64,000 nucleotides of DNA. Source: Lachnospiraceae bacterium. GTDB taxonomy: Bacteria > Bacillota > Clostridia > Lachnospirales > Lachnospiraceae. The position numbers and the translations under genes were made by a program. The notes under the pieces are model-generated. The model saw nothing but the letters and a program-made list of their open reading frames with translations, had not been told where the DNA came from and did not search any database. Positions 1 to 64,000 of the stretch are shown here, piece after piece. How positions within the stretch are numbered: the first letter of the stretch is position 1; each line of letters starts with the position of its first letter. The stretch covers positions 124,001 through 188,000 of the forward strand of contig CAJTDK010000003.1 of the NCBI GenBank assembly GCA_910575105.1, given 5' to 3'.

Positions 1-849
1 AATGGCATAAGGATATTTTTTTCCCCATTTTTCTTTGATGATATCCAATTCTGTCAGTGCCGCTGATTCCGTTGGCGCGTTGTAGACAGCTTTGAAGTCT
101 GTAGAAAACTTCTTCAAATCATTATAGTTGATATACTTGAAAGAATTCCTCAGCATATGGATCACGCATCTTTGTATTTCTGCCTGCGGATATACTGCCT
201 GTATCGCTTCTTTAAAGCCGGGCAGGCCATCTACGCAGAAAAACAGTACGTCTTTTACTCCACGGTTTTTCAAATCGTTTAACATGCCAAGCCAGAACTT
301 GCTGGTTTCATTTGCGCCTACCGTGATGCTCAGAATGTCCTTATACCCTTCAACAGTAACGCCTAATACCACATAAGCAGCACGGTTCAAGATCCGGCCA
401 TCTTCCCGCACTTTATAGTGGATACAATCCATGAACACAAAAGGATAAATTGGATTCAAAGGGCGGGACTGCCACTCTTTTACCTGGGGGAGGATCTTAT
501 CTGTGATTTTGCTTACCATTTCTGCAGATACTTCAATTCCAGAAATATCCCTCTGATACTTGGAAATGAGTTTTGGCTCAAATTCGCCATTTCTATCTCT
601 GGGGACATCAATCTGGAACTCACCATACTGACTTTTAAGAGTCTTGGGAGAGTGTCCATTTCTCTTATTGTCTGTCAGTAAATCACCTTTTTGATTTTTC
701 TCATATCCCAGAGTAGCATCCAGTTCTGCCTCCATAAGCTCCTGAAGGATGTCTTTGAAACTTTCTTTGAGAAGAGAATAAACATCTGCCACGCTGCTAA
801 TGTTATTTTGTGAAATAATTTGTCGAATTTGCTCCTTTGCAACTGCCAT
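1..849 (-). CDS. IS256-family (mutator type) transposase, C-terminus cut by window edge
   Basis: A DDE transposase that would move the surrounding element. I translated the minus strand from the ATG at 849-847, which is preceded by AAAGGAG. It stays open for 283 codons to the window edge, with no stop. Family motifs seen are VPRDRNGEFEP in the N-terminal third, a first catalytic Asp in the FMDCIHYKVR segment, a second Asp in CVDGLPGF, and the CVIH motif followed by MLRNSFKYI. The third catalytic residue (Glu) would lie outside the window. IS256 transposases are usually about 390-410 residues, so roughly 70% is present and it appears intact here. Confidence 0.9.
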   Translation of the reverse strand, partial: MAVAKEQIRQIISQNNISSVADVYSLLKESFKDILQELMEAELDATLGYEKNQKGDLLTDNKRNGHSPKTLKSQYGEFQIDVPRDRNGEFEPKLISKYQRDISGIEVSAEMVSKITDKILPQVKEWQSRPLNPIYPFVFMDCIHYKVREDGRILNRAAYVVLGVTVEGYKDILSITVGANETSKFWLGMLNDLKNRGVKDVLFFCVDGLPGFKEAIQAVYPQAEIQRCVIHMLRNSFKYINYNDLKKFSTDFKAVYNAPTESAALTELDIIKEKWGKKYPYAI

Positions 850-866
850 AAAAATACTCCTTTTCA

Positions 867-894
867 GTAAGAATTGTCATATCTTAATTCTTAC
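867..894 (-). promoter_or_regulatory. 9-bp inverted repeat in transposase leader
   Basis: GTAAGAATT (867-875) and AATTCTTAC (886-894) are perfect complements separated by 10 nt, just upstream of the transposase ribosome binding site. As RNA this would be a hairpin ahead of the start. Such leader hairpins in other IS elements limit translation from read-through transcripts. That role here is inference. Confidence 0.45.
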
Positions 895-942
895 CAAAAA
901 GGAGCCATTTTTAACCAAAGACACAAACTATTTTACACTACC

Positions 943-1090
943 TTCACAATTGTTCCTGGTCTCGTTCACGTATTTCCATTTTTATTCTTAATATAGCCAA
1001 ACATTGCCGCAATCTCCGTTACCGGATTGAGTGGATTATACAAAATTTCCTTCCCCATAAGCAGGATTGCATATATCATCTTTCTTAGCT
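943..1090 (-). pseudogene. Remnant of AAA-ATPase/PD-(D/E)XK gene, interrupted by the IS
   Basis: The minus-strand translation reads KELRKMIYAILLMGKEILYN and continues to MFGYIKNKNGNT before a TGA at 968-966. This aligns closely with the intact ATPase at 36160-37764 (LKKMLYVILFQGERIAYN continuing to MFGYAVNDNGSV). Only about 40 residues survive, between the end of the next gene and the IS boundary. A shifted frame up to 943 hints at a few more codons (NETR). It is a third member, now dead, of the ATPase family found intact at 36-39.6 kb. Confidence 0.65.
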
Positions 1091-1104
1091 CCTTGAAACA
1101 AGAA

Positions 1105-2046
1105 TCAGGGAGCTTCAACCTTCCCTGCAAAGTACTCGCCAATCCTAGCTATAAATCCCAGAACCTCTTCCCGCATCTCCCCTGGAAATGAATCCAGCAC
1201 CGGAGCTGTCTCAAAGCTCAACACCTGATCAAAATGGATACCGCGCAGCCCGCGCATGAACCCGTCCCAATCTGTGGACGTCTTATTTTCCCTCGTTTTT
1301 GTAAAGGTAAACGGAAGCTGATGAAGGTCGGCAATTCCGTCATTATCATGGATATGGAGAACCTTAAGGCGCGCGCCGAGCGTCCTGATAAAGTCTTCCA
1401 TATCTATCCCAACCAGATTCGCGTGTCCCGTATCAAAACAGAACCCCAAAACCTCCGCCTGATGTCTTTCATTAAACCTGTCTATCCTCTCCGCCGCCTT
1501 TCTCCCGTTGCAGCACGGACCTTCAACGAGATGCCCGCCGATGCTGGTGTAAAGATTCTCAATACAAATCGTAATCCCAAGCTCCCTTGCCAACGGAGCA
1601 ATGGAATCCAAAAACCGTTCCGTCTCCCGCCACTCCAGCTCCTCCGAGCCAAGAAAATGGGACAGCTTAAATCCATGCACTACAATATACGGGCACTCGA
1701 AAAAAGCGCAGAGCCTCATACTCTTAGGCGTTACCACATTCCACAGATATTCATTCAATTCCCGGCTACCGCGCAGAACATACATCGGATAGGGCATATG
1801 CATCTGGTGAATCATAATCCCTGTTTCCTTCGCCGCAGTTTTGTGCCTCCGGAAAAAATCTTCCAGTTCTGCAACCGACTGACTGAAAAAATCATTCCTG
1901 GCATCCTCGTACAGCATGCGATTGGTCAAATATCCATTAAGACTGAAATCTACACATGTGAATCCAGCTCTTTTAAGTAATTCAAATCCTTTCTTCGGCG
2001 TTTCATCATTGATTACGCCTTTGGTCTGTACTCCTGTCTTTAACAT
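1105..2046 (-). CDS. Sugar phosphate isomerase/epimerase-like TIM-barrel protein
   Basis: 313 residues of the xylose-isomerase-like TIM-barrel family (AP endonuclease 2 superfamily), which isomerise or epimerise sugars or inositols with a divalent metal. The expected ligands are visible: Glu in CIENLY, Asp and His in CFDTGHAN, His in VLHIHDND, and a late Glu in VLSFETAP. The start is an ATG preceded by GGGAG. It is the last complete gene of the long minus-strand glycan cluster. Its substrate cannot be read from the sequence. Its paralogue at 3402-4712 has lost several of these ligands, so this copy is probably the active one. Confidence 0.8.
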   Translation of the reverse strand: MLKTGVQTKGVINDETPKKGFELLKRAGFTCVDFSLNGYLTNRMLYEDARNDFFSQSVAELEDFFRRHKTAAKETGIMIHQMHMPYPMYVLRGSRELNEYLWNVVTPKSMRLCAFFECPYIVVHGFKLSHFLGSEELEWRETERFLDSIAPLARELGITICIENLYTSIGGHLVEGPCCNGRKAAERIDRFNERHQAEVLGFCFDTGHANLVGIDMEDFIRTLGARLKVLHIHDNDGIADLHQLPFTFTKTRENKTSTDWDGFMRGLRGIHFDQVLSFETAPVLDSFPGEMREEVLGFIARIGEYFAGKVEAP

Positions 2047-2076
2047 CTCTTTGCATCTCCCGATTTAAAATATCAA

Positions 2077-2622
2077 TCATAAAGGAAATCTTCCCTTCAG
2101 ATATGAAAGCGTTGTATCAGGCACCAACTCCTGTATCAATTCCCAGTCTCTGCTTTCTAACAATTTTCTTACCCTGCTGGCAGAAATCACTTCTCAATTC
2201 TTCTCAATTCTAGATACTTCTTCAAACCGTATGCCATGCTGTGAAAGAATTGCCTCCATTGTCCGGTTGTACTGGTTCGTTACGGTATCAAGCGGCTCTG
2301 TCCCCGCAAACCGCACCTTAATATTGGCCACCGGAACAAGCTCATTCACGAAAAGCGTAATATCCTCTGAACTGTCTACAAAAATACTCCGAAAAAGTCA
2401 ATGATGAAAGGATAAATTCCCCGCTGCCCGTCACACAGACATTTTCTAAATCGCTGCATCCTTCCTGTACAAGGCTGAGCCTATCCTCAAACAGAAAATA
2501 GGACTTGTCCTCCTGCACGACAAACACAATCAACATATCACATTTTTCTGCGCATGTTTCAATTAAATACCGATGCCCCAGAGTAAACGGATTACAATTC
2601 ATGACTATTGCTGTATCCGATT
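2077..2622 (-). pseudogene. Broken CitC-like nucleotidyltransferase C-terminal domain
   Basis: The reading begins AIVMNCNPFTLGHRYLIE, as in the C-terminal domain of the intact 629-residue protein at 12680-14569. It follows that protein to LTFSEYF, then shifts frame near 2379-2385, where about eight residues are missing. It continues in another frame (FAGTEPLDTVTNQYN, then an in-frame TGA within SRIEKN*EVISASRV) to a natural stop at 2077. The TLGH nucleotide-binding motif survives, but the gene has no proper 5' part, one frameshift and one internal stop. It is a decayed paralogue fragment, not a functional gene. Confidence 0.8.
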
Positions 2623-3369
2623 ATACTTTGAAAACTAGTCGGATACAGCACCACCCTATCATTTTCTTTGTCATAAATGACAAAAGAAAGCCCTCTTCTC
2701 TTGACTGCTCTTTCCTTTCCATTAATTGTCACACTGCACATACGCGGAGAATCAACTTTCTGCATCCCCGCACTTTTAACGAAAACTTCTGCATTTCCCA
2801 ATGTAACGGTCATGCTGACAGAATGCGTATCCAAAATCTTTTCATCTATCTGCCCCCTCTCTATTACAGCACAGTAAGATGCTCCCCACTTATTACTGAG
2901 ATTTGTTCCACTCTCTAACATTCTAAGCTTTTCGCCCAGCTCGTTCGTAAACCTTTGGCTTCCGCAAGGAGTATCCATCGATGTAATAATAATGCTATAT
3001 CCATCTTTCACAGCCTGAAAAAGCAAATCAATATAACGTGAAAAATTCGTTTCTTCACGAAACTCTTCTATGTTGGTGCGCTCAATGCTAATATTATTCA
3101 GTCTCTCTTTCATACAATTGACTTGCTCTGACAGCTCTATGCATTCGCTCCCGGAAGACAGCATGCTGCCTAACTGCTTTAATGCGGCTGCCAGCTGATC
3201 GGCGTTTGCAATCCCCTCTACATATTGCATAATCATATCTACATAAAATATCATATCTGAAATAAGTTTTTTCTTTTTCATCAACCGCATTCATATTCGT
3301 TAATATGTCTACTGCCTCCTGCGGCGTGTTTAACAACTCATATATCTTATAATATTGCCGCTTTCTCAT
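2592..3369 (-). pseudogene. Truncated ILEI-like (interleukin-like EMT inducer) domain protein with frameshift
   Basis: A 5' segment (ATG at 3369, MRKRQYYKIYELLNTPQEA) and a downstream segment in another frame (LISDMIFYVDMIMQYVEG to the stop at 2592) are joined by removing one A from the A6 run at 3267-3272. The product would be about 258 residues. The second half matches the ILEI/FAM3-like fold as I know it: KDGYSIIITSMDTPCGS followed by ASYCAVIERG, then the start of a second copy, CSVTINGKE and RGLSFVIYD. That copy stops abruptly after YPTSFQ, where the CitC-like fragment begins. Such domains occur in glycan-cluster proteins of Clostridia. Family assignment is by motif resemblance only. Confidence 0.55.
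2610..2649. repeat. 11-bp perfect inverted repeat at a gene-fusion junction
   Basis: GCTGTATCCGA (2610-2620) and TCGGATACAGC (2639-2649) are perfect complements with an 18-nt loop. They lie exactly where the truncated ILEI-like gene meets the CitC-like fragment, so they may mark the recombination or inversion joint. Confidence 0.6.
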
Positions 3370-3401
3370 AAGCTTCCTTCCTGTCCCACTTCAGCATTAC
3401 A

Positions 3402-4712
3402 TCATTCTTCTGATTTCATCTCTTTCATCTCAAGCCGGTCAAAGTAAAAAGAAGGCATATACTCATCATTAAAATATTCTATTGGATTGTCAATTCCCAT
3501 CTCAAGTAACTGTTCCCTAATCTCACAGTAATAGATATTACAGATAAATATCGCACAATCCTCCGGCAATTCTTTCAGACTTTCCGGATTTTTCACCATA
3601 ACACCGCAAAACTCTGTACCCCATACAGACTTGTCATTGTCACAAGTATAAAAGGGCGGATATTTTTCACCATAGCATTTCATATAATTCCGGCACATAT
3701 TTCCTGCACCGAAAAGGACTCTCGATGAGTATTTCTTTAATCTTGTCTCTATCTCTATCTGCCATTTCAAAAAATCTGCTATCTTTTTGGACAGCCGCAG
3801 GATTTCAGGGCGGAGAAGATGCGAAAACGCTGCGGCAGTATCCCTGATATCCATGATCAACTCACCGTCAAATCCAATCTCCCGCAAGCCCCGGATCAGG
3901 TTCAGCCAATCTGTCTGTGACTCCCCCCGATATACACTGGTAAAGGGAAGCATCGCACTTTCCTGGTTCCCGTTGCAGTCTCTCATGATCACAGCTTTAA
4001 GCCTGTCCCCAAGCCCTATGATGAAGTCATACATATTCTGCCCGCATAAGCTGCACACTCCGACATCCACGCAAAAGCCGAAACGTTCCTCTCCCGCCGC
4101 CTCATTCAGCCGGTCTACCCAATCCACGGCCTCTTCCGCCATGGCACAAATGCCGCGGACTAGATGCCCGTTTATGTCCTTACATTGATTCTCCAACAGG
4201 ATACGGACATCCTGCTCTTTGGCCAGCTTTGCCAGCTCAAGATAAAAAGCTTTATTGCACTCCCATATGTCCGCGGGTGCTATTCCTGCAAATAAGGGAC
4301 GTACTACCAGATTCTTACACCTTGCCAGACCACACAGCTTTATACTTTCCTTTGCCAGATGAAGCAGCAGTCCATTCAAATCCGCATGCTTTGTATCTCT
4401 TGGCAAATAGGGGGCATATGCTGCCGGCGTATGTATTCCCTGGATTTTGCACTGCTCTAATAGCGGCAGCATTGCTTCATTCATCTTTTCCGGATTCTCA
4501 AAGATCTTTAGCCTGTCCGTCTTTTCTTCTGCCGCTTTTTTTCTTCCTATCCGCTCTAACTCTCCGGAGGTACAGCATAGCGAAAAATCTAATAAAATAT
4601 TCTTATATCCTGCCAAAGATATATTGCGAAGACCTTTATAAGGATTTTTTATGCCTACGATATTTGACGGCACGCATAATAGATTCAACTTTTTCTCCTC
4701 CAGATTAACCAT
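3402..4712 (-). CDS. TIM-barrel isomerase-like protein fused to Rossmann-like module (probable pseudoenzyme barrel)
   Basis: 436 residues. Residues 1 to about 320 are a TIM barrel homologous to the 1105-2046 product. They retain Glu in LLENQC and Asp in CVDVG, but DTGH has become DVGV, the HIHD segment has become IMRD, and the late Glu is Asp. Most metal ligands are therefore gone, so catalysis is doubtful. Residues about 325-425 are the recurring module of this cluster: VLFGAGNMCRN, CDNDKSVWGTEF, NPESL, and then IFICNIYYCEIREQLLEMGI. The gene overlaps the upstream gene by 8 bp. It may bind rather than convert a sugar. Confidence 0.7.
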   Translation of the reverse strand: MVNLEEKKLNLLCVPSNIVGIKNPYKGLRNISLAGYKNILLDFSLCCTSGELERIGRKKAAEEKTDRLKIFENPEKMNEAMLPLLEQCKIQGIHTPAAYAPYLPRDTKHADLNGLLLHLAKESIKLCGLARCKNLVVRPLFAGIAPADIWECNKAFYLELAKLAKEQDVRILLENQCKDINGHLVRGICAMAEEAVDWVDRLNEAAGEERFGFCVDVGVCSLCGQNMYDFIIGLGDRLKAVIMRDCNGNQESAMLPFTSVYRGESQTDWLNLIRGLREIGFDGELIMDIRDTAAAFSHLLRPEILRLSKKIADFLKWQIEIETRLKKYSSRVLFGAGNMCRNYMKCYGEKYPPFYTCDNDKSVWGTEFCGVMVKNPESLKELPEDCAIFICNIYYCEIREQLLEMGIDNPIEYFNDEYMPSFYFDRLEMKEMKSEE

Positions 4713-7023
4713 TATCCTTTTTTCTGCTAATTACATCTTTAATCTCTGTCGAACTTGTCGTCTCTGTATACGGAAAAAACACCAGATCAGAACCATGCTG
4801 CTGCAAAAATACCTTTTTTGAAAGCCAGGCAGGATCATCGGCATAATCACTCCCCGAGAACTGCACATCAAAATGATACATATACCATGCATCTTCCGTA
4901 TCTGGCTTATTGGCAGGAATTTCAACTGCCTCATCTACATATTTACATGCCTCAACAATCGCAAGACGTTCATCAAAAGGAATATACGGACGCGTTTTTT
5001 TACCCCGTACTACCTGTTCGTCAGTCACTACACCAACGATTAAATAATCGCACTGCTCCTTTGCCCTCCTGAATATATTCAGATGCCCGATATGAAACAG
5101 GTCAAAAACTCCCGCCACATAACCGATATGATACTTCTTGGATATGGCATCCTTCGGAGCACATGTCTGTTTCATCGGCCGATCGTAATCAAGACGCGGA
5201 TCATATACCGAAACATTTCTAATATCCATCTCCTTCAACTGCAAAAGAACATCCTCAAAAAACTTAATGCAGATAAACACTTTAAAGGGAATTTCTATTT
5301 TCTTTAAAATTTCGGGCGAGTAGATTTCTATTCCCATCAATTTTTCTCCCCATCTGTCCCCATTATTATCAACAATCCCTGCAATATCGTAATACTTGCC
5401 AAACTGTTCAATAAACCGTTCTGCATATCTTCCGGAACCAAAAAGAAAGATTTTATTACTTCCAATTCCTTTAAAAATATTTGTGAACAGGCGCTCATAC
5501 TCTTCCTGGCTATAATCCATCCTGTGTCTGTTGGAAATCATCGCCTTATAATCCCTTCGGCGCTGCTTATGATATCCCAACAATTCCTTTTCCTTTCTCA
5601 ATTCCTCCAGAAATGCGTTGCCTTTCCCTCTCCATGCGTCCTGATATTCATAAAGTTTAAAATATCTTAGAATATCCTCTCGGGGATAGATCTTCTCCAG
5701 ATCAGGACTGTCCCTGTATATAAACTCTATTGTCCGGATGAAAATGGCGTTTGCCGGAAAATTTTCTATGAAAAACTCCTGGTCGAAAAATACGAATCCA
5801 TTTTCTGTATGAAAACAGTTAATGGAAACCATATCAATGTAGCCTCGTTTTAAAATCACCCCGATATTTTCTTTTTCTTCCTTTGTTCCAAACGCGCGAT
5901 TCTGCCACTGGTCAATATTAGGATCGTCTTTTTTACGTCTTTCCCAATGAGGTTCAAACTGCTTCCAGTTCACTTCTTCATAAGCAACATGTTCCGATGA
6001 AGATAAGATGATCTTCTGAAATCTTTCAAGTTCCTGCAAAAACTTCTTCCGATCGTTTCGCAGTGTTTCCCTGAAATACTCCGTAGCAATCTGACCCTCA
6101 ATATAAGGCATCACATAAGTATCGCCCTCACGCGTTCCTTCCACTACAGGAACGTCATGATTTCGCAAGTATTCCGTATTCTGAAACAGGGCATCTATTT
6201 TTTTTATCCCCTCCTTATACAAGGCTTTTCTGAACACTCTCGACGGACATTTTATTATTGTAGCCAATGCCTCCTTACGCCCCCTGTCCCCCTGCACGGT
6301 AACCTGATCAACTTCCGAAAGTACGCCATCAACAGTACATTCGATCAAAAAAGCGTTTGCCATCGGATGAAACATATGATTTTCCATCAATGTTTCATAT
6401 AATCTCTCCTCCTCCAGATACAGCGTTCCCGGGTTTTGGTATTGAGGAAATATCCTCACGTCAATTGCTTCATTTGGTATGTAATCTTCTGCAATTAAGA
6501 TCTGGGGGCGCATAAGCTCCGGCATGACCGCATAAAACTTGCATTTTTTAAAGCCTGCATGCGACAGCATTTTTTCGTATTCTGCCTTTGCGTATGCACG
6601 CCCGCCATTTATCTTTTGCCGTTTCTCACTCACCTTAATATAACCATCAATCCCGTCAAGGACATGTCTCGAAAAGGAATCCTGATCACCGCAAAAATAA
6701 CGAATAGCAAGGCGGTTCTCTGCTCCTATTAACAACTTTCCCGAAGCTTTGAGCAGACTCTTCAGTCTCCTAAGCATCTCCTCCGGCATCTCGCTTCTTT
6801 CGATAATGCCTGCTGCCACAATATAATCAAATTTACCGTTGATTGTATGCAGCTGCATCGTATCTGCTTTTACCGGATCGATCCCTTTTTCTTTCATTGC
6901 ATCAAAAAGTACTTCGCATTCCAGTTTTCCGCCTGAAATGAAAAGTACTTTTGAATCCTTCTGAAATTCATACCAACTAATAAGTGCTTTGGGTAAGTCC
7001 TTTATGATTACATCTGAAGCCAT
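4705..7023 (-). CDS. Four-part protein: methyltransferase-like, kinase-like, Rossmann-like module, cytidylyltransferase
   Basis: 772 residues, ATG preceded by GGAGG. The N-terminal part (about 24-150) looks like a class I methyltransferase (KVLFISGG, FDYIVAAGIIERSEMPEEM). Residues about 250-470 resemble an aminoglycoside-phosphotransferase-type kinase (VFRKALYKEG, YVMPYIEG, and ENGFVFFDQEF as the metal-binding segment). The shared module follows from 523 (IFLFGSGRYAERF, VDNNGDRWGEKL, YSPEIL). From about 632 comes a CTP:phosphoalcohol cytidylyltransferase (GVFDLFHIGHLN near 640, TSSTEIK at the end). It could phosphorylate and CDP-activate a small alcohol for transfer to a glycan. The substrate is unknown, and the kinase call is by pattern only. 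Confidence 0.7.
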   Translation of the reverse strand: MASDVIIKDLPKALISWYEFQKDSKVLFISGGKLECEVLFDAMKEKGIDPVKADTMQLHTINGKFDYIVAAGIIERSEMPEEMLRRLKSLLKASGKLLIGAENRLAIRYFCGDQDSFSRHVLDGIDGYIKVSEKRQKINGGRAYAKAEYEKMLSHAGFKKCKFYAVMPELMRPQILIAEDYIPNEAIDVRIFPQYQNPGTLYLEEERLYETLMENHMFHPMANAFLIECTVDGVLSEVDQVTVQGDRGRKEALATIIKCPSRVFRKALYKEGIKKIDALFQNTEYLRNHDVPVVEGTREGDTYVMPYIEGQIATEYFRETLRNDRKKFLQELERFQKIILSSSEHVAYEEVNWKQFEPHWERRKKDDPNIDQWQNRAFGTKEEKENIGVILKRGYIDMVSINCFHTENGFVFFDQEFFIENFPANAIFIRTIEFIYRDSPDLEKIYPREDILRYFKLYEYQDAWRGKGNAFLEELRKEKELLGYHKQRRRDYKAMISNRHRMDYSQEEYERLFTNIFKGIGSNKIFLFGSGRYAERFIEQFGKYYDIAGIVDNNGDRWGEKLMGIEIYSPEILKKIEIPFKVFICIKFFEDVLLQLKEMDIRNVSVYDPRLDYDRPMKQTCAPKDAISKKYHIGYVAGVFDLFHIGHLNIFRRAKEQCDYLIVGVVTDEQVVRGKKTRPYIPFDERLAIVEACKYVDEAVEIPANKPDTEDAWYMYHFDVQFSGSDYADDPAWLSKKVFLQQHGSDLVFFPYTETTSSTEIKDVISRKKDNG

Positions 7024-7050
7024 CTGAAAACCTCCGTATATCTTCCCGTA

Positions 7051-7539
7051 TTATTTACCTAACCCATATAATATATCTTTGAGCGATACAATCGGAAACG
7101 TAATCTTATCCTTTAAATTGTTAGATATTTCATTAAAATAATATACTGCTGTAACAATCATCGCATCTGTCTCCGGCAAATCATCTTCTGGCGAATATAC
7201 TTCTATATCAGAATAAATAGCCATTGCATTTCTATCAACAGCATATTTAATCTCAACATCACAGTCTTTCAGCTCTTCCAATAAACATCTCCCCACATGA
7301 CTTAATCCATAAACGGCGACTGATTTATAACCTCTTTTTTCTAAATATTCTTTGATGTGTCTGCCTTCTTGTTTTGTTTTCATCCACTTATTCATAAGTA
7401 AAAATAAGTCAAGATTTTTATCCGTTAATTCTCTACAGTTATCTATTGCCTTGCATGTAATCTTTTCCATTACTGCCGCCCCACCAACAGTACCAATAAA
7501 CACGCCTAACATCACTGATAAAAAATTGTTTTGTTTCAT
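7051..7539 (-). CDS. Stand-alone Rossmann-like module with N-terminal membrane segment
   Basis: 162 residues, ATG preceded by AGGAG. Residues about 5-25 (FLSVMLGVFIGTVGGAAVM) form a hydrophobic segment able to anchor the protein. A helical linker (LFLLMNKWMKTKQEGRHIKEY) leads to the cluster's shared module: VAVYGLSHVGRCLLEEL, VDRNA, YSPEDDLPETDAMIVTAVY. The linker plus module closely resembles the C-terminus of the glycosyltransferase at 14590 (LLDKWM, SIIIYGMGKM). With no catalytic domain attached, it may act as a membrane tether or organiser. No function is established. Confidence 0.65.
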   Translation of the reverse strand: MKQNNFLSVMLGVFIGTVGGAAVMEKITCKAIDNCRELTDKNLDLFLLMNKWMKTKQEGRHIKEYLEKRGYKSVAVYGLSHVGRCLLEELKDCDVEIKYAVDRNAMAIYSDIEVYSPEDDLPETDAMIVTAVYYFNEISNNLKDKITFPIVSLKDILYGLGK

Positions 7540-7548
7540 GTTGTACTC

Positions 7549-8193
7549 CTACTTTTTTTCTTCAAAATTCTTATCTCTTTTACAAATCTGCCAATATTCA
7601 ATATATCTTTTTGCACCATGAGCACACGGAATACCATTGCTTCTTCTGGCAAGTTTATATCTGCCGCTAAACAAATTTTCTCCATCATGGGAATACACAT
7701 ACTCAGTACCTTCATTATTTGTAAATGTATCCAGCACAAACAATTTAACACGATTTTTCTCTAATACAGTATCCATTTCTTTTTTTAATTTTTCATACGA
7801 AATCATATGAATAAAATTTAACATAATCAGGCAATTGATATCTCCACAATCAATATCCGCAAATGACCCTTTACGGAATATGACCTTTGGGCACAGAAAA
7901 GCTCCCGCTTTCAATGTTTCTGTAGATATGTCATAACCTATTTTTCCGTATCTCCATTTTACACCTCCGATAATTTCACCCAACCCACATCCTACTTCTA
8001 CAAACGGCATATATTGGGGAAATTTATTCTTGCTAATCAGTTTATTGAGTGTCCGAACAACTTCCAAACCATAAGGTCTGTCATTAATTGGTGTAAGATG
8101 CCATGACCCGAAGTTATAATATCTCTGTAGCATTTGATAAATTTTCTTTTTTATTCTCCCTGCTTTCTTACTTTCAATCCACCATTGTCTCAT
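7549..8193 (-). CDS. Class I SAM-dependent methyltransferase
   Basis: 214 residues. The SAM-binding glycine motif is visible as FVEVGCGLGEIIGG, followed by IGYDIS and, further on, CLIMLNFIHMIS, the pattern of a Rossmann-fold methyltransferase. The acceptor is likely a sugar or phosphoalcohol, judging from the surrounding glycan genes, but this is inference. The start is weakly supported (GGAG 13 nt upstream). The preceding 280 bp are degenerate coding sequence, so the gene may have lost an upstream partner. Confidence 0.75.
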   Translation of the reverse strand: MRQWWIESKKAGRIKKKIYQMLQRYYNFGSWHLTPINDRPYGLEVVRTLNKLISKNKFPQYMPFVEVGCGLGEIIGGVKWRYGKIGYDISTETLKAGAFLCPKVIFRKGSFADIDCGDINCLIMLNFIHMISYEKLKKEMDTVLEKNRVKLFVLDTFTNNEGTEYVYSHDGENLFSGRYKLARRSNGIPCAHGAKRYIEYWQICKRDKNFEEKK

Positions 8194-8203
8194 ATCTTAT
8201 AAC

Positions 8204-8477
8204 TCTCCATATATTTCATACATTCTTTCTATCCCTACAATAATACCATACCGCCCATGCTACCCAAACTGTTCCAGCTTTGTTGAATCCAGCACCACGT
8301 ATTCGATAGGTGTATGTTCTTTTTTCTCATTTTTATTGGAATTTCTCACAACACAGAACACCCCGGCCTTTCTTGCCAATATATCTGCAAATCCCGCAAT
8401 CGTTACTCTCGAAGATGGATGTTTCTTTCAATGCATTTCTCAAATCATCTCTATATGTCTCAATTCGCAGATACATA
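8204..8477 (-). pseudogene. Degenerate coding remnant, family not recognised
   Basis: No intact reading frame is present, but segments in two frames read like protein: MYLRIETYRDDLRNALKETS, then VTIAGFADILARKAG continuing to EYVVLDSTKLEQFG, ending at a stop, with RYGIIVGIERMYEIYGEL after it. The pieces are collinear on the minus strand and interrupted by a frameshift and a stop. I cannot assign a family. It sits between the methyltransferase and the TarI/IspD-like gene and probably once encoded part of the cluster. Confidence 0.4.
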
Positions 8478-9194
8478 TTACTTTAGCCAGTCGTCCTTTC
8501 TTGCCATAAGCAGAGCCTTGAAGATTTCGATATCTTCTGTTGTCGTGATTTTAATATTCTTCTCAGAACCCGGACAGAAATATACCTTCTCTCCGAGTTC
8601 CACCATCAATGTACATGAAGCGGTTGAATTTGTAATTCCCCGTTTTTTCGCCTCGTCATGCGCCCACAATAGCTTGGAAAGCGGAAATGTCTGCGGTGTC
8701 TGCGTTCTTGCAAGCGCATCCCTTGAAATTAATGCCTTAGCACTTGTTCCGTTCTCTTCCTCACGCAATAACATCGCTTCCGCGCATGGAATAACTGTTA
8801 TCGCCGAATCATGGAGCGTGCACTCTGCAATGCTGTTAGAAATAATCTCCTGAGATACATTTGGCCGGATTCCGTCATGCACCATCACCAGATCATCTTT
8901 TTTACATTCTTTCTCCAACTCGGTTAGGCCACGATGAATAGATTCCTGTCCATTTTTTCCGCCTGTCACAACCCATCTGAGCTTTGTTATATTAAATTGA
9001 TGGGCATAAGCTTTCAGAATCTCCTGCCATCCGTCCAGACATACAATCAATATTGCATCTATCTCCGGATGCTTTTGAAAAGCCTGCATTGTGTATACAA
9101 TAACTGGTTTATCATGAATATTCAAAAACTGCTTGGGAATATCCTGATTCATCCGGCTTCCTTTTCCACCAGCGATAATCATTGCTATATTCAT
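8478..9194 (-). CDS. IspD/TarI-family cytidylyltransferase (probably ribitol-5-phosphate type)
   Basis: 238 residues from the ATG at 9194, preceded by AGAGGAA; a GTG three codons upstream is also possible. The enzyme transfers CMP from CTP to a polyol phosphate. The nucleotide-binding loop IIAGGKGSRM, PKQFL, the VHDGIRP metal-binding segment and ARTQTPQTF are all present. IspD (MEP pathway) and TarI (CDP-ribitol for teichoic acid) share this fold. The start of the protein and its setting among LicD and other CDP-alcohol genes favour a TarI-like role, although no TarJ reductase is next to it. Confidence 0.8.
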   Translation of the reverse strand: MNIAMIIAGGKGSRMNQDIPKQFLNIHDKPVIVYTMQAFQKHPEIDAILIVCLDGWQEILKAYAHQFNITKLRWVVTGGKNGQESIHRGLTELEKECKKDDLVMVHDGIRPNVSQEIISNSIAECTLHDSAITVIPCAEAMLLREEENGTSAKALISRDALARTQTPQTFPLSKLLWAHDEAKKRGITNSTASCTLMVELGEKVYFCPGSEKNIKITTTEDIEIFKALLMARKDDWLK

Positions 9195-9209
9195 CTGTAA
9201 CACTTCCTC

Positions 9210-10496
9210 TTATATATAATTAAACTTTTCTAAAAAGTCTGTCATCTGCAAATATTCCTTAATTCCTAAACTTCCCATTCTTTCTTCCATATCGCGATAA
9301 GCTTTTGAGCCTGGTACTACTGCAAGCAAATACAGAGAATTAGGATAGCAATCATGAGCCTTTTCTATCTTTACCACTTTTTTATCTGCCACAAGATCAT
9401 TCTTCGGCTCATCAGATACCGCAAAACATCTAATCTTACCATACAATCCTTCATTATAAAGAATCCGCATTGCAATATCACCCTGCTTACCCGCTCCGTA
9501 AATAATAACTCCCTCCGATTCCAAAATTTGGACTTTCACTTTTCTTTTCTTTTCTATAAGACTGTTACAATACTCCTCTGGTGCTTTTAAAAGCTCCCGT
9601 ATCCAGTTATCTATATATCTGTTGTATTTGATATAAGCCTTATACTTCCCATAATCTTTCCGAATCTGACTTGTAAAGTCATATTTATATTTATCATCAA
9701 TCCTGTAAAATGTTCCTTTTAACCTGACAAGCCTCGTCGAATAGACATATGGCAGTAAATACTCCTGTCTTCTTGCTTTTATCATCTTTTCGAGATATTC
9801 ATATTCTCTTGTCATAGCCAGCATTTTCGATGTACTTTTTACGGAAGCTTCAGGATTATCCTGCCTGTAATAATAAAAGGCCTCATTTAACCACATTGCC
9901 CTTTTCGCATAGAAACATGTCTGCATCCAGAATCCATTATCCTGATATGACGCCCCGAGACTTTCATTAAAAGAAATGTTATTTTGAAGCAGAAAATCCT
10001 TTTTATATATCCCTGTCCAGATATTCATAAAAAAATCAAAAAATATATTTCTTTCATCTTCACCAAGAGTCTGATCATATAAAGCATTTAAATTATTATC
10101 ATGTACCCGTTTCTGATAATTCAATTTTTCATACCAATAATAGGCATCCGATTTAACAAAATCCAGATTATTGTTCGAAGCAGTTTCGTATAACGTTTCA
10201 TACATCTCAGAAGCTATCTTGTCATCGCTCTCAACAATCCCAATATACTCCCCCACTGCAAGCCTTAATCCCGCATTCATTGCCGCACCATAACCTTCAT
10301 TCGATTTATGCAGCACTTTAATACGCGAATCCAACACCGCATACCGTTCTATAATCATACCTGACGAATCTGTCGAACCATCATCAATACAGATGATTTC
10401 TATATCCTTCATAGTTTGAGTCATGATGCTGTCCAGACACTGACACAAATATTGTTCCACATTATAGACAGGCACAATAATTGATACTTTCGGCAT
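9210..10496 (-). CDS. Family 2 glycosyltransferase with C-terminal Rossmann-like module
   Basis: 428 residues from the ATG at 10496 (GAGGAG seven nt upstream; the open frame extends 10 codons further into the upstream gene). The GT-A domain shows VSIIVPVYNVEQYL, IICIDDGSTD and VESDDKI, the nucleotide-sugar-binding pattern of GT2. About 300 residues in, the shared module begins: GVIIYGAGKQGDIAMRIL, CFAVSDE and YLLAVVPGSKAYRDM. The donor and acceptor cannot be told. It follows the LicD gene directly and is probably co-translated with it. Confidence 0.85.
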   Translation of the reverse strand: MPKVSIIVPVYNVEQYLCQCLDSIMTQTMKDIEIICIDDGSTDSSGMIIERYAVLDSRIKVLHKSNEGYGAAMNAGLRLAVGEYIGIVESDDKIASEMYETLYETASNNNLDFVKSDAYYWYEKLNYQKRVHDNNLNALYDQTLGEDERNIFFDFFMNIWTGIYKKDFLLQNNISFNESLGASYQDNGFWMQTCFYAKRAMWLNEAFYYYRQDNPEASVKSTSKMLAMTREYEYLEKMIKARRQEYLLPYVYSTRLVRLKGTFYRIDDKYKYDFTSQIRKDYGKYKAYIKYNRYIDNWIRELLKAPEEYCNSLIEKKRKVKVQILESEGVIIYGAGKQGDIAMRILYNEGLYGKIRCFAVSDEPKNDLVADKKVVKIEKAHDCYPNSLYLLAVVPGSKAYRDMEERMGSLGIKEYLQMTDFLEKFNYI

Positions 10497-10516
10497 TCTC
10501 TTTCTCCTCTTATCTA

Positions 10517-11713
10517 TCAAAGCCAATATGCTTCTATGTTATGTGCTAATGTACGTTTTTCTTCTGGCGGCCATTCTTCCCAGCCTTTCCCATAAAGATT
10601 GTCCAGATACTCTTGATATCCTTGCGGAATATTCACCATAATATCCTCAAAAGGCATTCGTAAGGTATTTTCATACACTAAGCGCGTTGTACAGTCTTTT
10701 TCATAATATCCCGTACCTAAAACGCCTACAAACTCTGAATCGTCAAATCTATATGTATCAAAAGAAGACTGTTCAGCATTACATATCTTCCTGAATTTAT
10801 CCATGTCTCCACTGCACTTAAAAAACACCTCCCGCCTTCTTGCATTTATCTTTTCATATCTTCTGATATAGGCAGTTCTCTCTTCTTCATCTTTGGGAAG
10901 ACCAACAATCGGCAATATTTCCACATTTGCTCCAACAAAATGATTGTAAAATGGATATTTTTCAACAAGCAATGTGCTCTTATCTGCCAAACGCGCAAAT
11001 TTATAGTGCCCCCACACATCATTCTCATCGTCAACAATCTGGCACATTAATTTATCGTTCTCCCGAAACAACTCCAAAAACCTCTCATAATCAACATCTG
11101 GCATAAAGACATCAATATCATCATCCCATGGTATAAATCCTTTATGACGGATTGCTCCTAACATGGAGCCTCCGCTTAACCAATACCGAAGATTATTTTT
11201 TACACAAAATTGGTCAAAATAAAAAAGGATATCCTTTTCTATCATTTTTAATTCATCCATCGTAATTCTCTTTAATTTTTCTGTCTTTTTCCTGCAGCCG
11301 GTATTTCCCCAATCATACAAACAGTATATTTTATCTCTAGGTATATCTGTAGTATTGACTATCTTTTTTATTTCATCGGCACAATCCTCAGACGCATAAA
11401 GAATTATCCAGTTTTCATCTATTCCCCTTATCCACTCATCCACCGAAAAAATCCTGATGTATGAATCAGTCTTATTGAAATAATGGGAGAGCGCATGTTT
11501 AACACTTCTCCGAACCCTTTCTCTTCTTTCCTCTTTTTCCGATATATAACATTCAACCCTATATCCTCGATTCTCCAGCAAAGTCCTGATAGCAAATGAA
11601 TGCTCGTCTAAACCCAAAATTGCCAGCTTATCAGAGTAATTTAATTTCCCCTCTTTTATTAAAGCTGCCAGTTGTTCATCCATCTGCTTTAAAATACTAT
11701 AAAAATATTCCAT
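10517..11713 (-). CDS. LicD-family phosphotransferase with N-terminal Rossmann-like module
   Basis: 398 residues. Residues about 25-135 are a version of the cluster's module (LAILGLDEHSFAIRTLLENRG). The rest is a LicD domain: SGGSMLGAIRHKGFIPWDDD, with the nucleotidyltransferase Asp cluster, then DVFMPDVDYERFLEL. LicD proteins transfer phosphocholine or similar phosphoalcohols from CDP-linked donors to glycans or teichoic acids. Several CDP-donor synthesis genes surround it. The donor alcohol here need not be choline, because no choline uptake or kinase gene is nearby. Confidence 0.85.
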   Translation of the reverse strand: MEYFYSILKQMDEQLAALIKEGKLNYSDKLAILGLDEHSFAIRTLLENRGYRVECYISEKEERRERVRRSVKHALSHYFNKTDSYIRIFSVDEWIRGIDENWIILYASEDCADEIKKIVNTTDIPRDKIYCLYDWGNTGCRKKTEKLKRITMDELKMIEKDILFYFDQFCVKNNLRYWLSGGSMLGAIRHKGFIPWDDDIDVFMPDVDYERFLELFRENDKLMCQIVDDENDVWGHYKFARLADKSTLLVEKYPFYNHFVGANVEILPIVGLPKDEEERTAYIRRYEKINARRREVFFKCSGDMDKFRKICNAEQSSFDTYRFDDSEFVGVLGTGYYEKDCTTRLVYENTLRMPFEDIMVNIPQGYQEYLDNLYGKGWEEWPPEEKRTLAHNIEAYWL

Positions 11714-11742
11714 TTCTCTGATATCTCCTCTCTATGGGGCCT

Positions 11743-12648
11743 CTATTTTTGCAAATTCGCAAAGTTATGATGTAATATCATATATTCTTCTAATCCAACT
11801 CCTGTGTAATGCCTGGATATCGCTTTAAATATAACATCCAAATGCTCATATAATCGCTCTATACCACCTTCAGTCTTAAACGTCGGGCTTCCTCCTGGCA
11901 TTAATTCCGAAGAATGCAACATAAACATAAGATAATCATTATCAGATTGATAATTCTGTTCTATCACATAAAGCATTTCTTCCAAATTTCTTCTGTTCGG
12001 TCTCAGCCAAAGAGCTCTGTTTTTTTCTTCGGACCACAGTGTCGTCACTGGAATCTCAATTATTCCATTGCGGACAGATATCTCTGGTAATTCTTTTGAA
12101 TAATCTGGACCTGCAAAATCCGGGGTTTGTCCTACGCTTGATCTCCAATCCACGTATGGAGTTACAGAACAATCTGCGATATACCCCTGCTCACGCAATA
12201 AGCTGAAATATGTATCACTCATCGCCCAACGCCCTGATCGGTGCGTAACAGGTCTTTTCCCAAATTTCCTTTGTATAGCATTTGTCATCGTTATGATTTT
12301 TTCTTTCATGATATCTTTCGGATACTCTATCAGATAGGAAAGGCCAGCGTTCTCTCCTCTCGGCAATTCGTAAAAAGGCGGCGTATTCCATGCGTGCAGA
12401 TGCATACCGATCTCACATTGTTTTTTTCTTAAATATGCTTTTGCAAAAGTAACAAACCTGTCATCATTTACCATCTCCCAATTAGACATCCATGTTGGCT
12501 TAAACTGATACTGGTTACAAAGATTTTGGAATCTGGAAAGGTACTTCACATTTTCCGTTCCAATCGGAGTTCCTTCCCTCCATTCCCATAAGTTATCTCC
12601 CTCCGTATCTATTGTAATAATAAAATATTTACTCTTCTCCATAACCAT
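11743..12648 (-). CDS. Polysaccharide deacetylase-like (NodB-fold) protein
   Basis: 301 residues from the ATG at 12648, preceded by GGGAG. The start FIITIDTEGD supplies the catalytic Asp pair of the carbohydrate esterase 4 fold. GMHLHAW carries the zinc histidines, HRSGRW corresponds to motif 3, and FMLHSSELMPGG near the end carries the final His. It would remove N- or O-acetyl groups from a sugar. No signal peptide is seen, so it should act in the cytoplasm on a lipid- or nucleotide-linked precursor or a glycoprotein. It lies between the LicD gene and the CBS/CitC-like gene. Confidence 0.75.
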   Translation of the reverse strand: MVMEKSKYFIITIDTEGDNLWEWREGTPIGTENVKYLSRFQNLCNQYQFKPTWMSNWEMVNDDRFVTFAKAYLRKKQCEIGMHLHAWNTPPFYELPRGENAGLSYLIEYPKDIMKEKIITMTNAIQRKFGKRPVTHRSGRWAMSDTYFSLLREQGYIADCSVTPYVDWRSSVGQTPDFAGPDYSKELPEISVRNGIIEIPVTTLWSEEKNRALWLRPNRRNLEEMLYVIEQNYQSDNDYLMFMLHSSELMPGGSPTFKTEGGIERLYEHLDVIFKAISRHYTGVGLEEYMILHHNFANLQK

Positions 12649-12679
12649 ACGTTCTCCCTGCAAAACATTGAAACCATAC

Positions 12680-14569
12680 TCACAAAAAAAGTATCTTTTC
12701 CGTAGATAGCGGCACTAATCTTTTAATACTATCCATGTCTTTATCCTTGAGGCACTGCCGCACTTTAGACGCACTGATGATCTCTCCCTCGGATAATGCT
12801 CTTGACATCTCAATGACCTCTACCCCATATTCCGGCAAAATCCTTTTCATTGTCTCATTATATTTCTGCGTTACTTTATCAAAAGGTTCTTCTCCCACAA
12901 AACGGCAAGTGATTCCCAGCATATCTGCAACCACTTCTCCAAAAATCCGCACATCATAATCCATATCATCAATTTGCATCATAATTTGATCTTTTTCAAA
13001 ATATTGTGAAAACGTTTCTTTCGATATGATATATTTCCCAGACGGAAATACCTTCACTTGTTCTAAATCTTTTGTTCCTTGACGGACCATTTCCATCCTA
13101 TCTTCAAATTTAAAATACGACCTGTCCTCCTCAACCATAAATACATACAGTATATCCACCTGTTTACAAGCTTCTTCTATCAAGTACCTGTGTCCTAGCG
13201 TAAAAGGGTTACAATTCATTACAATCGCCCCTGTCTTTTTACCAGGAGTCTTATGTAATTCATGTTTTTCCATGTATTCCTCATAGTACGCAATTACATC
13301 CCATGGTATAAAATAATCCTGCAGAGCAACTCTCTGAGCCACGTCCTCATTACCTTCCGTTAGATAAGGCGAAATATCATTAAACATCTTCTGCGCTATT
13401 TTCTCATTCATCAAATAATTGCAATGGGGAATACTGTCGATGATACATTCCATCGGATGTTCCAGCTGCAAACACAACTTTCCCAGGTCACCTTTATACC
13501 TGTTTCCGAATACGTTTTCTACAGCCTCCGCCTTTTCTTCTCCCCATCGATTATACATTGGCATAAAATGATTCACAATAATTGCTATATCATCCGGTGA
13601 CATCGACTCTGTCCACCAGCTTCCATATTCATTTGCAGTTGTTCCGGCATTCACAACCTCATAATTGCTGTAGCCTTTCTGATTAAGAAATTGCTGTAAA
13701 TAACAGGCAATCGTTTCTTCATCCCGTACATAGTGTCCAAAGACAGTACACAAGCCAAATAACCATATCTTTCTTTTCGCATTTTCAGGCGCATTGGGAA
13801 TCTGCCTGTATCCATTTGCAATATGGAATGTTCCGTTACTGCAATCACCATACCTGTATACACCATTCTTTTGAACTAAACGCAATTGTTTATAGTCTGC
13901 TGAAAACTGCTCCATATATTTTTCACAATAAGATTTACCCACAAATCCTCTTTGCTCCGCGGCAGACATTCCTTGAAAAATCTCTAAAGTATCTTCCACT
14001 GACTTCCTGTTTTCCAAAATTTTCTGTTGATCTTGCGTAAACGTTTTGAGCTTTGACGACAAATCATAATAGAATACCCTCGTATTGACCTTCTGATTAA
14101 ACTTTCTAAACGTCTCTTTCCTCCAAAGATTCCTGCGTTCGCCTTCCAGTGTTCCTTTTAAACTGCTCTTGGAAACCGTCACTTCACCATTCTTTTTCCT
14201 TATTACGCCCAGCAAAATTTCATTCTTTATTACCGGAATTTCGTGAATCGTTTTTATCCTTTGAAAAAATCTTTCTGCTTTCACATAATCTGCCATCTCT
14301 TCCACATAACTGAATTTCAGGTTGATGGGAAGTGTTTCTTCTTCATTTCTATAGTATCGGTACATATCTCCTATTGATATTACCCCAAGCATCCGACCAT
14401 TGTCAGTAATATAGAGCACTTCGTCATCTGAATCCATAAAATGTCGGTATATCTTATTAATTTTACCCCGTATCTCACAAATTTCATGAACAGACTGAAG
14501 ATTTGCAACCGAAATAAACTCATATTTCCCTTTATTGGCAGAATTATCATTTCCTTCTATATCTATCAC
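12680..14569 (-). CDS. CBS pair + SGNH-like + CitC-like nucleotidyltransferase fusion
   Basis: 629 residues with a GTG start; AGAGGG lies upstream. Residues about 10-130 look like a CBS-domain pair (VLYITDNGRMLGVISIGD, EIPVIKNEILLGVI). A central region (about 225-420) has IWLFGLCTVFGHYV and EVVNAGTTANEYG, an SGNH-hydrolase-like pattern in which the usual GDS is altered to GLC. The C-terminal part starts IVMNCNPFTLGHRYLIEEA and includes ISASKVR, as in citrate-lyase-ligase-type adenylyltransferases. It probably activates a small acid or phosphoester by nucleotidyl transfer. A broken paralogue of its last domain is at 2077-2622. Confidence 0.7.
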   Translation of the reverse strand: MIDIEGNDNSANKGKYEFISVANLQSVHEICEIRGKINKIYRHFMDSDDEVLYITDNGRMLGVISIGDMYRYYRNEEETLPINLKFSYVEEMADYVKAERFFQRIKTIHEIPVIKNEILLGVIRKKNGEVTVSKSSLKGTLEGERRNLWRKETFRKFNQKVNTRVFYYDLSSKLKTFTQDQQKILENRKSVEDTLEIFQGMSAAEQRGFVGKSYCEKYMEQFSADYKQLRLVQKNGVYRYGDCSNGTFHIANGYRQIPNAPENAKRKIWLFGLCTVFGHYVRDEETIACYLQQFLNQKGYSNYEVVNAGTTANEYGSWWTESMSPDDIAIIVNHFMPMYNRWGEEKAEAVENVFGNRYKGDLGKLCLQLEHPMECIIDSIPHCNYLMNEKIAQKMFNDISPYLTEGNEDVAQRVALQDYFIPWDVIAYYEEYMEKHELHKTPGKKTGAIVMNCNPFTLGHRYLIEEACKQVDILYVFMVEEDRSYFKFEDRMEMVRQGTKDLEQVKVFPSGKYIISKETFSQYFEKDQIMMQIDDMDYDVRIFGEVVADMLGITCRFVGEEPFDKVTQKYNETMKRILPEYGVEVIEMSRALSEGEIISASKVRQCLKDKDMDSIKRLVPLSTEKILFL

Positions 14570-14589
14570 GTTTCATACCCTCTCCATAT

Positions 14590-16203
14590 TCAGATGCCGG
14601 ACTGCTCTATAACTTCAGATAGTGATACAATCGATATGGACGTTTTCCCTTCCAGTTTCTCCTTAATCTTTTCTGCATCGTACACCGGCGTAATGACAAT
14701 ACAATCGGCTTCCGGAATATCCTCTTCTCCCGTTATAACAGGAAAATCCTTAACCATATTAAATGCTCTTCTATCAATTGCACAAACAATACAAATACCA
14801 CTGCCCTTTATATCTTCTAACAAATGATGGGTCATTTTCCCCATTCCATAAATTATAATACTTCTTATTCCCCGTTCTTCAAAATATCTGGCTGCACTTC
14901 TTTTATTTTCATGCAAAACCATCCATTTATCCAGTAATTGGTAATAACAAATATACATCTCAATGTTAATTTTTTTTGTTTCCAGCGCCTTTATGCTTTT
15001 TCGTTTTTCCAAATCTAATTCTAGTGTTTCCTTTATTTGTTTTGCAACAAGTTCTGATATCTCTTCCATCCATGCTTTCCCTATACGCCCCAAAGAAAAA
15101 TATTCCGCTCTTTTGCACGCTTCTTTCGCCATTTCACATCTTAATTTATCATCCCGAAGTAAACGAATAATCTCATTCGCCATCAACTTTTCCTCATCTG
15201 TGAAATGACCTGTATAAAACTCCTTAATATTCGGAACTAATATTCCTCCTTCTCCTTGCATTGGAATTGTTATATTTTTTTGATAACTTAAAATATTAAG
15301 CTCTTCTCTTATACCTCCGGGACAATCACATGCCACTACAGGTACTCCCGCACTGAACGCTTCCAAAACAGCGCACGGCATTGCTTCTAAGTGAGATGTC
15401 AAAGTAAATACCTTTGCTTTTCCCAGATAATCCTGGACATTTGCGACACTCCCCGGCATCTCGACATCTCCAGCCAGTCCAAACTCTAATACAAGTTTCT
15501 CCAGTCTGTTTCTCAATTTCCCCTCGCCTAATATGATTAACTTGCTATCCGGACATTTTTTTTTCACCATTTTGAATACACGTATTATATGCCATTGCCG
15601 TTTTATACTATGCATTCTTCCTATTGCAATTATTATATTTTCTTTTTTATTACTCCCTTTAACAACCATGGAATGAACAGGATTATATATAGTTCTTGTA
15701 ATATGATTCTTATCGCCATAATGCTCTATCCAATCTCTTTTACAATATTCCGACGGAAACGTAATTAAATCTGCAAATTGATATAGATTCTTAAAAGTAT
15801 GTTCAGACCAATCAATTGTTTTACAACATTTCTTATATTCAGAAGTTACATTGTGAGTTGTAAGGATAACTTTCTCATGCTCCTTTGACATTATATTAAG
15901 ATAATTTGCAAACTGCATAAAACTAATTGCAATATCAATCTGATACTGCTCTTTTAAGACTTTTAATTCCCCAATCTTTTTCTCCATCGCATCCTTTGAT
16001 GATATCTTTCCATCTAAATTGTTCAGCGAATACGAAAAATCAACCAGTTTTCCCTTAAAATCATATAATATATCGCGCGATAAATCCGTAAATATAATGA
16101 CATCATGCCCTTGTCTGCCAAAAAACATACTCAGATCTGCTGCACTTCTCTCTGCACCACCGGCCTGCAATGATGTCACAATAATTCCTATCGTATAATT
16201 CAT
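14590..16203 (-). CDS. Family 4 glycosyltransferase with C-terminal Rossmann-like module
   Basis: 537 residues from the ATG at 16203. GT-B fold: TSLQAGGAERSAADLS at the N-terminus, IIAIGRMHSIKRQWHII at the start of the donor domain, and the EX7E segment within LEAMPCAVLEAFSAGVPVVAC. After residue 400 comes a helical linker (QLLDKWMVLHENKRSAARYF) and the shared module (SIIIYGMGKMTHHLLEDI, CAIDRRA, CIVITPVYDAEKI). Linker and module are close relatives of the stand-alone protein at 7051. The transferred sugar is unknown. Confidence 0.85.
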   Translation of the reverse strand: MNYTIGIIVTSLQAGGAERSAADLSMFFGRQGHDVIIFTDLSRDILYDFKGKLVDFSYSLNNLDGKISSKDAMEKKIGELKVLKEQYQIDIAISFMQFANYLNIMSKEHEKVILTTHNVTSEYKKCCKTIDWSEHTFKNLYQFADLITFPSEYCKRDWIEHYGDKNHITRTIYNPVHSMVVKGSNKKENIIIAIGRMHSIKRQWHIIRVFKMVKKKCPDSKLIILGEGKLRNRLEKLVLEFGLAGDVEMPGSVANVQDYLGKAKVFTLTSHLEAMPCAVLEAFSAGVPVVACDCPGGIREELNILSYQKNITIPMQGEGGILVPNIKEFYTGHFTDEEKLMANEIIRLLRDDKLRCEMAKEACKRAEYFSLGRIGKAWMEEISELVAKQIKETLELDLEKRKSIKALETKKINIEMYICYYQLLDKWMVLHENKRSAARYFEERGIRSIIIYGMGKMTHHLLEDIKGSGICIVCAIDRRAFNMVKDFPVITGEEDIPEADCIVITPVYDAEKIKEKLEGKTSISIVSLSEVIEQSGI

Positions 16204-16224
16204 ACCCTTATGCACTCCCATAAG

Positions 16225-17688
16225 CTAATGTCTTGAAAGAATATTTTTCCAGAATTCAAGATGAGATTCTATCCGGCTCTTAGGATATACTACGTCATGT
16301 GCCAGTTTGCCCATTAGACTTAGTCGCTCCCGATGATTCGCCAGATATTCAATCCGTTCTGCCATCGCACGGTAATCTCCTATAGGAACTATATAGCCGT
16401 TCTCACCATCCGTGATATCTTCTCTGACTCCTGACGTTGCCGTAACAACAGGTACTGCTCCGTTCCCCATCGCCTCAATAATACTATGGCACCGACCCTC
16501 GTAATCTGCAACATTCACACATACATCCTGTTTTTTCCAAAAAGAAGGAATTTCCTGACGATCTATTTCCCCCAAAAGACGCACTTTCTTTTCCAAATGA
16601 TTGGAAGCGATAAAATCCGCCAGCTCCTGACGTGCCACACCATCGCCTGCAATATCCATTACAAAGCAAATCTCCCTTGCTACGAGCACTTGCACTAACT
16701 TTATTAATAAATCCATCCTTTTCTGAGAATATTCCATCCTTCCCGCATAACCAACATGAATAGGAAAAGATACATTTTCCGTATATTCACGTGTAAGTGT
16801 CTCTTCACACTCAAATGGAACACACATGGAATAGACCTTCTTTGGCTCTATTCCCATTTGAATCAAATCTTTCATGATATCTTGGCTTACTCCAATAAAA
16901 GCATCAGGAATCTCTTTATAATCCATATATGCTTTATATATATCCTTACTTGCGCCCCTGATTGTTGTAATAATTTTAATCATTTCCGGATAGCAGCACT
17001 TTATCAGATATGGCGCTAGCATTGTATTGTCAGGCTGTGTTGTCACCACCTTACATGGCATCTTGTCTATTATGGTATCAATTACATTTAATATAGAATC
17101 CACAGAAAATATTTCCTGCTCATCAATGTATAGCATGCAATTTTGCAATAACGGAGGCACCTCATATTCATCTCTTGTCGCAACGACATATATGTTTTCT
17201 TTTCCATCCTTTATCAATGCTTCACAGATATCTTTCGTCCATGCCTGAATACCGCCTAATGAAAAACCATTATATGAAACGAACAGTATGCTTTCTTTCT
17301 CATAATTATTCGTTTTCACATTCTTATATATATATTGTTTTATTTCTTCATTTGCCTTAAGAGCCTCGAGACACAGTTCATTATAATGCACTTCGTTTTT
17401 CATATCATAATTCCAGACTTGCTGTAACGCCCCTCTTATTTCATCAGCAATATTCTCGTCAGCAACAGCAATGCATATATCTGCATCTGGAAAATTCTCT
17501 ATTCTCTCTGGGGGAGATATTCGATATCGCCCTATTTTCATTCCCCATTTACTAGAATCTGTGTCTAAAATAGCAACAATCTCCATGTTACTGCAAGATT
17601 TTAACAATTTGCATATCTTTTTACAACGTTTTCCTGCCCCATACAAAACTAATTTCCGAATCACCATTTTGTCCTTCCCATTTGCCAA
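16225..17688 (-). CDS. Family 4 glycosyltransferase with N-terminal Rossmann-like module
   Basis: 487 residues, or 480 if the ATG at 17667 (GGAAGG just upstream) is used. Residues about 10-110 are the shared module: KLVLYGAGKRCKKICKLL, LDTDSSKWGMKIG, SPPERIENFPDADICIAV. The GT-B domain follows: FVSYNGFSLGGIQAWTKDI, VGYAGRMEYSQKRMDLL, and the EX7E-type stretch DYEGRCHSIIEAMGNGAVPVV. It is placed head to tail with the next GT4 gene, with a 22-bp gap. Substrate is not assignable. Confidence 0.85.
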   Translation of the reverse strand: MANGKDKMVIRKLVLYGAGKRCKKICKLLKSCSNMEIVAILDTDSSKWGMKIGRYRISPPERIENFPDADICIAVADENIADEIRGALQQVWNYDMKNEVHYNELCLEALKANEEIKQYIYKNVKTNNYEKESILFVSYNGFSLGGIQAWTKDICEALIKDGKENIYVVATRDEYEVPPLLQNCMLYIDEQEIFSVDSILNVIDTIIDKMPCKVVTTQPDNTMLAPYLIKCCYPEMIKIITTIRGASKDIYKAYMDYKEIPDAFIGVSQDIMKDLIQMGIEPKKVYSMCVPFECEETLTREYTENVSFPIHVGYAGRMEYSQKRMDLLIKLVQVLVAREICFVMDIAGDGVARQELADFIASNHLEKKVRLLGEIDRQEIPSFWKKQDVCVNVADYEGRCHSIIEAMGNGAVPVVTATSGVREDITDGENGYIVPIGDYRAMAERIEYLANHRERLSLMGKLAHDVVYPKSRIESHLEFWKNILSRH

Positions 17689-17754
17689 ATAAACTCCGAA
17701 AAAACTTCCTATAATATCTGGTTTTATTTTTTTAATAACTCCTTTTAATATAGT

Positions 17755-18570
17755 CTAATACCTCAACCCCGAATGGAAGAAGGTTCCTCGAACTTCAGCA
17801 GACACCTTATCTGCACAGGCAATCAATTTTCTTTTAAAATTCCTTTCTTCCACGCCAACTCGGTAAAAATCACTACCTCCAACATTGAGATTAAGCAATT
17901 TGGTTTTACATCTTATCAATTCACAAAAATATGACCATTCCCGCTCTATCCACAATAGTTGCATTGCATCGTACATCGGAAGTTGTTCTAAAATTGTTTT
18001 TAAATCAGATAGTGTTTCAAAACAATAAATATGATTTAGATATTTTTTCTTCACTTTTTCTTTATACTCTTTTGCCTCCGTCAAAAGACTAAATTCTACA
18101 TCGCTATACCTCTGAGCTATATTTTCAACTACTTGCTTAACGTATACGGAAAAGGAAGTGCTAAAAATCATTACTTTAATCCCATCTGTTCTAACTTCCT
18201 CCTTATTGAGGAGATCATATTGTATAAGTTTTTTATCTTTTGCTCGTAATCTTTGTGATTCTACCGGACATATTTCGTATTTTGCCATATTATTTTTTGT
18301 AGTTTTTCTGCACCAATATATTCTATCTTTATCTACTCCCATATTCTGTAATTGAATTAAAATTTCAACCGCATATTTATAAGAAGTAATAATAATATCG
18401 TCACTATATTGTTGTATTTCTGAAGGTGACTTCACCATATAACCTTCAAATTGAGTTCCCCACTTATCTTTATCATTATCTACGACAAATAAAATGTTAT
18501 ATTTATTTTTTAGTTGCCGAATAATAACTTTTCCGGCTTTCCCTATTCCAAATACTATTAAATTACACAT
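17755..18570 (-). CDS. Rossmann-like module fused to a truncated GT-B glycosyltransferase
   Basis: 271 residues from the ATG at 18570, which has AGGTG upstream; the frame is open further but without a ribosome site. The N-terminal module is clear: LIVFGIGKAGKVIIRQL, VDNDKDKWGTQFEGY, SPSEIQQYSDDIIITSYKY. The remainder (VMIFSTSFSVYVKQVVENI, LLNLNVGGSDFYRV) looks like the N-terminal half of a GT-B enzyme. The protein ends 30 residues later, without the donor-binding half, and none follows in any frame before the next gene. It is either a truncated remnant or a protein that works without that half. Confidence 0.6.
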   Translation of the reverse strand: MCNLIVFGIGKAGKVIIRQLKNKYNILFVVDNDKDKWGTQFEGYMVKSPSEIQQYSDDIIITSYKYAVEILIQLQNMGVDKDRIYWCRKTTKNNMAKYEICPVESQRLRAKDKKLIQYDLLNKEEVRTDGIKVMIFSTSFSVYVKQVVENIAQRYSDVEFSLLTEAKEYKEKVKKKYLNHIYCFETLSDLKTILEQLPMYDAMQLLWIEREWSYFCELIRCKTKLLNLNVGGSDFYRVGVEERNFKRKLIACADKVSAEVRGTFFHSGLRY

Positions 18571-18624
18571 TGTTTCACCTATAATATAATCTTTTTTTAT
18601 ATTAGCCTTTATTACACTATTCAT

Positions 18625-19941
18625 TTAAAAGAAAAGCACTATCTTACTTCTATTTAACATTTCAGTATATTTTTTATAATTGATGTATCTGCTAGATATA
18701 AGGATCAACTGCCCATTATCCAATATTTCTTCCGGTTTTCTAATCAAATGTCCACTTATCACCTGTCCATACTTTTTTTCATCTTTATCAATTACACATG
18801 TTACCTCTATATTATGTTGTGATAAAAAATCCAATAGTGATTTTCCGTTTCTTCCTGCTCCCCAAACCACTATCTGCATATCTTTCTCTAAATAAATTTT
18901 AAGCAAATCTATTACTTTTTTACTATTCATGTTTAAATATCCCGACAAGATGGTTCCATTTTTATACCATCCTGTAGAAAATTCTAAATCATAAAAATTT
19001 TGTAACTGTATTTTAATATACTCATTAATTTTATGATAATATTCAAAAGATAAATTTATTAATCTACCAAGCCCTTCGTTTCGTAAAAAATCATAAAACT
19101 CACGTGCCCTCTTTTCTTGTTTTGTATTTAGTAAAGCTCCCTGCAAGGCAAAAAATAGTGTGCAATAATAATGTTGGAATACTTTGACAAACACTCCTCT
19201 TTGCACGAGTTCTTTTCCTAATTTTTCCATGGCCAAATAAGTACACATAGGATTTCTATTGTAAGAAATTCTTGTCGGGACACGATGATCCCGTGCGTAA
19301 ACCATTACACGGCTATCATCCAACATAATTATTTTTTCAGCTAAAAATAACGCAATATTTACAAAATAAACATCATTGGCGGACGATAAATCTTGAAATA
19401 CTATGTGATTAGACTCAATAAAGCTTTTTTTAAATAATTTATTACAAGGACTTGATGACCATCTTGTATATTCAATTGGTTCGTTTTTTTGCACAGAAAA
19501 TGAATTGTAGCAATATTTTTCTCTAAATTTGTCACTATGTTGAATAAACTTCTTTTCATATATACATCCACTCGGTACATGCTGGTACTCAAATATCACA
19601 ATGTCCACATCTTGCCTTTTCATCACATTATATAAAGCTTCCAACATTTCTTCTTCAAAAATATCATCTCCATCTAAAAAAGAAAGGTATTCGCCTTTCG
19701 CTTCACGCACTCCTATATTCCTAGATCTCGCCGCACCTAATCTTTCTTTATTAGAAAAAATCCTAATACGGTTATCCTCACTTTGAAACCGACGAAGTAT
19801 ATCTGTTGTAGTATCAGTAGACGCATCATCAATACAAATCAACTCATACTCTTTATATGTTTGTTTCTGTATGCACCGTAACGCTTCATCTAAATATTTT
19901 TCCGCATTATACAATGGCATTATAATTGAAATGCTTATCAT
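18625..19941 (-). CDS. Family 2 glycosyltransferase with C-terminal Rossmann-like module
   Basis: 438 residues from the ATG at 19941 (AAGGTG nine nt upstream); a GTG four codons earlier is an alternative. The GT-A pattern is SIIMPLYNAEKYLDEAL, LICIDDASTD, ARSRNIGVREAKGEYLSFLD and DGDDIFEE. The last 90 residues are the module: QIVVWGAGRNGKSLLDFL, VIDKDEKKYGQVISG, RKPEEI and ILISSRYINYKKY. The segment is very AT-rich compared with the right half of the window. Confidence 0.85.
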   Translation of the reverse strand: MISISIIMPLYNAEKYLDEALRCIQKQTYKEYELICIDDASTDTTTDILRRFQSEDNRIRIFSNKERLGAARSRNIGVREAKGEYLSFLDGDDIFEEEMLEALYNVMKRQDVDIVIFEYQHVPSGCIYEKKFIQHSDKFREKYCYNSFSVQKNEPIEYTRWSSSPCNKLFKKSFIESNHIVFQDLSSANDVYFVNIALFLAEKIIMLDDSRVMVYARDHRVPTRISYNRNPMCTYLAMEKLGKELVQRGVFVKVFQHYYCTLFFALQGALLNTKQEKRAREFYDFLRNEGLGRLINLSFEYYHKINEYIKIQLQNFYDLEFSTGWYKNGTILSGYLNMNSKKVIDLLKIYLEKDMQIVVWGAGRNGKSLLDFLSQHNIEVTCVIDKDEKKYGQVISGHLIRKPEEILDNGQLILISSRYINYKKYTEMLNRSKIVLFF

Positions 19942-19979
19942 GTTTTTATACACCTTTTCCTTACATCAACTTTTATTCC

Positions 19980-21224
19980 TTAATCACTACATATTACATA
20001 ATTTCTAAATCCATTCATCTCTAAAACTTTTATCATTTCATTCTGCCATTTTTCCCCTACCGCAATAATCACTAACGCCACATCTCTATAATGTACTAGA
20101 TCTGTGATATTGCGAATCACTTTTCCATGGAATTTCATTGTACTATTGTTCACACTTGTCACTGCCACTTCATAATCCATAATGCCATAATACTCCAATA
20201 CGTCAGCAACTTTTTCACCATAACTGCCAGCCCCATATAGAATAATTCTTTCGGCACTTTTTATCTTATTTATGTCTTCATCTGTAATACATTCTTGATA
20301 CAAAGGTTTTTTTTCTATAAAATAATGATAAAAATAGCTTGCTCTTTTACTTGTTTCTAACAAATCTCCCATATGCTCCCCTTGCGTCGTTTGATATATT
20401 CGATTAATATCAGAATGCATCATCCTGAAATATTTTTCTATCCATACATCCGTTTCTCCCGTATTCTCGCTTCTGTCCCATATATCCAATTCGCGCAAAA
20501 ATTGCAAAATCGCTCCCGGTAAATATATTCCCTTTAGTGGTGCTGTTACAAGAGATTTTGCACGGTATCTTCTTTTATATAATATATCTGGAATACACAT
20601 AACCCTCTCTGCAACCATATAAAAAGCAAAAACACTATCTGAGTTATAGCGCACACCTTCCGTCCAAAACAAATCATTTTCCACAAAAAACTTTTTATTA
20701 ATAAAATTCATATAAGTATTTCCTGTAATGTCATGATTTTTGAAATATAATGCAAAAATTTCTGGCCCCTTATATATACCTTCATATTTTCCAGTTCTAT
20801 GATATCTATTTATTCTATCTCCATTCCATTCCAAATCATCATCCCAAAATGTTTCTCCCTCAAAACTCAGAATATCTAACCTATATTCTTCGGCACACTC
20901 ATACAACTTTGCCAGTCCGCCTTCTACCAACAAGTCATCCCCATCAATTACATAAAGATACTTCCCCCTCGCTGCTCTGCAGCCAATATTTCTGGATGAT
21001 CCTGCTCCAATATTTTTTTCATTTATCAAAACACGTACGCGTTCATCTTGTGCTTCGTATTTTTTAAGTACTTCCACAGAATGGTCTGTTGAAGCATCAT
21101 CTACACAAATCACTTCAATTTCCTTTTCCCGTTGAATTAAAACACTGTCCAAACATTCTCCTATATATTTTTCAATATTATAAACGGTTATCACCACAGA
21201 TATATCTATTGTATTAATCGCCAT
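19980..21224 (-). CDS. Family 2 glycosyltransferase with C-terminal Rossmann-like module
   Basis: 414 residues, ATG with GGGAG upstream. The GT-A motifs are SVVITVYNIEKYIGECL, VICVDDASTDHS, GSSRNIGCRAARGKYLYVID and DGDDLLVE. From about residue 315 the shared module begins (RIILYGAGSYGEKVADVLEY, HGKVI, VALVIIAVGEKWQNEMIKVL). Its catalytic domain resembles that of the 18625 gene, and the pair may have arisen by duplication. The sugar substrate is unknown. Confidence 0.85.
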   Translation of the reverse strand: MAINTIDISVVITVYNIEKYIGECLDSVLIQREKEIEVICVDDASTDHSVEVLKKYEAQDERVRVLINEKNIGAGSSRNIGCRAARGKYLYVIDGDDLLVEGGLAKLYECAEEYRLDILSFEGETFWDDDLEWNGDRINRYHRTGKYEGIYKGPEIFALYFKNHDITGNTYMNFINKKFFVENDLFWTEGVRYNSDSVFAFYMVAERVMCIPDILYKRRYRAKSLVTAPLKGIYLPGAILQFLRELDIWDRSENTGETDVWIEKYFRMMHSDINRIYQTTQGEHMGDLLETSKRASYFYHYFIEKKPLYQECITDEDINKIKSAERIILYGAGSYGEKVADVLEYYGIMDYEVAVTSVNNSTMKFHGKVIRNITDLVHYRDVALVIIAVGEKWQNEMIKVLEMNGFRNYVICSD

Positions 21225-21252
21225 TTTTTAATTCTCCCTATAGTCATTATTT

Positions 21253-21909
21253 TTAAAATATATAACCATTATTTTCTACTTTCCCCAGTACAATCCTTAC
21301 GGGAACACCGTCTGCACCAACTACATTAAGCGGGAAACAAAAAAGCTGATATTCTCCTTCTTCTACACGATCCAATTTTAACGTTTCTGCTATTAATATT
21401 TCTTGAGAAAGCAAAATATTATGTATGCTTATTCCTTGAATACGCTTTTGTTTCGGTCTTTCTATCGTCATATAGTCAATACAGACCATCTTAATATTCT
21501 TCTTTACTAAATACTCTGCCGCCTTATAATCTAATGTCACATAATCATTCAACACCGTGTCACAATGAAACATCTTCGAATTATCTGTTTTCAACATGAT
21601 AATATCCCCTTGGTTAATGTCATGCTTTTCTAATAGCTCTTTCGTTATTTCACCATATCCCCTTAGATCAAACAATTTAGCGACACCGTTCATCTCATCC
21701 AGTGTCAGTTGATCTATTGTCTTTCCTCCTTTAACGAAATGGCTCGGCACATCTATATGTGTACCAGTATGAGATCCCATTGAAATTAATGATATATTTG
21801 CTCTATCACCTTTTCCAATATCTTGTACCCGCTCAATTATAAATTCTGGATTAGCTGGATAAATTGCCATATCTTTACGATATGGAAACGAAACATCAAT
21901 ATATTTCAC
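21253..21909 (-). CDS. Cyclase/kynurenine formamidase-like metal hydrolase
   Basis: 218 residues if translation begins at the GTG at 21909 (AGGAG eight nt upstream). An ATG at 21942 overlaps the next gene and has a poor site. The family motif HTGTHIDVPSHF is present, with further conserved segments YIDVSFPYRKDMAIYP, IIMLKTD and VCIDYMTIERP. These metal-dependent enzymes hydrolyse or cyclise amides and lactones. Finding one inside a glycan cluster is unusual. It could process an amide- or lactone-containing sugar substituent, but that is inference. Confidence 0.75.
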   Translation of the reverse strand: MKYIDVSFPYRKDMAIYPANPEFIIERVQDIGKGDRANISLISMGSHTGTHIDVPSHFVKGGKTIDQLTLDEMNGVAKLFDLRGYGEITKELLEKHDINQGDIIMLKTDNSKMFHCDTVLNDYVTLDYKAAEYLVKKNIKMVCIDYMTIERPKQKRIQGISIHNILLSQEILIAETLKLDRVEEGEYQLFCFPLNVVGADGVPVRIVLGKVENNGYIF

Positions 21910-21919
21910 ACTTTTTCTC

Positions 21920-23061
21920 CTATTTCCTTTTTGGTATTGCATAACATACTGTTTCTGAATCTGATAAAAACCTATAATGTCTTAAATAAATCTTATACTC
22001 TTCATTTAGTTGCGCCATCATCTGTGGTAAATATATGAAATCTTCTAAACTATGATAAGTCGAAATTGCTAATATGGGCTTTTCTTTTTTTATAATTGTT
22101 TCAGCCCCCATTAGCGCCTTTCTTTCGGCACCTTCTATATCCATTTTTATAAATGTAACCTTTTTATTCCCTAGAATATGATCTAAACTATCAACCTCTA
22201 TGCCGTCCTTTGTCTCTATATTTACAATTCGACTACTCCCCGAACCAATACTATCAAAAGATAATCGTGTATGACTATCCCAACATCCAATATTATATAA
22301 CTCTACATTACGAAATTCTTCCGCATTTAAACTTAATTGAGAAAAAACATTATTATCTGCCTCAAAACCGTAATATGCCATCCATTCTCCCTCTGTCCGT
22401 TTAGCATATTCACACATTGTGTCACCTATAAATGCGCCACAATCAACAAAACATTCTTTATCTGATAAATGTATGATTTCTTTATCAAAATACTGTTCGT
22501 TTTCATCATCAGTAATGTCTGCTAAATACTTAGTATTTCTAGAAATACGATACTTCAGTAATCCCTCAAAAACTCTTCTCGACTTTTCATCACAAAACAG
22601 TCTATAAGTAATATTTATATCGTGTATTCTCTTCACAATAAATTCATATGGTGTAGGATTTATTTGCATATTTCCAAATGTAAATTCTGTAATATCTTCT
22701 TCTGATATATCCATATCTATCAACTGCTTTTTTATAATATGTGCTGCTCCCGATGCAATAACGATTAATATCCCTCTTGACATATTTTCTTTGTAGCAAA
22801 TGTCTAATTCATCTATTCCACTTATAGATATACCATGAAACATCTTATTTTTTTTTGAGTATCATTATCTATAACACACCTGATTTTATTTTCCATATTA
22901 TTTTTATAAAGAAACTTCCATACTAATTCGGCCGTCCTCGCAGATCCAAATAATATTATATTTTCAACACCCGATACTTTTCTTCTACAACTGTCTAAAT
23001 ATTCTTTTACACCATCTTTCATATTCGCCACATTAATTTGAATGTCTATATCTTGTTTCAT
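21920..23061 (-). CDS. FkbM methyltransferase with N-terminal Rossmann-like module, split by frameshift at A9 (candidate phase-variable gene)
   Basis: Two frames join. ATG at 23061 gives the module start (NIILFGSARTAELVWKFL, CVIDNDTQKK), then runs into a stop. The second frame gives MFHGISISGIDEL, IVIASGAAHIIKKQL and then an FkbM methyltransferase (FVDCGAFIGDTM, FIKMDIEGAERKALMGAE). Adding one base to the nine A residues at 22848-22856 (T on the plus strand) gives a continuous protein of 380 residues with the usual module sequence. As read, the gene is off. It overlaps the upstream epimerase stop by ATGA. Slippage or a sequencing error would look the same. Confidence 0.75.
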
Positions 23062-23927
23062 AAATCTCCCTCCTCCATCGACTGCATAACCTCAATAATC
23101 CCCTGTCCTAAATCATGATAACAGTTGCTCACAAGTTTATAATTACTATGTGGCTTATATGAGTATGGCGTTGTCTTATAATGCAGTTCCGCCTCTCCGC
23201 CGTCATATAACACTTCTAATCGTTTCCCCAGAATCTCACCAATCATATCAATAACCTGCTCACGTCGATACGCTTCATGCCCGGTCAATTGTATATGACA
23301 ATTCGCATACTTATCTTTCAATATCTCTACACTCAATTCAGCAGCATCGCTTACATGAATGTACTCTCTCATATCATCGCCTGCACCAGGGCATTTAATT
23401 ACATTTCCTTCCATCGCCTGCGCTACCATATCTCTCATACCGTTATTTTTTTCTGCCCTTGGTCCATATAGCGACCCATATCTCAAAATTGTATATGCTA
23501 TACCATGTTTTCTTTCATATTCCTCTATATATATCTCAGCAGACTGCTTACTGCAACGATAGAACCCGCCTTTTCCACTGTTCGTGTAAAATGAACTCGC
23601 ATATACAAACCGCCTGACACGATTCTCTACACACGCATCCAAGATATTACAAGTCCCCGCTACATTCAATATTACTGTATCCGCTGGTCTTGTAGATGCA
23701 TCATCAAGGTCAGCAATACCAGCATAATTATATACAAAATCGCATCCTGCTACCGCGTCCCAGACTTGTTGCCTATCTAAGATATCTCCCAATATCATCT
23801 GCTGTCCCTGCCTAAGATACTTAGATTCACTTTTATCAAATATGACAACCTCATGTCCTTTTCTCTGCAGTTCATCTGCCACATGACTTCCCAAAAAACC
23901 GGAGCCACCAAATACAATCGCTCTCAT
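23058..23927 (-). CDS. NAD-dependent nucleotide-sugar epimerase/dehydratase (extended SDR)
   Basis: 289 residues. The NAD-binding motif is AIVFGGSGFLGSHVADEL, and the extended SDR catalytic set is VYASSFYTN and YRCSKQSAE (YxxxK), followed by LRYGSLYGPR. It would epimerise or dehydrate a nucleotide-linked sugar. It is translationally coupled to the following FkbM gene (ATGA overlap) and directly follows the HAD gene. The substrate is not readable; it resembles UDP-glucose epimerase and GDP-mannose dehydratase relatives. Confidence 0.85.
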   Translation of the reverse strand: MRAIVFGGSGFLGSHVADELQRKGHEVVIFDKSESKYLRQGQQMILGDILDRQQVWDAVAGCDFVYNYAGIADLDDASTRPADTVILNVAGTCNILDACVENRVRRFVYASSFYTNSGKGGFYRCSKQSAEIYIEEYERKHGIAYTILRYGSLYGPRAEKNNGMRDMVAQAMEGNVIKCPGAGDDMREYIHVSDAAELSVEILKDKYANCHIQLTGHEAYRREQVIDMIGEILGKRLEVLYDGGEAELHYKTTPYSYKPHSNYKLVSNCYHDLGQGIIEVMQSMEEGDL

Positions 23928-24569
23928 TTACATTTCCCCTAAAATCTTTTCTATTTGTAATAAATTATCTACTTTATATAAAATATCTTGAAAGTCTCTT
24001 TGATTATCATCCGTTTTTCGGGCAATAAATTGCAAACCGGTATGATATGCTGCTTCTTTATCTGTAACTGCATCTCCAACAAAACACATTTGTTCTTTCC
24101 TGTATCCGTTCTTCTCACAGATATCTTCAACTATTTCTTCTTTTTTCATAGGTGTCCCATAATATTTTCTAAAAAATCTATCCAGTCCTCTTCCTCTTAC
24201 AATTTGTTTCAATTCTTCTTCTGGTGTGCCAGATGCTATATATAAATCATATTTCTTATAATTTCTCTCTAAAAACTCCTTCGCTCCAGGAACAAACGAA
24301 CACTCCATCACACGTTTAAATACAATCTCTGCAAACTTATTTGAAAATTTTTGTCCCTTTTCTACTGTATATGATTGTTTTAATATTTCTTCTATAAAAT
24401 ACTGGAACTTGACATGACGTGAAACCCCCATATGGTTCTTATGATATTCTACAAAAGCTTCTGCCTGCGGCTTCGGATACCCTTTTACCACTTCAGCAAA
24501 AGCGTTAGTCTTAATAGAGGCTGATTCCAAAACAACCCCGTCAAAATCTAGGACAATCGCCTTAATCAT
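23928..24569 (-). CDS. HAD-superfamily phosphatase (phosphoglycolate phosphatase-like)
   Basis: 213 residues from the ATG at 24569, which overlaps the upstream dehydrogenase stop by 8 bp; the frame is open 6 codons earlier. The catalytic motif is AIVLDFDGVVLES, with motif II in YIASGTPEEEL and the acidic motif III/IV in CFVGDAVTDKEAA. A helical cap lies between them. It follows a 3-phosphoglycerate-dehydrogenase-like gene and an aminotransferase gene, in the same logical order as serine synthesis, so it may dephosphorylate an aminated intermediate. That is inference. Confidence 0.8.
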   Translation of the reverse strand: MIKAIVLDFDGVVLESASIKTNAFAEVVKGYPKPQAEAFVEYHKNHMGVSRHVKFQYFIEEILKQSYTVEKGQKFSNKFAEIVFKRVMECSFVPGAKEFLERNYKKYDLYIASGTPEEELKQIVRGRGLDRFFRKYYGTPMKKEEIVEDICEKNGYRKEQMCFVGDAVTDKEAAYHTGLQFIARKTDDNQRDFQDILYKVDNLLQIEKILGEM

Positions 24570-25473
24570 AATCAAGCCCCAATCCATCTAATAAATTACG
24601 CACTGCTTCCATCTCCATAACCGCTCGTCCTTCTTTCGCACTGGATGAAATATGAGGCGTCAGAACTACACAATCCAAACTACTCAGTTTACCTTTATAT
24701 GGCTCTTCTCCATATACATCCAGTGCCGCACCCTGCAACCTACCTTCCTTCAGTGCCCTATACAGTGCTTCCTCATCAATATATTTTCCTCTGGAGGTAT
24801 TTACAAGAAATGCTGTCTTTTTCATCCTGCAAATATCCCGTTCACCAATAATATACTCTCCCTCTTCACATTCTGATGCATGGACAGTTATAATATCTGC
24901 CCAAGAAAGGAGTGTCTGCTTATCCATATAAGTATATTCATTGCCTTGGTCTCGAATATCTGTATATGATATTTCCACTCCAAAACCCACAAGAAGCTCT
25001 GCTACCTTGCGTCCAATCCGGCCCAGACCAACAATTCCAACTTTTTTACCCTTCAGCATAAAACCTGTCATCTTATTCCATACGCCTGATTTCAAAGACT
25101 CGTTCATATTCGACACATTTTTCAAAAGATCCAGCAAAATAGTAACGGTCAGTTCCGCTACGGAATCCACTGGAGCATTAGGTGTATTGTATAATTTCAC
25201 CTTAAATTCCCTGCATGCTTCCTGATCCACACTATCCATTCCTACTCCACATCTAGATATCACTTTAATGTTCGGCCGTTTCTCTAATGCTTCACGTGTA
25301 ATTGTTTCCACACCGGCAATCACTGCATCCACGTCAACTGTCAGATTAATAAACTCCTCTGTTGTCAATTTTCTGCCATACGGATTTAAAATAACTTCAA
25401 GCTTTTCTTCGCAAAGCTTTAACGTGCGAACATCCGCCTTTCCAAATGAACTGGTTGAAATTAATACCTTCAT
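24562..25473 (-). CDS. D-2-hydroxyacid dehydrogenase (3-phosphoglycerate dehydrogenase-like)
   Basis: 303 residues. Features are GVGMDSVDQEACREF, the NAD-binding GKKVGIVGLGRIGRKVAELL, the Arg segment VNTSRGKYIDEEAL, a Glu in ALDVYGEEP, and the catalytic His in VVLTPHISSS. It oxidises a 2-hydroxy acid or reduces the keto acid. SerA proper is longer, with a regulatory ACT domain that is missing here, so this is more likely a dedicated enzyme of the glycan cluster. It overlaps its neighbours on both sides. Confidence 0.85.
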   Translation of the reverse strand: MKVLISTSSFGKADVRTLKLCEEKLEVILNPYGRKLTTEEFINLTVDVDAVIAGVETITREALEKRPNIKVISRCGVGMDSVDQEACREFKVKLYNTPNAPVDSVAELTVTILLDLLKNVSNMNESLKSGVWNKMTGFMLKGKKVGIVGLGRIGRKVAELLVGFGVEISYTDIRDQGNEYTYMDKQTLLSWADIITVHASECEEGEYIIGERDICRMKKTAFLVNTSRGKYIDEEALYRALKEGRLQGAALDVYGEEPYKGKLSSLDCVVLTPHISSSAKEGRAVMEMEAVRNLLDGLGLDYD

Positions 25474-26546
25474 CTCTGATTTCCCTCCAAAAAATCATCC
25501 AATAATTTCATAAACTCTTTCATTTGCTCCATAGGAAGCAGACCAATCCTGACCCAACCGCTAAGCTGCTGCATCCCAAATGGTCTGCGGATCATATATC
25601 TTTTTTCCATTATATAATCTCTAAAATGATCTACATTCATTACTTTCCCAAGTTCAACTGTTACAAAATGAATCTTGCTATCCGTTGTAGCAATATTTTT
25701 ACAGCTAAATACATCTGTCACATATTTTCTAACCCTGTCCATTTCTTCTACATACTCTTTCATTACAATATCATGGTCAAGAAGAGTCTCCGCTACCATA
25801 ATAGAAAAACTGGATAACTGATGCATCGGTTTCACTTGAAATAAATCATTGATAACATCTTTATTGGAAACAGCATACCCTACTCTCAGTCCTGCCATTC
25901 CCCACGCTTTAGACATCGTTCTTACCACAATCAAATTATTATATTTATCTATCAAATCAATAACCGATCCACCACAAAAATCAATATATGCTTCATCTAT
26001 AATTGCCAACGTATTTGTCCTTGCGGCTGTTTTTACAAAACTTTCTACCTGTTGGTGTGAATAACAATTACCAATAGACCCATTTGGATTCTCCAAAACT
26101 GCTAATTTAGGCTTCTCACTGACAAGCTTTTCCTGATATTCCTCCAAATCAAATCTCCAATTCTCATCATATTGTTGTACAATTGATTCTGCCTGAAACA
26201 TTTCCGCATACACACTATACATGGCATAAGCAGGTTTCTGTATCAAAACTTTATCTCCACGTGAAACATAAGTCTCATAAATTGATTTAATTACTAAATC
26301 AGAACCCGTATGAAAAATCAGATTTTCCGTTTTTACACCTAAATATTGAGCCATCTTAACATATAAAAGATCTATCTCCGGATAATTGGTAAATATTTCA
26401 CTAGTAACGCTTTCCCTAATTTTTGACACAATTTCATCACTAAAAGCTAACGTTCGCTCATTGCGATCCATACGGAACATTCCCTGCCTTTTTTCGGACA
26501 TGTCCCTCACTCTGATCAAGTCCTTAATTTCTTTTTTGATCCACAT
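25470..26546 (-). CDS. PLP-dependent aminotransferase, histidinol-phosphate type
   Basis: 358 residues from the ATG at 26546 (GAGG nine nt upstream); a start five codons earlier is possible. Motifs are MDRNERTLAF, NPNGSIGNCYS, IDEAYIDFCGG, and the PLP lysine in RTMSKAWGMAGLRVGYAV. HisC-like enzymes in capsule clusters can aminate phosphorylated alcohols (serinol- or ethanolamine-phosphate pathways in Campylobacter). The coupling here to a dehydrogenase and a HAD phosphatase suggests a similar amino-alcohol or amino-acid substituent. No histidine operon genes are near. Confidence 0.8.
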   Translation of the reverse strand: MWIKKEIKDLIRVRDMSEKRQGMFRMDRNERTLAFSDEIVSKIRESVTSEIFTNYPEIDLLYVKMAQYLGVKTENLIFHTGSDLVIKSIYETYVSRGDKVLIQKPAYAMYSVYAEMFQAESIVQQYDENWRFDLEEYQEKLVSEKPKLAVLENPNGSIGNCYSHQQVESFVKTAARTNTLAIIDEAYIDFCGGSVIDLIDKYNNLIVVRTMSKAWGMAGLRVGYAVSNKDVINDLFQVKPMHQLSSFSIMVAETLLDHDIVMKEYVEEMDRVRKYVTDVFSCKNIATTDSKIHFVTVELGKVMNVDHFRDYIMEKRYMIRRPFGMQQLSGWVRIGLLPMEQMKEFMKLLDDFLEGNQR

Positions 26547-27549
26547 ATCCCTTTTCCTCATTGCTTTTATTTTGTTCCTTTTTTATCTGAGCTGTACGCC
26601 ACGGGCAGCCATTACAGTCATTCACCTCGTGCGATTTTCCTTTCATGTGACATTTCCTGATTTCCATCAACCTCTCATCGTGCCAACAGTCATATATTGT
26701 GCGTTCTAAAGCGTTACCAAGACAGATTCCTTTTAAATCGTCATTATTACAACCGTATACGTATCCATCCCACTCTATTGTCATTCTCTGCCACAATTGC
26801 GGGCATGCCCATTTCTCTTCGATATCTGTCACCCTGACAGATTCATCTGTATATTCCAAAGCCGCCACTTCATCAGCGTATACTTTCCATGTATTTACAT
26901 ACTTTTCCAAATCAAGCTCCGGCAGTTTAACTGTTTGAATACGTATTTTGGGATAGGTAACACCGTATTCCTCCCGAAGTTCTCTTAGCCTTTTTATATT
27001 AGATACCACTGTATCAAAATTTGCTCCTATACGGACTTTCTCATATTCTTCAGCATTCGTACCATCAATGGAAATAGAAATTCTGTCTAAATGTGCCTCT
27101 ATCAAATCACGGCTGACATCTTCCGTAAGAAGCATACCATTTGTATTAAAATAAATATCTAATACGCCTCTATCTTTCGCATATTTAACCATTTTAGGAA
27201 TTTCTTTATTCGTAAGCGGCTCCCCTCGATAACTAAGTTTCATTCCCCAAAGTCTTTTTCCCTTCTTGGGAGAAAACTGATCTAATATGTGTTTAAAAGT
27301 ATCAAATGACATTTTACCCATTTGTTCATCCTGCACAAATAATTGTTTATCGCAAAATGTACACCGCAGATTACACACACTGGAAGCTTCTATATCCAAA
27401 TCCAATGGTAAGTCATGCAAAATAAAGTTCCGTGGATTTTCTTCCCAGGCTCTTCGATAAATAAGATATTCTTCCGAAATATTATCTGGTTGATTGCTGC
27501 CTGCCAAAGAATTAAAATTGGAATTTGGATTAATCGAAATATGATTCAT
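26524..27549 (-). CDS. Radical SAM/SPASM protein
   Basis: 341 residues from the ATG at 27549 (AAAGGGA upstream); the frame is open 18 codons earlier but overlaps the previous gene. The radical SAM cluster motif is SSVCNLRCTFCDKQLF, near residue 50. GMKLSYRGEPLTN corresponds to the SAM-binding GGE-like segment. A C-terminal SPASM-type set of cysteines (CPQLW, YGCNNDD, CLGN, CNGCPW) would bind a further iron-sulfur cluster. These enzymes modify sugars, peptides or cofactors. Its partner here is unknown. It follows the CMP-sugar synthetase gene. Confidence 0.85.
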   Translation of the reverse strand: MNHISINPNSNFNSLAGSNQPDNISEEYLIYRRAWEENPRNFILHDLPLDLDIEASSVCNLRCTFCDKQLFVQDEQMGKMSFDTFKHILDQFSPKKGKRLWGMKLSYRGEPLTNKEIPKMVKYAKDRGVLDIYFNTNGMLLTEDVSRDLIEAHLDRISISIDGTNAEEYEKVRIGANFDTVVSNIKRLRELREEYGVTYPKIRIQTVKLPELDLEKYVNTWKVYADEVAALEYTDESVRVTDIEEKWACPQLWQRMTIEWDGYVYGCNNDDLKGICLGNALERTIYDCWHDERLMEIRKCHMKGKSHEVNDCNGCPWRTAQIKKEQNKSNEEKGYVDQKRN

Positions 27550-27571
27550 AATGTTTTCCCTTTCCCACCAG

Positions 27572-28318
27572 TTAATATGGCAGTTTGTCCTTTGTAAATC
27601 CATGCATTTTTAACCATGTTTCAGCTAATGGCATCTGCCACTCATAATCAACATCTACTCCTCCCCACTGTTTAATGGGATAAATTTTCTGCCCCATCCA
27701 TCGTTGTGGCAAAATACCATAGCCCAAATCATCAAGACATCTTGGCCTTACCACCGACAAACATACATCTGCAAAATAAGTATCTCCCTGCTCATCCCTA
27801 TCACAGCTAATCTTCATATCTTCCGGATAACACTCGAAGGGAATAAATGGATACAGCAAACCATCATCTCCGATTTTTCTAGCCCTAACCGTAGAATACA
27901 TATTATACTTTGACACCGTAACTGCTGAATCATACTCTGGGTTTTGACGTAGTATTTTTATACCCTCATCTATCTGCTCTGGCAGTACGCAAGGTGCATT
28001 ACAATGCAACAAAACCATGAACTCCACGTCTTTTCCGAGTTCATCCTTAATATACCTATAACCATGAACAAACGCATCTTCACCATGCGCTTCTTTGGTA
28101 CATAAATAGTCTGGCCGTTTGATAATATTCACTCCATGCTTTTCCCCTATTTCCATAATTTCCGAAGAATCTGTTGAAATATAGACCTCATCTACTTTTC
28201 TTGCATTCAATGCCGCCAACAATGGGTATTCCATAAATGCTCTACCTAATATCGGATATGTATTTTTCCCTGGAAAACCTACACTTCCCTGTCTCCCAAT
28301 CAATAATGCTGCTATCAT
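27572..28318 (-). CDS. Acylneuraminate-type cytidylyltransferase (CMP-sugar acid synthetase)
   Basis: 248 residues from the ATG at 28318 with GGAGG upstream (the open frame is longer but overlaps the preceding gene). LLIGRQGSVGFPGKN is the CTP-binding loop, with VDEVYISTDSSEI and VLLHCNAPCVLPEQIDEG as further family segments, and GGVDVDYEWQMPLAE near the end. NeuA/KdsB-type enzymes make CMP-linked 2-keto sugar acids. No NeuB or NeuC gene is in the window, so the substrate is either made elsewhere or is different. A MptE/Maf-like protein gene is immediately upstream. Confidence 0.8.
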   Translation of the reverse strand: MIAALLIGRQGSVGFPGKNTYPILGRAFMEYPLLAALNARKVDEVYISTDSSEIMEIGEKHGVNIIKRPDYLCTKEAHGEDAFVHGYRYIKDELGKDVEFMVLLHCNAPCVLPEQIDEGIKILRQNPEYDSAVTVSKYNMYSTVRARKIGDDGLLYPFIPFECYPEDMKISCDRDEQGDTYFADVCLSVVRPRCLDDLGYGILPQRWMGQKIYPIKQWGGVDVDYEWQMPLAETWLKMHGFTKDKLPY

Positions 28319-28343
28319 AATTCCTCCTTCAAAAATCTTCATC

Positions 28344-29660
28344 CTATTTATTTGCTCCAAATAATGCATCGAAATTCACCCGTTCAAAAACCTCCAACAT
28401 ACCGCCGCGCGTAGCATTATAGATTTTAATACCATGTGAATCTGCATAATTCTTTGCAATTTTATAGCACGTCACCATGTCTTTTTCCACTTCGTTTTCT
28501 TCATATTTGTAATTGACCATATCTTTTTCTTGATCAGGCATGAAATGGTTGTTTCTACTTCCCTGCACATAATTGCAATCCACACCAAGTAGATATATCT
28601 CTTTAAATCCAAAATAAACTGCCAACTGTATGCATGTATATACTACTGTCGCACCACCGAATATCTTTTGACAAACATCTTCTGAAAACATCAAACTGTC
28701 CGTATTTTCTGTCAGCCAACGAAACGCATGGTGAAATAAGTAAATATTATCATGTTTATCATTCAAACCTTCAAGTATATCGGGAAGAAATGTCAAGTCA
28801 CAAGCATAACTTAGTATATCTTTCTTGTGATTTTCCCAAAACAACCCATCTGTAACAACAAAAACATTTGGTTTCCATGCACTTTTTAAGAGACATATGG
28901 AATTCACTCCAATACAAAACTCATTATTCTTTCTTAGAGTTTCCAAATCAAAGGGACTCATACTTGGACCCGTTGCAGTAATAAAACATCTTTTTCTGTC
29001 TTGAAACAAGTTTTTAAACTTCTCTAGTTCCTCATGATAATATATTGGTAAATCATCAGAATATCCCAGCATATCCACGCTTACATATCTCTTAACTAAA
29101 TAAGCGTCCTTCAAATTGATTTTCCTTACTGCAATCAAAACTTCCTCTGTGCCATTCATTTTATTCAATTCTTTTAATACAAAATTCGGATACTCCCTTT
29201 GTAGCCAATCAACAATCTCATCATCTCCGTTTGCTGGTGTAATACTAACTTTCGAGTCTGTACACAAATACTCATAAAGCATTAATGAGAAGGCGTTTAA
29301 TCCATAAATTACATATTCTTTCCCTTGCTGTTTAAAATCTTTATAACATTCTTCAAATTTGCAATAACTATTCGTGTTAAATTCTGATGGCATATTCACC
29401 ACGGGCGTAAATTGAAAAATATTCTCTTCAATCAGTTTATTTATAATCATTTTACAATGAAATGGTGATATAATAATGTAGCAATGCATATATTTCTTTT
29501 TATATTCATTTAAACTTATAATTCGTTTTCCGCAAAAGTCTCTTCCTATTTTTTTATCGCTTGAATCTATGAATACCACAACATTCTCTGCGCCTAAATA
29601 CTCCAATACTTTTTTCCCTCTGTGTCCTGCTCCATATATAGCATATTTTACTTTTTTCAC
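28344..29660 (-). CDS. MptE/DUF115-like (Maf-related) protein with N-terminal Rossmann-like module
   Basis: 438 residues. The N-terminus has the module (KYAIYGAGHRGKKVLEYL, FIDSSDKKIGRDFCGKRI), and a second, weaker copy follows (EYVIYGLNAFSLMLYEYL). The C-terminal half has the DUF115/MptE pattern: CFITATGPSMSPFDLETL, GVNSICLL, VFVVTDGLFWENH, EIYLLGVDCNY, KIYNATRGGMLEVF. The DUF115 fold is shared by the flagellin-glycosylation Maf proteins and some sialyltransferases. With a CMP-sugar synthetase next door, it is a good candidate for the matching transferase (inference). Confidence 0.75.
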   Translation of the reverse strand: MKKVKYAIYGAGHRGKKVLEYLGAENVVVFIDSSDKKIGRDFCGKRIISLNEYKKKYMHCYIIISPFHCKMIINKLIEENIFQFTPVVNMPSEFNTNSYCKFEECYKDFKQQGKEYVIYGLNAFSLMLYEYLCTDSKVSITPANGDDEIVDWLQREYPNFVLKELNKMNGTEEVLIAVRKINLKDAYLVKRYVSVDMLGYSDDLPIYYHEELEKFKNLFQDRKRCFITATGPSMSPFDLETLRKNNEFCIGVNSICLLKSAWKPNVFVVTDGLFWENHKKDILSYACDLTFLPDILEGLNDKHDNIYLFHHAFRWLTENTDSLMFSEDVCQKIFGGATVVYTCIQLAVYFGFKEIYLLGVDCNYVQGSRNNHFMPDQEKDMVNYKYEENEVEKDMVTCYKIAKNYADSHGIKIYNATRGGMLEVFERVNFDALFGANK

Positions 29661-29675
29661 TAATTGCTTCCCTTC

Positions 29676-30740
29676 CTATTCCGCAATACAATACAGAACT
29701 GTCTCATCTTTGGTCATTGAGTAATGTCTCAGATATAATTTATATTCCGGCACATAACTCAATATCAATTTTGGTATTTCCCATATGTCCTCTTTATTAT
29801 GGTACACACAAACTGCCAGCTTAGGCTTATATGTTTTTATAATTTTTTCCGCGCCTTTCAAGGCATTCTTTTCTGCTCCTTCTACATCCATTTTAATAAA
29901 AGAAACTTTCTCATGAATCAAATTGTCCAGTTTGTCCGCTTGAATTGTGATTTGTTTTTCGGTTGTTTCCGACCTGCTGCCACTTACATGAGAAGCTCCA
30001 TTTAACCCTGAATCAAAAAACAACTGTTCCTGTTTATTCCATGCTCCGAAAGGCAACATCTCATATTCGACATCTAATTTTTCCAGTGTTTTTAAACATT
30101 TCTGTCTATTCTGTGGATCTGGTTCCAGTACAAATATTTTTTTATGTTTTTCTGTCCATTTCACAAACATAGCAGATGTTTGACCGTCAAAAGCCCCTAC
30201 ATCAACAAATACTTCTTGCTCTGTCTTATATTTTTTCAATTCTGGCAAATCAAAATATTGTATCTTGTTTGCATCATCAATCATCTTTCCTGCATCTATA
30301 ATCAGTTCATCCGATATTTGATACTCTTTTAACTGACGATATATTTCCTCATGATATAATTTTGTAGAAATAATAACCGTCATATCTTCATTCTTTTTAA
30401 TCCAGTCATCAAAATGTAAAGTCGATAACTCCCCATTATTTGTTCCGCACTTTCTCAAATCATTATCTACAAAACAATAAAAATCAATGTCTGGATTACT
30501 ATCTACAATACTTTTTCCCCAAATCCCGCCCCCAAAGATACATATTTTTCTGTTCGCAATAACTGCTTGGTTTAACTTTTCTATAAATTCCCTGCCCCCG
30601 GAAAATGTTTTTATAACATTTCTCAAACTTCCTATATTGCCCGTCAAGCTATACGCCAGTCTGTTAATAAATACTTCTTGAGAAACCGTATCAGCAAGCC
30701 TGTCATATATCAATTTAATTTCATTCGCAAAAATATCCAT
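29676..30740 (-). CDS. FkbM-family methyltransferase with N-terminal Rossmann-like module
   Basis: 354 residues. Module at about 70-165: KICIFGGGIWGKSIVD, CFVDNDLRKCGTNNG, MTVIISTKLYHEEIYRQLKEY. Then the FkbM methyltransferase: FVDVGAFDGQTSAMFVKW, FVLEPDPQNRQ, SFIKMDVEGAEKNALKGAE, ELKLY-like LYLRHYS near the end. It shares its whole architecture with the frameshifted gene at 21920-23061 and is intact. O-methylation of a sugar is the usual role of the family. Confidence 0.85.
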   Translation of the reverse strand: MDIFANEIKLIYDRLADTVSQEVFINRLAYSLTGNIGSLRNVIKTFSGGREFIEKLNQAVIANRKICIFGGGIWGKSIVDSNPDIDFYCFVDNDLRKCGTNNGELSTLHFDDWIKKNEDMTVIISTKLYHEEIYRQLKEYQISDELIIDAGKMIDDANKIQYFDLPELKKYKTEQEVFVDVGAFDGQTSAMFVKWTEKHKKIFVLEPDPQNRQKCLKTLEKLDVEYEMLPFGAWNKQEQLFFDSGLNGASHVSGSRSETTEKQITIQADKLDNLIHEKVSFIKMDVEGAEKNALKGAEKIIKTYKPKLAVCVYHNKEDIWEIPKLILSYVPEYKLYLRHYSMTKDETVLYCIAE

Positions 30741-30782
30741 AAAAAACTTCCTTGATCATTATAATTTTTATTACTGAAACAT

Positions 30783-31700
30783 TTAATACGTAGAACACCC
30801 AATCTTATTCACATACTCCGCTTTCGCCGTATGCACTATGTCAAGCCACTTTCCCATCTCATAGTCTAAAGAATCAGGCTCATATGGCCTAAGTCCTGCC
30901 CAAGCTGTAAAGGATAATTCCGCCACATACAATTTTCCATCATTCTCAAAAAAATCCACTCTTACAAATGGAAAATCTTTTGAAAGCTTACGGCTAATTT
31001 CAAGCATCTCGTTGAGATGAGCTGGCTTTTTAATATCATTTCTAGTTGGAATATCTTTATAATTTGCATCAATATATTCCCAATCAGTAGTATAAAAACT
31101 CATAGGATAACCAACTTCTCTATTAATACCATTAGTAAAATGTTCTGTCTTAGCGTAGATAAATTTCGGTTCGCCATGGAAACACAAAACATCATAATCA
31201 TCTGATTCTTTTAAAAATTCCTCTACATACACTTTCGGCTTTACTCCATAATAATAATTTGCAAAAGAATTTGTATGCAATTTCAATCGATTAAACCAAT
31301 TCTCTTTAATCTCCTTCTCGACCTTTTCTAAATCAATTTGGCTTTTATCTGTCACAAGCAGAATATTAACTCCATCACTGCAACAGTTCGATTTCACTGC
31401 ACACGGCTCTGGAATATTCCTAAAATCTACTTCCTCTGCTGATTCCCATATTTGGTATATCTTTGCTGTATAATCTTTACCTAGCTTTTCCTTTATATAA
31501 TCCTTAAAAATAACTTTATCTACGCAACGTGTCATTGCGGGATCACAGTAATATAATTTAATCCATTGAAGCATCTCTGAAAACGTTTTTGGATTCTCCA
31601 AATCAAGCGGTCTTCCCATCCTTTCTTCAAACACTTTTTTTATATATTCCTCCCGTTTTTCAAGCGGCCATTTTGAAATATCCTCCATAATCGTGTTCAT
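30783..31700 (-). CDS. TupA-like ATP-grasp protein (copy 1 of a tandem duplication)
   Basis: 305 residues from the ATG at 31700 (GAGGAG upstream); the open frame begins 14 codons earlier. The family signature is FEERMGRPLDLENPKTFSEM, then IKLYYCDPAMTRCVDK, with VKSNCCSDGVNILL and VRVDFFENDGKLYVAELSF forming the ATP-grasp core. These proteins are found in capsule and teichuronopeptide clusters and are thought to join carboxylate and amine groups, for instance amino acids to sugar acids. About 80% of residues are identical by eye to the next gene. Confidence 0.8.
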   Translation of the reverse strand: MNTIMEDISKWPLEKREEYIKKVFEERMGRPLDLENPKTFSEMLQWIKLYYCDPAMTRCVDKVIFKDYIKEKLGKDYTAKIYQIWESAEEVDFRNIPEPCAVKSNCCSDGVNILLVTDKSQIDLEKVEKEIKENWFNRLKLHTNSFANYYYGVKPKVYVEEFLKESDDYDVLCFHGEPKFIYAKTEHFTNGINREVGYPMSFYTTDWEYIDANYKDIPTRNDIKKPAHLNEMLEISRKLSKDFPFVRVDFFENDGKLYVAELSFTAWAGLRPYEPDSLDYEMGKWLDIVHTAKAEYVNKIGCSTY

Positions 31701-31798
31701 TGTCTTTCTCCTCTCTAAAAAATGTTCTGTACGATTCTGCATTCCATCATTCCATATATGATAAAATAAATAACTGAAACATTTAATACATAGAACAC

Positions 31799-32710
31799 CT
31801 AATCTTTGTTCACATACTCCTCTTTCGCCGTATGTACTATATCAAGCCACTTCCCCATTTCATAATCCATAGTCTCAGGTTCATATGGTCTAAGACCTGC
31901 CCAAGGTGCAAATGAAAACTCTGCTATATATAATTTCCCGCCGTTCTCAAAAAAGTCTACCCTTACAAACGGGAATTCCTTTGAAAGCTTACGGCTGATT
32001 TCAAGCATCTCACTAAGATGAGGCGGTCTTTTCAGATCTGCTATGCTCGGAAACTCCCTATATTTTACATTCATATATTTCCAGTCGGTAGTATAAAAAC
32101 TTACAGGATAACCTTCCGTATTGATTCCATTATTAAAGTGTGCTGTCTTAACATATATAAATTTAGGCTCACCGTGAAAGCAAAAAATATCATAATCATC
32201 TGGACTGTCTTCAGCTTCTTTGAGATATTCTTCTACATATACTTTGGGCTGCACTCCATAATAATAGCTTGCAAATGAATTTGTATGTAATTTCAGCCTA
32301 TCAAACCAATTCTCTTTTATATCCTTTTCCTCTTTGGTAAAATCAACTTTACTTTTATCTGGCACAAGCAAAATATTAAATCCATCACTGGAACAATTTG
32401 ATTTTATAACACATCGCTTTGGAATATTCTTAAGATCTACCTCCTCTGCTGATTCCCAGACCTCATATAGTTTAGCGGTATAACCTTCTCCCAACTTTTC
32501 CTTTATATAATTCTTAAAGGTAACTTTATCAACACAACGTGTCATGGCTGGATCACGATAATATAACTTAACCCATTGTATCATCTCTGAAAATGTTTTT
32601 GGATTCTCCAGATCAAGCGGCCTTCCCATCCTTTCTTCAAACACTTTTTTTATATATTCCTCCCTTTTTTCAATTGGCCACTTCGAGATATCTTCCATTA
32701 TCTTATTCAT
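31799..32710 (-). CDS. TupA-like ATP-grasp protein (copy 2 of a tandem duplication)
   Basis: 303 residues, ATG with GGAG upstream. Same domain and motifs as copy 1 (FEERMGRPLDLENPKTFSEM, VKLYYRDPAMTRCVDK, VRVDFFENGGKLYIAEFSF). One extra A close to the end shortens this copy's C-terminus by several residues (ends VNKD, against VNKIGCSTY). Its ATG overlaps the stop of the radical SAM gene by 4 bp, so it is the promoter-proximal copy. Both are intact and could have diverged in specificity. Confidence 0.8.
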   Translation of the reverse strand: MNKIMEDISKWPIEKREEYIKKVFEERMGRPLDLENPKTFSEMIQWVKLYYRDPAMTRCVDKVTFKNYIKEKLGEGYTAKLYEVWESAEEVDLKNIPKRCVIKSNCSSDGFNILLVPDKSKVDFTKEEKDIKENWFDRLKLHTNSFASYYYGVQPKVYVEEYLKEAEDSPDDYDIFCFHGEPKFIYVKTAHFNNGINTEGYPVSFYTTDWKYMNVKYREFPSIADLKRPPHLSEMLEISRKLSKEFPFVRVDFFENGGKLYIAEFSFAPWAGLRPYEPETMDYEMGKWLDIVHTAKEEYVNKD

Positions 32711-33729
32711 GATTTCTCTCCATCCATCCTTTCTAAAATCTCATCCGCCCAAGGATCAAGCACATCTGCCTCTGTCGTAATATCATTCGGCATCATACAT
32801 TCTTTACAATAAGGATGCTCAAAACGTCTTCCCTCAAGTTGGAGTTTAAGAAATGCTTTGTGCGCTTCCCCGTTCCATATATGATAAAGCGAATCTTTCC
32901 ATACATTCCCATACTTTACATCCTGCGTGGCATCGCAGCATGCCGCCGTTACATCACCGTTGACACGAACCCGCATCCTGTAAAATGCCCTGTGGCACAC
33001 CTTATTTATCTTCTCCTGATGGACATGCATCCTCCCATCAAGCACATCTTTATTAATATCTTTATCTATCCTGTCATAGTCCATCCCCGCATATATCGGA
33101 AGAATATGTTCTATATAAATTGAATCCGCCATACCTCCAAATATATCTTTAAACCGTTCTTCTCCATCCGGAATACCTTTTAACGCAATATCCGCCACTT
33201 TCATGCGTACTTTCATGCTTCCCCTCTGCTGATACAAATATTTAAGATTCGACAGAAACTGTTCAAAATCAATATTCACTCCTCCAAACTTTTTATACGC
33301 TGATGCATCTATCCCTTGTAATGAAATCCTTATGGTCTGTACCCCGCCATTTTCCATTATCCGATCTATCCTGTCCTTAGTAAGCATGACTCCATTTGTA
33401 GTGAATTCAACAGCATCCGCAACATCTGCCCTGTTTACCTTTCCGACAATATTCGGAAATCGGGGATGGCAAAGTGATTCCCCAAACCCGAAAAGATTTA
33501 TTTTCTTTATCTTTCTCGGGAATTCTGCCAAATCATGTAATATTTTATCTATCAGCTCATCGGTCATATTTCCTTCATACTGTCCATGATTTGTTGAATG
33601 AGCACAGTATACACACTTCAAATTGCAGAAAGATGATATCTCAAGGGCTGCATTATATGGCGTGTCAAGAGGTACAACGTCTTTCAGGTACACTCTGTCT
33701 GTCTCTCTCCATTGGCGGAATTCTGCCAT
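32707..33729 (-). CDS. Radical SAM/SPASM protein
   Basis: 340 residues, ATG with AAGGAG upstream. Radical SAM motif: ISSFCNLKCVYCAHS near residue 40; FGFGESLCHPRF is the glycine-rich SAM segment. The C-terminal SPASM cysteines are in CHRAFYRMRVRVNGD, TAACCDAT and YCKECMMP. It sits between a PdxA-like dehydrogenase gene (1-bp gap) and the TupA-like pair. It differs clearly from the other radical SAM gene at 26524, so the two probably act on different substrates. Confidence 0.85.
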   Translation of the reverse strand: MAEFRQWRETDRVYLKDVVPLDTPYNAALEISSFCNLKCVYCAHSTNHGQYEGNMTDELIDKILHDLAEFPRKIKKINLFGFGESLCHPRFPNIVGKVNRADVADAVEFTTNGVMLTKDRIDRIMENGGVQTIRISLQGIDASAYKKFGGVNIDFEQFLSNLKYLYQQRGSMKVRMKVADIALKGIPDGEERFKDIFGGMADSIYIEHILPIYAGMDYDRIDKDINKDVLDGRMHVHQEKINKVCHRAFYRMRVRVNGDVTAACCDATQDVKYGNVWKDSLYHIWNGEAHKAFLKLQLEGRRFEHPYCKECMMPNDITTEADVLDPWADEILERMDGEKS

Positions 33730-33730
33730 T

Positions 33731-34771
33731 CTACTTTTTCTCCTTTCTATTATCTGCCATTCTCACCCCGGCAAATATAGCGTCTATCAGGCTTTCCTCA
33801 TTCGCCCGTCCTTCCCCTGCCTTGCCAAATGCAGTTCCATGATCCACAGATGCCCGTACGATCGGTAATCCAATCGTACAGTTAATCCCACTTACCGAAT
33901 TATATTTATTATGCAGATGGTTATAATCAAAACCATTAAGTTTTAACGGGATGTGCCCCTGGTCATGATACATGGCAACAACGATATCATATTGCCCTGA
34001 CTGACACTTTACAAATACTGTATCCGGCGGCTCCGGTCCGTCAACCTGTATTCCTTCTTCTCTTGCTTTTTCTATAGCAGGAATAATCTCTCTTTCCTCC
34101 TCGTCTCCAAAAAGGCCGTCTTCCGAGCTGTGAGGGTTTAATCCTGCCACTACAATCTTTGGATTCTCATACCCCAATTCTTTCATTCCACGTTCTGCAA
34201 GTTTAATTACTTTGTAAACCCTGTCTTTTTTCACCCGATCGCATGCCTCTCTTAAAGAACAATGCGTTGATACATGGATGACATGAAGGTACTTACTGGC
34301 AAGGAGCATGGCAAAATCCTTTGTTCCTGTATATTCCGCAAATATCTCTGTATGGCCATCGTAAGGAAGCCCCGCCATCCTTAAAGACTTTTTATTAATT
34401 GGTGCTGTTATGACAGCCCCGACCTTTTTATCCATTGCAAGGCTAATTGCATCTACGATATATTTAAAAGACGCCTCACCACATTTGGCATTGTTTTTCT
34501 TGTACTCCCAACCGTTCTCCTCAAAAAGTCCGAAGTCAATATAGTCAATTTCCCCGAACTTCCCTTGTGCATCTTCAACGTCTTCAACTTTGTTCAGCCG
34601 CATCGGCAAATCACAGAATCTAAGCGCATCCTTTAATACCGCCCGGTCGCCCATCACAACCGGTATGCACTTCTTATATACATCCACATGGGTTAATGCC
34701 TTTACGATAATCTCCGCCCCGACTCCTGCCGGATCGCCCATTGTAATCGCTACCCTCATTCTTGATTTCAT
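33731..34771 (-). CDS. PdxA-family phosphohydroxy-acid dehydrogenase
   Basis: 346 residues, ATG with GGAG seven nt upstream. Strongly PdxA-like: AITMGDPAGVGAEI, metal-binding His in YDGHTEIFAEYTG, VAMYHDQGHIPLKL, and PIVRASVDHGTAFG. PdxA oxidises 4-phosphohydroxy-L-threonine, then decarboxylates it to an amino-ketone phosphate; PdxA2-type relatives act on phosphorylated threonate or erythronate. No other vitamin B6 gene is near. It overlaps the cytidylyltransferase gene by 4 bp, which suggests it makes a phosphorylated small molecule for CDP activation (inference). Confidence 0.85.
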   Translation of the reverse strand: MKSRMRVAITMGDPAGVGAEIIVKALTHVDVYKKCIPVVMGDRAVLKDALRFCDLPMRLNKVEDVEDAQGKFGEIDYIDFGLFEENGWEYKKNNAKCGEASFKYIVDAISLAMDKKVGAVITAPINKKSLRMAGLPYDGHTEIFAEYTGTKDFAMLLASKYLHVIHVSTHCSLREACDRVKKDRVYKVIKLAERGMKELGYENPKIVVAGLNPHSSEDGLFGDEEEREIIPAIEKAREEGIQVDGPEPPDTVFVKCQSGQYDIVVAMYHDQGHIPLKLNGFDYNHLHNKYNSVSGINCTIGLPIVRASVDHGTAFGKAGEGRANEESLIDAIFAGVRMADNRKEKK

Positions 34772-35205
34772 ATATTATCTCCATTCATAATCTTCTCGCG
34801 GATATCCGTTGTCGATATTCCTTTTGTATATGGAACATACACAACGTCCACATTGAATTCCGCCAGTACCTTCTCAAAATTATTCCAGCGTTCTGTTCCC
34901 TTCCAGTCATCTCCGATAAAAACCACGTCGAAATGATACAGCTCCCATAATTTCAATTTATCGCGGAACCGATTGATTTCTGCCCTGTCAACGCCTTTAA
35001 TTGATTCAATGATTCGTTTCCGATCATCTTCATTGATGATTGGCTTGTGTTTCTTATAACCCTCCACCACATCATCTCCATGTACTCCGACTATCAGATA
35101 TCCACAATATTTTTTTGCTGTCTGGATCATATTCAGGTGTCCCACATGAAACAAGTCGTATACCCCATCCGTATATCCTACTTTGTATTTCTTTTTTATT
35201 TCCAA
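34768..35205 (-). CDS. Glycerol-3-phosphate cytidylyltransferase-like protein (TagD family)
   Basis: 145 residues with a TTG start after GAGGTG. Catalytic motif YTDGVYDLFHVGHLNMI, with VVGV-type strand YLIVGVHGDDV, the RIIES segment, and YTKGISTTDIR, the usual end motif (TTxI). TagD makes CDP-glycerol; some relatives use other phosphoalcohols. It lies between PdxA and LicD in the operon, so its product is probably used by the LicD-type transferase. Choice of substrate is uncertain. Confidence 0.85.
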   Translation of the reverse strand: MEIKKKYKVGYTDGVYDLFHVGHLNMIQTAKKYCGYLIVGVHGDDVVEGYKKHKPIINEDDRKRIIESIKGVDRAEINRFRDKLKLWELYHFDVVFIGDDWKGTERWNNFEKVLAEFNVDVVYVPYTKGISTTDIREKIMNGDNI

Positions 35206-35211
35206 CCTTTA

Positions 35212-36048
35212 TCACCTCTCAGGCAATCTTAATTTAGAAACCGGATGTGTTTTTTGCTTTTCCACCGGCGGCAGTTCCATATAATCTCCGTATTTTACCC
35301 GAAGGTATCCGTCATAATCCTGCGCTCCGGGAAGCATCATGTTCCCAAACTGATATTTTGACAATTGCGTATACCATCTTCTCTCATACCCATATATCCC
35401 TTTTGGAGTAGGAAATGTAAGGATGCGGACCAACCGCGTCTTTTTTCTTTGACCGACATCAATAAACCGCTGATAACTTTTTAAAATCATCTTCATCGGT
35501 ATCCGTCTCATTATCTTATACGCAGCTCTTTTCCACCGATTTAACTCTGCCCGGCTCCCCACCTCTGACCAAAACAACTTTCGATACAAAAAACACCGAA
35601 AAAAATGAATCCTCTTTGACAGCCATCCATCCGGAACATTATCAAACGGCATAAGATCTATGAATATTCCCTGCTCGTATGGCATAAATTCCTGATCCAT
35701 CCGTACAAACTCCGTTTCTTTTCTGCGAAGTTTCCCATATCCCCAGCGGTATCCTTCTGTATCCCGCAGATCCTGCATATAATATTTTTCATGATTCAGT
35801 TCTTCCTTACATGCTTGCCGGAATTTCTCATATTCTGTCCTCAGAAAGCCGATATCTGCATCATCGTCCCATGGAATATATCCTTTATGGCGAATTGCGC
35901 CCAACATTGTGCCCCCTACCATATTAAAATGGATATTGCATTTCTTACAAATCCGCGCTACTTCCCCAATCAATTCCTGCTGGACAGACTGAATTGTTTT
36001 CAATTCTTCTTCCGATATGTAATACTGCTGCTTATTTTGCTGTCTCAT
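35212..36048 (-). CDS. LicD-family phosphotransferase
   Basis: 278 residues from the ATG at 36048 (AAAGG upstream); the frame is open 12 codons earlier. Motif NMVGGTMLGAIRHKGYIPWD then DDADIGFLRTEYEKF gives the nucleotidyltransferase-fold Asp residues. Conserved IDLMPFDNVPD follows. Unlike the LicD at 10517 it has no Rossmann-like module. It is the first gene of the 1-36 kb cluster in transcription order. It lies 25 bp after the terminator of the ATPase unit, and I see no strong promoter for it. Confidence 0.85.
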   Translation of the reverse strand: MRQQNKQQYYISEEELKTIQSVQQELIGEVARICKKCNIHFNMVGGTMLGAIRHKGYIPWDDDADIGFLRTEYEKFRQACKEELNHEKYYMQDLRDTEGYRWGYGKLRRKETEFVRMDQEFMPYEQGIFIDLMPFDNVPDGWLSKRIHFFRCFLYRKLFWSEVGSRAELNRWKRAAYKIMRRIPMKMILKSYQRFIDVGQRKKTRLVRILTFPTPKGIYGYERRWYTQLSKYQFGNMMLPGAQDYDGYLRVKYGDYMELPPVEKQKTHPVSKLRLPER

Positions 36049-36072
36049 ATCTCTGCCTTTCATACAAATAAA

Positions 36073-36115
36073 AATCTGATGCAAAATACGACAATTCCAT
36101 ACTTTACATCAGATT
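36073..36115 (-). terminator. Rho-independent terminator after AAA-ATPase gene 1
   Basis: On the minus strand AATCTGATG (36115-36107) pairs perfectly with CATCAGATT (36081-36073), followed by a T-rich run. It would end transcripts of the ATPase gene before the LicD gene. Its loop carries the AAGTATGGAATT core also found at the other end of the unit. Confidence 0.65.
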
Positions 36116-37860
36116 CTTCATTTCAATCTTATCTTCAATTATTAAAACCGTTCGCCCCGTCAGACTACAGCCTCCACGATCACCTTATCCCCAACCGTTA
36201 CAATCCTCACGCCCGTTTCTTTTTGCTTATTAAAGTTAAAGCTGAGCAAATACCCTTTCCTTTGATGGTAGTAATCCAGGTACTCCGTAAGCTGCTGCTC
36301 TCCGCGTTCATTGTATTCATTCCCATGCCAGATTTTCATCTCCACGATAAACTGCTCTCCCGCATAATCCACGATTACATCTGTCCGTCTCACATCCCTT
36401 GTCTGTGCTTCGATATAATAATTCCCTCTGCCGTTTATGATCGGTTTCAGATACAAAAGAAAAAATTTACGCCCATAAGTCTCCACAAATTTTTCATCAT
36501 TCTCACCGTAAATGTCTGTAAAATACTCCACAAATTTTTCGAGTACCTTATCCATATCAAGCGTTCCGTTAGAAATAAACAGACTCCCGTCCCTCTTTGC
36601 CGCCCTGCTAATCGCACTTGACAGCTCTTCCTCGGACAGAAAAAAGTTATAAAGCCTTGTTTCAAAAATACGATTTGCGATCCGTACGCTTCCATTATCA
36701 TTAACAGCATATCCAAACATACACGCAAGCTCGATTGCCTTATTATCCGGATTGTAAGCAATCCGTTCCCCTTGAAACAGTATCACATACAGCATCTTTT
36801 TTAACTCCGAATATTCCCCTACATGCCTCATCATACTGCCAAATAACGGAACTCTCGCATTCAACAGGAGCTTTACTGCTTCCGCGATACCTTCTTTATT
36901 CCATACATTAGAATCGTCTTCAAACCCTCTTCTATCCGGAATATCTTCATCAAGACATTTACATATCGCCGAGACAAGATATGGATATCCGGAAGTATAC
37001 TGATAGATCTCCTCTGCAACCGCCGTAATATCCATCCCTGTCCGGTAATCTGCTTCGTATTCCTCCAGCATATCTGTAATCTGAGTTGCCGAAAAGCTCA
37101 TGCTTACTTTAAAATCTGCCGCTATATTCCATGGACTGTTATATTGATGCTCCTCATTCGAACGTATTTTCAATTTCAGGTTTTTTATATCATACACACC
37201 GGCAAGAATCACCGAATGGAAAATTGGCCGTTTTTCTCTCTCCAGATAATATCCTCTGAGCTGCGCCAGAAAATCGATAAACACTTGATTATTTGATGCA
37301 CTGTCTACCTCATCAATCATCAAAACAATTGGTCTGGAACACGCCGCACAAATCCCGCTAAGACAAGTAAACAATTCACTTAATGTTTTACGTTGTTCCT
37401 GACCGTCCAAGAATTCTTTGAACTTATCCCCCGCCGTTGTCTCTTGTCTCTTAAATCTTTCTGCAAACATTCTCATGAAAGCTCTGGTAAATGTATATTC
37501 ATCACGGTATTCTTCTGTACTGATTCCCTGAAAGTCCAAAGACACAACAAGATACTCGTCTTTCAGGTACTCTTTTAACGCCCTGAGCGTCGTCGTCTTC
37601 CCATACTGCCTGCCTCTGTTGATAACAAAATATTTCCCGCGCTTAACATACAGCCTCTTAATCTTCTCAAGCCTGTCGTCAAGCCGCACCATATAATGCT
37701 CCTCAGGTATACACAAGCCCTCTGTATTAAAGTACCGCGTCATACCTTTGCACCTCCCCTTCATGCGATAATATCCTGAACAGTTATATTCATTCTATCA
37801 TCGCACTTAGGTTCTGTAAAGAAAGCACATTGTAAAATCTAATGTAAAGTATGAAATTGT
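36091..37860. repeat. 25-bp inverted repeats bracketing AAA-ATPase gene 1
   Basis: 36091-36115 and the reverse complement of 37836-37860 match at 23 of 25 positions; the core is CATACTTTACAT. The left arm lies in the gene's terminator and the right arm in its promoter region. This gives the unit transposon-like ends. No transposase is inside. Confidence 0.6.
36160..37764 (-). CDS. AAA-ATPase with C-terminal PD-(D/E)XK nuclease-like domain
   Basis: 534 residues. The Walker A motif is NRGRQYGKTTTLRAL near residue 50, and Walker B is PIVLMIDEVDSAS. The C-terminal nuclease-type core is TDVIVDYAGEQFIVEMKIW (Asp then E-x-K), then GEQQLTEYLDYY. This resembles the AAA-ATPase-like/PDDEXK_9 families, which are multi-copy in gut Firmicutes and Bacteroidetes and have no settled function. 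It is intact and monocistronic, with its own terminator. A remnant relative lies at 943-1090. Confidence 0.8.
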   Translation of the reverse strand: MKGRCKGMTRYFNTEGLCIPEEHYMVRLDDRLEKIKRLYVKRGKYFVINRGRQYGKTTTLRALKEYLKDEYLVVSLDFQGISTEEYRDEYTFTRAFMRMFAERFKRQETTAGDKFKEFLDGQEQRKTLSELFTCLSGICAACSRPIVLMIDEVDSASNNQVFIDFLAQLRGYYLEREKRPIFHSVILAGVYDIKNLKLKIRSNEEHQYNSPWNIAADFKVSMSFSATQITDMLEEYEADYRTGMDITAVAEEIYQYTSGYPYLVSAICKCLDEDIPDRRGFEDDSNVWNKEGIAEAVKLLLNARVPLFGSMMRHVGEYSELKKMLYVILFQGERIAYNPDNKAIELACMFGYAVNDNGSVRIANRIFETRLYNFFLSEEELSSAISRAAKRDGSLFISNGTLDMDKVLEKFVEYFTDIYGENDEKFVETYGRKFFLLYLKPIINGRGNYYIEAQTRDVRRTDVIVDYAGEQFIVEMKIWHGNEYNERGEQQLTEYLDYYHQRKGYLLSFNFNKQKETGVRIVTVGDKVIVEAVV

Positions 37861-37907
37861 CAAGGTTCAAATAATCTATCTATCAACCAAATATAAAGTA
37901 ATCGTCA
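37847..37907 (-). repeat. 61-bp conserved leader/promoter repeat, copy 1
   Basis: Identical at 60 of 61 positions to 39672-39732. It lies upstream of ATPase gene 1 on the coding strand. Within it, TTGAAC and, 17 nt later, a TTACAT-like hexamer could serve as a promoter; TTGACA also occurs. Near identity of non-coding sequence between two divergent genes points to recent movement or strong constraint. Confidence 0.75.
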
Positions 37908-37939
37908 AATATATTTTAACTGCTATTTTTTCAATATAA

Positions 37940-37992
37940 AAATCCCCGATACAAATATTTTGTTTCCAAACTTTCATACTTATATCGGGAAT
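37940..37992 (-). terminator. Terminator after AAA-ATPase gene 2
   Basis: On the minus strand ATTCCCGATA pairs with TATCGGGGAT (one wobble), then TTTTTAT follows. The loop contains AAGTATGAAAG, the same core as in the terminator loop of the neighbouring unit. Confidence 0.6.
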
Positions 37993-39681
37993 CCTTATTC
38001 TTTTCGTTTTATTTACAATATTTTTCTATGATACACTCATGTTTCTTAGTTTTTTTATCATAGCTTATTCCAACCAATAATACATCGCCGCCATATCCTT
38101 CTAAAATCTGTGGGTACTGTTTATCCTCAATCTGCTTGATCGCACTCTCAGCACTCTTATTCCATTTCAGTTCAATCACCATTGCAGATTTATCCGAAAC
38201 CTTCCTTGGCAGATACACCACATCCGCATAGCCCTTTCCTGACGGCAATTCCTGTATCTCCATATACTCTTCAATACAGCTGATATATGCAAAACGTATC
38301 ACACTTCGAAGCGCCTGTTCATTATTATAAAAAGTGGGCGCTGTCGATGCATTGTGGACTTTCTCAATCGCTGCGGCAACACTCTCTGCATCCATCGCCA
38401 ACGTATCATGCAGCAGCTTATCAGATAATGCAATTAATTCCGCTATCTCCTTATGTTTTCCATGTTTCACTGCCCTGACAAATTCCTGCCGCACTTCTTC
38501 ATTTGGTATATAAACTGACTTTGCAGATATCTCATAAGCCAGATAACCCAAATGTACCAGCAATGTCAGCACATCATCCTTGCTGTGGATATTTGTCAGA
38601 TCATTTTGAAAGGTTCTGATGTCAATCGGATAATGCTCTCCGCCTAGCATGAATACAATCGCCTGTTTCAGCCCGTCTAAATCCATATCAATGTATAGTT
38701 TCAATGATTCATAGGTCTCTGTCTCTGTCCAGTATGTCCCAAATTCGCCATTCTGTATTGCCTGCACTATAGCATTCGGATTATAGATGGATTCTGCCCC
38801 ATTGAACGAATAACCGTCATACCATTTTTTTGTTTCTGTCAGATTCATATTATATGTTTTACAGAGTTCTCTTACCTCCTGCTCCGTAAAGCCCGTATAT
38901 TTTGCCAGTTTTTTCGGGGACGTCATGGTATATTCCCTGAAGTCTGTCATGGCAGACTGTGTGCCATATTTTTTAATTGGCAAAATCCCAGTCATATAAG
39001 CAGCCTCTATCATTCCATCCGTAAGGCTGCTCTTAAACAGCCCCCGCAACAACTGAATATACGCTTTTTGCAAAGCATCATCCTCTTTTGCTTCACGGAA
39101 TAATGCATCCCACTCATCTACAATGATAATAAATTTATTTCCACTTGATTTTGCAGCTTTGGAAATTGCCAGCGGAAGAGATGTCATTCCACTTAGATCA
39201 GGGTATTCCTCAACCAATTCTTCTATCACCTGCTCCTGGATATAACTGACAATATTCCTTCCCTTTTCACATATAGAAAGAAACCATGTGATATCCAGAT
39301 ATATGACATTGTATCGGTTCAAATACTTTTCAAAAGAAGAATCCCGCGCTATCTCCAAATCTTCAAACAATGCTCTTGAATCGCAGCTTTTGTCATAATA
39401 AGCACAAAGCATTTTTGTCGCATAGGATTTTCCGAATCGCCGCGGACGGCTTACACAAGTAAGTTTTTCTGGTGTACCCAACGTTTTATTGATATAGGAA
39501 ATAAGACCTGTTTTATCTACATAAAGCCCTTTCCTGACCGACATGAATCCATCATTTCCCAGGTTCAAGTACATTCCCATAGCCTGCATATCTCCCTTCA
39601 AAAATTGATAATCTCATATTATCATGCCAATATTCTTTTCGCAAGCCGGACATCTGTCACAAATTCGATATAAGTATGAAA
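37972..39681. repeat. 16-bp inverted repeats bracketing AAA-ATPase gene 2
   Basis: TTTCATACTTATATCG at 37972-37987 is the exact reverse complement of 39666-39681. As in unit 1, one arm is in the terminator loop and the other in the leader. Confidence 0.6.
38009..39601 (-). CDS. AAA-ATPase-like protein with PD-(D/E)XK (PDDEXK_9) domain
   Basis: 530 residues. Starts GNDGFMSVRKGLYVDKTGLI, the typical opening of the AAA-ATPase_like family, then Walker A SRPRRFGKSYATKML and Walker B KFIIIVDEWDALFRE. The C-terminal nuclease-like core is GKGYADVVYLP, SAMVIELKWNK, then AIKQIEDKQY. It is intact. It differs in sequence from the 36160 gene although the two share leader and end repeats. Biochemical function is not established for the family. 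Confidence 0.85.
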   Translation of the reverse strand: MKGDMQAMGMYLNLGNDGFMSVRKGLYVDKTGLISYINKTLGTPEKLTCVSRPRRFGKSYATKMLCAYYDKSCDSRALFEDLEIARDSSFEKYLNRYNVIYLDITWFLSICEKGRNIVSYIQEQVIEELVEEYPDLSGMTSLPLAISKAAKSSGNKFIIIVDEWDALFREAKEDDALQKAYIQLLRGLFKSSLTDGMIEAAYMTGILPIKKYGTQSAMTDFREYTMTSPKKLAKYTGFTEQEVRELCKTYNMNLTETKKWYDGYSFNGAESIYNPNAIVQAIQNGEFGTYWTETETYESLKLYIDMDLDGLKQAIVFMLGGEHYPIDIRTFQNDLTNIHSKDDVLTLLVHLGYLAYEISAKSVYIPNEEVRQEFVRAVKHGKHKEIAELIALSDKLLHDTLAMDAESVAAAIEKVHNASTAPTFYNNEQALRSVIRFAYISCIEEYMEIQELPSGKGYADVVYLPRKVSDKSAMVIELKWNKSAESAIKQIEDKQYPQILEGYGGDVLLVGISYDKKTKKHECIIEKYCK

Positions 39682-39732
39682 TTGTCAAGGTTCAAATAAT
39701 CTATCTATCAACCAAATATAAGGTAATCGTCA
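39672..39732 (-). repeat. 61-bp conserved leader/promoter repeat, copy 2
   Basis: Same 61 bp as copy 1 with a single mismatch, upstream of ATPase gene 2. Here the hexamer 17 nt after TTGAAC is TATATC. The distance between copies is 1825 bp, one unit. Confidence 0.75.
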
Positions 39733-39776
39733 TGCTATATATTACAAAGCTGCTCCTGACTGATTTGTTTCTGCTG

Positions 39777-40502
39777 CTATAGATAACATTCCGGCTCATT
39801 CAATATCACATCCGTAATCCCCTGCCGCTCCAAAGCTTCCATATCCAGCTTTGTTCCCGTAGGCTTCTCCGGATAAAGATGTCCTCCCATCCATGCCCGC
39901 ACAGAATACTTCTTAAGCTCTTCTCCTGGCAGGTCCATCGCCCTCCAGAATGGATGGAGAGCATCCGCCCCGCAGCCGCCCTTTAACTTATACAGGCAGT
40001 CAGACACTTTTGAGTCTAAGATTCCCAGTTCCGCATCCGGCTCCAGTTCTCTCATCTTTTCCAAAGACTTTGCGGAGAACGAAGAGTACAACACCTGGTT
40101 TTCCAGGCCTCTCTGCCGAATCAGCCCTACAATCTGCTCTTCCATCCCCGCATACGGATAATTACCGTTTTTCAATTCTATATTCAGCTTTAGCCCTGCC
40201 CTTAGCCGCGGTTCCGCCAGATCCAGCACCTCTTCTATGGTCGGGATCTTCTGGCTGGGATAACCGCCTGCATAGATATGAAGCTTTCGGATCTCAGACA
40301 GGGTATAATCCCTTACAAAGCCGATCCCTTCCGTCGTCCGGTCCACTCTTTCATCATGGATGACAACCATCTTGCCGTCCTTTGTCAATTGAATATCCAG
40401 CTCAATCCCCGTAAGATTCTGTATCGCTGCCGCCTTTTCAAATGCAAGCATCGTATTTTCCGGATACCGCTGGCTGCATCCTCTGTGTGCCCATATCTTC
40501 AA
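39777..40502 (-). CDS. Glycerophosphodiester phosphodiesterase (GlpQ/UgpQ type)
   Basis: 241 residues with a TTG start after GGAAGG. Catalytic features: WAHRGCSQRYPENT, ELDIQLTKDGKMVVIHDERVDRTT (metal-binding Glu/Asp and catalytic His), and LNIELKNG. It hydrolyses glycerophosphodiesters to glycerol-3-phosphate and an alcohol. There is no signal peptide, so it is cytoplasmic. Position one base after a cytidylyltransferase fusion gene and near a glycerophosphotransferase suggests recycling or trimming of a CDP-glycerol-derived product. Confidence 0.85.
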   Translation of the reverse strand: MKIWAHRGCSQRYPENTMLAFEKAAAIQNLTGIELDIQLTKDGKMVVIHDERVDRTTEGIGFVRDYTLSEIRKLHIYAGGYPSQKIPTIEEVLDLAEPRLRAGLKLNIELKNGNYPYAGMEEQIVGLIRQRGLENQVLYSSFSAKSLEKMRELEPDAELGILDSKVSDCLYKLKGGCGADALHPFWRAMDLPGEELKKYSVRAWMGGHLYPEKPTGTKLDMEALERQGITDVILNEPECYL

Positions 40503-40503
40503 A

Positions 40504-41838
40504 CTATCGCCCTTCCTGTTCCAGAAATCTTTCTATAATATCCGCCATCACCGTGGATTCTCCCCGGGTAAGCTTAAAATCACTTTTTCTGCTTCCGTTT
40601 ATCATATTTAGTAAATCCCTGATCTCGTACCGAAGCCCGTCTCCCAGAAAACGTTCCGAATATTTCTCAATCTGCGACGGATCTTCATAATGTACTTCAA
40701 AGTACGTCGTCTTCCACCACGGCGCCTCCGCCACAATGTACCCCTTTGTGCCGGCGATCAGAAGCTTTCCCTCTGATTTTACTCCCAGCCCGCAGGTCGC
40801 CGTTGCAATCCCGCGCGGAAAGGTAAGCGAAACCTTCGTGAATATATCCAGTCCTTCTTTGTTATGTACTGCGTCAAACCGAACATCCTCATACTTATTT
40901 CCAAAGAGCTTAATGATGGGCAGCAGACAGTAGCTGCCAAGCTCGGTAAAGCTTCCCCCGTATTTTTTATCCGTAAGTTCCCGGCTCGATGCCGCCTCAA
41001 GCTTTGTAAAACAGGCGTCTACATACCGGATACTTCCGATCATGCCGCTTCCGGCAATCCCCAAAAGTTTTTCAAACCCCGGACAGTAGGCCGTCTTAAT
41101 CCCTTCAACCAGAATAAGCCCGCGGTCTTTCGCATAAGAAAAAAGCTCCTCCGCCTGTGCCTTTTTTAATGCAAGCGGCTTCTCACACAGCACATGCTTC
41201 CCTTGCTCCAGCGATGCCTTGATATAGCCGTAATGGGTCTCATGGGGCGATGCCACATAGACTACATCCACATCCTTCAAAAACACATCCAGATCGTCAT
41301 AAGCATCGATCTCCCATTTCTCTGCAAATCTCCTGGCGCTCTCCTTGCGCGGATTATATACCGCCTGCGTGCTGACGCCGCTTACCAGCTTCGCCTCCGG
41401 GATAAAACGATTTGCGATCCTTCCGGATCCGATGATTCCGATCTTTTGGATACGCTTACTCCTCTCCCGCAGCATGGTACTGGAAATATTCTTTGTCCTT
41501 TCAAGATAAACTACCTTACAGTAATCATTAATATAATCAAAAACACCCGTCCAGTCAGACCCGACAGTAAAGATGTCAATGTGGTACTTTTGGATATCGC
41601 TGATCTTCTGTCCCAGGGTCTCTTCTATCACAATTTCATCCACAAAACCGGTTTTTTTCACATTTTCAATACGGATCGGCAGAGAATCGACGACATTAAG
41701 CTTTCCCCGTTCCAGATCATACTTCTCCGTCGTCACGCCGACGATCAGGTAGTCCCCCAGTGCCTTCGCCCTCTGGAGCAAACGGTAATGCCCTTCATGA
41801 AAAAGATCAAATGTCCCATAAGTAATTACCTTTGTCAT
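40504..41838 (-). CDS. Cytidylyltransferase/Gfo-Idh-MocA oxidoreductase fusion
   Basis: 444 residues. The first 130 residues are a TagD-like cytidylyltransferase (VITYGTFDLFHEGHYRLLQR, VGVTTEKYD, ERTKNISSTMLRE). From about 135 comes an NAD(P)-dependent Gfo/Idh/MocA oxidoreductase (KIGIIGSGRIANRF, VASPHETHYGYI, HVLCEKPLAL). One protein would thus both oxidise or reduce a sugar or polyol and activate a phosphoalcohol with CTP. Its ATG overlaps the stop of the glycerophosphotransferase gene (4 bp). Confidence 0.85.
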   Translation of the reverse strand: MTKVITYGTFDLFHEGHYRLLQRAKALGDYLIVGVTTEKYDLERGKLNVVDSLPIRIENVKKTGFVDEIVIEETLGQKISDIQKYHIDIFTVGSDWTGVFDYINDYCKVVYLERTKNISSTMLRERSKRIQKIGIIGSGRIANRFIPEAKLVSGVSTQAVYNPRKESARRFAEKWEIDAYDDLDVFLKDVDVVYVASPHETHYGYIKASLEQGKHVLCEKPLALKKAQAEELFSYAKDRGLILVEGIKTAYCPGFEKLLGIAGSGMIGSIRYVDACFTKLEAASSRELTDKKYGGSFTELGSYCLLPIIKLFGNKYEDVRFDAVHNKEGLDIFTKVSLTFPRGIATATCGLGVKSEGKLLIAGTKGYIVAEAPWWKTTYFEVHYEDPSQIEKYSERFLGDGLRYEIRDLLNMINGSRKSDFKLTRGESTVMADIIERFLEQEGR

Positions 41839-44390
41839 TGTAACTTCCCTTTCACAAATTCATATACATTCCTGCCGCATGTCCCGTCCGTATTGGCATT
41901 TATCTTTGCAAATGCTTTCAACTGCCTTGCTTTGTCAAACTGATTCCCGGTGATATCGCCGTCAAGCAGATCCTTCAAAGAGTTGAATGCATTTTCATTT
42001 AAACAGTACTGCATCCACTCGGATTCCTCCATATATCCCGGCTCGTGCTTCATCAGATCATCATAGTCATATTCTATCGAAACTTCTTTATATTCCTTGG
42101 AATCAATATTAATATCGAAGAGCTTTTTCTCCGGCTCACACCATATCCTGCAGTCTGACTTTCCCCGCTGTGAAAGCGGAATCACAAACCCGCCCTTACT
42201 CCATGCCGTAAAATATCCATTCCTGCCGCTGTCAGAAAATGTTATCGGAAGCTCCCATTTCTCCATTTTCCCAGTTGCCCTGTCGAGGGAAAGATACATA
42301 TTCCCCCAATATGGAGACAGCACGATCTTTTCACTGCCGCTCTCCCTTGAAACTGCAATATTTCCAAAGGGTCTTTCCTCACATTCGTATCCGTAAGGCG
42401 GTCTGGCCGACTGGAAATCCGGCGGCAGATCATCGTATTCCTTTACTTCCCCCGTCTTTGGATTCCAGCATGTCAGCACCATTCCATTTAGCGGCAGGAG
42501 CCACAGGTTCTCCCCGTCAGGCACGATCCCCTGGGTTCCCAGGCTACTTTCCGAATGACTGCTGACACTCCTAATCTTTAATGAATCAATATCCATAAAC
42601 AAGAACTGATTATCCTCCGGGGAAGCGAAGACAAGTTCATTTCCATAAAAAGCAACGCCGCCTCTGCGCCACTCTCCCCTTACATTTCTCACCCAGAACT
42701 TCTGTATCCCATTTATATAGCGGATTTCTTCGGTATCCAGATCAAACCGGATAAGCTGAGGATTCCGGAACGGGAACAGAAACAGATACCTTTCGTTATA
42801 CCAACAGCCCGAGAACGCTCCTCCTTGCCCGAATTGCTTTCTAAGCTCGATTTTCTTTATCTTTTTATTTTCAATAATCAATAAATGCTGAGCATTGCCT
42901 GGAATAACGTATATCTTATTTCCGATTTCTACGGCGTATGTATAATATCCTCCGCCAGAGTACCCGGTTCCAAGATCCATATAAAACTTATAATGGAAAT
43001 CGTCGTTTTCAGAGAACCAAAGCTGATTATTTCTCGTAACCTGATATCTGGCTCTGCCCCAGACATCAAAAGAAGGGCAGTTGATCCTTTCCCCCCGCCA
43101 GTCGTCCTTTTCAGGAAGTGTATGAATGTTGTTATTAAAGATAAATAACGGTTTCCCGGCCACCCCGAACAATGATGTAACACTTGTCCCGGAATCCCCG
43201 ATATAGACATCGGAGAGCGCTATGGTATTTTCGATAGCAGGCGTCAGATCCAGAATACCAATATCTTCTTCAATAAATCTTTTTTTCAGATCATCATACG
43301 CTGGCCTATACCCTTTCCGCATAGAATCAAAGGTTGATTCCAGCAGAGGATGCGGCCGCCAGAGAAGACATGCATCTTCTCGTCCGCGGAATATCTCGAA
43401 TACATATTCCATCTTTTTTAAGAAAGCCTCTGTATTTCCCAACATTCCATTGATACTCGTATTATAGAAATATACTTTTTTTCCTGTCATCTTCCTTTGC
43501 CATTCTTCCGGCGGCTTCATCGGGTTCTGACATTTGTATATGATGCTGTCGAACTTCGGCGAACCAAACGCCAGGAACTTTTTATCCGGCAGCCCGGCGT
43601 CAAAAAATCCCCTGTACTTCGGCGCCTGTATGACAATATAATCGGCATTGGAATAAGCAGGACATAACGCCTGGCTCTCAGCCATCCCACCTGTTGTAGA
43701 ATAATAAGGTATATATACTAATAAATCCGTATACTTTTTCAACTCTCCGGAATAAAAGCGGGGGTCTATCGTTGTAACATAATTCGAATTATCATATGGA
43801 TTATGTATGTAGGCAGCATCCGGCCTTCTATTCTCGAAAGAATACTCCTCGTAATGGGTCACCGGTACATAAGTGGGAAGCTCTCTGCCCTCATAGTGGT
43901 ATGTCCCTAACGACCCGTCAGGATTCCTGTCATAATAAGGAATCGGAACTACATACGCATCACAGTCCGGATCCGCGTCTGCTGCCTTCCACACGCTTTC
44001 CAGCGAATCCCACATAGACGCTTTATATGGAAGAAATACCATTTCTATTCGGTCTTTAATATCATTTTTCACACTATTTTCGATATTGATCAGTGATTTC
44101 CTCAGATTCTTATATATCCTGTTGGCGTTCACATCGCTGCCCTGGCAGATCGATTCGTGAATCTGAAAAACCAGTTCGCAATAGCTTTCAAGGCAGGAGA
44201 TCGTCGGGGCGTCCTCCCCCTCCTCCTGCTCGATCAGTTCACCAATCTGGATCGCTCCCTGCTGGCATTGGCCCAACAGATCAGCCGCCTCAGCATACTG
44301 CTTCATCCCGATAACTTTTTTCAATTCTTCGTGCGCCTCTTCAAGGAGCGCCGTAAAATCTATGATCTGCTTTTTCTGTATTTTTCTCAT
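41835..44390 (-). CDS. CDP-glycerol glycerophosphotransferase-like protein with propeller-like C-terminus
   Basis: 851 residues. An N-terminal helical region (1-110) precedes a TagB/TagF-like domain: EMVFLPYKASMWDSLESVWK, PDAAYIHNPYD, LLWRPHPLLES and YIGDSGTSVTSLFGVAGKPL. This part would transfer glycerol-phosphate from CDP-glycerol. After about residue 470 a run of repeated beta-type segments (KIYVIPGN, RYLFLFPF, ELVFASPE, NLWLLPLNG, KIVLSPYWGNMYLS) looks like a beta-propeller, perhaps for binding substrate. It has no membrane segment. It is the first gene after the promoter at 44473-44500. Confidence 0.75.
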   Translation of the reverse strand: MRKIQKKQIIDFTALLEEAHEELKKVIGMKQYAEAADLLGQCQQGAIQIGELIEQEEGEDAPTISCLESYCELVFQIHESICQGSDVNANRIYKNLRKSLINIENSVKNDIKDRIEMVFLPYKASMWDSLESVWKAADADPDCDAYVVPIPYYDRNPDGSLGTYHYEGRELPTYVPVTHYEEYSFENRRPDAAYIHNPYDNSNYVTTIDPRFYSGELKKYTDLLVYIPYYSTTGGMAESQALCPAYSNADYIVIQAPKYRGFFDAGLPDKKFLAFGSPKFDSIIYKCQNPMKPPEEWQRKMTGKKVYFYNTSINGMLGNTEAFLKKMEYVFEIFRGREDACLLWRPHPLLESTFDSMRKGYRPAYDDLKKRFIEEDIGILDLTPAIENTIALSDVYIGDSGTSVTSLFGVAGKPLFIFNNNIHTLPEKDDWRGERINCPSFDVWGRARYQVTRNNQLWFSENDDFHYKFYMDLGTGYSGGGYYTYAVEIGNKIYVIPGNAQHLLIIENKKIKKIELRKQFGQGGAFSGCWYNERYLFLFPFRNPQLIRFDLDTEEIRYINGIQKFWVRNVRGEWRRGGVAFYGNELVFASPEDNQFLFMDIDSLKIRSVSSHSESSLGTQGIVPDGENLWLLPLNGMVLTCWNPKTGEVKEYDDLPPDFQSARPPYGYECEERPFGNIAVSRESGSEKIVLSPYWGNMYLSLDRATGKMEKWELPITFSDSGRNGYFTAWSKGGFVIPLSQRGKSDCRIWCEPEKKLFDINIDSKEYKEVSIEYDYDDLMKHEPGYMEESEWMQYCLNENAFNSLKDLLDGDITGNQFDKARQLKAFAKINANTDGTCGRNVYEFVKGKLQ

Positions 44391-44472
44391 AGCTATACTC
44401 CTCGTATTATTATCGGCAAAACTTTCAAAAAATTAATCTGCGTCATAAGCCATGTGCACTTCTGCTTCTTAT

Positions 44473-44500
44473 ATTGTACCAGCCTCTGGATTTTTTACAA
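44473..44500 (-). promoter_or_regulatory. Promoter for the minus-strand CDP-glycerol genes
   Basis: On the minus strand TTGTAA (44500-44495), a 16-nt spacer and TACAAT (44478-44473) form a sigma-A-type promoter about 80 bp ahead of the 44390 start. CGAGGAG precedes that start. Confidence 0.65.
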
Positions 44501-44543
44501 GACATTTTATTAAGAAATTCTTTCCTGCGAAAAATCAAAAGTC

Positions 44544-44572
44544 TTGCGAACCCGGATTCCAAATGGTACAAT
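44544..44572 (+). promoter_or_regulatory. Promoter for the 87-residue gene and possibly topB
   Basis: TTGCGA (44544-44549), a 17-nt spacer and TACAAT (44567-44572). The ATG at 44604 follows with GGAGG at 44593-44597. It is divergent from the promoter at 44473-44500. Confidence 0.7.
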
Positions 44573-44603
44573 TAACTGAACATTTTACGATCGGAGGATA
44601 TTC

Positions 44604-44867
44604 ATGATAGACATATCGACCATTCTCAACAATGAAACATTCACCCCAGAGGAACAACTGGAAATCATCAAATACATCGACGCGCAATTAGAACAGATGG
44701 AGCTTCTTCTCTACCGCTTAGACCAGCTTGCAAGGCAGGCTTCCAGAGATGATCTCCTGGACGCTGAGCGGCAGCGGCTTCAGGAAAAGACTAAACAGAT
44801 CGAAGCAGAGATCGACCGGATATCCGAACGGCTCCCCAACACTTACATTATATCGAACGATATCTGA
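44604..44867 (+). CDS. Small hypothetical protein, probable coiled coil
   Basis: 87 residues, with GGAGG and a good promoter. Nearly all of it is charged helix with a leucine-rich heptad-like pattern (EQLEIIKYIDAQLEQMELLL and QEKTKQIEAEIDRISERL). I do not recognise a family. It lies 64 bp before topB and is probably co-transcribed with it. Confidence 0.65.
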   Translation: MIDISTILNNETFTPEEQLEIIKYIDAQLEQMELLLYRLDQLARQASRDDLLDAERQRLQEKTKQIEAEIDRISERLPNTYIISNDI

Positions 44868-44931
44868 TACGGCCTTTATCATTTATCCGTATTAGCTTCA
44901 CCTATATTAACTTCACAAAGGAGCTTCGCAT

Positions 44932-47151
44932 ATGAAATCACTTGTCCTAGCCGAGAAACCATCCGTAGCCAGGGACATCGCCCGCGTCCTGAACTGCCAT
45001 AAGAGCATTTCCGGCGCTATCGAAGGAAACAATTACATTGTAACCTGGGCATTAGGCCACCTTGTCACTCTGGCCGACCCGGAGGGCTACGATAAAAAAT
45101 ATAAAGAATGGAGTCTCTCCGTTCTCCCCATGGTGCCCCAAAAATGGGAGCTTGTGGTCATCAGACAGACCGCAAAGCAATACAGCAGCGTAAAAGCCCA
45201 GCTTTTCCGAAAAGATGTCGATCAGGTCATCATCGCCACAGACGCCGGGCGGGAGGGCGAACTGGTCGCCCGCTGGATCCTGGAAAAATCCGGATGCCGC
45301 AAACCGATCAAGCGGCTCTGGATCTCATCCGTCACCGACAAAGCGATCCGCGAGGGATTCGCCCACTTAAAGGACGGGCGCAGCTACAACGACCTTTACC
45401 ACGCCGCCAGAAGCCGCGCCGAGGCAGACTGGCTGGTGGGTATCAACGCCACGCGGGCATTGACGTGCAAATATAACGCCCAGCTTTCCTGCGGCAGAGT
45501 ACAGACGCCGACTCTCGCCATCATTGCAGGACGCGAGGCGCAGATCCGTTCCTTTAAGCCGGAGGCGTACTACGGCCTTACCTGCTCTGCCGGGAACGTC
45601 ACCTGGACCTGGCAGCATAAAAAGAGCAAAAGCCTCCGTTCTTTTGAAAAGGATTACATCGACGGCCTGAAGGCTGCCCTGAAAGATCAGGCCTTAACGG
45701 TGGCAGAAGTTACGAAGGCCGCGAAGAAGACATTTTCTCCGGGACTTTATGACCTGACAGAACTTCAGCGGGACGCCAACAGACGGTTCGGATTTTCCGC
45801 GAAAGAGACGCTCAATATCATGCAGAGGCTCTACGAGAACCACAAGGTCCTCACCTATCCCCGGACAGATTCCCGCTATATCGGGACGGATATCGTCCCC
45901 ACCATCAAGGAGCGGCTGAAAGCCTGTAATACCGGCCCTTACCGGCAGTTTATCCCAGAGCTTTTAAAAGCTCCGATAAAAACCAGCAGATCATTTGTCG
46001 ATGATAAAAAGGTCAGCGACCACCACGCCATCATTCCTACAGAGGAATATGTCCAGCTTGAACATATGACAAATGATGAGCGCAAGATCTACGACCTTGT
46101 CGTCCGGCGTTTCATCAGCGTCCTCTATCCGGCTTTTGCGTATGAGCAGACCACCCTGAAAGCTTCTGCCGCCGGAGAGCTCTTTACCGCCAGAGGGAAG
46201 ATCATAAAGGCCGCCGGGTGGAAGGCTGTCTGTTCTGGTCTTGGACCTTCCGGGGATTCGGGCGAAGATTTCGATGAAGACTTTGATCTGGATCTTGAGG
46301 AAAATCAGGCAGACCAGTCTCTGCCGCCGCTGAAAAAAGGCATGACGTTTACCATCACCCAGATCACGGTGACCGCCGGCAAGACGAAGCCGCCGGCAAG
46401 ATTTACCGAGGCGACGCTTCTGTCCGCTATGGAAAATCCGGTAAAATATATGGACTCAAAGGACGCAAAAGCAAAGAAGACTCTTGGCGAGACAGGCGGG
46501 CTTGGAACTGTCGCCACCAGAGCCGACATTATCGAAAAGCTGTTCCACTCCTTCCTGATCGAGAAAAACGGACGGGATATCCTGATTACTTCAAAGGGAA
46601 AGCAGCTTCTTGAGCTTGTACCGGAAGATCTAAAAAAACCAGAGCTGACGGCACAGTGGGAGATGAAGCTTTCGGATATCGCGAAGGGCACACGCAGCGA
46701 TTCTGCGTTTATTAAGGAAATCCAGAACTATACCTACAGCCTGATCGACGAGATCAAATCTGCGGACAAAACCTTCCGCCATGACAATCTCACGAACAGC
46801 AAATGCCCCCGCTGCGGCAAACACCTTCTCGCCGTCAACGGTAAAAATTCCCGCCTTCTCGTCTGCCAGGACAGAGAATGCGGTTACCGCGAGACCATCG
46901 CCCGCACGAGCAACGCCCGCTGCCCTAACTGCCACAAGAAGATGGAGCTTATCAAAAAAGGCAGCGAAGAGACCTTTGTCTGCGCCTGCGGATATAAAGA
47001 AAAGCTGTCCGCATTCAAGGCGAGGCGGGAAAAGGAGGGCGCAGGCGTCACGAAAAAGGACGTGCAGAAATATCTGAAAAACCAAACGCACGAGCCGGTT
47101 AATAATGCATTTGCAGCGGCCTTGTCTGGAATAAAGCTGGACGGCAGGTAA
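44932..47151 (+). CDS. topB: DNA topoisomerase III
   Basis: 739 residues, AAGGAG before the ATG. Type IA topoisomerase that decatenates or relaxes DNA by single-strand passage. The TOPRIM part has SLVLAEKPSVARDIARVL and IIATDAGREGELVARW; the active tyrosine is in LTYPRTDSRYIG. Two C-terminal zinc-finger-like pairs are visible (CPRCGKH with CQDRECGY, and CPNCHKK with CACGY). Length and order are typical for Firmicutes TopB. Base composition is richer in GC than the glycan cluster. Confidence 0.95.
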   Translation: MKSLVLAEKPSVARDIARVLNCHKSISGAIEGNNYIVTWALGHLVTLADPEGYDKKYKEWSLSVLPMVPQKWELVVIRQTAKQYSSVKAQLFRKDVDQVIIATDAGREGELVARWILEKSGCRKPIKRLWISSVTDKAIREGFAHLKDGRSYNDLYHAARSRAEADWLVGINATRALTCKYNAQLSCGRVQTPTLAIIAGREAQIRSFKPEAYYGLTCSAGNVTWTWQHKKSKSLRSFEKDYIDGLKAALKDQALTVAEVTKAAKKTFSPGLYDLTELQRDANRRFGFSAKETLNIMQRLYENHKVLTYPRTDSRYIGTDIVPTIKERLKACNTGPYRQFIPELLKAPIKTSRSFVDDKKVSDHHAIIPTEEYVQLEHMTNDERKIYDLVVRRFISVLYPAFAYEQTTLKASAAGELFTARGKIIKAAGWKAVCSGLGPSGDSGEDFDEDFDLDLEENQADQSLPPLKKGMTFTITQITVTAGKTKPPARFTEATLLSAMENPVKYMDSKDAKAKKTLGETGGLGTVATRADIIEKLFHSFLIEKNGRDILITSKGKQLLELVPEDLKKPELTAQWEMKLSDIAKGTRSDSAFIKEIQNYTYSLIDEIKSADKTFRHDNLTNSKCPRCGKHLLAVNGKNSRLLVCQDRECGYRETIARTSNARCPNCHKKMELIKKGSEETFVCACGYKEKLSAFKARREKEGAGVTKKDVQKYLKNQTHEPVNNAFAAALSGIKLDGR

Positions 47152-47175
47152 TAGTTGGGCTCGCGGCAAAAATAC

Positions 47176-47207
47176 AGGGATGCGTCCCATTTAAAGAATG
47201 CATCCCT
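47176..47207. terminator. Bidirectional terminator between topB and the DUF3810 gene
   Basis: AGGGATGC (47176-47183) pairs with GCATCCCT (47200-47207). On the minus strand it is followed by a TATTTTT tract; on the plus strand the tail is less T-rich. It lies between two converging genes. Confidence 0.65.
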
Positions 47208-47218
47208 ATATGGTATTT

Positions 47219-48385
47219 CTAATTTTCACCCTTGCTTCCTGCCCGGCAGGCCACGATCAGATCCACCATCTGATCATAGCTTGCCACTCCCTCCGACTGG
47301 TCATTGGCCTTGAGATATGTATCATTTACCTTGTTGGACACCTCGGCAATCCGCCCGTCATACCGGTCCCAGAACTCGCGGTTCGCCGCCAAGTCCGGCT
47401 CCGCTTCTTCGGAGAGCTGTCCCCGGACTTCCTCCCACGCGTCATAGTCAGCCTTATAGAGCACATTCATGCAGTATGTCCAGCCCATAAGATATCCGCT
47501 GTACCGGAAATCATTATTTTCTGACCCGCTGCTTGCTAAGAATGCGATAAAATTCGCTTCTTCCTCCTGCATAAATCCCCTCAGATGGGAAAGCTCATGG
47601 CACATCGTGAACGGAATGTTATAATCCACGATTCCGCTGTTATAATTCGCCTCCACCGTAAATGGCGAATAGATGCCGGTCAACTGCTGGACGGATAAGA
47701 TCCACGGGCATAGCAGCCCTTTCGGATTCGGATAATATCCCGACAGCTCCGGATAATCCTGCCCAAGACGCTCCATCGCCCTTACCGCCTCCCGATTCAT
47801 CGCCCGACGGTCTGTCTCCCGCTCATCTGCCCCCGAATTGCTCCCGTTTTTCAGCCCAAGGCGCATTACCCCTTCCGCGTCCCTGTTCACTTTACCGCTC
47901 AAGCCGTTCACCTCACCTGTAAGCCACAGGCAGACATCCTTTAGCTCATCCGCCGTATAGCGCTCCACCTCTATGCCGGAGCTCTCCGAAAAGGACGCCC
48001 GGTGATAATTGATCCCGCAATTCAGCGCATACAGGCAGAAAAGCGCCCCTGCGAAGACGTAGAGCGTACCGCCCCATGCAGCAAATTCCCTCTTCACCTC
48101 GCATTTCGCCGCACATTTCTTCACCGCCCTTATCACAATCCTGAAAAATGTCAGGACCGTCAGAAGCAATACGGTATACAAAAGCGCCTCCGACACAGAA
48201 AAGGCGAAAAATCCCATAACCCTGCCGGTCATATTTACCCACAGCGGATAGATATGCGTGCTGTACCACTGGGCAAATGTCCGGGAAATCCGGGATATGT
48301 ACATGAGGATAAAACCGGCAGCGATCAGAATACTGCCGGTGATGCATTTTCTTTTATTTGATGTTTCAAAAAATCTTTTCTTCAT
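47219..48385 (-). CDS. DUF3810-type membrane protein with HExxH-like zinc motif
   Basis: 388 residues. Three hydrophobic segments occur in the first 130 residues (ITGSILIAAGFILMYIS, LLYTVLLLTVLTFFRIVIR, GTLYVFAGALFCLYAL). Later TMCHELSHLRGFMQEEEANFI gives a zinc-metallopeptidase-like HELSH with a downstream Glu pair. This is the pattern of DUF3810 proteins in Firmicutes and Bacteroidetes, whose role is unknown. The gene stands alone between a terminator and a divergently read hydrolase gene. Confidence 0.8.
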   Translation of the reverse strand: MKKRFFETSNKRKCITGSILIAAGFILMYISRISRTFAQWYSTHIYPLWVNMTGRVMGFFAFSVSEALLYTVLLLTVLTFFRIVIRAVKKCAAKCEVKREFAAWGGTLYVFAGALFCLYALNCGINYHRASFSESSGIEVERYTADELKDVCLWLTGEVNGLSGKVNRDAEGVMRLGLKNGSNSGADERETDRRAMNREAVRAMERLGQDYPELSGYYPNPKGLLCPWILSVQQLTGIYSPFTVEANYNSGIVDYNIPFTMCHELSHLRGFMQEEEANFIAFLASSGSENNDFRYSGYLMGWTYCMNVLYKADYDAWEEVRGQLSEEAEPDLAANREFWDRYDGRIAEVSNKVNDTYLKANDQSEGVASYDQMVDLIVACRAGSKGEN

Positions 48386-48504
48386 ATAATATATATCCTG
48401 CTGCTTTCATCGATTCATTTGCAGTCTGCCTGTTTTTATGATAACATCTAATCGTACCGGGGGTCAAAAGGAAATTTCCCCCACAACAACTGGAGGCGAT
48501 CAAT

Positions 48505-49515
48505 TTGAAGGATTTACGAAAAACTATAGAAGCTTTGATCTTAGACGACGCTCATTATGCCAAGCTGATGGATACTGACGTCCTTCCGCTGCTCGAGGCC
48601 CGCAAGGAAGAGCTGTGGCTTCCCCGGGCGGATAACCCGCAGCAAAGGCTTTACTGCGGCAAGTTTACCGCGCCCTGCGGCGAAGAAGTCGTCCGCGGCA
48701 TCGTCGTCATCTCTCACGGCTATACAGAAAATGCAGATAAATATCAGGAAGTCGTCTACTATTTCCTGAAAATGGGCTATCACGTGTACATTCCCGACCA
48801 CTGCGGGCACGGGCGCAGCTACCGACTTGCCGAAGATCTGTTCTTAGTCCATGTGGACAGCTATAAAAGGTACGTGGAAGATCTCTTAAGCGTGGCCCAC
48901 CGGGCAAGAGCCGACTACGAAGGACTCCCCCTCTATCTCTATGGACATTCCATGGGCGGGGGAATCGCCGCCGCTTCCGCCGCCGCAGAACCGGATCTAT
49001 TTAAAAGGGTGATCCTCTCCTCTCCGATGATCCAGCCTGACACCCGGCCTCTGCCGTGGAAGCTGGCGGGATTCGCCGCCGGCGCAGCGTGCGTTTTGGG
49101 GCAGTCTGCACGTCATCTTCCGGGAGGCCGCCCTTTTGACGGTACGGAGACCTTTGAGTCAAGCAGCGCCGCTTCCCGGGCGCGCTTTGACTACCAGCAG
49201 CAGATCCGCAGGGCAGAGCCCCTTTTCCAGAACACCTGCGGCACTTACCAGTGGACCAGGAGCGCCGAGAAGCTTCACCGCCATCTGATGCATACCGCCT
49301 GGAAGCAGATCCGGGTTCCTTTGCTTTTGTTCCAGGCGGAAAATGACGGGCTTGTCTCCGCCAAAGCGCAGTACCAGTTCATCCGCAAAATCAGTCGGCG
49401 GTATCCAGCTCCCACATGGCTCATCAAAGTGCCGGGCAGCAAGCATGAGATCTACAATGCCGAGTACAAGACACTGGTAAAATACTGGACGAAGATTTTC
49501 CGTTTCCTTAATTGA
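48505..49515 (+). CDS. Alpha/beta hydrolase (monoglyceride lipase/lysophospholipase type)
   Basis: 336 residues with a TTG start; GGAGG lies eight nt upstream. The oxyanion segment is VVISHGYTEN, the nucleophile elbow YLYGHSMGGGIAAA, the acid in LLLFQAENDGLVSA and the His in VPGSKHEIYN. This is the serine hydrolase 33 (lysophospholipase-like) pattern. No signal peptide. It is transcribed ahead of aroF but has its own site, and a separate promoter follows, so it is probably not part of the aromatic operon. Confidence 0.85.
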   Translation: MKDLRKTIEALILDDAHYAKLMDTDVLPLLEARKEELWLPRADNPQQRLYCGKFTAPCGEEVVRGIVVISHGYTENADKYQEVVYYFLKMGYHVYIPDHCGHGRSYRLAEDLFLVHVDSYKRYVEDLLSVAHRARADYEGLPLYLYGHSMGGGIAAASAAAEPDLFKRVILSSPMIQPDTRPLPWKLAGFAAGAACVLGQSARHLPGGRPFDGTETFESSSAASRARFDYQQQIRRAEPLFQNTCGTYQWTRSAEKLHRHLMHTAWKQIRVPLLLFQAENDGLVSAKAQYQFIRKISRRYPAPTWLIKVPGSKHEIYNAEYKTLVKYWTKIFRFLN

Positions 49516-49521
49516 AAAATA

Positions 49522-49550
49522 TTGACAAACACTGCTTTTCGCGTTAAGAT
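49522..49550 (+). promoter_or_regulatory. aroF promoter and inverted-repeat leader
   Basis: TTGACA (49522-49527), a 17-nt spacer and TAAGAT (49545-49550). Between this and the ATG at 49612 the leader has CGCACT...AGTGCG arms and a near palindrome around TAAAATTTTA, which could be an operator or a weak hairpin. Confidence 0.7.
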
Positions 49551-49611
49551 ATGCTTAGTTTTCGCACTTTAAACTGTTAAAATTTTACAGTGCGGCTATG
49601 GAGGATTTATT

Positions 49612-50628
49612 ATGATTATCGTACTGAAACCACGTACAAAACAACAGGAAATTGACCACGTTGTCAATCTGATCAAAAGCAAGGGATTGGACACCCATAT
49701 TGTAGAAGGCTCCGAGATGACCATCATCGGCTGTATCGGAGATACGACCCGGATTGATTCCAAATTATTTGAAGTCAATCCGTCTGTCGATAAGGTCATG
49801 CATGTGCAGGAGCCTTATAAGCTGGCAAACCGTGCATTTCACCCGGAGGAGTCTATCGTGGACGTATCCGGAGTCAAGGTGGGAGGCGGCCATCTTGCCA
49901 TGATCGCCGGCCCTTGTTCTGTAGAATCTACGGAGCAGGTGTTAGAGATCGCTCTCGCCGCCAAGGCATCCGGCGCTAATCTGCTGCGGGGCGGAGCATT
50001 TAAGCCCCGGACCAGCCCTTACTCCTTCCAGGGGCTTGGCTTAGAGGGACTTGACATTCTCTGTGAAGTAAAGAAAGAAACGGGGATGCCCATCGTGACG
50101 GAACTGATGTCCCCGGATCATCTCGACCTTTTTAATGAAAAGGTGGATCTGATCCAGATCGGCGCGCGCAACATGCAGAACTTCGACCTCTTAAAGCAGC
50201 TTGGGCAGCTTGACCGCCCGATCCTCTTAAAGCGCGGACTTAACGCCACCTACGAGGAGTGGATCATGTCTGCAGAGTACATTATGGCATCCGGCAATGA
50301 GAATGTCATTCTGTGCGAGCGGGGAATCCGTACCTTCGAGAGCTATACACGGAACACGCTGGATCTCCAGAGCATCCCGGTGCTTCGGAAGCTGACTCAT
50401 CTGCCGGTCATCGTAGACCCGAGCCACGCGGGCGGGAAATGGTGGCTGGTGGACGCCATGTCGAGAGCTGCCATCGCCGCCGGAGCAGACGGCCTGATGG
50501 TCGAGGTTCACAACAATCCGGAATGCGCGCTGTGCGACGGTGCCCAGTCATTAAAGCCGGAGAAATATGACGAGCTGTTCCAGGATGTAGCGCAGATTGC
50601 AAAAGTGCTTGGTAAGACCGTTTCATAA
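49612..50628 (+). CDS. aroF: 3-deoxy-7-phosphoheptulonate (DAHP) synthase
   Basis: 338 residues, GGAGG before ATG. Condenses PEP with erythrose-4-phosphate, the first step of aromatic amino acid synthesis. An N-terminal ferredoxin-like regulatory domain (MIIVLKPRTKQQEIDHVVNL) precedes the catalytic barrel (MIAGPCSVES, LLRGGAFKPRTSPYSFQGLG, QIGARNMQNFDLLK, VDPSHAGGKWWLV). This is the short Thermotoga/Bacillus-type arrangement. AroB follows at 100 bp. Confidence 0.95.
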   Translation: MIIVLKPRTKQQEIDHVVNLIKSKGLDTHIVEGSEMTIIGCIGDTTRIDSKLFEVNPSVDKVMHVQEPYKLANRAFHPEESIVDVSGVKVGGGHLAMIAGPCSVESTEQVLEIALAAKASGANLLRGGAFKPRTSPYSFQGLGLEGLDILCEVKKETGMPIVTELMSPDHLDLFNEKVDLIQIGARNMQNFDLLKQLGQLDRPILLKRGLNATYEEWIMSAEYIMASGNENVILCERGIRTFESYTRNTLDLQSIPVLRKLTHLPVIVDPSHAGGKWWLVDAMSRAAIAAGADGLMVEVHNNPECALCDGAQSLKPEKYDELFQDVAQIAKVLGKTVS

Positions 50629-50726
50629 AAATATTTTTAGCGCTTCTGAAGCAGGGCGCTGTTATCCCGTTGAGACACTACTGCTATCAGTACGCCTGTT
50701 ATGGCTCCGGGGATATGGAGGGAAAG

Positions 50727-51791
50727 ATGAAACTGACCGTTGACTTAGGGAAAAACAGTTATCCCATTTACATTGAGAACAAGATATTGACAAAAGCAGG
50801 GGAATATATCCCGCAGGTATTTTCCGGCAGGCGCATCATGATCATTTCCGATGACCATGTATACCCCCTGTACGGAGATGCACTGACAAAAAGTTTGAGC
50901 GAGACTTATGAATGCTATCATCTGGTTCTTCCCCACGGGGAGGCTACGAAAAGCTTCCAGAGCCTGCCAGAGATCTACCGGGCCATGCTTGAGGCTAGGA
51001 TCTCCCGCAGCGATGCGGTCATCGCGCTGGGCGGCGGAGTGATCGGGGATCTGGCCGGGTTTGCTGCCGCAAGCTTTCTTCGCGGCGTAAAGTTCATCCA
51101 GGTGCCCACCTCCCTTCTGGCGCAGGTAGACTCTTCGGTGGGCGGCAAGGTCGCTGTTGACCTCCCGGAAGGAAAGAATCTTGTGGGCGCTTTTTACCAG
51201 CCATCTATCGTGCTCATCGACCCGATTGTGCTGAATAGCCTGCAGCCGCGGTTTATCAACGACGGCATGGGAGAAGTGATTAAGTACGGCTGCATCAAGG
51301 ATGAAAGCCTGTTTGAGACGCTGGAGGAGTACGGCTCCTTTGACGCCTTAAGGGCGCGTCTGCCAGAGATTATTCAGCGCTGTGTGGATATCAAGAGAAT
51401 CGTCGTGGAGCACGACCAGTTCGACACCGGAGAGCGGATGCTCCTTAACTTCGGGCATACTCTCGGTCATACGATAGAACAATATTATCAGTACGGGCGG
51501 GAAAGCCACGGCGAGGCAGTCGCCATCGGCATGTACCAGCTTACGCTCTTAGCAGAGCAGGACGGGCTCACGCCAGAAGGCACGGCAGGGCGTATATTAC
51601 ATGTGCTGAAGTCTTACGGGCTGCCCTCTGACAGCGGGCTTCCCATGGATGCCCTTACCGGAGCCATAAAGCTTGACAAAAAGAATCTTGGCAATCACCT
51701 GAACATCGTGCTTTTGCACGGGATCGGAGACAGCTATGTACATCCCGTTTCTATTGATTTTTTTGAGAAATATAAAACCCGTATGATATAG
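50727..51791 (+). CDS. aroB: 3-dehydroquinate synthase
   Basis: 354 residues from the ATG at 50727, because GGAGGG lies just before it; the frame is open 19 codons further back without a site. NAD-dependent conversion of DAHP to 3-dehydroquinate. Seen: HGEATKSFQS, ALGGGVIGDLAGFAAASFLRG, PTSLLAQVDSSVGGKVAVD, the Zn-binding Glu in INDGMGEVIKYGCI, and the Zn-binding His in LNFGHTLGHTIE. Downstream of aroF on the same strand. Confidence 0.95.
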   Translation: MKLTVDLGKNSYPIYIENKILTKAGEYIPQVFSGRRIMIISDDHVYPLYGDALTKSLSETYECYHLVLPHGEATKSFQSLPEIYRAMLEARISRSDAVIALGGGVIGDLAGFAAASFLRGVKFIQVPTSLLAQVDSSVGGKVAVDLPEGKNLVGAFYQPSIVLIDPIVLNSLQPRFINDGMGEVIKYGCIKDESLFETLEEYGSFDALRARLPEIIQRCVDIKRIVVEHDQFDTGERMLLNFGHTLGHTIEQYYQYGRESHGEAVAIGMYQLTLLAEQDGLTPEGTAGRILHVLKSYGLPSDSGLPMDALTGAIKLDKKNLGNHLNIVLLHGIGDSYVHPVSIDFFEKYKTRMI

Positions 51792-51888
51792 AGCAAAGGC
51801 AAAATATAAGCCTTTTTAAATCCGCGGATGCTCAGGCGGCAGAATGACGCGCCGTGTTATCATAAACATTCACAGGAGGAATTACGAT

Positions 51889-52632
51889 ATGAAACTTGAA
51901 GGAAAAATCGCGATCGTCACCGGCGCCGGCAAGGGCATCGGCCGCGATACTGCACTGGCGGCAGCCGCAGAAGGAGCGACAGTCGTGGCTGTCGCAAGAA
52001 CCCAGGCAGATCTTGACACGACGGTCGCCATGATAGAAGAAAAGGGCGGACAGGCAGTTGCTCTTTCCCGTGACCTGACAGACAGCGCCCAGGTACAGTC
52101 TATGGTCGATGCTGTGGTGGAAAAGTTTGGCCGCATCGATATCCTGGTCAACAATGCCGGGGGATATCCTTCCGAAATCTATGACAGCGTCGGAAAGCAG
52201 GCGATCAAAATCTGGGAATGGACGGAGGAGCAGTGGGATCAGATCATCAAGACGAATCTGAAGATTCCGTTTTTGTGCATCAATAAAGTCATTCCCGTGA
52301 TGCTCCGCCAAAAGAGCGGCGACATCGTGAGCGTCTCCTCCCGTATGGGGCGGATCGCGTCCCAGATGGGCGGATATGCCGTGGCAAAGGCGGGGATCAT
52401 AACGATGACGAAGACTGCCGCTATCCAGACGAAGGAATTCGGCATCAAGGTCAATGCTGTGGCTCCGGGAATTGTCGATACTCCGGGACAGCGGGTCTAT
52501 AACCATAACGTGGGGCAGGATGATGCTGTTATGGGAAGCTCTTCTGCGGTGGCAAAAGGGATTTTGTACCTTCTGGCTGATTCCCCGGCAGAGATGACGG
52601 GGCAGGTGCTGGATATGTTTACGACGGTTTAA
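51889..52632 (+). CDS. Short-chain dehydrogenase/reductase (FabG-like)
   Basis: 247 residues from the ATG at 51889 (AGGAGG upstream; open frame extends 15 codons back). NAD(P) motif VTGAGKGIGRDTAL, VNNAGG, and catalytic Ser in VSVSSRMG with Tyr/Lys in YAVAKAGI. Oxidises or reduces an alcohol. The substrate is not indicated by the neighbours: aroB is about 100 bp upstream, and a catabolic operon converges from the other side. Confidence 0.85.
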   Translation: MKLEGKIAIVTGAGKGIGRDTALAAAAEGATVVAVARTQADLDTTVAMIEEKGGQAVALSRDLTDSAQVQSMVDAVVEKFGRIDILVNNAGGYPSEIYDSVGKQAIKIWEWTEEQWDQIIKTNLKIPFLCINKVIPVMLRQKSGDIVSVSSRMGRIASQMGGYAVAKAGIITMTKTAAIQTKEFGIKVNAVAPGIVDTPGQRVYNHNVGQDDAVMGSSSAVAKGILYLLADSPAEMTGQVLDMFTTV

Positions 52633-52659
52633 CTCTGTTTTCTGCCTATTAGGTATTAT

Positions 52660-52686
52660 AAAGGGGGCAGCATATGCCGCCCCTTT
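52660..52686. terminator. Bidirectional terminator between SDR and DhaK-DhaL genes
   Basis: AAAGGGG pairs with CCCCTTT, with inner GCA/TGC pairing (AAAGGGGGCAG, loop CATA, TGCCGCCCCTTT), flanked by A- and T-rich sequence on both sides. It lies between two converging operons. Confidence 0.75.
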
Positions 52687-52693
52687 AAATTAT

Positions 52694-54445
52694 TTATTCC
52701 ATCTGATCTTCTACAAATTCCCGCATCCCCTGTAAGATAAGCCATACAGAGGTCGCTCCCGCGTCCTGATATCCGACGGCCCTCTCCATCAGGGATTTGG
52801 CACGTCCGAATCTGGCCTGATACTTTTTCGTCGCCTCAACTCCCTGTGCCGCCGCTGTCTCTGCTGCCTTTAGCATTTCCAGAAGGCCTGCACCGCTGCA
52901 ATTCTCCATCGCATCTACCGCTGGAACCAGCGCATCTACCATCGTCTTATCACCGACTTTCGCCTTGCCTCTTTCTTGAATGGCCTCAAGGCTCTTCCGC
53001 TCCATCCTAGATATGTCCTTTGCTGTCAACACACTTTTAGCTTCCATATCTTTCGCACCTGCAAGGTAGAGACTTCCAAAGATAACCCCGGATGCTCCCC
53101 CCATAGACAGAAGCATGGCTCTTCCTGCCGCCTCAAAGACTGCATAGACATTTTCTTCCCCTTCCATCTTAAGGAGTTCCTGCTTCGCCTTCTGCATACC
53201 GCCTGCCATTCCGATCCCATGATCCCCGTCTCCGATAGCACTGTCAATCTCCGTCAGATATGGTTTTCTGGCAATGATCTTATCCGCAATATAAATAAGC
53301 ATATTCCTGGCATCTGCCGCGTTAAGCTCACTTAGAATACCTTCTTTGCTCCTTATAATTTCTGCTGATTCAATATCCGCTTTATCAAACTCAGGTTCTT
53401 TTTCTGCCAGATCTTCCTCTTCCCGCTCCAAAAGGCTTCCGCCGGTCAGCTCGCCCTTAGCATAGAACGGACAGTAGCAGGGCATATCGTAATACCGCTT
53501 AAGCTCTTCATCCAGCTTAAACAAAGTAATGGAAAATCCCCCCATCTCCTGGCTGGTACAGTAGCTGTTAAGATCTGTATCATATACTTTGATTCCCGCA
53601 TTATCCAGCAATTTTTTTACTGCACGGTAAGCAATCGCAAGCTCTGTGACCGTAGTAGAGCCAAGTCCGTTCACTAATACGCACACCTCATCTCCCGCCT
53701 TAAGTTCAGCATCCTCCATAATCTGTGCGTACATTTTTTCCACCAGAACATCCGCATCCTGCCATGTGGTCCGTAGTACTCCTCTCTCTCCGTGAAGTCC
53801 CATGCCGTACTCAATCTCCCCCTCAGGCAGTTCAAAAATCGGTTTATCAATCCCCGGAAGCTGTGCCGGCGCTGTAGCGACTCCGATAGTTCTTGTATTA
53901 TCTCTCGCTTTTTCTGTAATTCTTGTTACTTCCTCAAGGGATAGTCCTGCATCGCATGCCGCTCCGGCAATTTTTACCACGAACACATCTCCCGCAATCC
54001 CCCGGCGGTCTTCAATCCGCTCCTTCGGCGCGGAAGCTACATCATCCCGCACGCGCACATGAGCAGTCTGTATTCCGTCATCATTTAAAAACTCCTCCCC
54101 CATATCGAAGTTCAAATTATCCCCCGCGTAACAACCATATACAAAGATGACGCCTTTTCCCTGATTGACTGCTTTAGCCGTCTCATAGACTGTATTGGGG
54201 TCAGGGGAAGCAAAGATATTGCCGCATGCCGCCGCATCTGCAAGCCCTTTGCCGACAAAGCCAGAGAACATCGGCTCATGTCCGCTCCCTCCGCCGATCA
54301 CAAGCGCTACTTTGTCCCTTCTTCTTTGTTTTAGGATAACGCCATTCACGTCTGGATGCTTTTCATAATATCTTCCATATGCGCTGATGTAACCTTCCAT
54401 CATCTCTGATACAACATTATCCGGTGAGTTAATGATTTTTTTCAT
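52694..54445 (-). CDS. Fused dihydroxyacetone kinase-like protein (DhaK-DhaL)
   Basis: 583 residues. The DhaK part (1-330) has VIGGGSGHEPMFSGFVGKGL and the substrate-binding His in YGMGLHGERG. The DhaL part (about 370-580) has the metal-binding SAIGDGDHGIGMAGG and GDKTMVDALVPA. The fused form uses ATP directly, like the Citrobacter-type kinase, and no DhaM (PTS component) gene is present. Together with the upstream separate pair it gives two kinases in one operon, perhaps for two ketose substrates. Confidence 0.85.
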   Translation of the reverse strand: MKKIINSPDNVVSEMMEGYISAYGRYYEKHPDVNGVILKQRRRDKVALVIGGGSGHEPMFSGFVGKGLADAAACGNIFASPDPNTVYETAKAVNQGKGVIFVYGCYAGDNLNFDMGEEFLNDDGIQTAHVRVRDDVASAPKERIEDRRGIAGDVFVVKIAGAACDAGLSLEEVTRITEKARDNTRTIGVATAPAQLPGIDKPIFELPEGEIEYGMGLHGERGVLRTTWQDADVLVEKMYAQIMEDAELKAGDEVCVLVNGLGSTTVTELAIAYRAVKKLLDNAGIKVYDTDLNSYCTSQEMGGFSITLFKLDEELKRYYDMPCYCPFYAKGELTGGSLLEREEEDLAEKEPEFDKADIESAEIIRSKEGILSELNAADARNMLIYIADKIIARKPYLTEIDSAIGDGDHGIGMAGGMQKAKQELLKMEGEENVYAVFEAAGRAMLLSMGGASGVIFGSLYLAGAKDMEAKSVLTAKDISRMERKSLEAIQERGKAKVGDKTMVDALVPAVDAMENCSGAGLLEMLKAAETAAAQGVEATKKYQARFGRAKSLMERAVGYQDAGATSVWLILQGMREFVEDQME

Positions 54446-54470
54446 TTTTCAGTCTCCATCTCAAAACGAC

Positions 54471-55112
54471 TTATTGTAATTCACAAATTCCATCTGCCAG
54501 CGCTTCCAAAATAGCACAGCAAGACGTTGCTCCTGCGTCCAAAACTCCTCTTGACCGTTCTCCTAATCTGCTGGAACGTCCGAATTTGGCAACCATATCC
54601 TTTGTAGAATCCCGCCCTGCTCTGGCCGCTTTTTTCATTTCTTCCAAAGCTGCCGTAAAGTCTTTTCCCGAATCTTTGGCCTGCCTCAAGGCATCCGCCG
54701 CAGGCGCCAAAGTATCTACCAGGGTTTTGTCTCCCACTTTAGCATCGACAATATCATAAAGTCCTGAAAGTCCGGCCTGCAGCATGTCTGCTAATCCTCC
54801 GCTTCCGATATCCTCCAGGCCATCTCCGGCCTCCGCCATTTCCATAAATATCGTTCCGTAAATCGGTCCCATAGACCCGCCGATCTCATTTAAAAGAATC
54901 ATGCCAAGTTCACTAAGTCCTTCAGTAAAGCTGATATCTTCATCCTTGAATCTTTTCTCAAATACGGTAAACCCTTTATTCATGTTCATGCCATGGTCGC
55001 CATCACCGATCAGTCCGTCTACTTCGCCAAGATAGTCCTTATTTTCCTGAATGCACTTTACCATCTTTAACAGCACAGATTTTCCATTTGCATTTTTAAA
55101 CCCATTCATCAT
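54471..55112 (-). CDS. DhaL-like kinase subunit
   Basis: 213 residues. LIGDGDHGMNMNKGF supplies the three Asp ligands for the ADP/ATP-Mg site, and GDKTLVDTLAPAADAL and GRSSRLGERSRGVLDAGATS are standard DhaL segments. It partners the DhaK at 55121, whose gene ends 8 bp upstream. Similar in sequence to the C-terminal part of the fused protein but clearly distinct. Confidence 0.9.
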   Translation of the reverse strand: MMNGFKNANGKSVLLKMVKCIQENKDYLGEVDGLIGDGDHGMNMNKGFTVFEKRFKDEDISFTEGLSELGMILLNEIGGSMGPIYGTIFMEMAEAGDGLEDIGSGGLADMLQAGLSGLYDIVDAKVGDKTLVDTLAPAADALRQAKDSGKDFTAALEEMKKAARAGRDSTKDMVAKFGRSSRLGERSRGVLDAGATSCCAILEALADGICELQ

Positions 55113-55120
55113 TTCGCCCC

Positions 55121-56116
55121 CTAAAGCTGCCTCAGCCCCATACAGTTCGCAGGCATATCGATCAGCTCTTTCAGCTCGTCATCTACTTTCATAACCGTAA
55201 GTGTCGCTCCCATCATATCCAGGGAAGTAAAATAATCGCCAACGTAAGCTTTATATGTCCTGATACCCTTTTCTTTCAGGATACGGTCAATTTCATCGTA
55301 AAGCACATATAACTCCATCACAGGCGTCGCGCCCAAACCTGATACAAGCACAACGACCTCGTCTCCCTCTTTATACGGATAATCTGATACCACAATGTCG
55401 GTCATCCGTCTTGCCATCTGTGATGCCGTCTCAAGCGGACACACTTCTATTCCCGGCTCACCATGATGTCCAATCCCCACTTCCATCATCCCATCCTCAA
55501 TTTCAAAATTAGGATGGCCCACTGCCGGAAGTGTACAAGGAGTAAGACCTATTCCTACGCTTCTTGTGTTGTCAATGGCTTTTTGCGCTGCTGCAATTAC
55601 TTCATCCAGATCTCCGCCCTTTGCGGCTTTAGCTCCTCCGACTTTCCACATCAGCACTTCTCCTGCGACTCCTCTTCTCTTTTCACGCTGATCTTTCGGC
55701 GCAGACGCTGCATCATCGTTCGCGACCACTGTTTTTACCGTAATACCCGCCTTTTTTGCCATCTTGACCGCCATCTTAACATTCATGTTGTCGCCGGAAT
55801 AATTGCCATACAGGCAGGCCACGCCCATTCCCTGATCTGCAGCTTTAAATGCATCCAAAAAGGCCGCCGCAGTAGGAGAGGAGCAGATCTCCCCTACCGC
55901 TGCCGCATCGCACATATTTTCTCCTACATACCCGACAAATGCCGGCTTATGCCCAGATCCTCCCCCGGTCACAATACCGACCTTATTTCCCGGGGTTTTT
56001 TTCGCTTTTATGACTCTCGGATTTTCTGCAGGCTCTACGATATCCGCATGAACTTTCAGAAAACCTTTCAGCATCTCATCTACAATATCATCTGGATTGT
56101 TCAATATTCTCTGCAT
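55121..56116 (-). CDS. DhaK-like kinase subunit
   Basis: 331 residues. VTGGGSGHKPAFVGYVGENM is the substrate loop, and the covalent-substrate His is in VGIGHHGEPGIEV. Works with DhaL to phosphorylate dihydroxyacetone or a related ketose. Preceded by the PMI-like cupin gene. The paired arrangement with sugar isomerase genes and an ABC importer suggests the true substrate is a larger ketose rather than dihydroxyacetone (inference). Confidence 0.9.
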   Translation of the reverse strand: MQRILNNPDDIVDEMLKGFLKVHADIVEPAENPRVIKAKKTPGNKVGIVTGGGSGHKPAFVGYVGENMCDAAAVGEICSSPTAAAFLDAFKAADQGMGVACLYGNYSGDNMNVKMAVKMAKKAGITVKTVVANDDAASAPKDQREKRRGVAGEVLMWKVGGAKAAKGGDLDEVIAAAQKAIDNTRSVGIGLTPCTLPAVGHPNFEIEDGMMEVGIGHHGEPGIEVCPLETASQMARRMTDIVVSDYPYKEGDEVVVLVSGLGATPVMELYVLYDEIDRILKEKGIRTYKAYVGDYFTSLDMMGATLTVMKVDDELKELIDMPANCMGLRQL

Positions 56117-56133
56117 ATGCTCTCTCCTGTTTT

Positions 56134-57330
56134 CTATACGGCCGTTGGCACTTCCGGATTATTGTTTGCGAAGTTCTGCAGAATTACCAACGGTTGATAG
56201 CTGCTTGTATTTGTAATTTTAACGCCTTTTTTTGCAGTATTTTCAGATACAAAATATTCGTCACCAGTAATGTCCCCGAAACGCACCAGCTCCGGCGCCT
56301 CGCACTCAAACACTCCAAAACTTCCATGCCCCTGAACCACAACTGCACAATAGCACGCCTGATCCGTAAGCGTATAGGTCTGCCCTGGCATAATCGTAAC
56401 CTCTTTCGCCGCAACCCAATCGTTCGCATATGCGACCCATTTTTCTACTGCTTCATCAGATTCATATTTTACCTTTGGCATTCTAAAATACGTTTCTTTA
56501 TAATCCGGCCTTGTACTTTCCTCCCAGTCTATCTGGTTAAAGATAGCCTCCAGGTCATTCTTTTCCTCCTCTGGAGCACAATCCGTAAGAAGGTTATGCG
56601 GATTTACCTCGCCCATCGTCACATTTTCCATAATCGTATTTACATCACTGTTCCATTGCGGCTCAAACGTAACAAGAGATGCTGGCGCATGGATAACTCC
56701 TGCCGGCGTATACCAGCCTGTTCCAAGCTGAATGCGGTAAGCTCTTGAAAGCTCCGTAATCCGATTGTCCTTTATGTCATAATCTTTCAGGCACTGCATG
56801 ACCTGTTCCTTTGTTGTTGACGGATCGAACCCAAAGTATGTAAGCGGCATTCTCCCGAGATAACCGCTGTTATACTGCGGCGGAAAATAATAGGACTCCG
56901 GCTTTCCATGCATTCCAATCTTATTCGCCATCTCTTCTGTCAAATGCAGGTGATGGAACAGCGGCTTGTCATAGTCGTACAGCTTCGCAAAGGTCGGCCA
57001 TGTGCCATATTTTTTCATCAGGCCTTCACCGATTAACTCGGCTCCAAGCTCCTCCACATAGTCCTTAAAAAGACGGGTTGCCTTCGTCTTCACATCCTCC
57101 AAAACATAACTCATGCCTTCCGTTTCACCCGTTTTAGGCCCATTCAATGCCTTTGCAAGAGATCCAAGCCACCGCTCACAGATTCCGCCTCTGTCCATTC
57201 CCAATGCATAGTAATCGTCTGGATGAAGCTTTAACCTCTTTCCTGGTTCATTAAATCCTCTTGGTACCCATGTAGGCATCAGGTGCAAAATTCCTTCTCC
57301 GCGTTCAAACACTTCCTTAATTACTGACAT
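56134..57330 (-). CDS. Cupin protein resembling class I phosphomannose isomerase
   Basis: 398 residues from the ATG at 57330 (AGGAGGT upstream; frame open 14 codons further). HHLHLTEEMANKIG has the metal-type His pair, GTGWYTPAGVIHAP is the PMI-like active-site segment, and a C-terminal cupin strand set follows (VVVQGHGSFGVFECEAP). It could be an aldose-ketose isomerase or act on a phosphorylated sugar. It sits between the fucose-type isomerase and DhaK genes in the operon. Confidence 0.7.
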   Translation of the reverse strand: MSVIKEVFERGEGILHLMPTWVPRGFNEPGKRLKLHPDDYYALGMDRGGICERWLGSLAKALNGPKTGETEGMSYVLEDVKTKATRLFKDYVEELGAELIGEGLMKKYGTWPTFAKLYDYDKPLFHHLHLTEEMANKIGMHGKPESYYFPPQYNSGYLGRMPLTYFGFDPSTTKEQVMQCLKDYDIKDNRITELSRAYRIQLGTGWYTPAGVIHAPASLVTFEPQWNSDVNTIMENVTMGEVNPHNLLTDCAPEEEKNDLEAIFNQIDWEESTRPDYKETYFRMPKVKYESDEAVEKWVAYANDWVAAKEVTIMPGQTYTLTDQACYCAVVVQGHGSFGVFECEAPELVRFGDITGDEYFVSENTAKKGVKITNTSSYQPLVILQNFANNNPEVPTAV

Positions 57331-57411
57331 TATAACTACCTCCTGTCTATACTTAATATTTTTCCACAACACCTTGTTACATTATCTTACCAGCGTCCGA
57401 AAGACTCCCTT

Positions 57412-58818
57412 TTAAGCCAGCATCTCCACATCAATGCCCAACATTTCACAAATCATTTTCAATTCTTCTACATAATCCCCATAAACCGCATGGCAATGAT
57501 TTGCATCGAACTTATCCAGGAAAATATGATGCTCAAACGGGAGCTTCGCAAATACATGCGGCCATTCTTTTGTTGTTTCTGCCTCTTTTTCTTTTGGCAG
57601 TTCGACAAAATCCGCCGGGATAATGGTCATTCGATATTTTCCTTCATACCGGTTCAGCCGCGCGATCGTAGCATGTCCCGGCTTTGTCTGAAGATTGACA
57701 TGACACCCTCCGCCCGCATACATTTCCAGGCATGGATATAATGTCGTCTTTGCCAGGTTTGCTTTATAATCATTCGTTCCTGTCGCATAATATGTAGACT
57801 GAGAACCGCAGTTACAAAATACCATAACATCATTCTCTGCGTCATAATGACGGACATCCATAAAAATAACCGGATCATTTGTCAGAAGCTTTAAGATCTG
57901 CATCGTAAGTGCAGCGTCTGAGTCTGCTTCACATGCACATATCACCGGCTCTTTTTCCCCGTCCCAGTCATACGGGTCATTCATAAAGGCTGCACTTAGA
58001 CACTCTGTGCAATAGTGGCGGCTCATCTCATAGTGACATTTCACACCAATAAAATCATAATTATTCTCTTTTACAATTGATTTTGTCGCCTCATAATGAC
58101 GAATCTGTTCTTTTAACTTTTCCTCAGTCAGGCGGTTTCCATCAAATTCTATAGCTCCTACATTCTCCTTCAGCCACGCAAACGCTTTCTCAACCTGCGC
58201 ATCGTCTACCTCGGCTGCCTTACGCACAATCTCTGATTGATCCATGTGATCAACATCAACACCGAAAATGCGCTCCCAGTCCTGCATACTTACCGTACTG
58301 CTGTACATACCCAGACTTCTTCCTCCTAAAAGGCCATATTTCTGTCCATTCAAGGATGACACAACCTTCGCACATTTTCCGAACTGAATGATCTTTCCAA
58401 GCACCTCTGGATCTTTAAAATCACCTGCCGCCCGAAAATGCTCAATCCCCAGATGATGAAGCGCGCCTCCTGCTGCCAGCATAGCAACCATGCCCGGCCA
58501 ATCCGGATTCAAATTCGCCGCGAGCAGATACGGCCCTTTTCCATTCTTCGCTGCAATCGCAGAGAAATTCGGGAATGCAAATACGCCATAGGAAAAGATC
58601 GTTCCGTCTACGCCCCTGCCTTTCAGCTTCTCCGCCTCCTCTTTTGCGCTTTCCGCAGAGTTCACAAGCCTGTCCGCAACAATCACATCCACCGTACCGT
58701 CTCTTTTAAGCTCTGCTGCAATGACATCCACCTGCGCCTGTACAATATTCTTTAACTGCTCATGCACCTCTGGATCTCCGTCTGAAAATCCAATTAATCC
58801 TAATAATGGCTTCCTCAT
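57412..58818 (-). CDS. L-fucose/L-arabinose isomerase family protein
   Basis: 468 residues from the ATG at 58818 (GGAGAGG upstream). GLIGFSDGDPEVHEQL at the start, GVKCHYEMSRHYCTECLSAAF, ACEADSDAALTM and FCNCGSQS match the fucose/arabinose isomerase family; the acidic metal-binding residues appear to be present in CTEC and CEAD. Converts an aldose to its ketose. Shorter than FucI (about 590) and near AraA (about 500), so it is a divergent member with an unassigned sugar. The ketose would feed the DhaK-type kinases. Confidence 0.8.
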   Translation of the reverse strand: MRKPLLGLIGFSDGDPEVHEQLKNIVQAQVDVIAAELKRDGTVDVIVADRLVNSAESAKEEAEKLKGRGVDGTIFSYGVFAFPNFSAIAAKNGKGPYLLAANLNPDWPGMVAMLAAGGALHHLGIEHFRAAGDFKDPEVLGKIIQFGKCAKVVSSLNGQKYGLLGGRSLGMYSSTVSMQDWERIFGVDVDHMDQSEIVRKAAEVDDAQVEKAFAWLKENVGAIEFDGNRLTEEKLKEQIRHYEATKSIVKENNYDFIGVKCHYEMSRHYCTECLSAAFMNDPYDWDGEKEPVICACEADSDAALTMQILKLLTNDPVIFMDVRHYDAENDVMVFCNCGSQSTYYATGTNDYKANLAKTTLYPCLEMYAGGGCHVNLQTKPGHATIARLNRYEGKYRMTIIPADFVELPKEKEAETTKEWPHVFAKLPFEHHIFLDKFDANHCHAVYGDYVEELKMICEMLGIDVEMLA

Positions 58819-58832
58819 TATTTTCACCTCTC

Positions 58833-59774
58833 CTATTTGATAACGCCCATACGTTTCCTGTCGACTGTCATACATACTGCAAAAATCAAGATTATTCCCT
58901 TTACTACTTTCTGGATATCCGCAGACAAGCCTATGATATTCATACCATTACTCAGAATACAGATTATCAGCGTGCCCAACACCGTTGTTAGGACACTTCC
59001 GATACCGCCTGACATCGGTGTTCCTCCAAGCACGACTGCTGCGATGACATCCATTTCTATTCCGTCGCCCATTGTTGGCGTCGCAGCATAAGATCTTGCG
59101 GACTGGAAGCATCCGGCAATACCTGCCATGACACCGCAGAGTACGAATACTCCCACCTTGATCTTGTTAATCTTAATACCTGCCAGTGTTGCTACCTTCT
59201 CTGCTCCTCCAACCGCTCTTACCTCTCTGGCAAACGCAAAATTCTTAAACACATACCACATAATTGCTGTGATAATTACTACCATGATTACGTTATTGTT
59301 CACGCCCGCGATATACTGGCCATTATAAAAGTTTAAGAAAGAGCGGTTAGTGATCATAATCTGCGAGCCGCCTGTAAGAATCAATACAAGACCTCTGAAA
59401 GATGTCATCGTACCCATCGTTACAATAAAAGTCGGAATCTTCAGGAACGTAAAGCAGCAACCGTTGATAAGCCCGCAGGCAACTCCCACCAATATGGCCG
59501 GAATAATCGCCAATGCTCCAAGCTGTTCTACCGTCATCGTAACGGCAATCGCCGACAAAGCCACTATGCCGCCCACAGACAGGTCAATGCTTCCCTCTAC
59601 AATTACAAACAGCATTCCCAACGCTGCAATCAATGTTACAACCATCTGCTGTGCAATAACCATAAAGTTCCTGAATGTCAAAAACCGAGAATTACCTATG
59701 GTAAATATTGCTACTAATATTATCAATAAAATAAATGGAAAATATTTTTTCAGCTTACCCATCTTTTCATTCAT
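58833..59774 (-). CDS. Ribose-type sugar ABC transporter permease
   Basis: 313 residues, strongly hydrophobic with about eight or more membrane segments (FILLIILVAIFTIGNSRFL at the start, TLIAALGMLFVIVEGSIDLSVGG, GTLIICILSNGMNIIGL near the end). The SIDLSVGG motif is typical of RbsC-family permeases. It forms the channel of the importer with the ATPase encoded 15 bp upstream and the binding protein. Confidence 0.9.
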   Translation of the reverse strand: MNEKMGKLKKYFPFILLIILVAIFTIGNSRFLTFRNFMVIAQQMVVTLIAALGMLFVIVEGSIDLSVGGIVALSAIAVTMTVEQLGALAIIPAILVGVACGLINGCCFTFLKIPTFIVTMGTMTSFRGLVLILTGGSQIMITNRSFLNFYNGQYIAGVNNNVIMVVIITAIMWYVFKNFAFAREVRAVGGAEKVATLAGIKINKIKVGVFVLCGVMAGIAGCFQSARSYAATPTMGDGIEMDVIAAVVLGGTPMSGGIGSVLTTVLGTLIICILSNGMNIIGLSADIQKVVKGIILIFAVCMTVDRKRMGVIK

Positions 59775-59789
59775 CTTTTAATCCTCCCT

Positions 59790-61271
59790 TTAGACAATAT
59801 AACTAATAACATCCTCTTCCGTCAGGCTGTTATTTTCTTCAAATATCTTGCTGATCGCATTATGTCTGGTAATGATGATCCGATCACTCATACCTAAAAG
59901 CTCCAGCAGATCCTCTGTCAGCATGATAATTGCCATTCCATCATCCGCAAGCCCCCGGATTAACGAATAGATTTCCTGTCTCGCGCTGATATCAATACCT
60001 CGCGTCGGGTTATTAAGAAGCAATATTTTAGGTTCTGTAGCCAGACATTTTCCTATTACTACCTTCTGCATATTGCCGCCGCTAAGAGAGGATGCAGGAT
60101 TATTGGGATTATCTGTCTTAATTTTTACCTGTTCAACATATTTTTCAATTAATTCATTCTCTTTTTTCTTATCTCTAAGTACCCCTTTCTTGGGCCCGGC
60201 AGACATAATAATATTGTCACCTATACTGAAATTTACGATCAGTCCTTCCAGCGTCCGCTCTCCAGGCAAAAGGGAAATCTTTCTCTTAAGACTTACCGCC
60301 GGCGCCGTCTGGCTATAGGCCTCTCCCTCTACTATGACTTTTCCCTTCTTTATTGGCACAGCCCCAAAAATAGCATTGATAATTGCGTCTCCTCCAGATT
60401 CCTTTAACCCGCCGATCCCCAGTATCTCACCTTTATAAAGTTCAAAGGACGCGTTATTGAGCTGATTTTCCACTTCAAGATTCTCAACTTTAAGAACTAC
60501 TTCCTTTGCAGGAATTTTCCGTCTCTCAGGATATAATTTATCTCCGATATTCCTGCCTACCATCGCAGCCTCTAACCGCTCCTGATTAACTTCTTCACGC
60601 TCCATCTCCATAATGAAATTACCATCCCGCATTATTGTGATGCGGTCTGCCAAATCATAGACTTCCTGCATATGGTGAGACACAAATCCGATTGCCATTC
60701 CTTTTTCGCGCAGTTTTTTTACCGATTCTACAAAGCTTACTGCCTCATTGTGATTCAAAAACGCTGTCGATTCATCCAGCAGGAGAATCTTCGGATTATA
60801 CGCTAAAGCTCTTGCAACCTCTATCAGCTTCCACTGTCCAAGATTCAAAGACCTTATGTCCTTCTTTACGTCTATATCAGATTCCATGGAATCTAATATT
60901 TCCTGCGCATCCCGATTGATTTTCTTCCAGTTGATTCCCCGGAAAGGTTTTCCGTATTCATGTAATCTGTCTATAAATATATTTTCCGCAATACTGATAA
61001 ACGGGTCAATCGTGCTTTCCTGAAATACAATACTTATTCCATTAGCATAAGCTTCTTTCATATTTGCTACTTCGATTTCCTTATCATCAATGGTAATATT
61101 TCCGCTATCAATGCTATGTACTCCCGCAATAGCTTTCAATATTGTAGACTTTCCCGCACCATTTTCGCCAACCAGAGCATTAACCTCTCCTGAACGTAAC
61201 TGGACATATGCATTATTTAACGCTACCGTTGCGCCAAATGTTTTACAAATATTCCGTGCTTCTAAGATCAT
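59790..61271 (-). CDS. Ribose-type sugar ABC transporter ATP-binding protein (two ABC domains)
   Basis: 493 residues from the ATG at 61271 (GGAGG upstream; the frame is open 17 codons earlier). Domain 1 has NALVGENGAGKSTILKAIAG and signature LNLGQWKLIEVARAL with LLLDESTAFL. Domain 2 has the degenerate Walker A GIGGLKESGGDAIINAIFG and the signature SLSGGNMQKVVIGKCL. This matches RbsA/XylG-type energisers. It lies between a probable attenuator and the permease gene. Confidence 0.92.
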   Translation of the reverse strand: MILEARNICKTFGATVALNNAYVQLRSGEVNALVGENGAGKSTILKAIAGVHSIDSGNITIDDKEIEVANMKEAYANGISIVFQESTIDPFISIAENIFIDRLHEYGKPFRGINWKKINRDAQEILDSMESDIDVKKDIRSLNLGQWKLIEVARALAYNPKILLLDESTAFLNHNEAVSFVESVKKLREKGMAIGFVSHHMQEVYDLADRITIMRDGNFIMEMEREEVNQERLEAAMVGRNIGDKLYPERRKIPAKEVVLKVENLEVENQLNNASFELYKGEILGIGGLKESGGDAIINAIFGAVPIKKGKVIVEGEAYSQTAPAVSLKRKISLLPGERTLEGLIVNFSIGDNIIMSAGPKKGVLRDKKKENELIEKYVEQVKIKTDNPNNPASSLSGGNMQKVVIGKCLATEPKILLLNNPTRGIDISARQEIYSLIRGLADDGMAIIMLTEDLLELLGMSDRIIITRHNAISKIFEENNSLTEEDVISYIV

Positions 61272-61324
61272 TATATTCCCTCCAGTCTTTGGAGATATTC
61301 TTGTTTTACCGACTATTTTCAAAA

Positions 61325-61359
61325 AGGGGCCTTACTAAAACCCTCTCAGTAAAGCCCCT
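61325..61359 (-). terminator. Intercistronic terminator/attenuator after the binding-protein gene
   Basis: On the minus strand AGGGGCTTTACT pairs with AGTAAGGCCCCT (one mismatch) around an 11-nt loop, followed by TTTTT. A partial terminator here would raise the amount of binding protein relative to ATPase and permease, a common arrangement in ABC operons. Confidence 0.7.
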
Positions 61360-61367
61360 CCTAAAAT

Positions 61368-62513
61368 TTATTCGCTGAACTTAAATTCAAATGAAGAGTA
61401 ATTAGCATCTCCGCCATTCATCTGGCTTGCAGACTTGATATCAAAGTTCTTCGGAATATTATCCGGATAATCTGTATAGAACTTATTTACAGTATCCTTT
61501 GTAATCGGTAATAACTTCAGGATTGTTTTTGGTGTTTCAATCGTCTTACCATTCAGATAATCATACATCTGGATCACAGCATATCCACCAACTAACCAGT
61601 GACCTCCGATATCGTACTGAAGTTCTCCGTTTTCTACGGCCTCAACATTGGAAGAATTCAAATCCATTCCTACGATTGTGATATCTTTGCCCGGTGTCAG
61701 GCCTGCATTTTTACATGCAGCCATTACACCTGTAGCTGTTCCGCCGTTTGCTGACCAGATTCCATTTATCTTCTCAGCAGACTGAAGAAGGTCTTCTGTT
61801 GCAGGAAGGGAAGTCTCAGCGGCAAAGTCACCATTTACACGTCCAACAACCTCAATCTTCATTCCCTTATCTGTATACTCTTTCAGCGCCTTGTCAAATC
61901 CCTTTTCACGGTTAATTGCAACTGCTGTACCAGGAGTCCCCTGCACTACGCCCACGTATAATGTACCATCTGCATCTGGTTTTGCATTTTCAAAAAGATT
62001 ACATGCCATATTGTATCCTGCATCTGCATCATCCGGCCCGATGAAGCTGATATACTGCTTATAATCACCCTGCGGGTCAAACTCCTCAATATCAGAGTCA
62101 AATGCGATCATTGGAATTCCCTGCGCTTCGCACATCTCAGCGCACTTCGTACCTGATGCATAATACGGATCGATCAGGATACCATCAATGCCCGCTGCCA
62201 TTGCATCTTCTACATTCTTATTCATCGTATCAGCATTATTATCTGCACTGTATACATCAACCGTACATCCCAACTCTTTCGCACACTGCTCGGAAAACTC
62301 AACACAATTTTCGAAATACTCGTGATTCATCGTCGGCACCAGTATCGCGAATTTGTATCCGCCGCCCGCTGAATCATCACCTCCCGATTCACTGCTTTCT
62401 TCGTTCTTCCCGTCATCGCCGGAAGTTTCGCCGCCACCTGATGAGCTGCAGCCAACCGCTAACGTCGCTACCATCGCAACACACAAAAGTATGCTTAAAA
62501 TTTTTCTTCTCAT
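61368..62513 (-). CDS. Sugar-binding lipoprotein of ribose-type ABC transporter
   Basis: 381 residues. Signal peptide MRRKILSILLCVAMVATLAV followed by the lipobox Cys (GCSSSGGG) and an acidic Ser/Gly linker, then a periplasmic-binding-protein fold (YKFAILVPTMNHEYFENCVEFS, DAMAAGIDGILIDPYY, WSANGGTATGVMAACKNAGL). It would be anchored outside the cell and deliver the sugar to the permease. RbsB-like; the ligand is not known. First gene of the catabolic operon, starting downstream of a palindromic operator-like site. Confidence 0.9.
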   Translation of the reverse strand: MRRKILSILLCVAMVATLAVGCSSSGGGETSGDDGKNEESSESGGDDSAGGGYKFAILVPTMNHEYFENCVEFSEQCAKELGCTVDVYSADNNADTMNKNVEDAMAAGIDGILIDPYYASGTKCAEMCEAQGIPMIAFDSDIEEFDPQGDYKQYISFIGPDDADAGYNMACNLFENAKPDADGTLYVGVVQGTPGTAVAINREKGFDKALKEYTDKGMKIEVVGRVNGDFAAETSLPATEDLLQSAEKINGIWSANGGTATGVMAACKNAGLTPGKDITIVGMDLNSSNVEAVENGELQYDIGGHWLVGGYAVIQMYDYLNGKTIETPKTILKLLPITKDTVNKFYTDYPDNIPKNFDIKSASQMNGGDANYSSFEFKFSE

Positions 62514-62561
62514 AATTTCTTCTCCTTTTTAAACTTTTGTAAAGATAAATTGTTTTATTAC

Positions 62562-62587
62562 AAATAAGTATTAGGCCTAACTTATTT
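62562..62587. promoter_or_regulatory. Operator-like palindrome ahead of the sugar operon
   Basis: AAATAAGT (62562-62569) and ACTTATTT (62580-62587) flank the perfect palindrome TTAGGCCTAA (62571-62580). It lies between the probable minus-strand promoter and the binding-protein start, where a repressor would block transcription. The divergent IclR protein is the natural candidate (inference). Confidence 0.55.
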
Positions 62588-62607
62588 ATTAACCGCTCTG
62601 AATTCTC

Positions 62608-62636
62608 TTTATAATCCCGAAATTAGAGAACACTAA
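62608..62636 (-). promoter_or_regulatory. Putative promoter of the sugar ABC/isomerase/kinase operon
   Basis: On the minus strand TTAGTG (62636-62631), 17 nt, TATAAA (62613-62608). The -35 hexamer is weak, as expected for a regulated operon. The operator-like palindrome lies just downstream. The rest of 62514-62960 shows no gene. Confidence 0.45.
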
Positions 62637-62895
62637 ACCAAGCCCCCCATATAATTTGAGAAGATTCTTGAACTATAATGCTACCGCTTATTTTGGTAAA
62701 TTTTTTTATCTAACTAATACTCTGTACAAATATTGGATAAATATGCACTACGCTTTGAAAATCAGCATGGACTTCTACTTTTCCCCAATACCCATGCTTA
62801 TATTCTTGTGCTAATGAACCGCTTTATAACTTGTGTTTATTATATACCCTTCTTCCTAGTTGTGTCAACATATTTTTTCATATTTGCTAATTCTA

Positions 62896-62942
62896 TTCCC
62901 ATATATGGAAATATTGATTTTTAAATTCAAATTTGATATATT
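62896..62942 (+). promoter_or_regulatory. IclR-gene promoter with upstream TTCC/GGAA palindrome
   Basis: TTGATT (62914-62919), a 17-nt spacer and TATATT (62937-62942) make a good promoter. Just upstream, TTCCCATATATGGAA (from 62896) is an imperfect palindrome of the kind bound by IclR-type regulators, suggesting autoregulation. Confidence 0.55.
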
Positions 62943-62960
62943 ATTGTTAATGTAAAAATA

Positions 62961-63764
62961 ATGAAAGGTATATTAAAAAATCTCATGGAAAGTAAAAATG
63001 AAAACCAAAATTTTCCGCCCGCCGCGGAACGGACTCTACAGATTTTAGACTACTTTGCAAATGATCCTTCATCAAAAACGTTAAAAACTATTGCAGACAA
63101 GTTATCTATTCCTTCGACATCACTTTATAGAATCATTAATTGTATGCAAGAGTATCGTTATATTGTTGAAGACCCGAAGAGGCCAAATTATTTTAAGCCT
63201 GGATACAAGCTATCACAGTTTTCCAATATCGTCTCCACCGAAAAGGATCTCATCAAGCTGGCAAGACCTTATATGGAAGAACTGGCCGAAAAATCAAGCC
63301 AGGCCTGCCAGCTCTGTACTTTGACCGAGAGCGGAATCTGCACTATTGACCAGTGTCTACCGTATTCCGGCATCACCTACATATCAAAATTGGGCGAGAC
63401 ACTTCCCGTTAATGTCAGCGCTGCCGGAAAACTCCTGACAGCTTTGCTCCCTCCCAAAAAACAGAAATCTTTCCTGAAAAGAGCTATGACTTTGTTCCGA
63501 CAGCATACTTCCAACACAATTATCGATATGGAGCTATTTCAGAAGGAACTGGACCGAATTAAAAAGCTGCGGTATGGAACCGACACAGAAGAATATGCAA
63601 TGGGAATCGGATGTATCGCAGTACCCATACACAACGCTAACAAAGAACCAATTGCAGCAATCGGAGTTACTGGACCAATAGAATTTTATCAAAACATGAA
63701 TAATTTTAATACAACGCTCGGTGAATTGCTTGAAATAAGCTCGAAGATAGAACAGCTTCTTTAA
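62961..63764 (+). CDS. IclR-family transcriptional regulator
   Basis: 267 residues from the ATG at 62961, or 259 from 62985; no clear ribosome site decides. Winged-helix region: AAERTLQILDYFANDPS and LSIPSTSLYRIINCMQEY. The effector-binding domain follows (PYMEELAEKSSQACQLCTL, LPVNVSAAGKLLTALLP, MGIGCIAVPIHN, AAIGVTGPIEFY). It is divergent from the sugar operon and most likely its local regulator, responding to a sugar-derived ligand. Confidence 0.9.
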   Translation: MKGILKNLMESKNENQNFPPAAERTLQILDYFANDPSSKTLKTIADKLSIPSTSLYRIINCMQEYRYIVEDPKRPNYFKPGYKLSQFSNIVSTEKDLIKLARPYMEELAEKSSQACQLCTLTESGICTIDQCLPYSGITYISKLGETLPVNVSAAGKLLTALLPPKKQKSFLKRAMTLFRQHTSNTIIDMELFQKELDRIKKLRYGTDTEEYAMGIGCIAVPIHNANKEPIAAIGVTGPIEFYQNMNNFNTTLGELLEISSKIEQLL

Positions 63765-63796
63765 GCCATTTGAAAAATTGAATTTGTAAATTGTTT

Positions 63797-63851
63797 CATC
63801 CGGCCAAAACCAAGCCTCATGTAGTGCATGAGACAGAGTTCTGGCCGGATG
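63797..63851 (+). terminator. Long hairpin after the IclR gene
   Basis: CATCCGGCCAAAAC (63797-63810) pairs with GTTCTGGCCGGATG (63838-63851) with one mismatch, and an inner CTCATG/CATGAG hairpin lies between. The T-tract is poor on the plus strand, so it may be a terminator or a structured repeat. The remaining bases to 64000 show no gene. Confidence 0.55.
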
Positions 63852-64000
63852 GAATAATTGTTATAAAATCTGGCTACGGCTAGAAAATCTAACGCAGCAA
63901 CTGGAAAATCAGACAGGTGATATGGCTCGTTACTTATTATTCAGTGTACTAGGATTCACATGCACCATACAGTGTTTCACATCACTGGCTCCGCGCTCAA

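Follow-up and report, generated by a model that had tools for sequence, protein, structure and literature searches.

A Rossmann-like module recurring on unlike glycan-assembly enzymes of Lachnospiraceae, tentatively read as an association part

Three described Rossmann-fold families come closest to the module reported here: the NAD(H)-binding domain of Rex, PglD_N (PF17836), which is the UDP-sugar-binding domain of PglD/NeuD acetyltransferases, and CoA_binding_3 (PF13727), an accessory Rossmann-like domain on glycoconjugate enzymes such as WbaP and CapD/PglF-type dehydratases. According to the sections of the WbaP study used here (PMC10942596), its CoA_binding_3 domain holds most of the dimer contacts, almost all of them through a swapped β-hairpin, and responds to uridine nucleotides; UMP, UDP, and UTP emerged from a screen as potential stabilizing ligands, and UMP inhibited the full-length enzyme.

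The stretch of DNA analyzed as a whole (the window; 64,000 nucleotides of a Lachnospiraceae genome) encodes a series of glycan-cluster proteins that carry a related module of ∼80 residues. A first-pass annotation had assigned one Rossmann-like module to twelve genes. By leave-one-out profile search, 11 of these carry mutually homologous copies (E 1.3e-18 to 0.0068), whereas the twelfth, a LicD gene, lacks a HMMER match to the module profile and, judged by profile–profile alignment, is a candidate, probably diverged case. The split gene listed there as a further case indeed contains two parts of one module. The features are as follows.

3444..3731, minus strand: module with a few flanking residues, C-terminal on a TIM-barrel protein (AP_endonuc_2), leave-one-out E 1.6e-16
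5173..5466, minus strand: module, internal in a 772-aa protein, leave-one-out E 7e-9
7057..7332, minus strand: module of a 162-aa near-standalone protein (7051-7539), leave-one-out E 3.8e-7
7312..7431, minus strand: W-linker running into the standalone module, among the 15 linker-profile seeds
7468..7524, minus strand: hydrophobic N-terminal segment of the standalone protein, 19-residue Kyte-Doolittle mean 2.04 at residue 6
9213..9521, minus strand: module, C-terminal on GT2, Val-Ser replacing Asp-x, E 0.0068, weakest of the 11
11291..11641, minus strand: candidate diverged module, N-terminal on the LicD protein, hhalign probability 82.8 over 75 columns
14602..14871, minus strand: module, C-terminal on GT4, leave-one-out E 7.1e-5
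14857..14946, minus strand: W-linker ahead of the GT4-fused module, linker profile E 8.7e-10
17374..17667, minus strand: module, N-terminal on GT4, leave-one-out E 6.5e-12, PglD_N 23.0 bits (cut-off 23.4)
18286..18573, minus strand: module, N-terminal on a 289-aa protein, leave-one-out E 1.3e-18
18628..18885, minus strand: module, C-terminal on GT2, leave-one-out E 1.4e-10
19983..20261, minus strand: module, C-terminal on GT2, Val-Thr subtype, leave-one-out E 8.6e-6
22852..22965, minus strand: first piece of the split module, in ORF 22825-23091, matching profile columns 4-39 at E 1.2e-5 (coordinates derived from residues of the ORF)
22697..22852, minus strand: second piece of the split module, in the FkbM ORF and another frame, matching profile columns 37-86 at E 0.013
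29376..29660, minus strand: module, N-terminal on an MptE-like protein (Pfam), leave-one-out E 8.3e-10
30267..30560, minus strand: module, N-terminal half of an FkbM methyltransferase (Methyltransf_21), leave-one-out E 2.5e-5

In the 772-aa protein, the module is preceded by weak methyltransferase matches and followed by a CTP_transf_like domain (Pfam). The 289-aa protein looks truncated, aligning with residues 1–255 of a 483-aa relative. The second part of the split module was also recovered by hhalign (probability 70.1, columns 40–80), and a second module considered for the gene starting at 28344 was rejected by the same method. On the basis of Kyte-Doolittle hydrophobicity, the N-terminal segment of the standalone protein is likely a membrane anchor.

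The module aligned with Rex at an hhalign probability of 99.1 over 80 columns, with PglD_N at 99.0 over 75 columns, and with CoA_binding_3 at 98.2 over 72 columns. This kinship is near full-length and extends beyond the generic first β-α-β unit, whereas the SDR and PGDH controls aligned over only 30 and 27 columns (82.3 and 70.8, respectively). The profile search proposed by the first-pass annotation thus speaks against unrelated Rossmann families and in favor of the single family it had suspected; very probably, the module is one family within the PglD_N/Rex/CoA_binding_3 branch. Of the two resemblances it had named, that to PglD stands as kinship, and that to sugar C-methyltransferases comes down to weak Pfam matches: two window modules score 19.8 and 18.6 bits with their C-terminal domain Methyltransf_14 (PF08484), below the 23.5-bit cut-off, and no other C-methyltransferase domain was seen in either protein.

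The module differs from each of its relatives. The top PDB profile match is 3nkl (E 5.2e-10), which we take to be a CoA_binding_3 protein; however, PF13727 itself has no match up to E 1 in 13 window proteins, although a CapD-like 619-aa protein of the same genome matches it at 1.8e-12. A D-D motif is present in 15 of 16 scored CoA_binding_3 members (0.94), whereas the modules have D-N/S. Moreover, the CoA_binding_3 carriers described in the cited sections of the WbaP report are large initiating transferases or dehydratases with membrane helices, not GT2, GT4, or FkbM enzymes (PMC10942596). With Rex (PDB code 2vt2, E 2.6e-9), the modules have the pattern of a G-x-G loop, Asp, and K-x-G in common, and NCBIfam Rex models match up to 8 of 47 module proteins. 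However, no DNA-binding domain was found by Pfam in the 13 module or candidate window proteins, the residue before the loop is aliphatic in 21/21 Rex sequences and aromatic in 195/199 modules, and column 64 is Pro in 14/18 Rex sequences versus 12/199 modules. The NCBIfam model matching most module proteins is NeuD_NnaD (15 of the 47 representatives that were scanned with Pfam and NCBIfam out of 77 partner components). The best two window modules reach 23.0 and 21.2 bits with PglD_N at a gathering threshold of 23.4, the others scoring lower or not at all, and a six-frame search gave 23.6 and 24.0 bits for two window modules. In contrast to PglD_N proteins, the window proteins have no acetyltransferase partner, and the uracil-side Asp (column 31), found in 7/10 PglD_N members, is Asp in 3/200 modules and Glu in 1/200.

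We found no Pfam model covering the module and no paper on it in the open-access library searched. C2185-like_N was rejected as a name: this Pfam model matches 3 of 47 representative proteins and 1 of 26 segments (E 0.04) and has no place in either glycan locus of the window's genome. The PHROGs family phrog_24523, which has no assigned function, was matched by 4 of 26 segments (best 9.3e-5).

Residues of the ligand pocket are partly retained in the aligned modules. In the glycine loop, G6 is kept in 98%, G8 in 86%, and the third glycine in 56% of modules. An Asp of ribose type (column 30) is present in 265/320 modules, about one-sixth having exchanged it, mainly for Val. It is invariant among the scored members of Rex (24), PglD_N (10), and CoA_binding_3 (16); these comparison sets were drawn from 26, 10, and 29 loci, and 4, 0, and 2 of them, respectively, contributed no sequence. 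In our alignment, Asp30 coincides with residues contacting ribose or adenosine in PglD-type enzymes and Rex. An aromatic residue ahead of the glycine loop (column 5; 313/319 modules) is a mark of the family and aligns with Val88 of Rex, which lines the adenosine pocket. Of four pocket features, three or more remain in 185/200 modules. The conserved pocket considered earlier is thus present in part: most modules keep the ribose-type Asp, but the third glycine is inconstant and the base-side Asp is nearly absent.

The pattern is general and reaches beyond the window to a second module-rich glycan locus in the same genome and to further genomes of the family. All 23 matches of a broader profile at E ≤ 1e-6 in the window's genome fall in these two loci, from which that profile was itself partly built. 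At least three module matches were found in 22 of 150 genomes of the family; in the search across the phylum, no more than 13 candidates were scored for any one genome, and some matches may be Rex. Within the window's genome, the two loci contain five Pfam GT2 matches, all of them in module-bearing genes, versus 0/26 outside (compared by hand), and for GT4 the counts are 2/3 and 0/18.

Across the survey loci, which were picked for holding modules so that absolute frequencies are biased upward, the module was found on 80/116 GT2, GT4, and FkbM enzymes in a first set and on 40/54 in a replication, the class of each enzyme being called with iterated profiles seeded by window genes rather than with Pfam. 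In contrast, SDRs, sugar nucleotidyltransferases, and HisC-type aminotransferases (one HisC-type enzyme per set) carried it in 0/73 and 0/22 cases, counts that exclude the TagD and TIM-barrel classes and in which the CMP-sugar set (24) sits wholly inside the IspD set (30). The exceptions are TagD-type fusions (6/13) and TIM-barrel relatives of the gene starting at 3402 (6/14); a precursor set including TagD, TIM-barrel, PGDH, and HAD enzymes gave 12/102 (p 1e-18) and, in the replication, 0/26 (p 6e-11). LicD enzymes had a module in 0/6 and TupA enzymes in 1/4 cases. Locus L033, whose contig matches one of G399 in length, was dropped from the later counts, and L034 entered none. The module therefore favors transferases, though not absolutely, and this preference, together with the locus-wise pattern, indirectly supports a common pathway-level role. 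Flagellin glycosylation was rejected as that pathway because a single simple motif, a weak test, detected no flagellin-like N terminus among the first set's genes.

Two modules from the same locus resemble each other scarcely more than they resemble modules from other genera. Same-locus and other-locus likeness was 0.631 versus 0.628 in the first set, 0.678 versus 0.622 in the replication, and 0.645 versus 0.618 when pooled, a minute excess reached by 5/300 shuffles (3/300 without the linker subtype, 7/300 within it). The earlier suggestion of an address tag for one particular assembly is therefore disfavored as a private code, because module sequences hardly follow the locus, and any module contact would not discriminate loci. 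Recent local duplication is likewise not favored as the origin of the pattern, since a strong same-locus signal is missing. Likeness does follow the partner enzyme overall (0.710 versus 0.624, exceeding 200/200 shuffles), mainly through the TIM-barrel (3.97) and TagD (2.65) fusions; these look like orthologues over the whole protein. GT4, FkbM, and standalone modules show a small partner excess, but GT2 (0.62 versus 0.60) and radical-SAM modules (0.55 versus 0.59) show next to none and none, respectively, and inheritance of the module with the enzyme class was rejected as a general account.

Of the 39 loci having at least four modules, 11 encode a bare module behind a likely N-terminal anchor. 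These anchors were chosen by eye at Kyte-Doolittle means of 1.25–2.78, less strictly than in fused proteins, for which the threshold was 2.0. Within the stretch taken per locus, 28 of the 39 have no anchored copy, and only seven loci have one with a mean of at least 1.6. Among fused proteins, a hydrophobic segment above 2.0 was found in 1/186 (first set) and 1/108 (replication). The linker-type bare modules form a subfamily recognizable by sequence, and the linker-plus-module subtype is also found C-terminal on 12 larger proteins. Anchored and fused linker-type modules occur together in 4/56 loci (Fisher p 0.06), at least two of these four belonging to one genus; this co-occurrence is only suggestive.

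The copies across unlike enzymes and the near-lone copy behind a likely anchor suggest a part that links or controls an assembly line. Tentatively, at a probability of roughly 0.37, we read the module as an interchangeable association part for glycan assembly with a retained pocket, in which a nucleotide would gate or stabilize the contact. Module-bearing transferases would come together near the membrane via module–module contacts, often joined in Lachnospiraceae by a small bare module with a putative membrane anchor. Binding of the nucleotide may fall to the glycine loop and the ribose-type Asp that the modules have kept. The dimer contacts of the WbaP CoA_binding_3 domain and its response to uridine nucleotides offer a precedent (PMC10942596). 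The partners use unlike donors, namely nucleotide sugars and, in FkbM and radical-SAM proteins, SAM; the module therefore cannot be explained as just the donor site of whichever enzyme carries it. Our confidence in the association reading is lowered by the WbaP hairpin and by the TagD and TIM-barrel exceptions. Its broader form, in which any carrier plugs into a membrane-tethered assembly line with the small anchored bare module as hub, appears doubtful. Such a plug would be the same everywhere, so that enzymes could swap between loci or species without a private address; as a universal part, however, the anchored hub is unsupported, given its presence in 11/39 large loci.

The retained pocket would also suit a nucleotide sensor without scaffolding, in which the same regulatory nucleotide or nucleotide sugar sets each enzyme's activity and the pathway is throttled in concert. 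We regard this as possible, if on balance doubtful. Asp30, kept in most modules and in all scored relatives at a ribose- or adenosine-contacting position, argues for it, and module sequences hardly follow the locus, as one common ligand would lead one to expect. Such a role has been proposed for the WbaP domain, uridine nucleotides being potentially stabilizing and UMP inhibitory (PMC10942596). However, almost no module has the base-side Asp typical of uridine binders, the third glycine and Asp30 are not constant, and the sensor leaves the bare modules with a hydrophobic N terminus unexplained.

The aromatic residue at the adenosine-pocket position means that the ligand may not be a nucleotide at all. 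The diphosphate and ribose pocket could have been repurposed to hold a shared, putative lipid-diphosphate-linked acceptor as a handle of the growing chain, consistent with carriers that mainly act on the growing glycan and whose donors differ. We know of no module homologue that binds such an acceptor, and the strong hydrophobic segments found in just one fused protein per set also count against this grip, making it quite improbable. Nor is it likely that transferases with the module merely travel as exchangeable Clostridia cassettes, with no common function and many copies as relics. Module sequences do seem to come from one shared pool, carrying little signal of locus and a modest one of partner, and some window genes are broken or truncated; however, neighboring SDRs and sugar nucleotidyltransferases in these loci lack the module, most modules keep their pocket features, and the linker-type bare modules are a recognizable subfamily.

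Little is settled about how the glycosyltransferases and tailoring enzymes of polysaccharide pathways are brought together and to the membrane. A domain that sets assembly enzymes apart and also occurs as a bare, likely anchored copy provides a testable handle on this question and a possible label for glycan-assembly genes whose catalytic domains lack names. With it, a family lacking a Pfam model joins a branch for which a regulatory role was reported in 2024, in the cited sections on WbaP (PMC10942596).

Two observations concern the gene starting at 29676. PDB entry 2py6 matches the methyltransferase half of its product. Relatives of this protein are also present in three plasmid records, one of them spanning at least 80% of its length.

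The partner domains of the module proteins were named by Pfam in scans of the window's proteins. The Rossmann-like module itself gave weak matches to PglD_N, Methyltransf_14, CoA_binding, and TrkA_N, all below cut-off, and two modules narrowly passed the PglD_N cut-off in a six-frame search. Among 47 representative module proteins, the NCBIfam model NeuD_NnaD and a Rex model matched 15 and 8, respectively, and PDB profile searches returned 3nkl, Rex, and VioB, together with many NAD(P)-binding proteins. For profile–profile comparison, we used the module profile from our first survey and comparison-family profiles built in-house. Nearly the whole module length aligned with the profiles of PglD_N (hhalign probability 99.0 across 75 columns), the Rex NAD domain (99.1 across 80 columns), and CoA_binding_3 (98.2 across 72 columns); the control profiles covered 30 (SDR) and 27 (PGDH) columns only. 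Judged by sequence, the module is a single family inside this known branch, as the first-pass annotation had proposed in describing one shared Rossmann-like module, and the likeness to the PglD Rossmann domain suggested there holds.

A distinguishing feature is a Tyr, Phe, or Trp directly before the glycine loop, present in 195/199 modules of the first survey, as opposed to 0/21 Rex, 2/9 PglD_N, and 1/13 CoA_binding_3 sequences. The replication set (118/120) brings the pooled count to 313/319. We found no published description of the module in the open-access literature; the fold branch is known, and the family appears to be new, as do its bare copies and its bias toward assembly enzymes.

The first survey comprised 46 stretches, with one (L033) left out of gene counts, and 200 of its 703 genes contained the module. 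It occurred in 46/65 GT2, 14/27 GT4, 20/25 FkbM, and 10/25 radical SAM genes, in none of 42 SDRs, and in none of 30 IspD/CMP-sugar-type nucleotidyltransferases. Taken together, 80/116 transferases (GT2, GT4, and FkbM) carried it versus 0/73 precursor enzymes (Fisher, 2.7e-25), and within the span of the module genes the counts were 80/92 and 0/22. The rule is not clean: TagD-like cytidylyltransferases (6/13, each within a 753–792-amino acid protein) and TIM-barrel relatives of gene 3402 (6/14) are exceptions, and TupA ATP-grasp (1/4) and LicD proteins (0/6) also count against it. When TagD, TIM-barrel, PGDH, and HAD proteins were counted as precursor enzymes, the comparison became 12/102 versus 80/116, which leaves a wide gap (p 1e-18). 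In the replication set, 20 further Lachnospiraceae stretches, 121/292 genes contained the module, including 40/54 transferases versus 0/22 precursor enzymes (0/26 under the wider definition).

The nucleotide site is partly kept. Conservation in the first survey was 98% for G6, 86% for G8, 56% for the third glycine, and 84% for Asp30, and 185/200 modules retained at least three of four pocket features. In TmRex, Asp115, Ser116, and His157 hold the adenosine, and Val88, the residue before the loop, is among those lining the pocket (PMC6125430). In Pcryo_0637, Asp40 sits close to the ribose hydroxyls and Asp41 anchors the uracil; their PglD counterparts are Asp35 and Asp36 (PMC8040287). Our own alignment equates these residues with module columns 5, 30, and 31. 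Whereas uridine binders have a second Asp, the modules mostly keep the first and show mainly Asn, Ser, Lys, or Arg at the second position. Nucleotide binding by the module is plausible; a uridine site of the PglD kind is less so. In one subtype (24/200 modules, including 11 on GT2), Val takes the place of Asp at column 30, and these modules may bind some other molecule or none; the window has these examples:

window:9213-9521, Val-30 module without the ribose-type Asp
window:19983-20261, Val-30 module without the ribose-type Asp

In the window's own genome, the window profile gave 29 matches at E<=0.1. The window locus accounts for 13 of these, counting the two parts of a split gene separately; another 11 belong to a second locus on contig C8, at roughly 141–155 kb, and 5 lie outside both. 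A broader profile, partly built from these loci, gave 23 matches at E<=1e-6, all within them. The C8 partners include proteins matching RgpF, Gly_transf_sug, WbsX, DUF4422, NKWYS, and Radical_SAM, plus others. Pfam GT2 gave 31 matches in this genome, and comparison of positions by hand placed 5/5 inside the two loci in module genes and 0/26 outside; for GT4, the counts were 2/3 and 0/18. The four FkbM matches are gene 29676, a broken gene, a module protein on contig C1, and a 699-amino acid frame, the last without a module match. Module presence is all-or-none by locus in this genome. Across the phylum, 96/398 genomes had a match at 1e-6; some of these are Rex, and three matches compared with a Rex search all coincided with Rex places. 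Within Lachnospiraceae, 44/150 genomes had a match at 1e-8 and 22/150, the window's among them, had at least three.

Modules of one locus scarcely resemble each other more than modules of different loci. Mean BLOSUM62 per site in the first survey was 0.631 within loci (777 pairs) and 0.628 between genera (17,620 pairs); the replication set gave 0.678 versus 0.622, and the pooled sets 0.645 versus 0.618, a difference reached in 5/300 label shuffles. The nearest neighbor lay in the same locus for 17/200 modules (shuffled mean 8.4, maximum 14 in 20 shuffles). This excess is small but real and far under the expectation for a locus-specific code; the earlier idea of a tag addressing one particular assembly is not supported in that form. 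Partner class had a somewhat larger effect (0.710 versus 0.624), mainly through two whole-protein fusion types.

In the protein of gene 7051, a hydrophobic segment at the N terminus is followed by a linker and then by the module. A linker profile built from 15 such proteins matched 30 proteins at E<0.01: the 15 seeds, 3 short proteins whose start is not hydrophobic, and 12 larger ones in which the same linker directly precedes a C-terminal module. It matched none of 674 module-less proteins (of 995), and linker-subtype modules resemble each other (1.53) more than other modules (0.54). Bare copies with a hydrophobic start, chosen by eye at Kyte–Doolittle means of 1.25–2.78, occur in 11/39 loci having at least four modules; a mean of at least 1.6 is reached in 7 loci. 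Among larger module proteins, 1/186 (first survey) and 1/108 (replication set) exceed 2.0. Bare and fused linker forms share 4/56 loci (p 0.06), a co-occurrence that is only suggestive.

Any explanation has to accommodate a single family joined to catalytic partners that differ from one another and use different donors, most of them enzymes of assembly, along with locus-by-locus presence, nearly interchangeable sequence, a partly kept nucleotide site, and bare copies that are likely to be anchored. Among known systems, the WbaP domain comes closest. Contacts of the WbaP dimer lie mostly within this domain, UMP, UDP, and UTP are potential stabilizing ligands, UDP-Gal is destabilizing, and UMP inhibits the full-length enzyme (PMC10942596). 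The WbaP contact, however, is almost entirely a swapped β-hairpin (PMC10942596). We tentatively favor an association module carrying a regulatory pocket (probability about 0.37), for which we infer the contact, the ligand, and the gating. A module that purely senses, with no role in association, is a slightly less probable alternative; a gene-pool effect is unlikely, and a grip on the acceptor slightly more so.

The radical SAM protein L030:4831-6573, from one of the surveyed stretches, has two tandem modules at its N terminus and offers a natural case for studying module–module contact. Two window genes seem damaged. The module-bearing 289-amino acid protein of window:17758-18624 looks truncated because it aligns to residues 1–255 of a 483-amino acid relative (L086:1552-3000, 56% identity). 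The FkbM-type gene window:21920-23060 has a frame break within its module, close to a run of A, that leaves two parts in different frames and may reflect either a genuine mutation or a mistake in the assembly. At window:30783-32710 lie two adjacent, clearly similar proteins, an apparent tandem duplication, the first of which matches the TupA-like ATP-grasp family. Elsewhere in the genome, CoA_binding_3 matches with identical scores lie in 619-amino acid frames on two contigs (G000:C4:311140-311643 and G000:C11:135232-135735), possibly a repeat or assembly duplicate; the C4 frame, which was scanned, is CapD-like and near the contig end. We take window:40504-41838 to be a TagD-like cytidylyltransferase with an apparent fusion to an oxidoreductase-like domain. 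After the glycan cluster, window:36160-39601 presumably contains a pair of ATPase-like genes that probably carry nuclease tails; these genes may be mobile or selfish elements.
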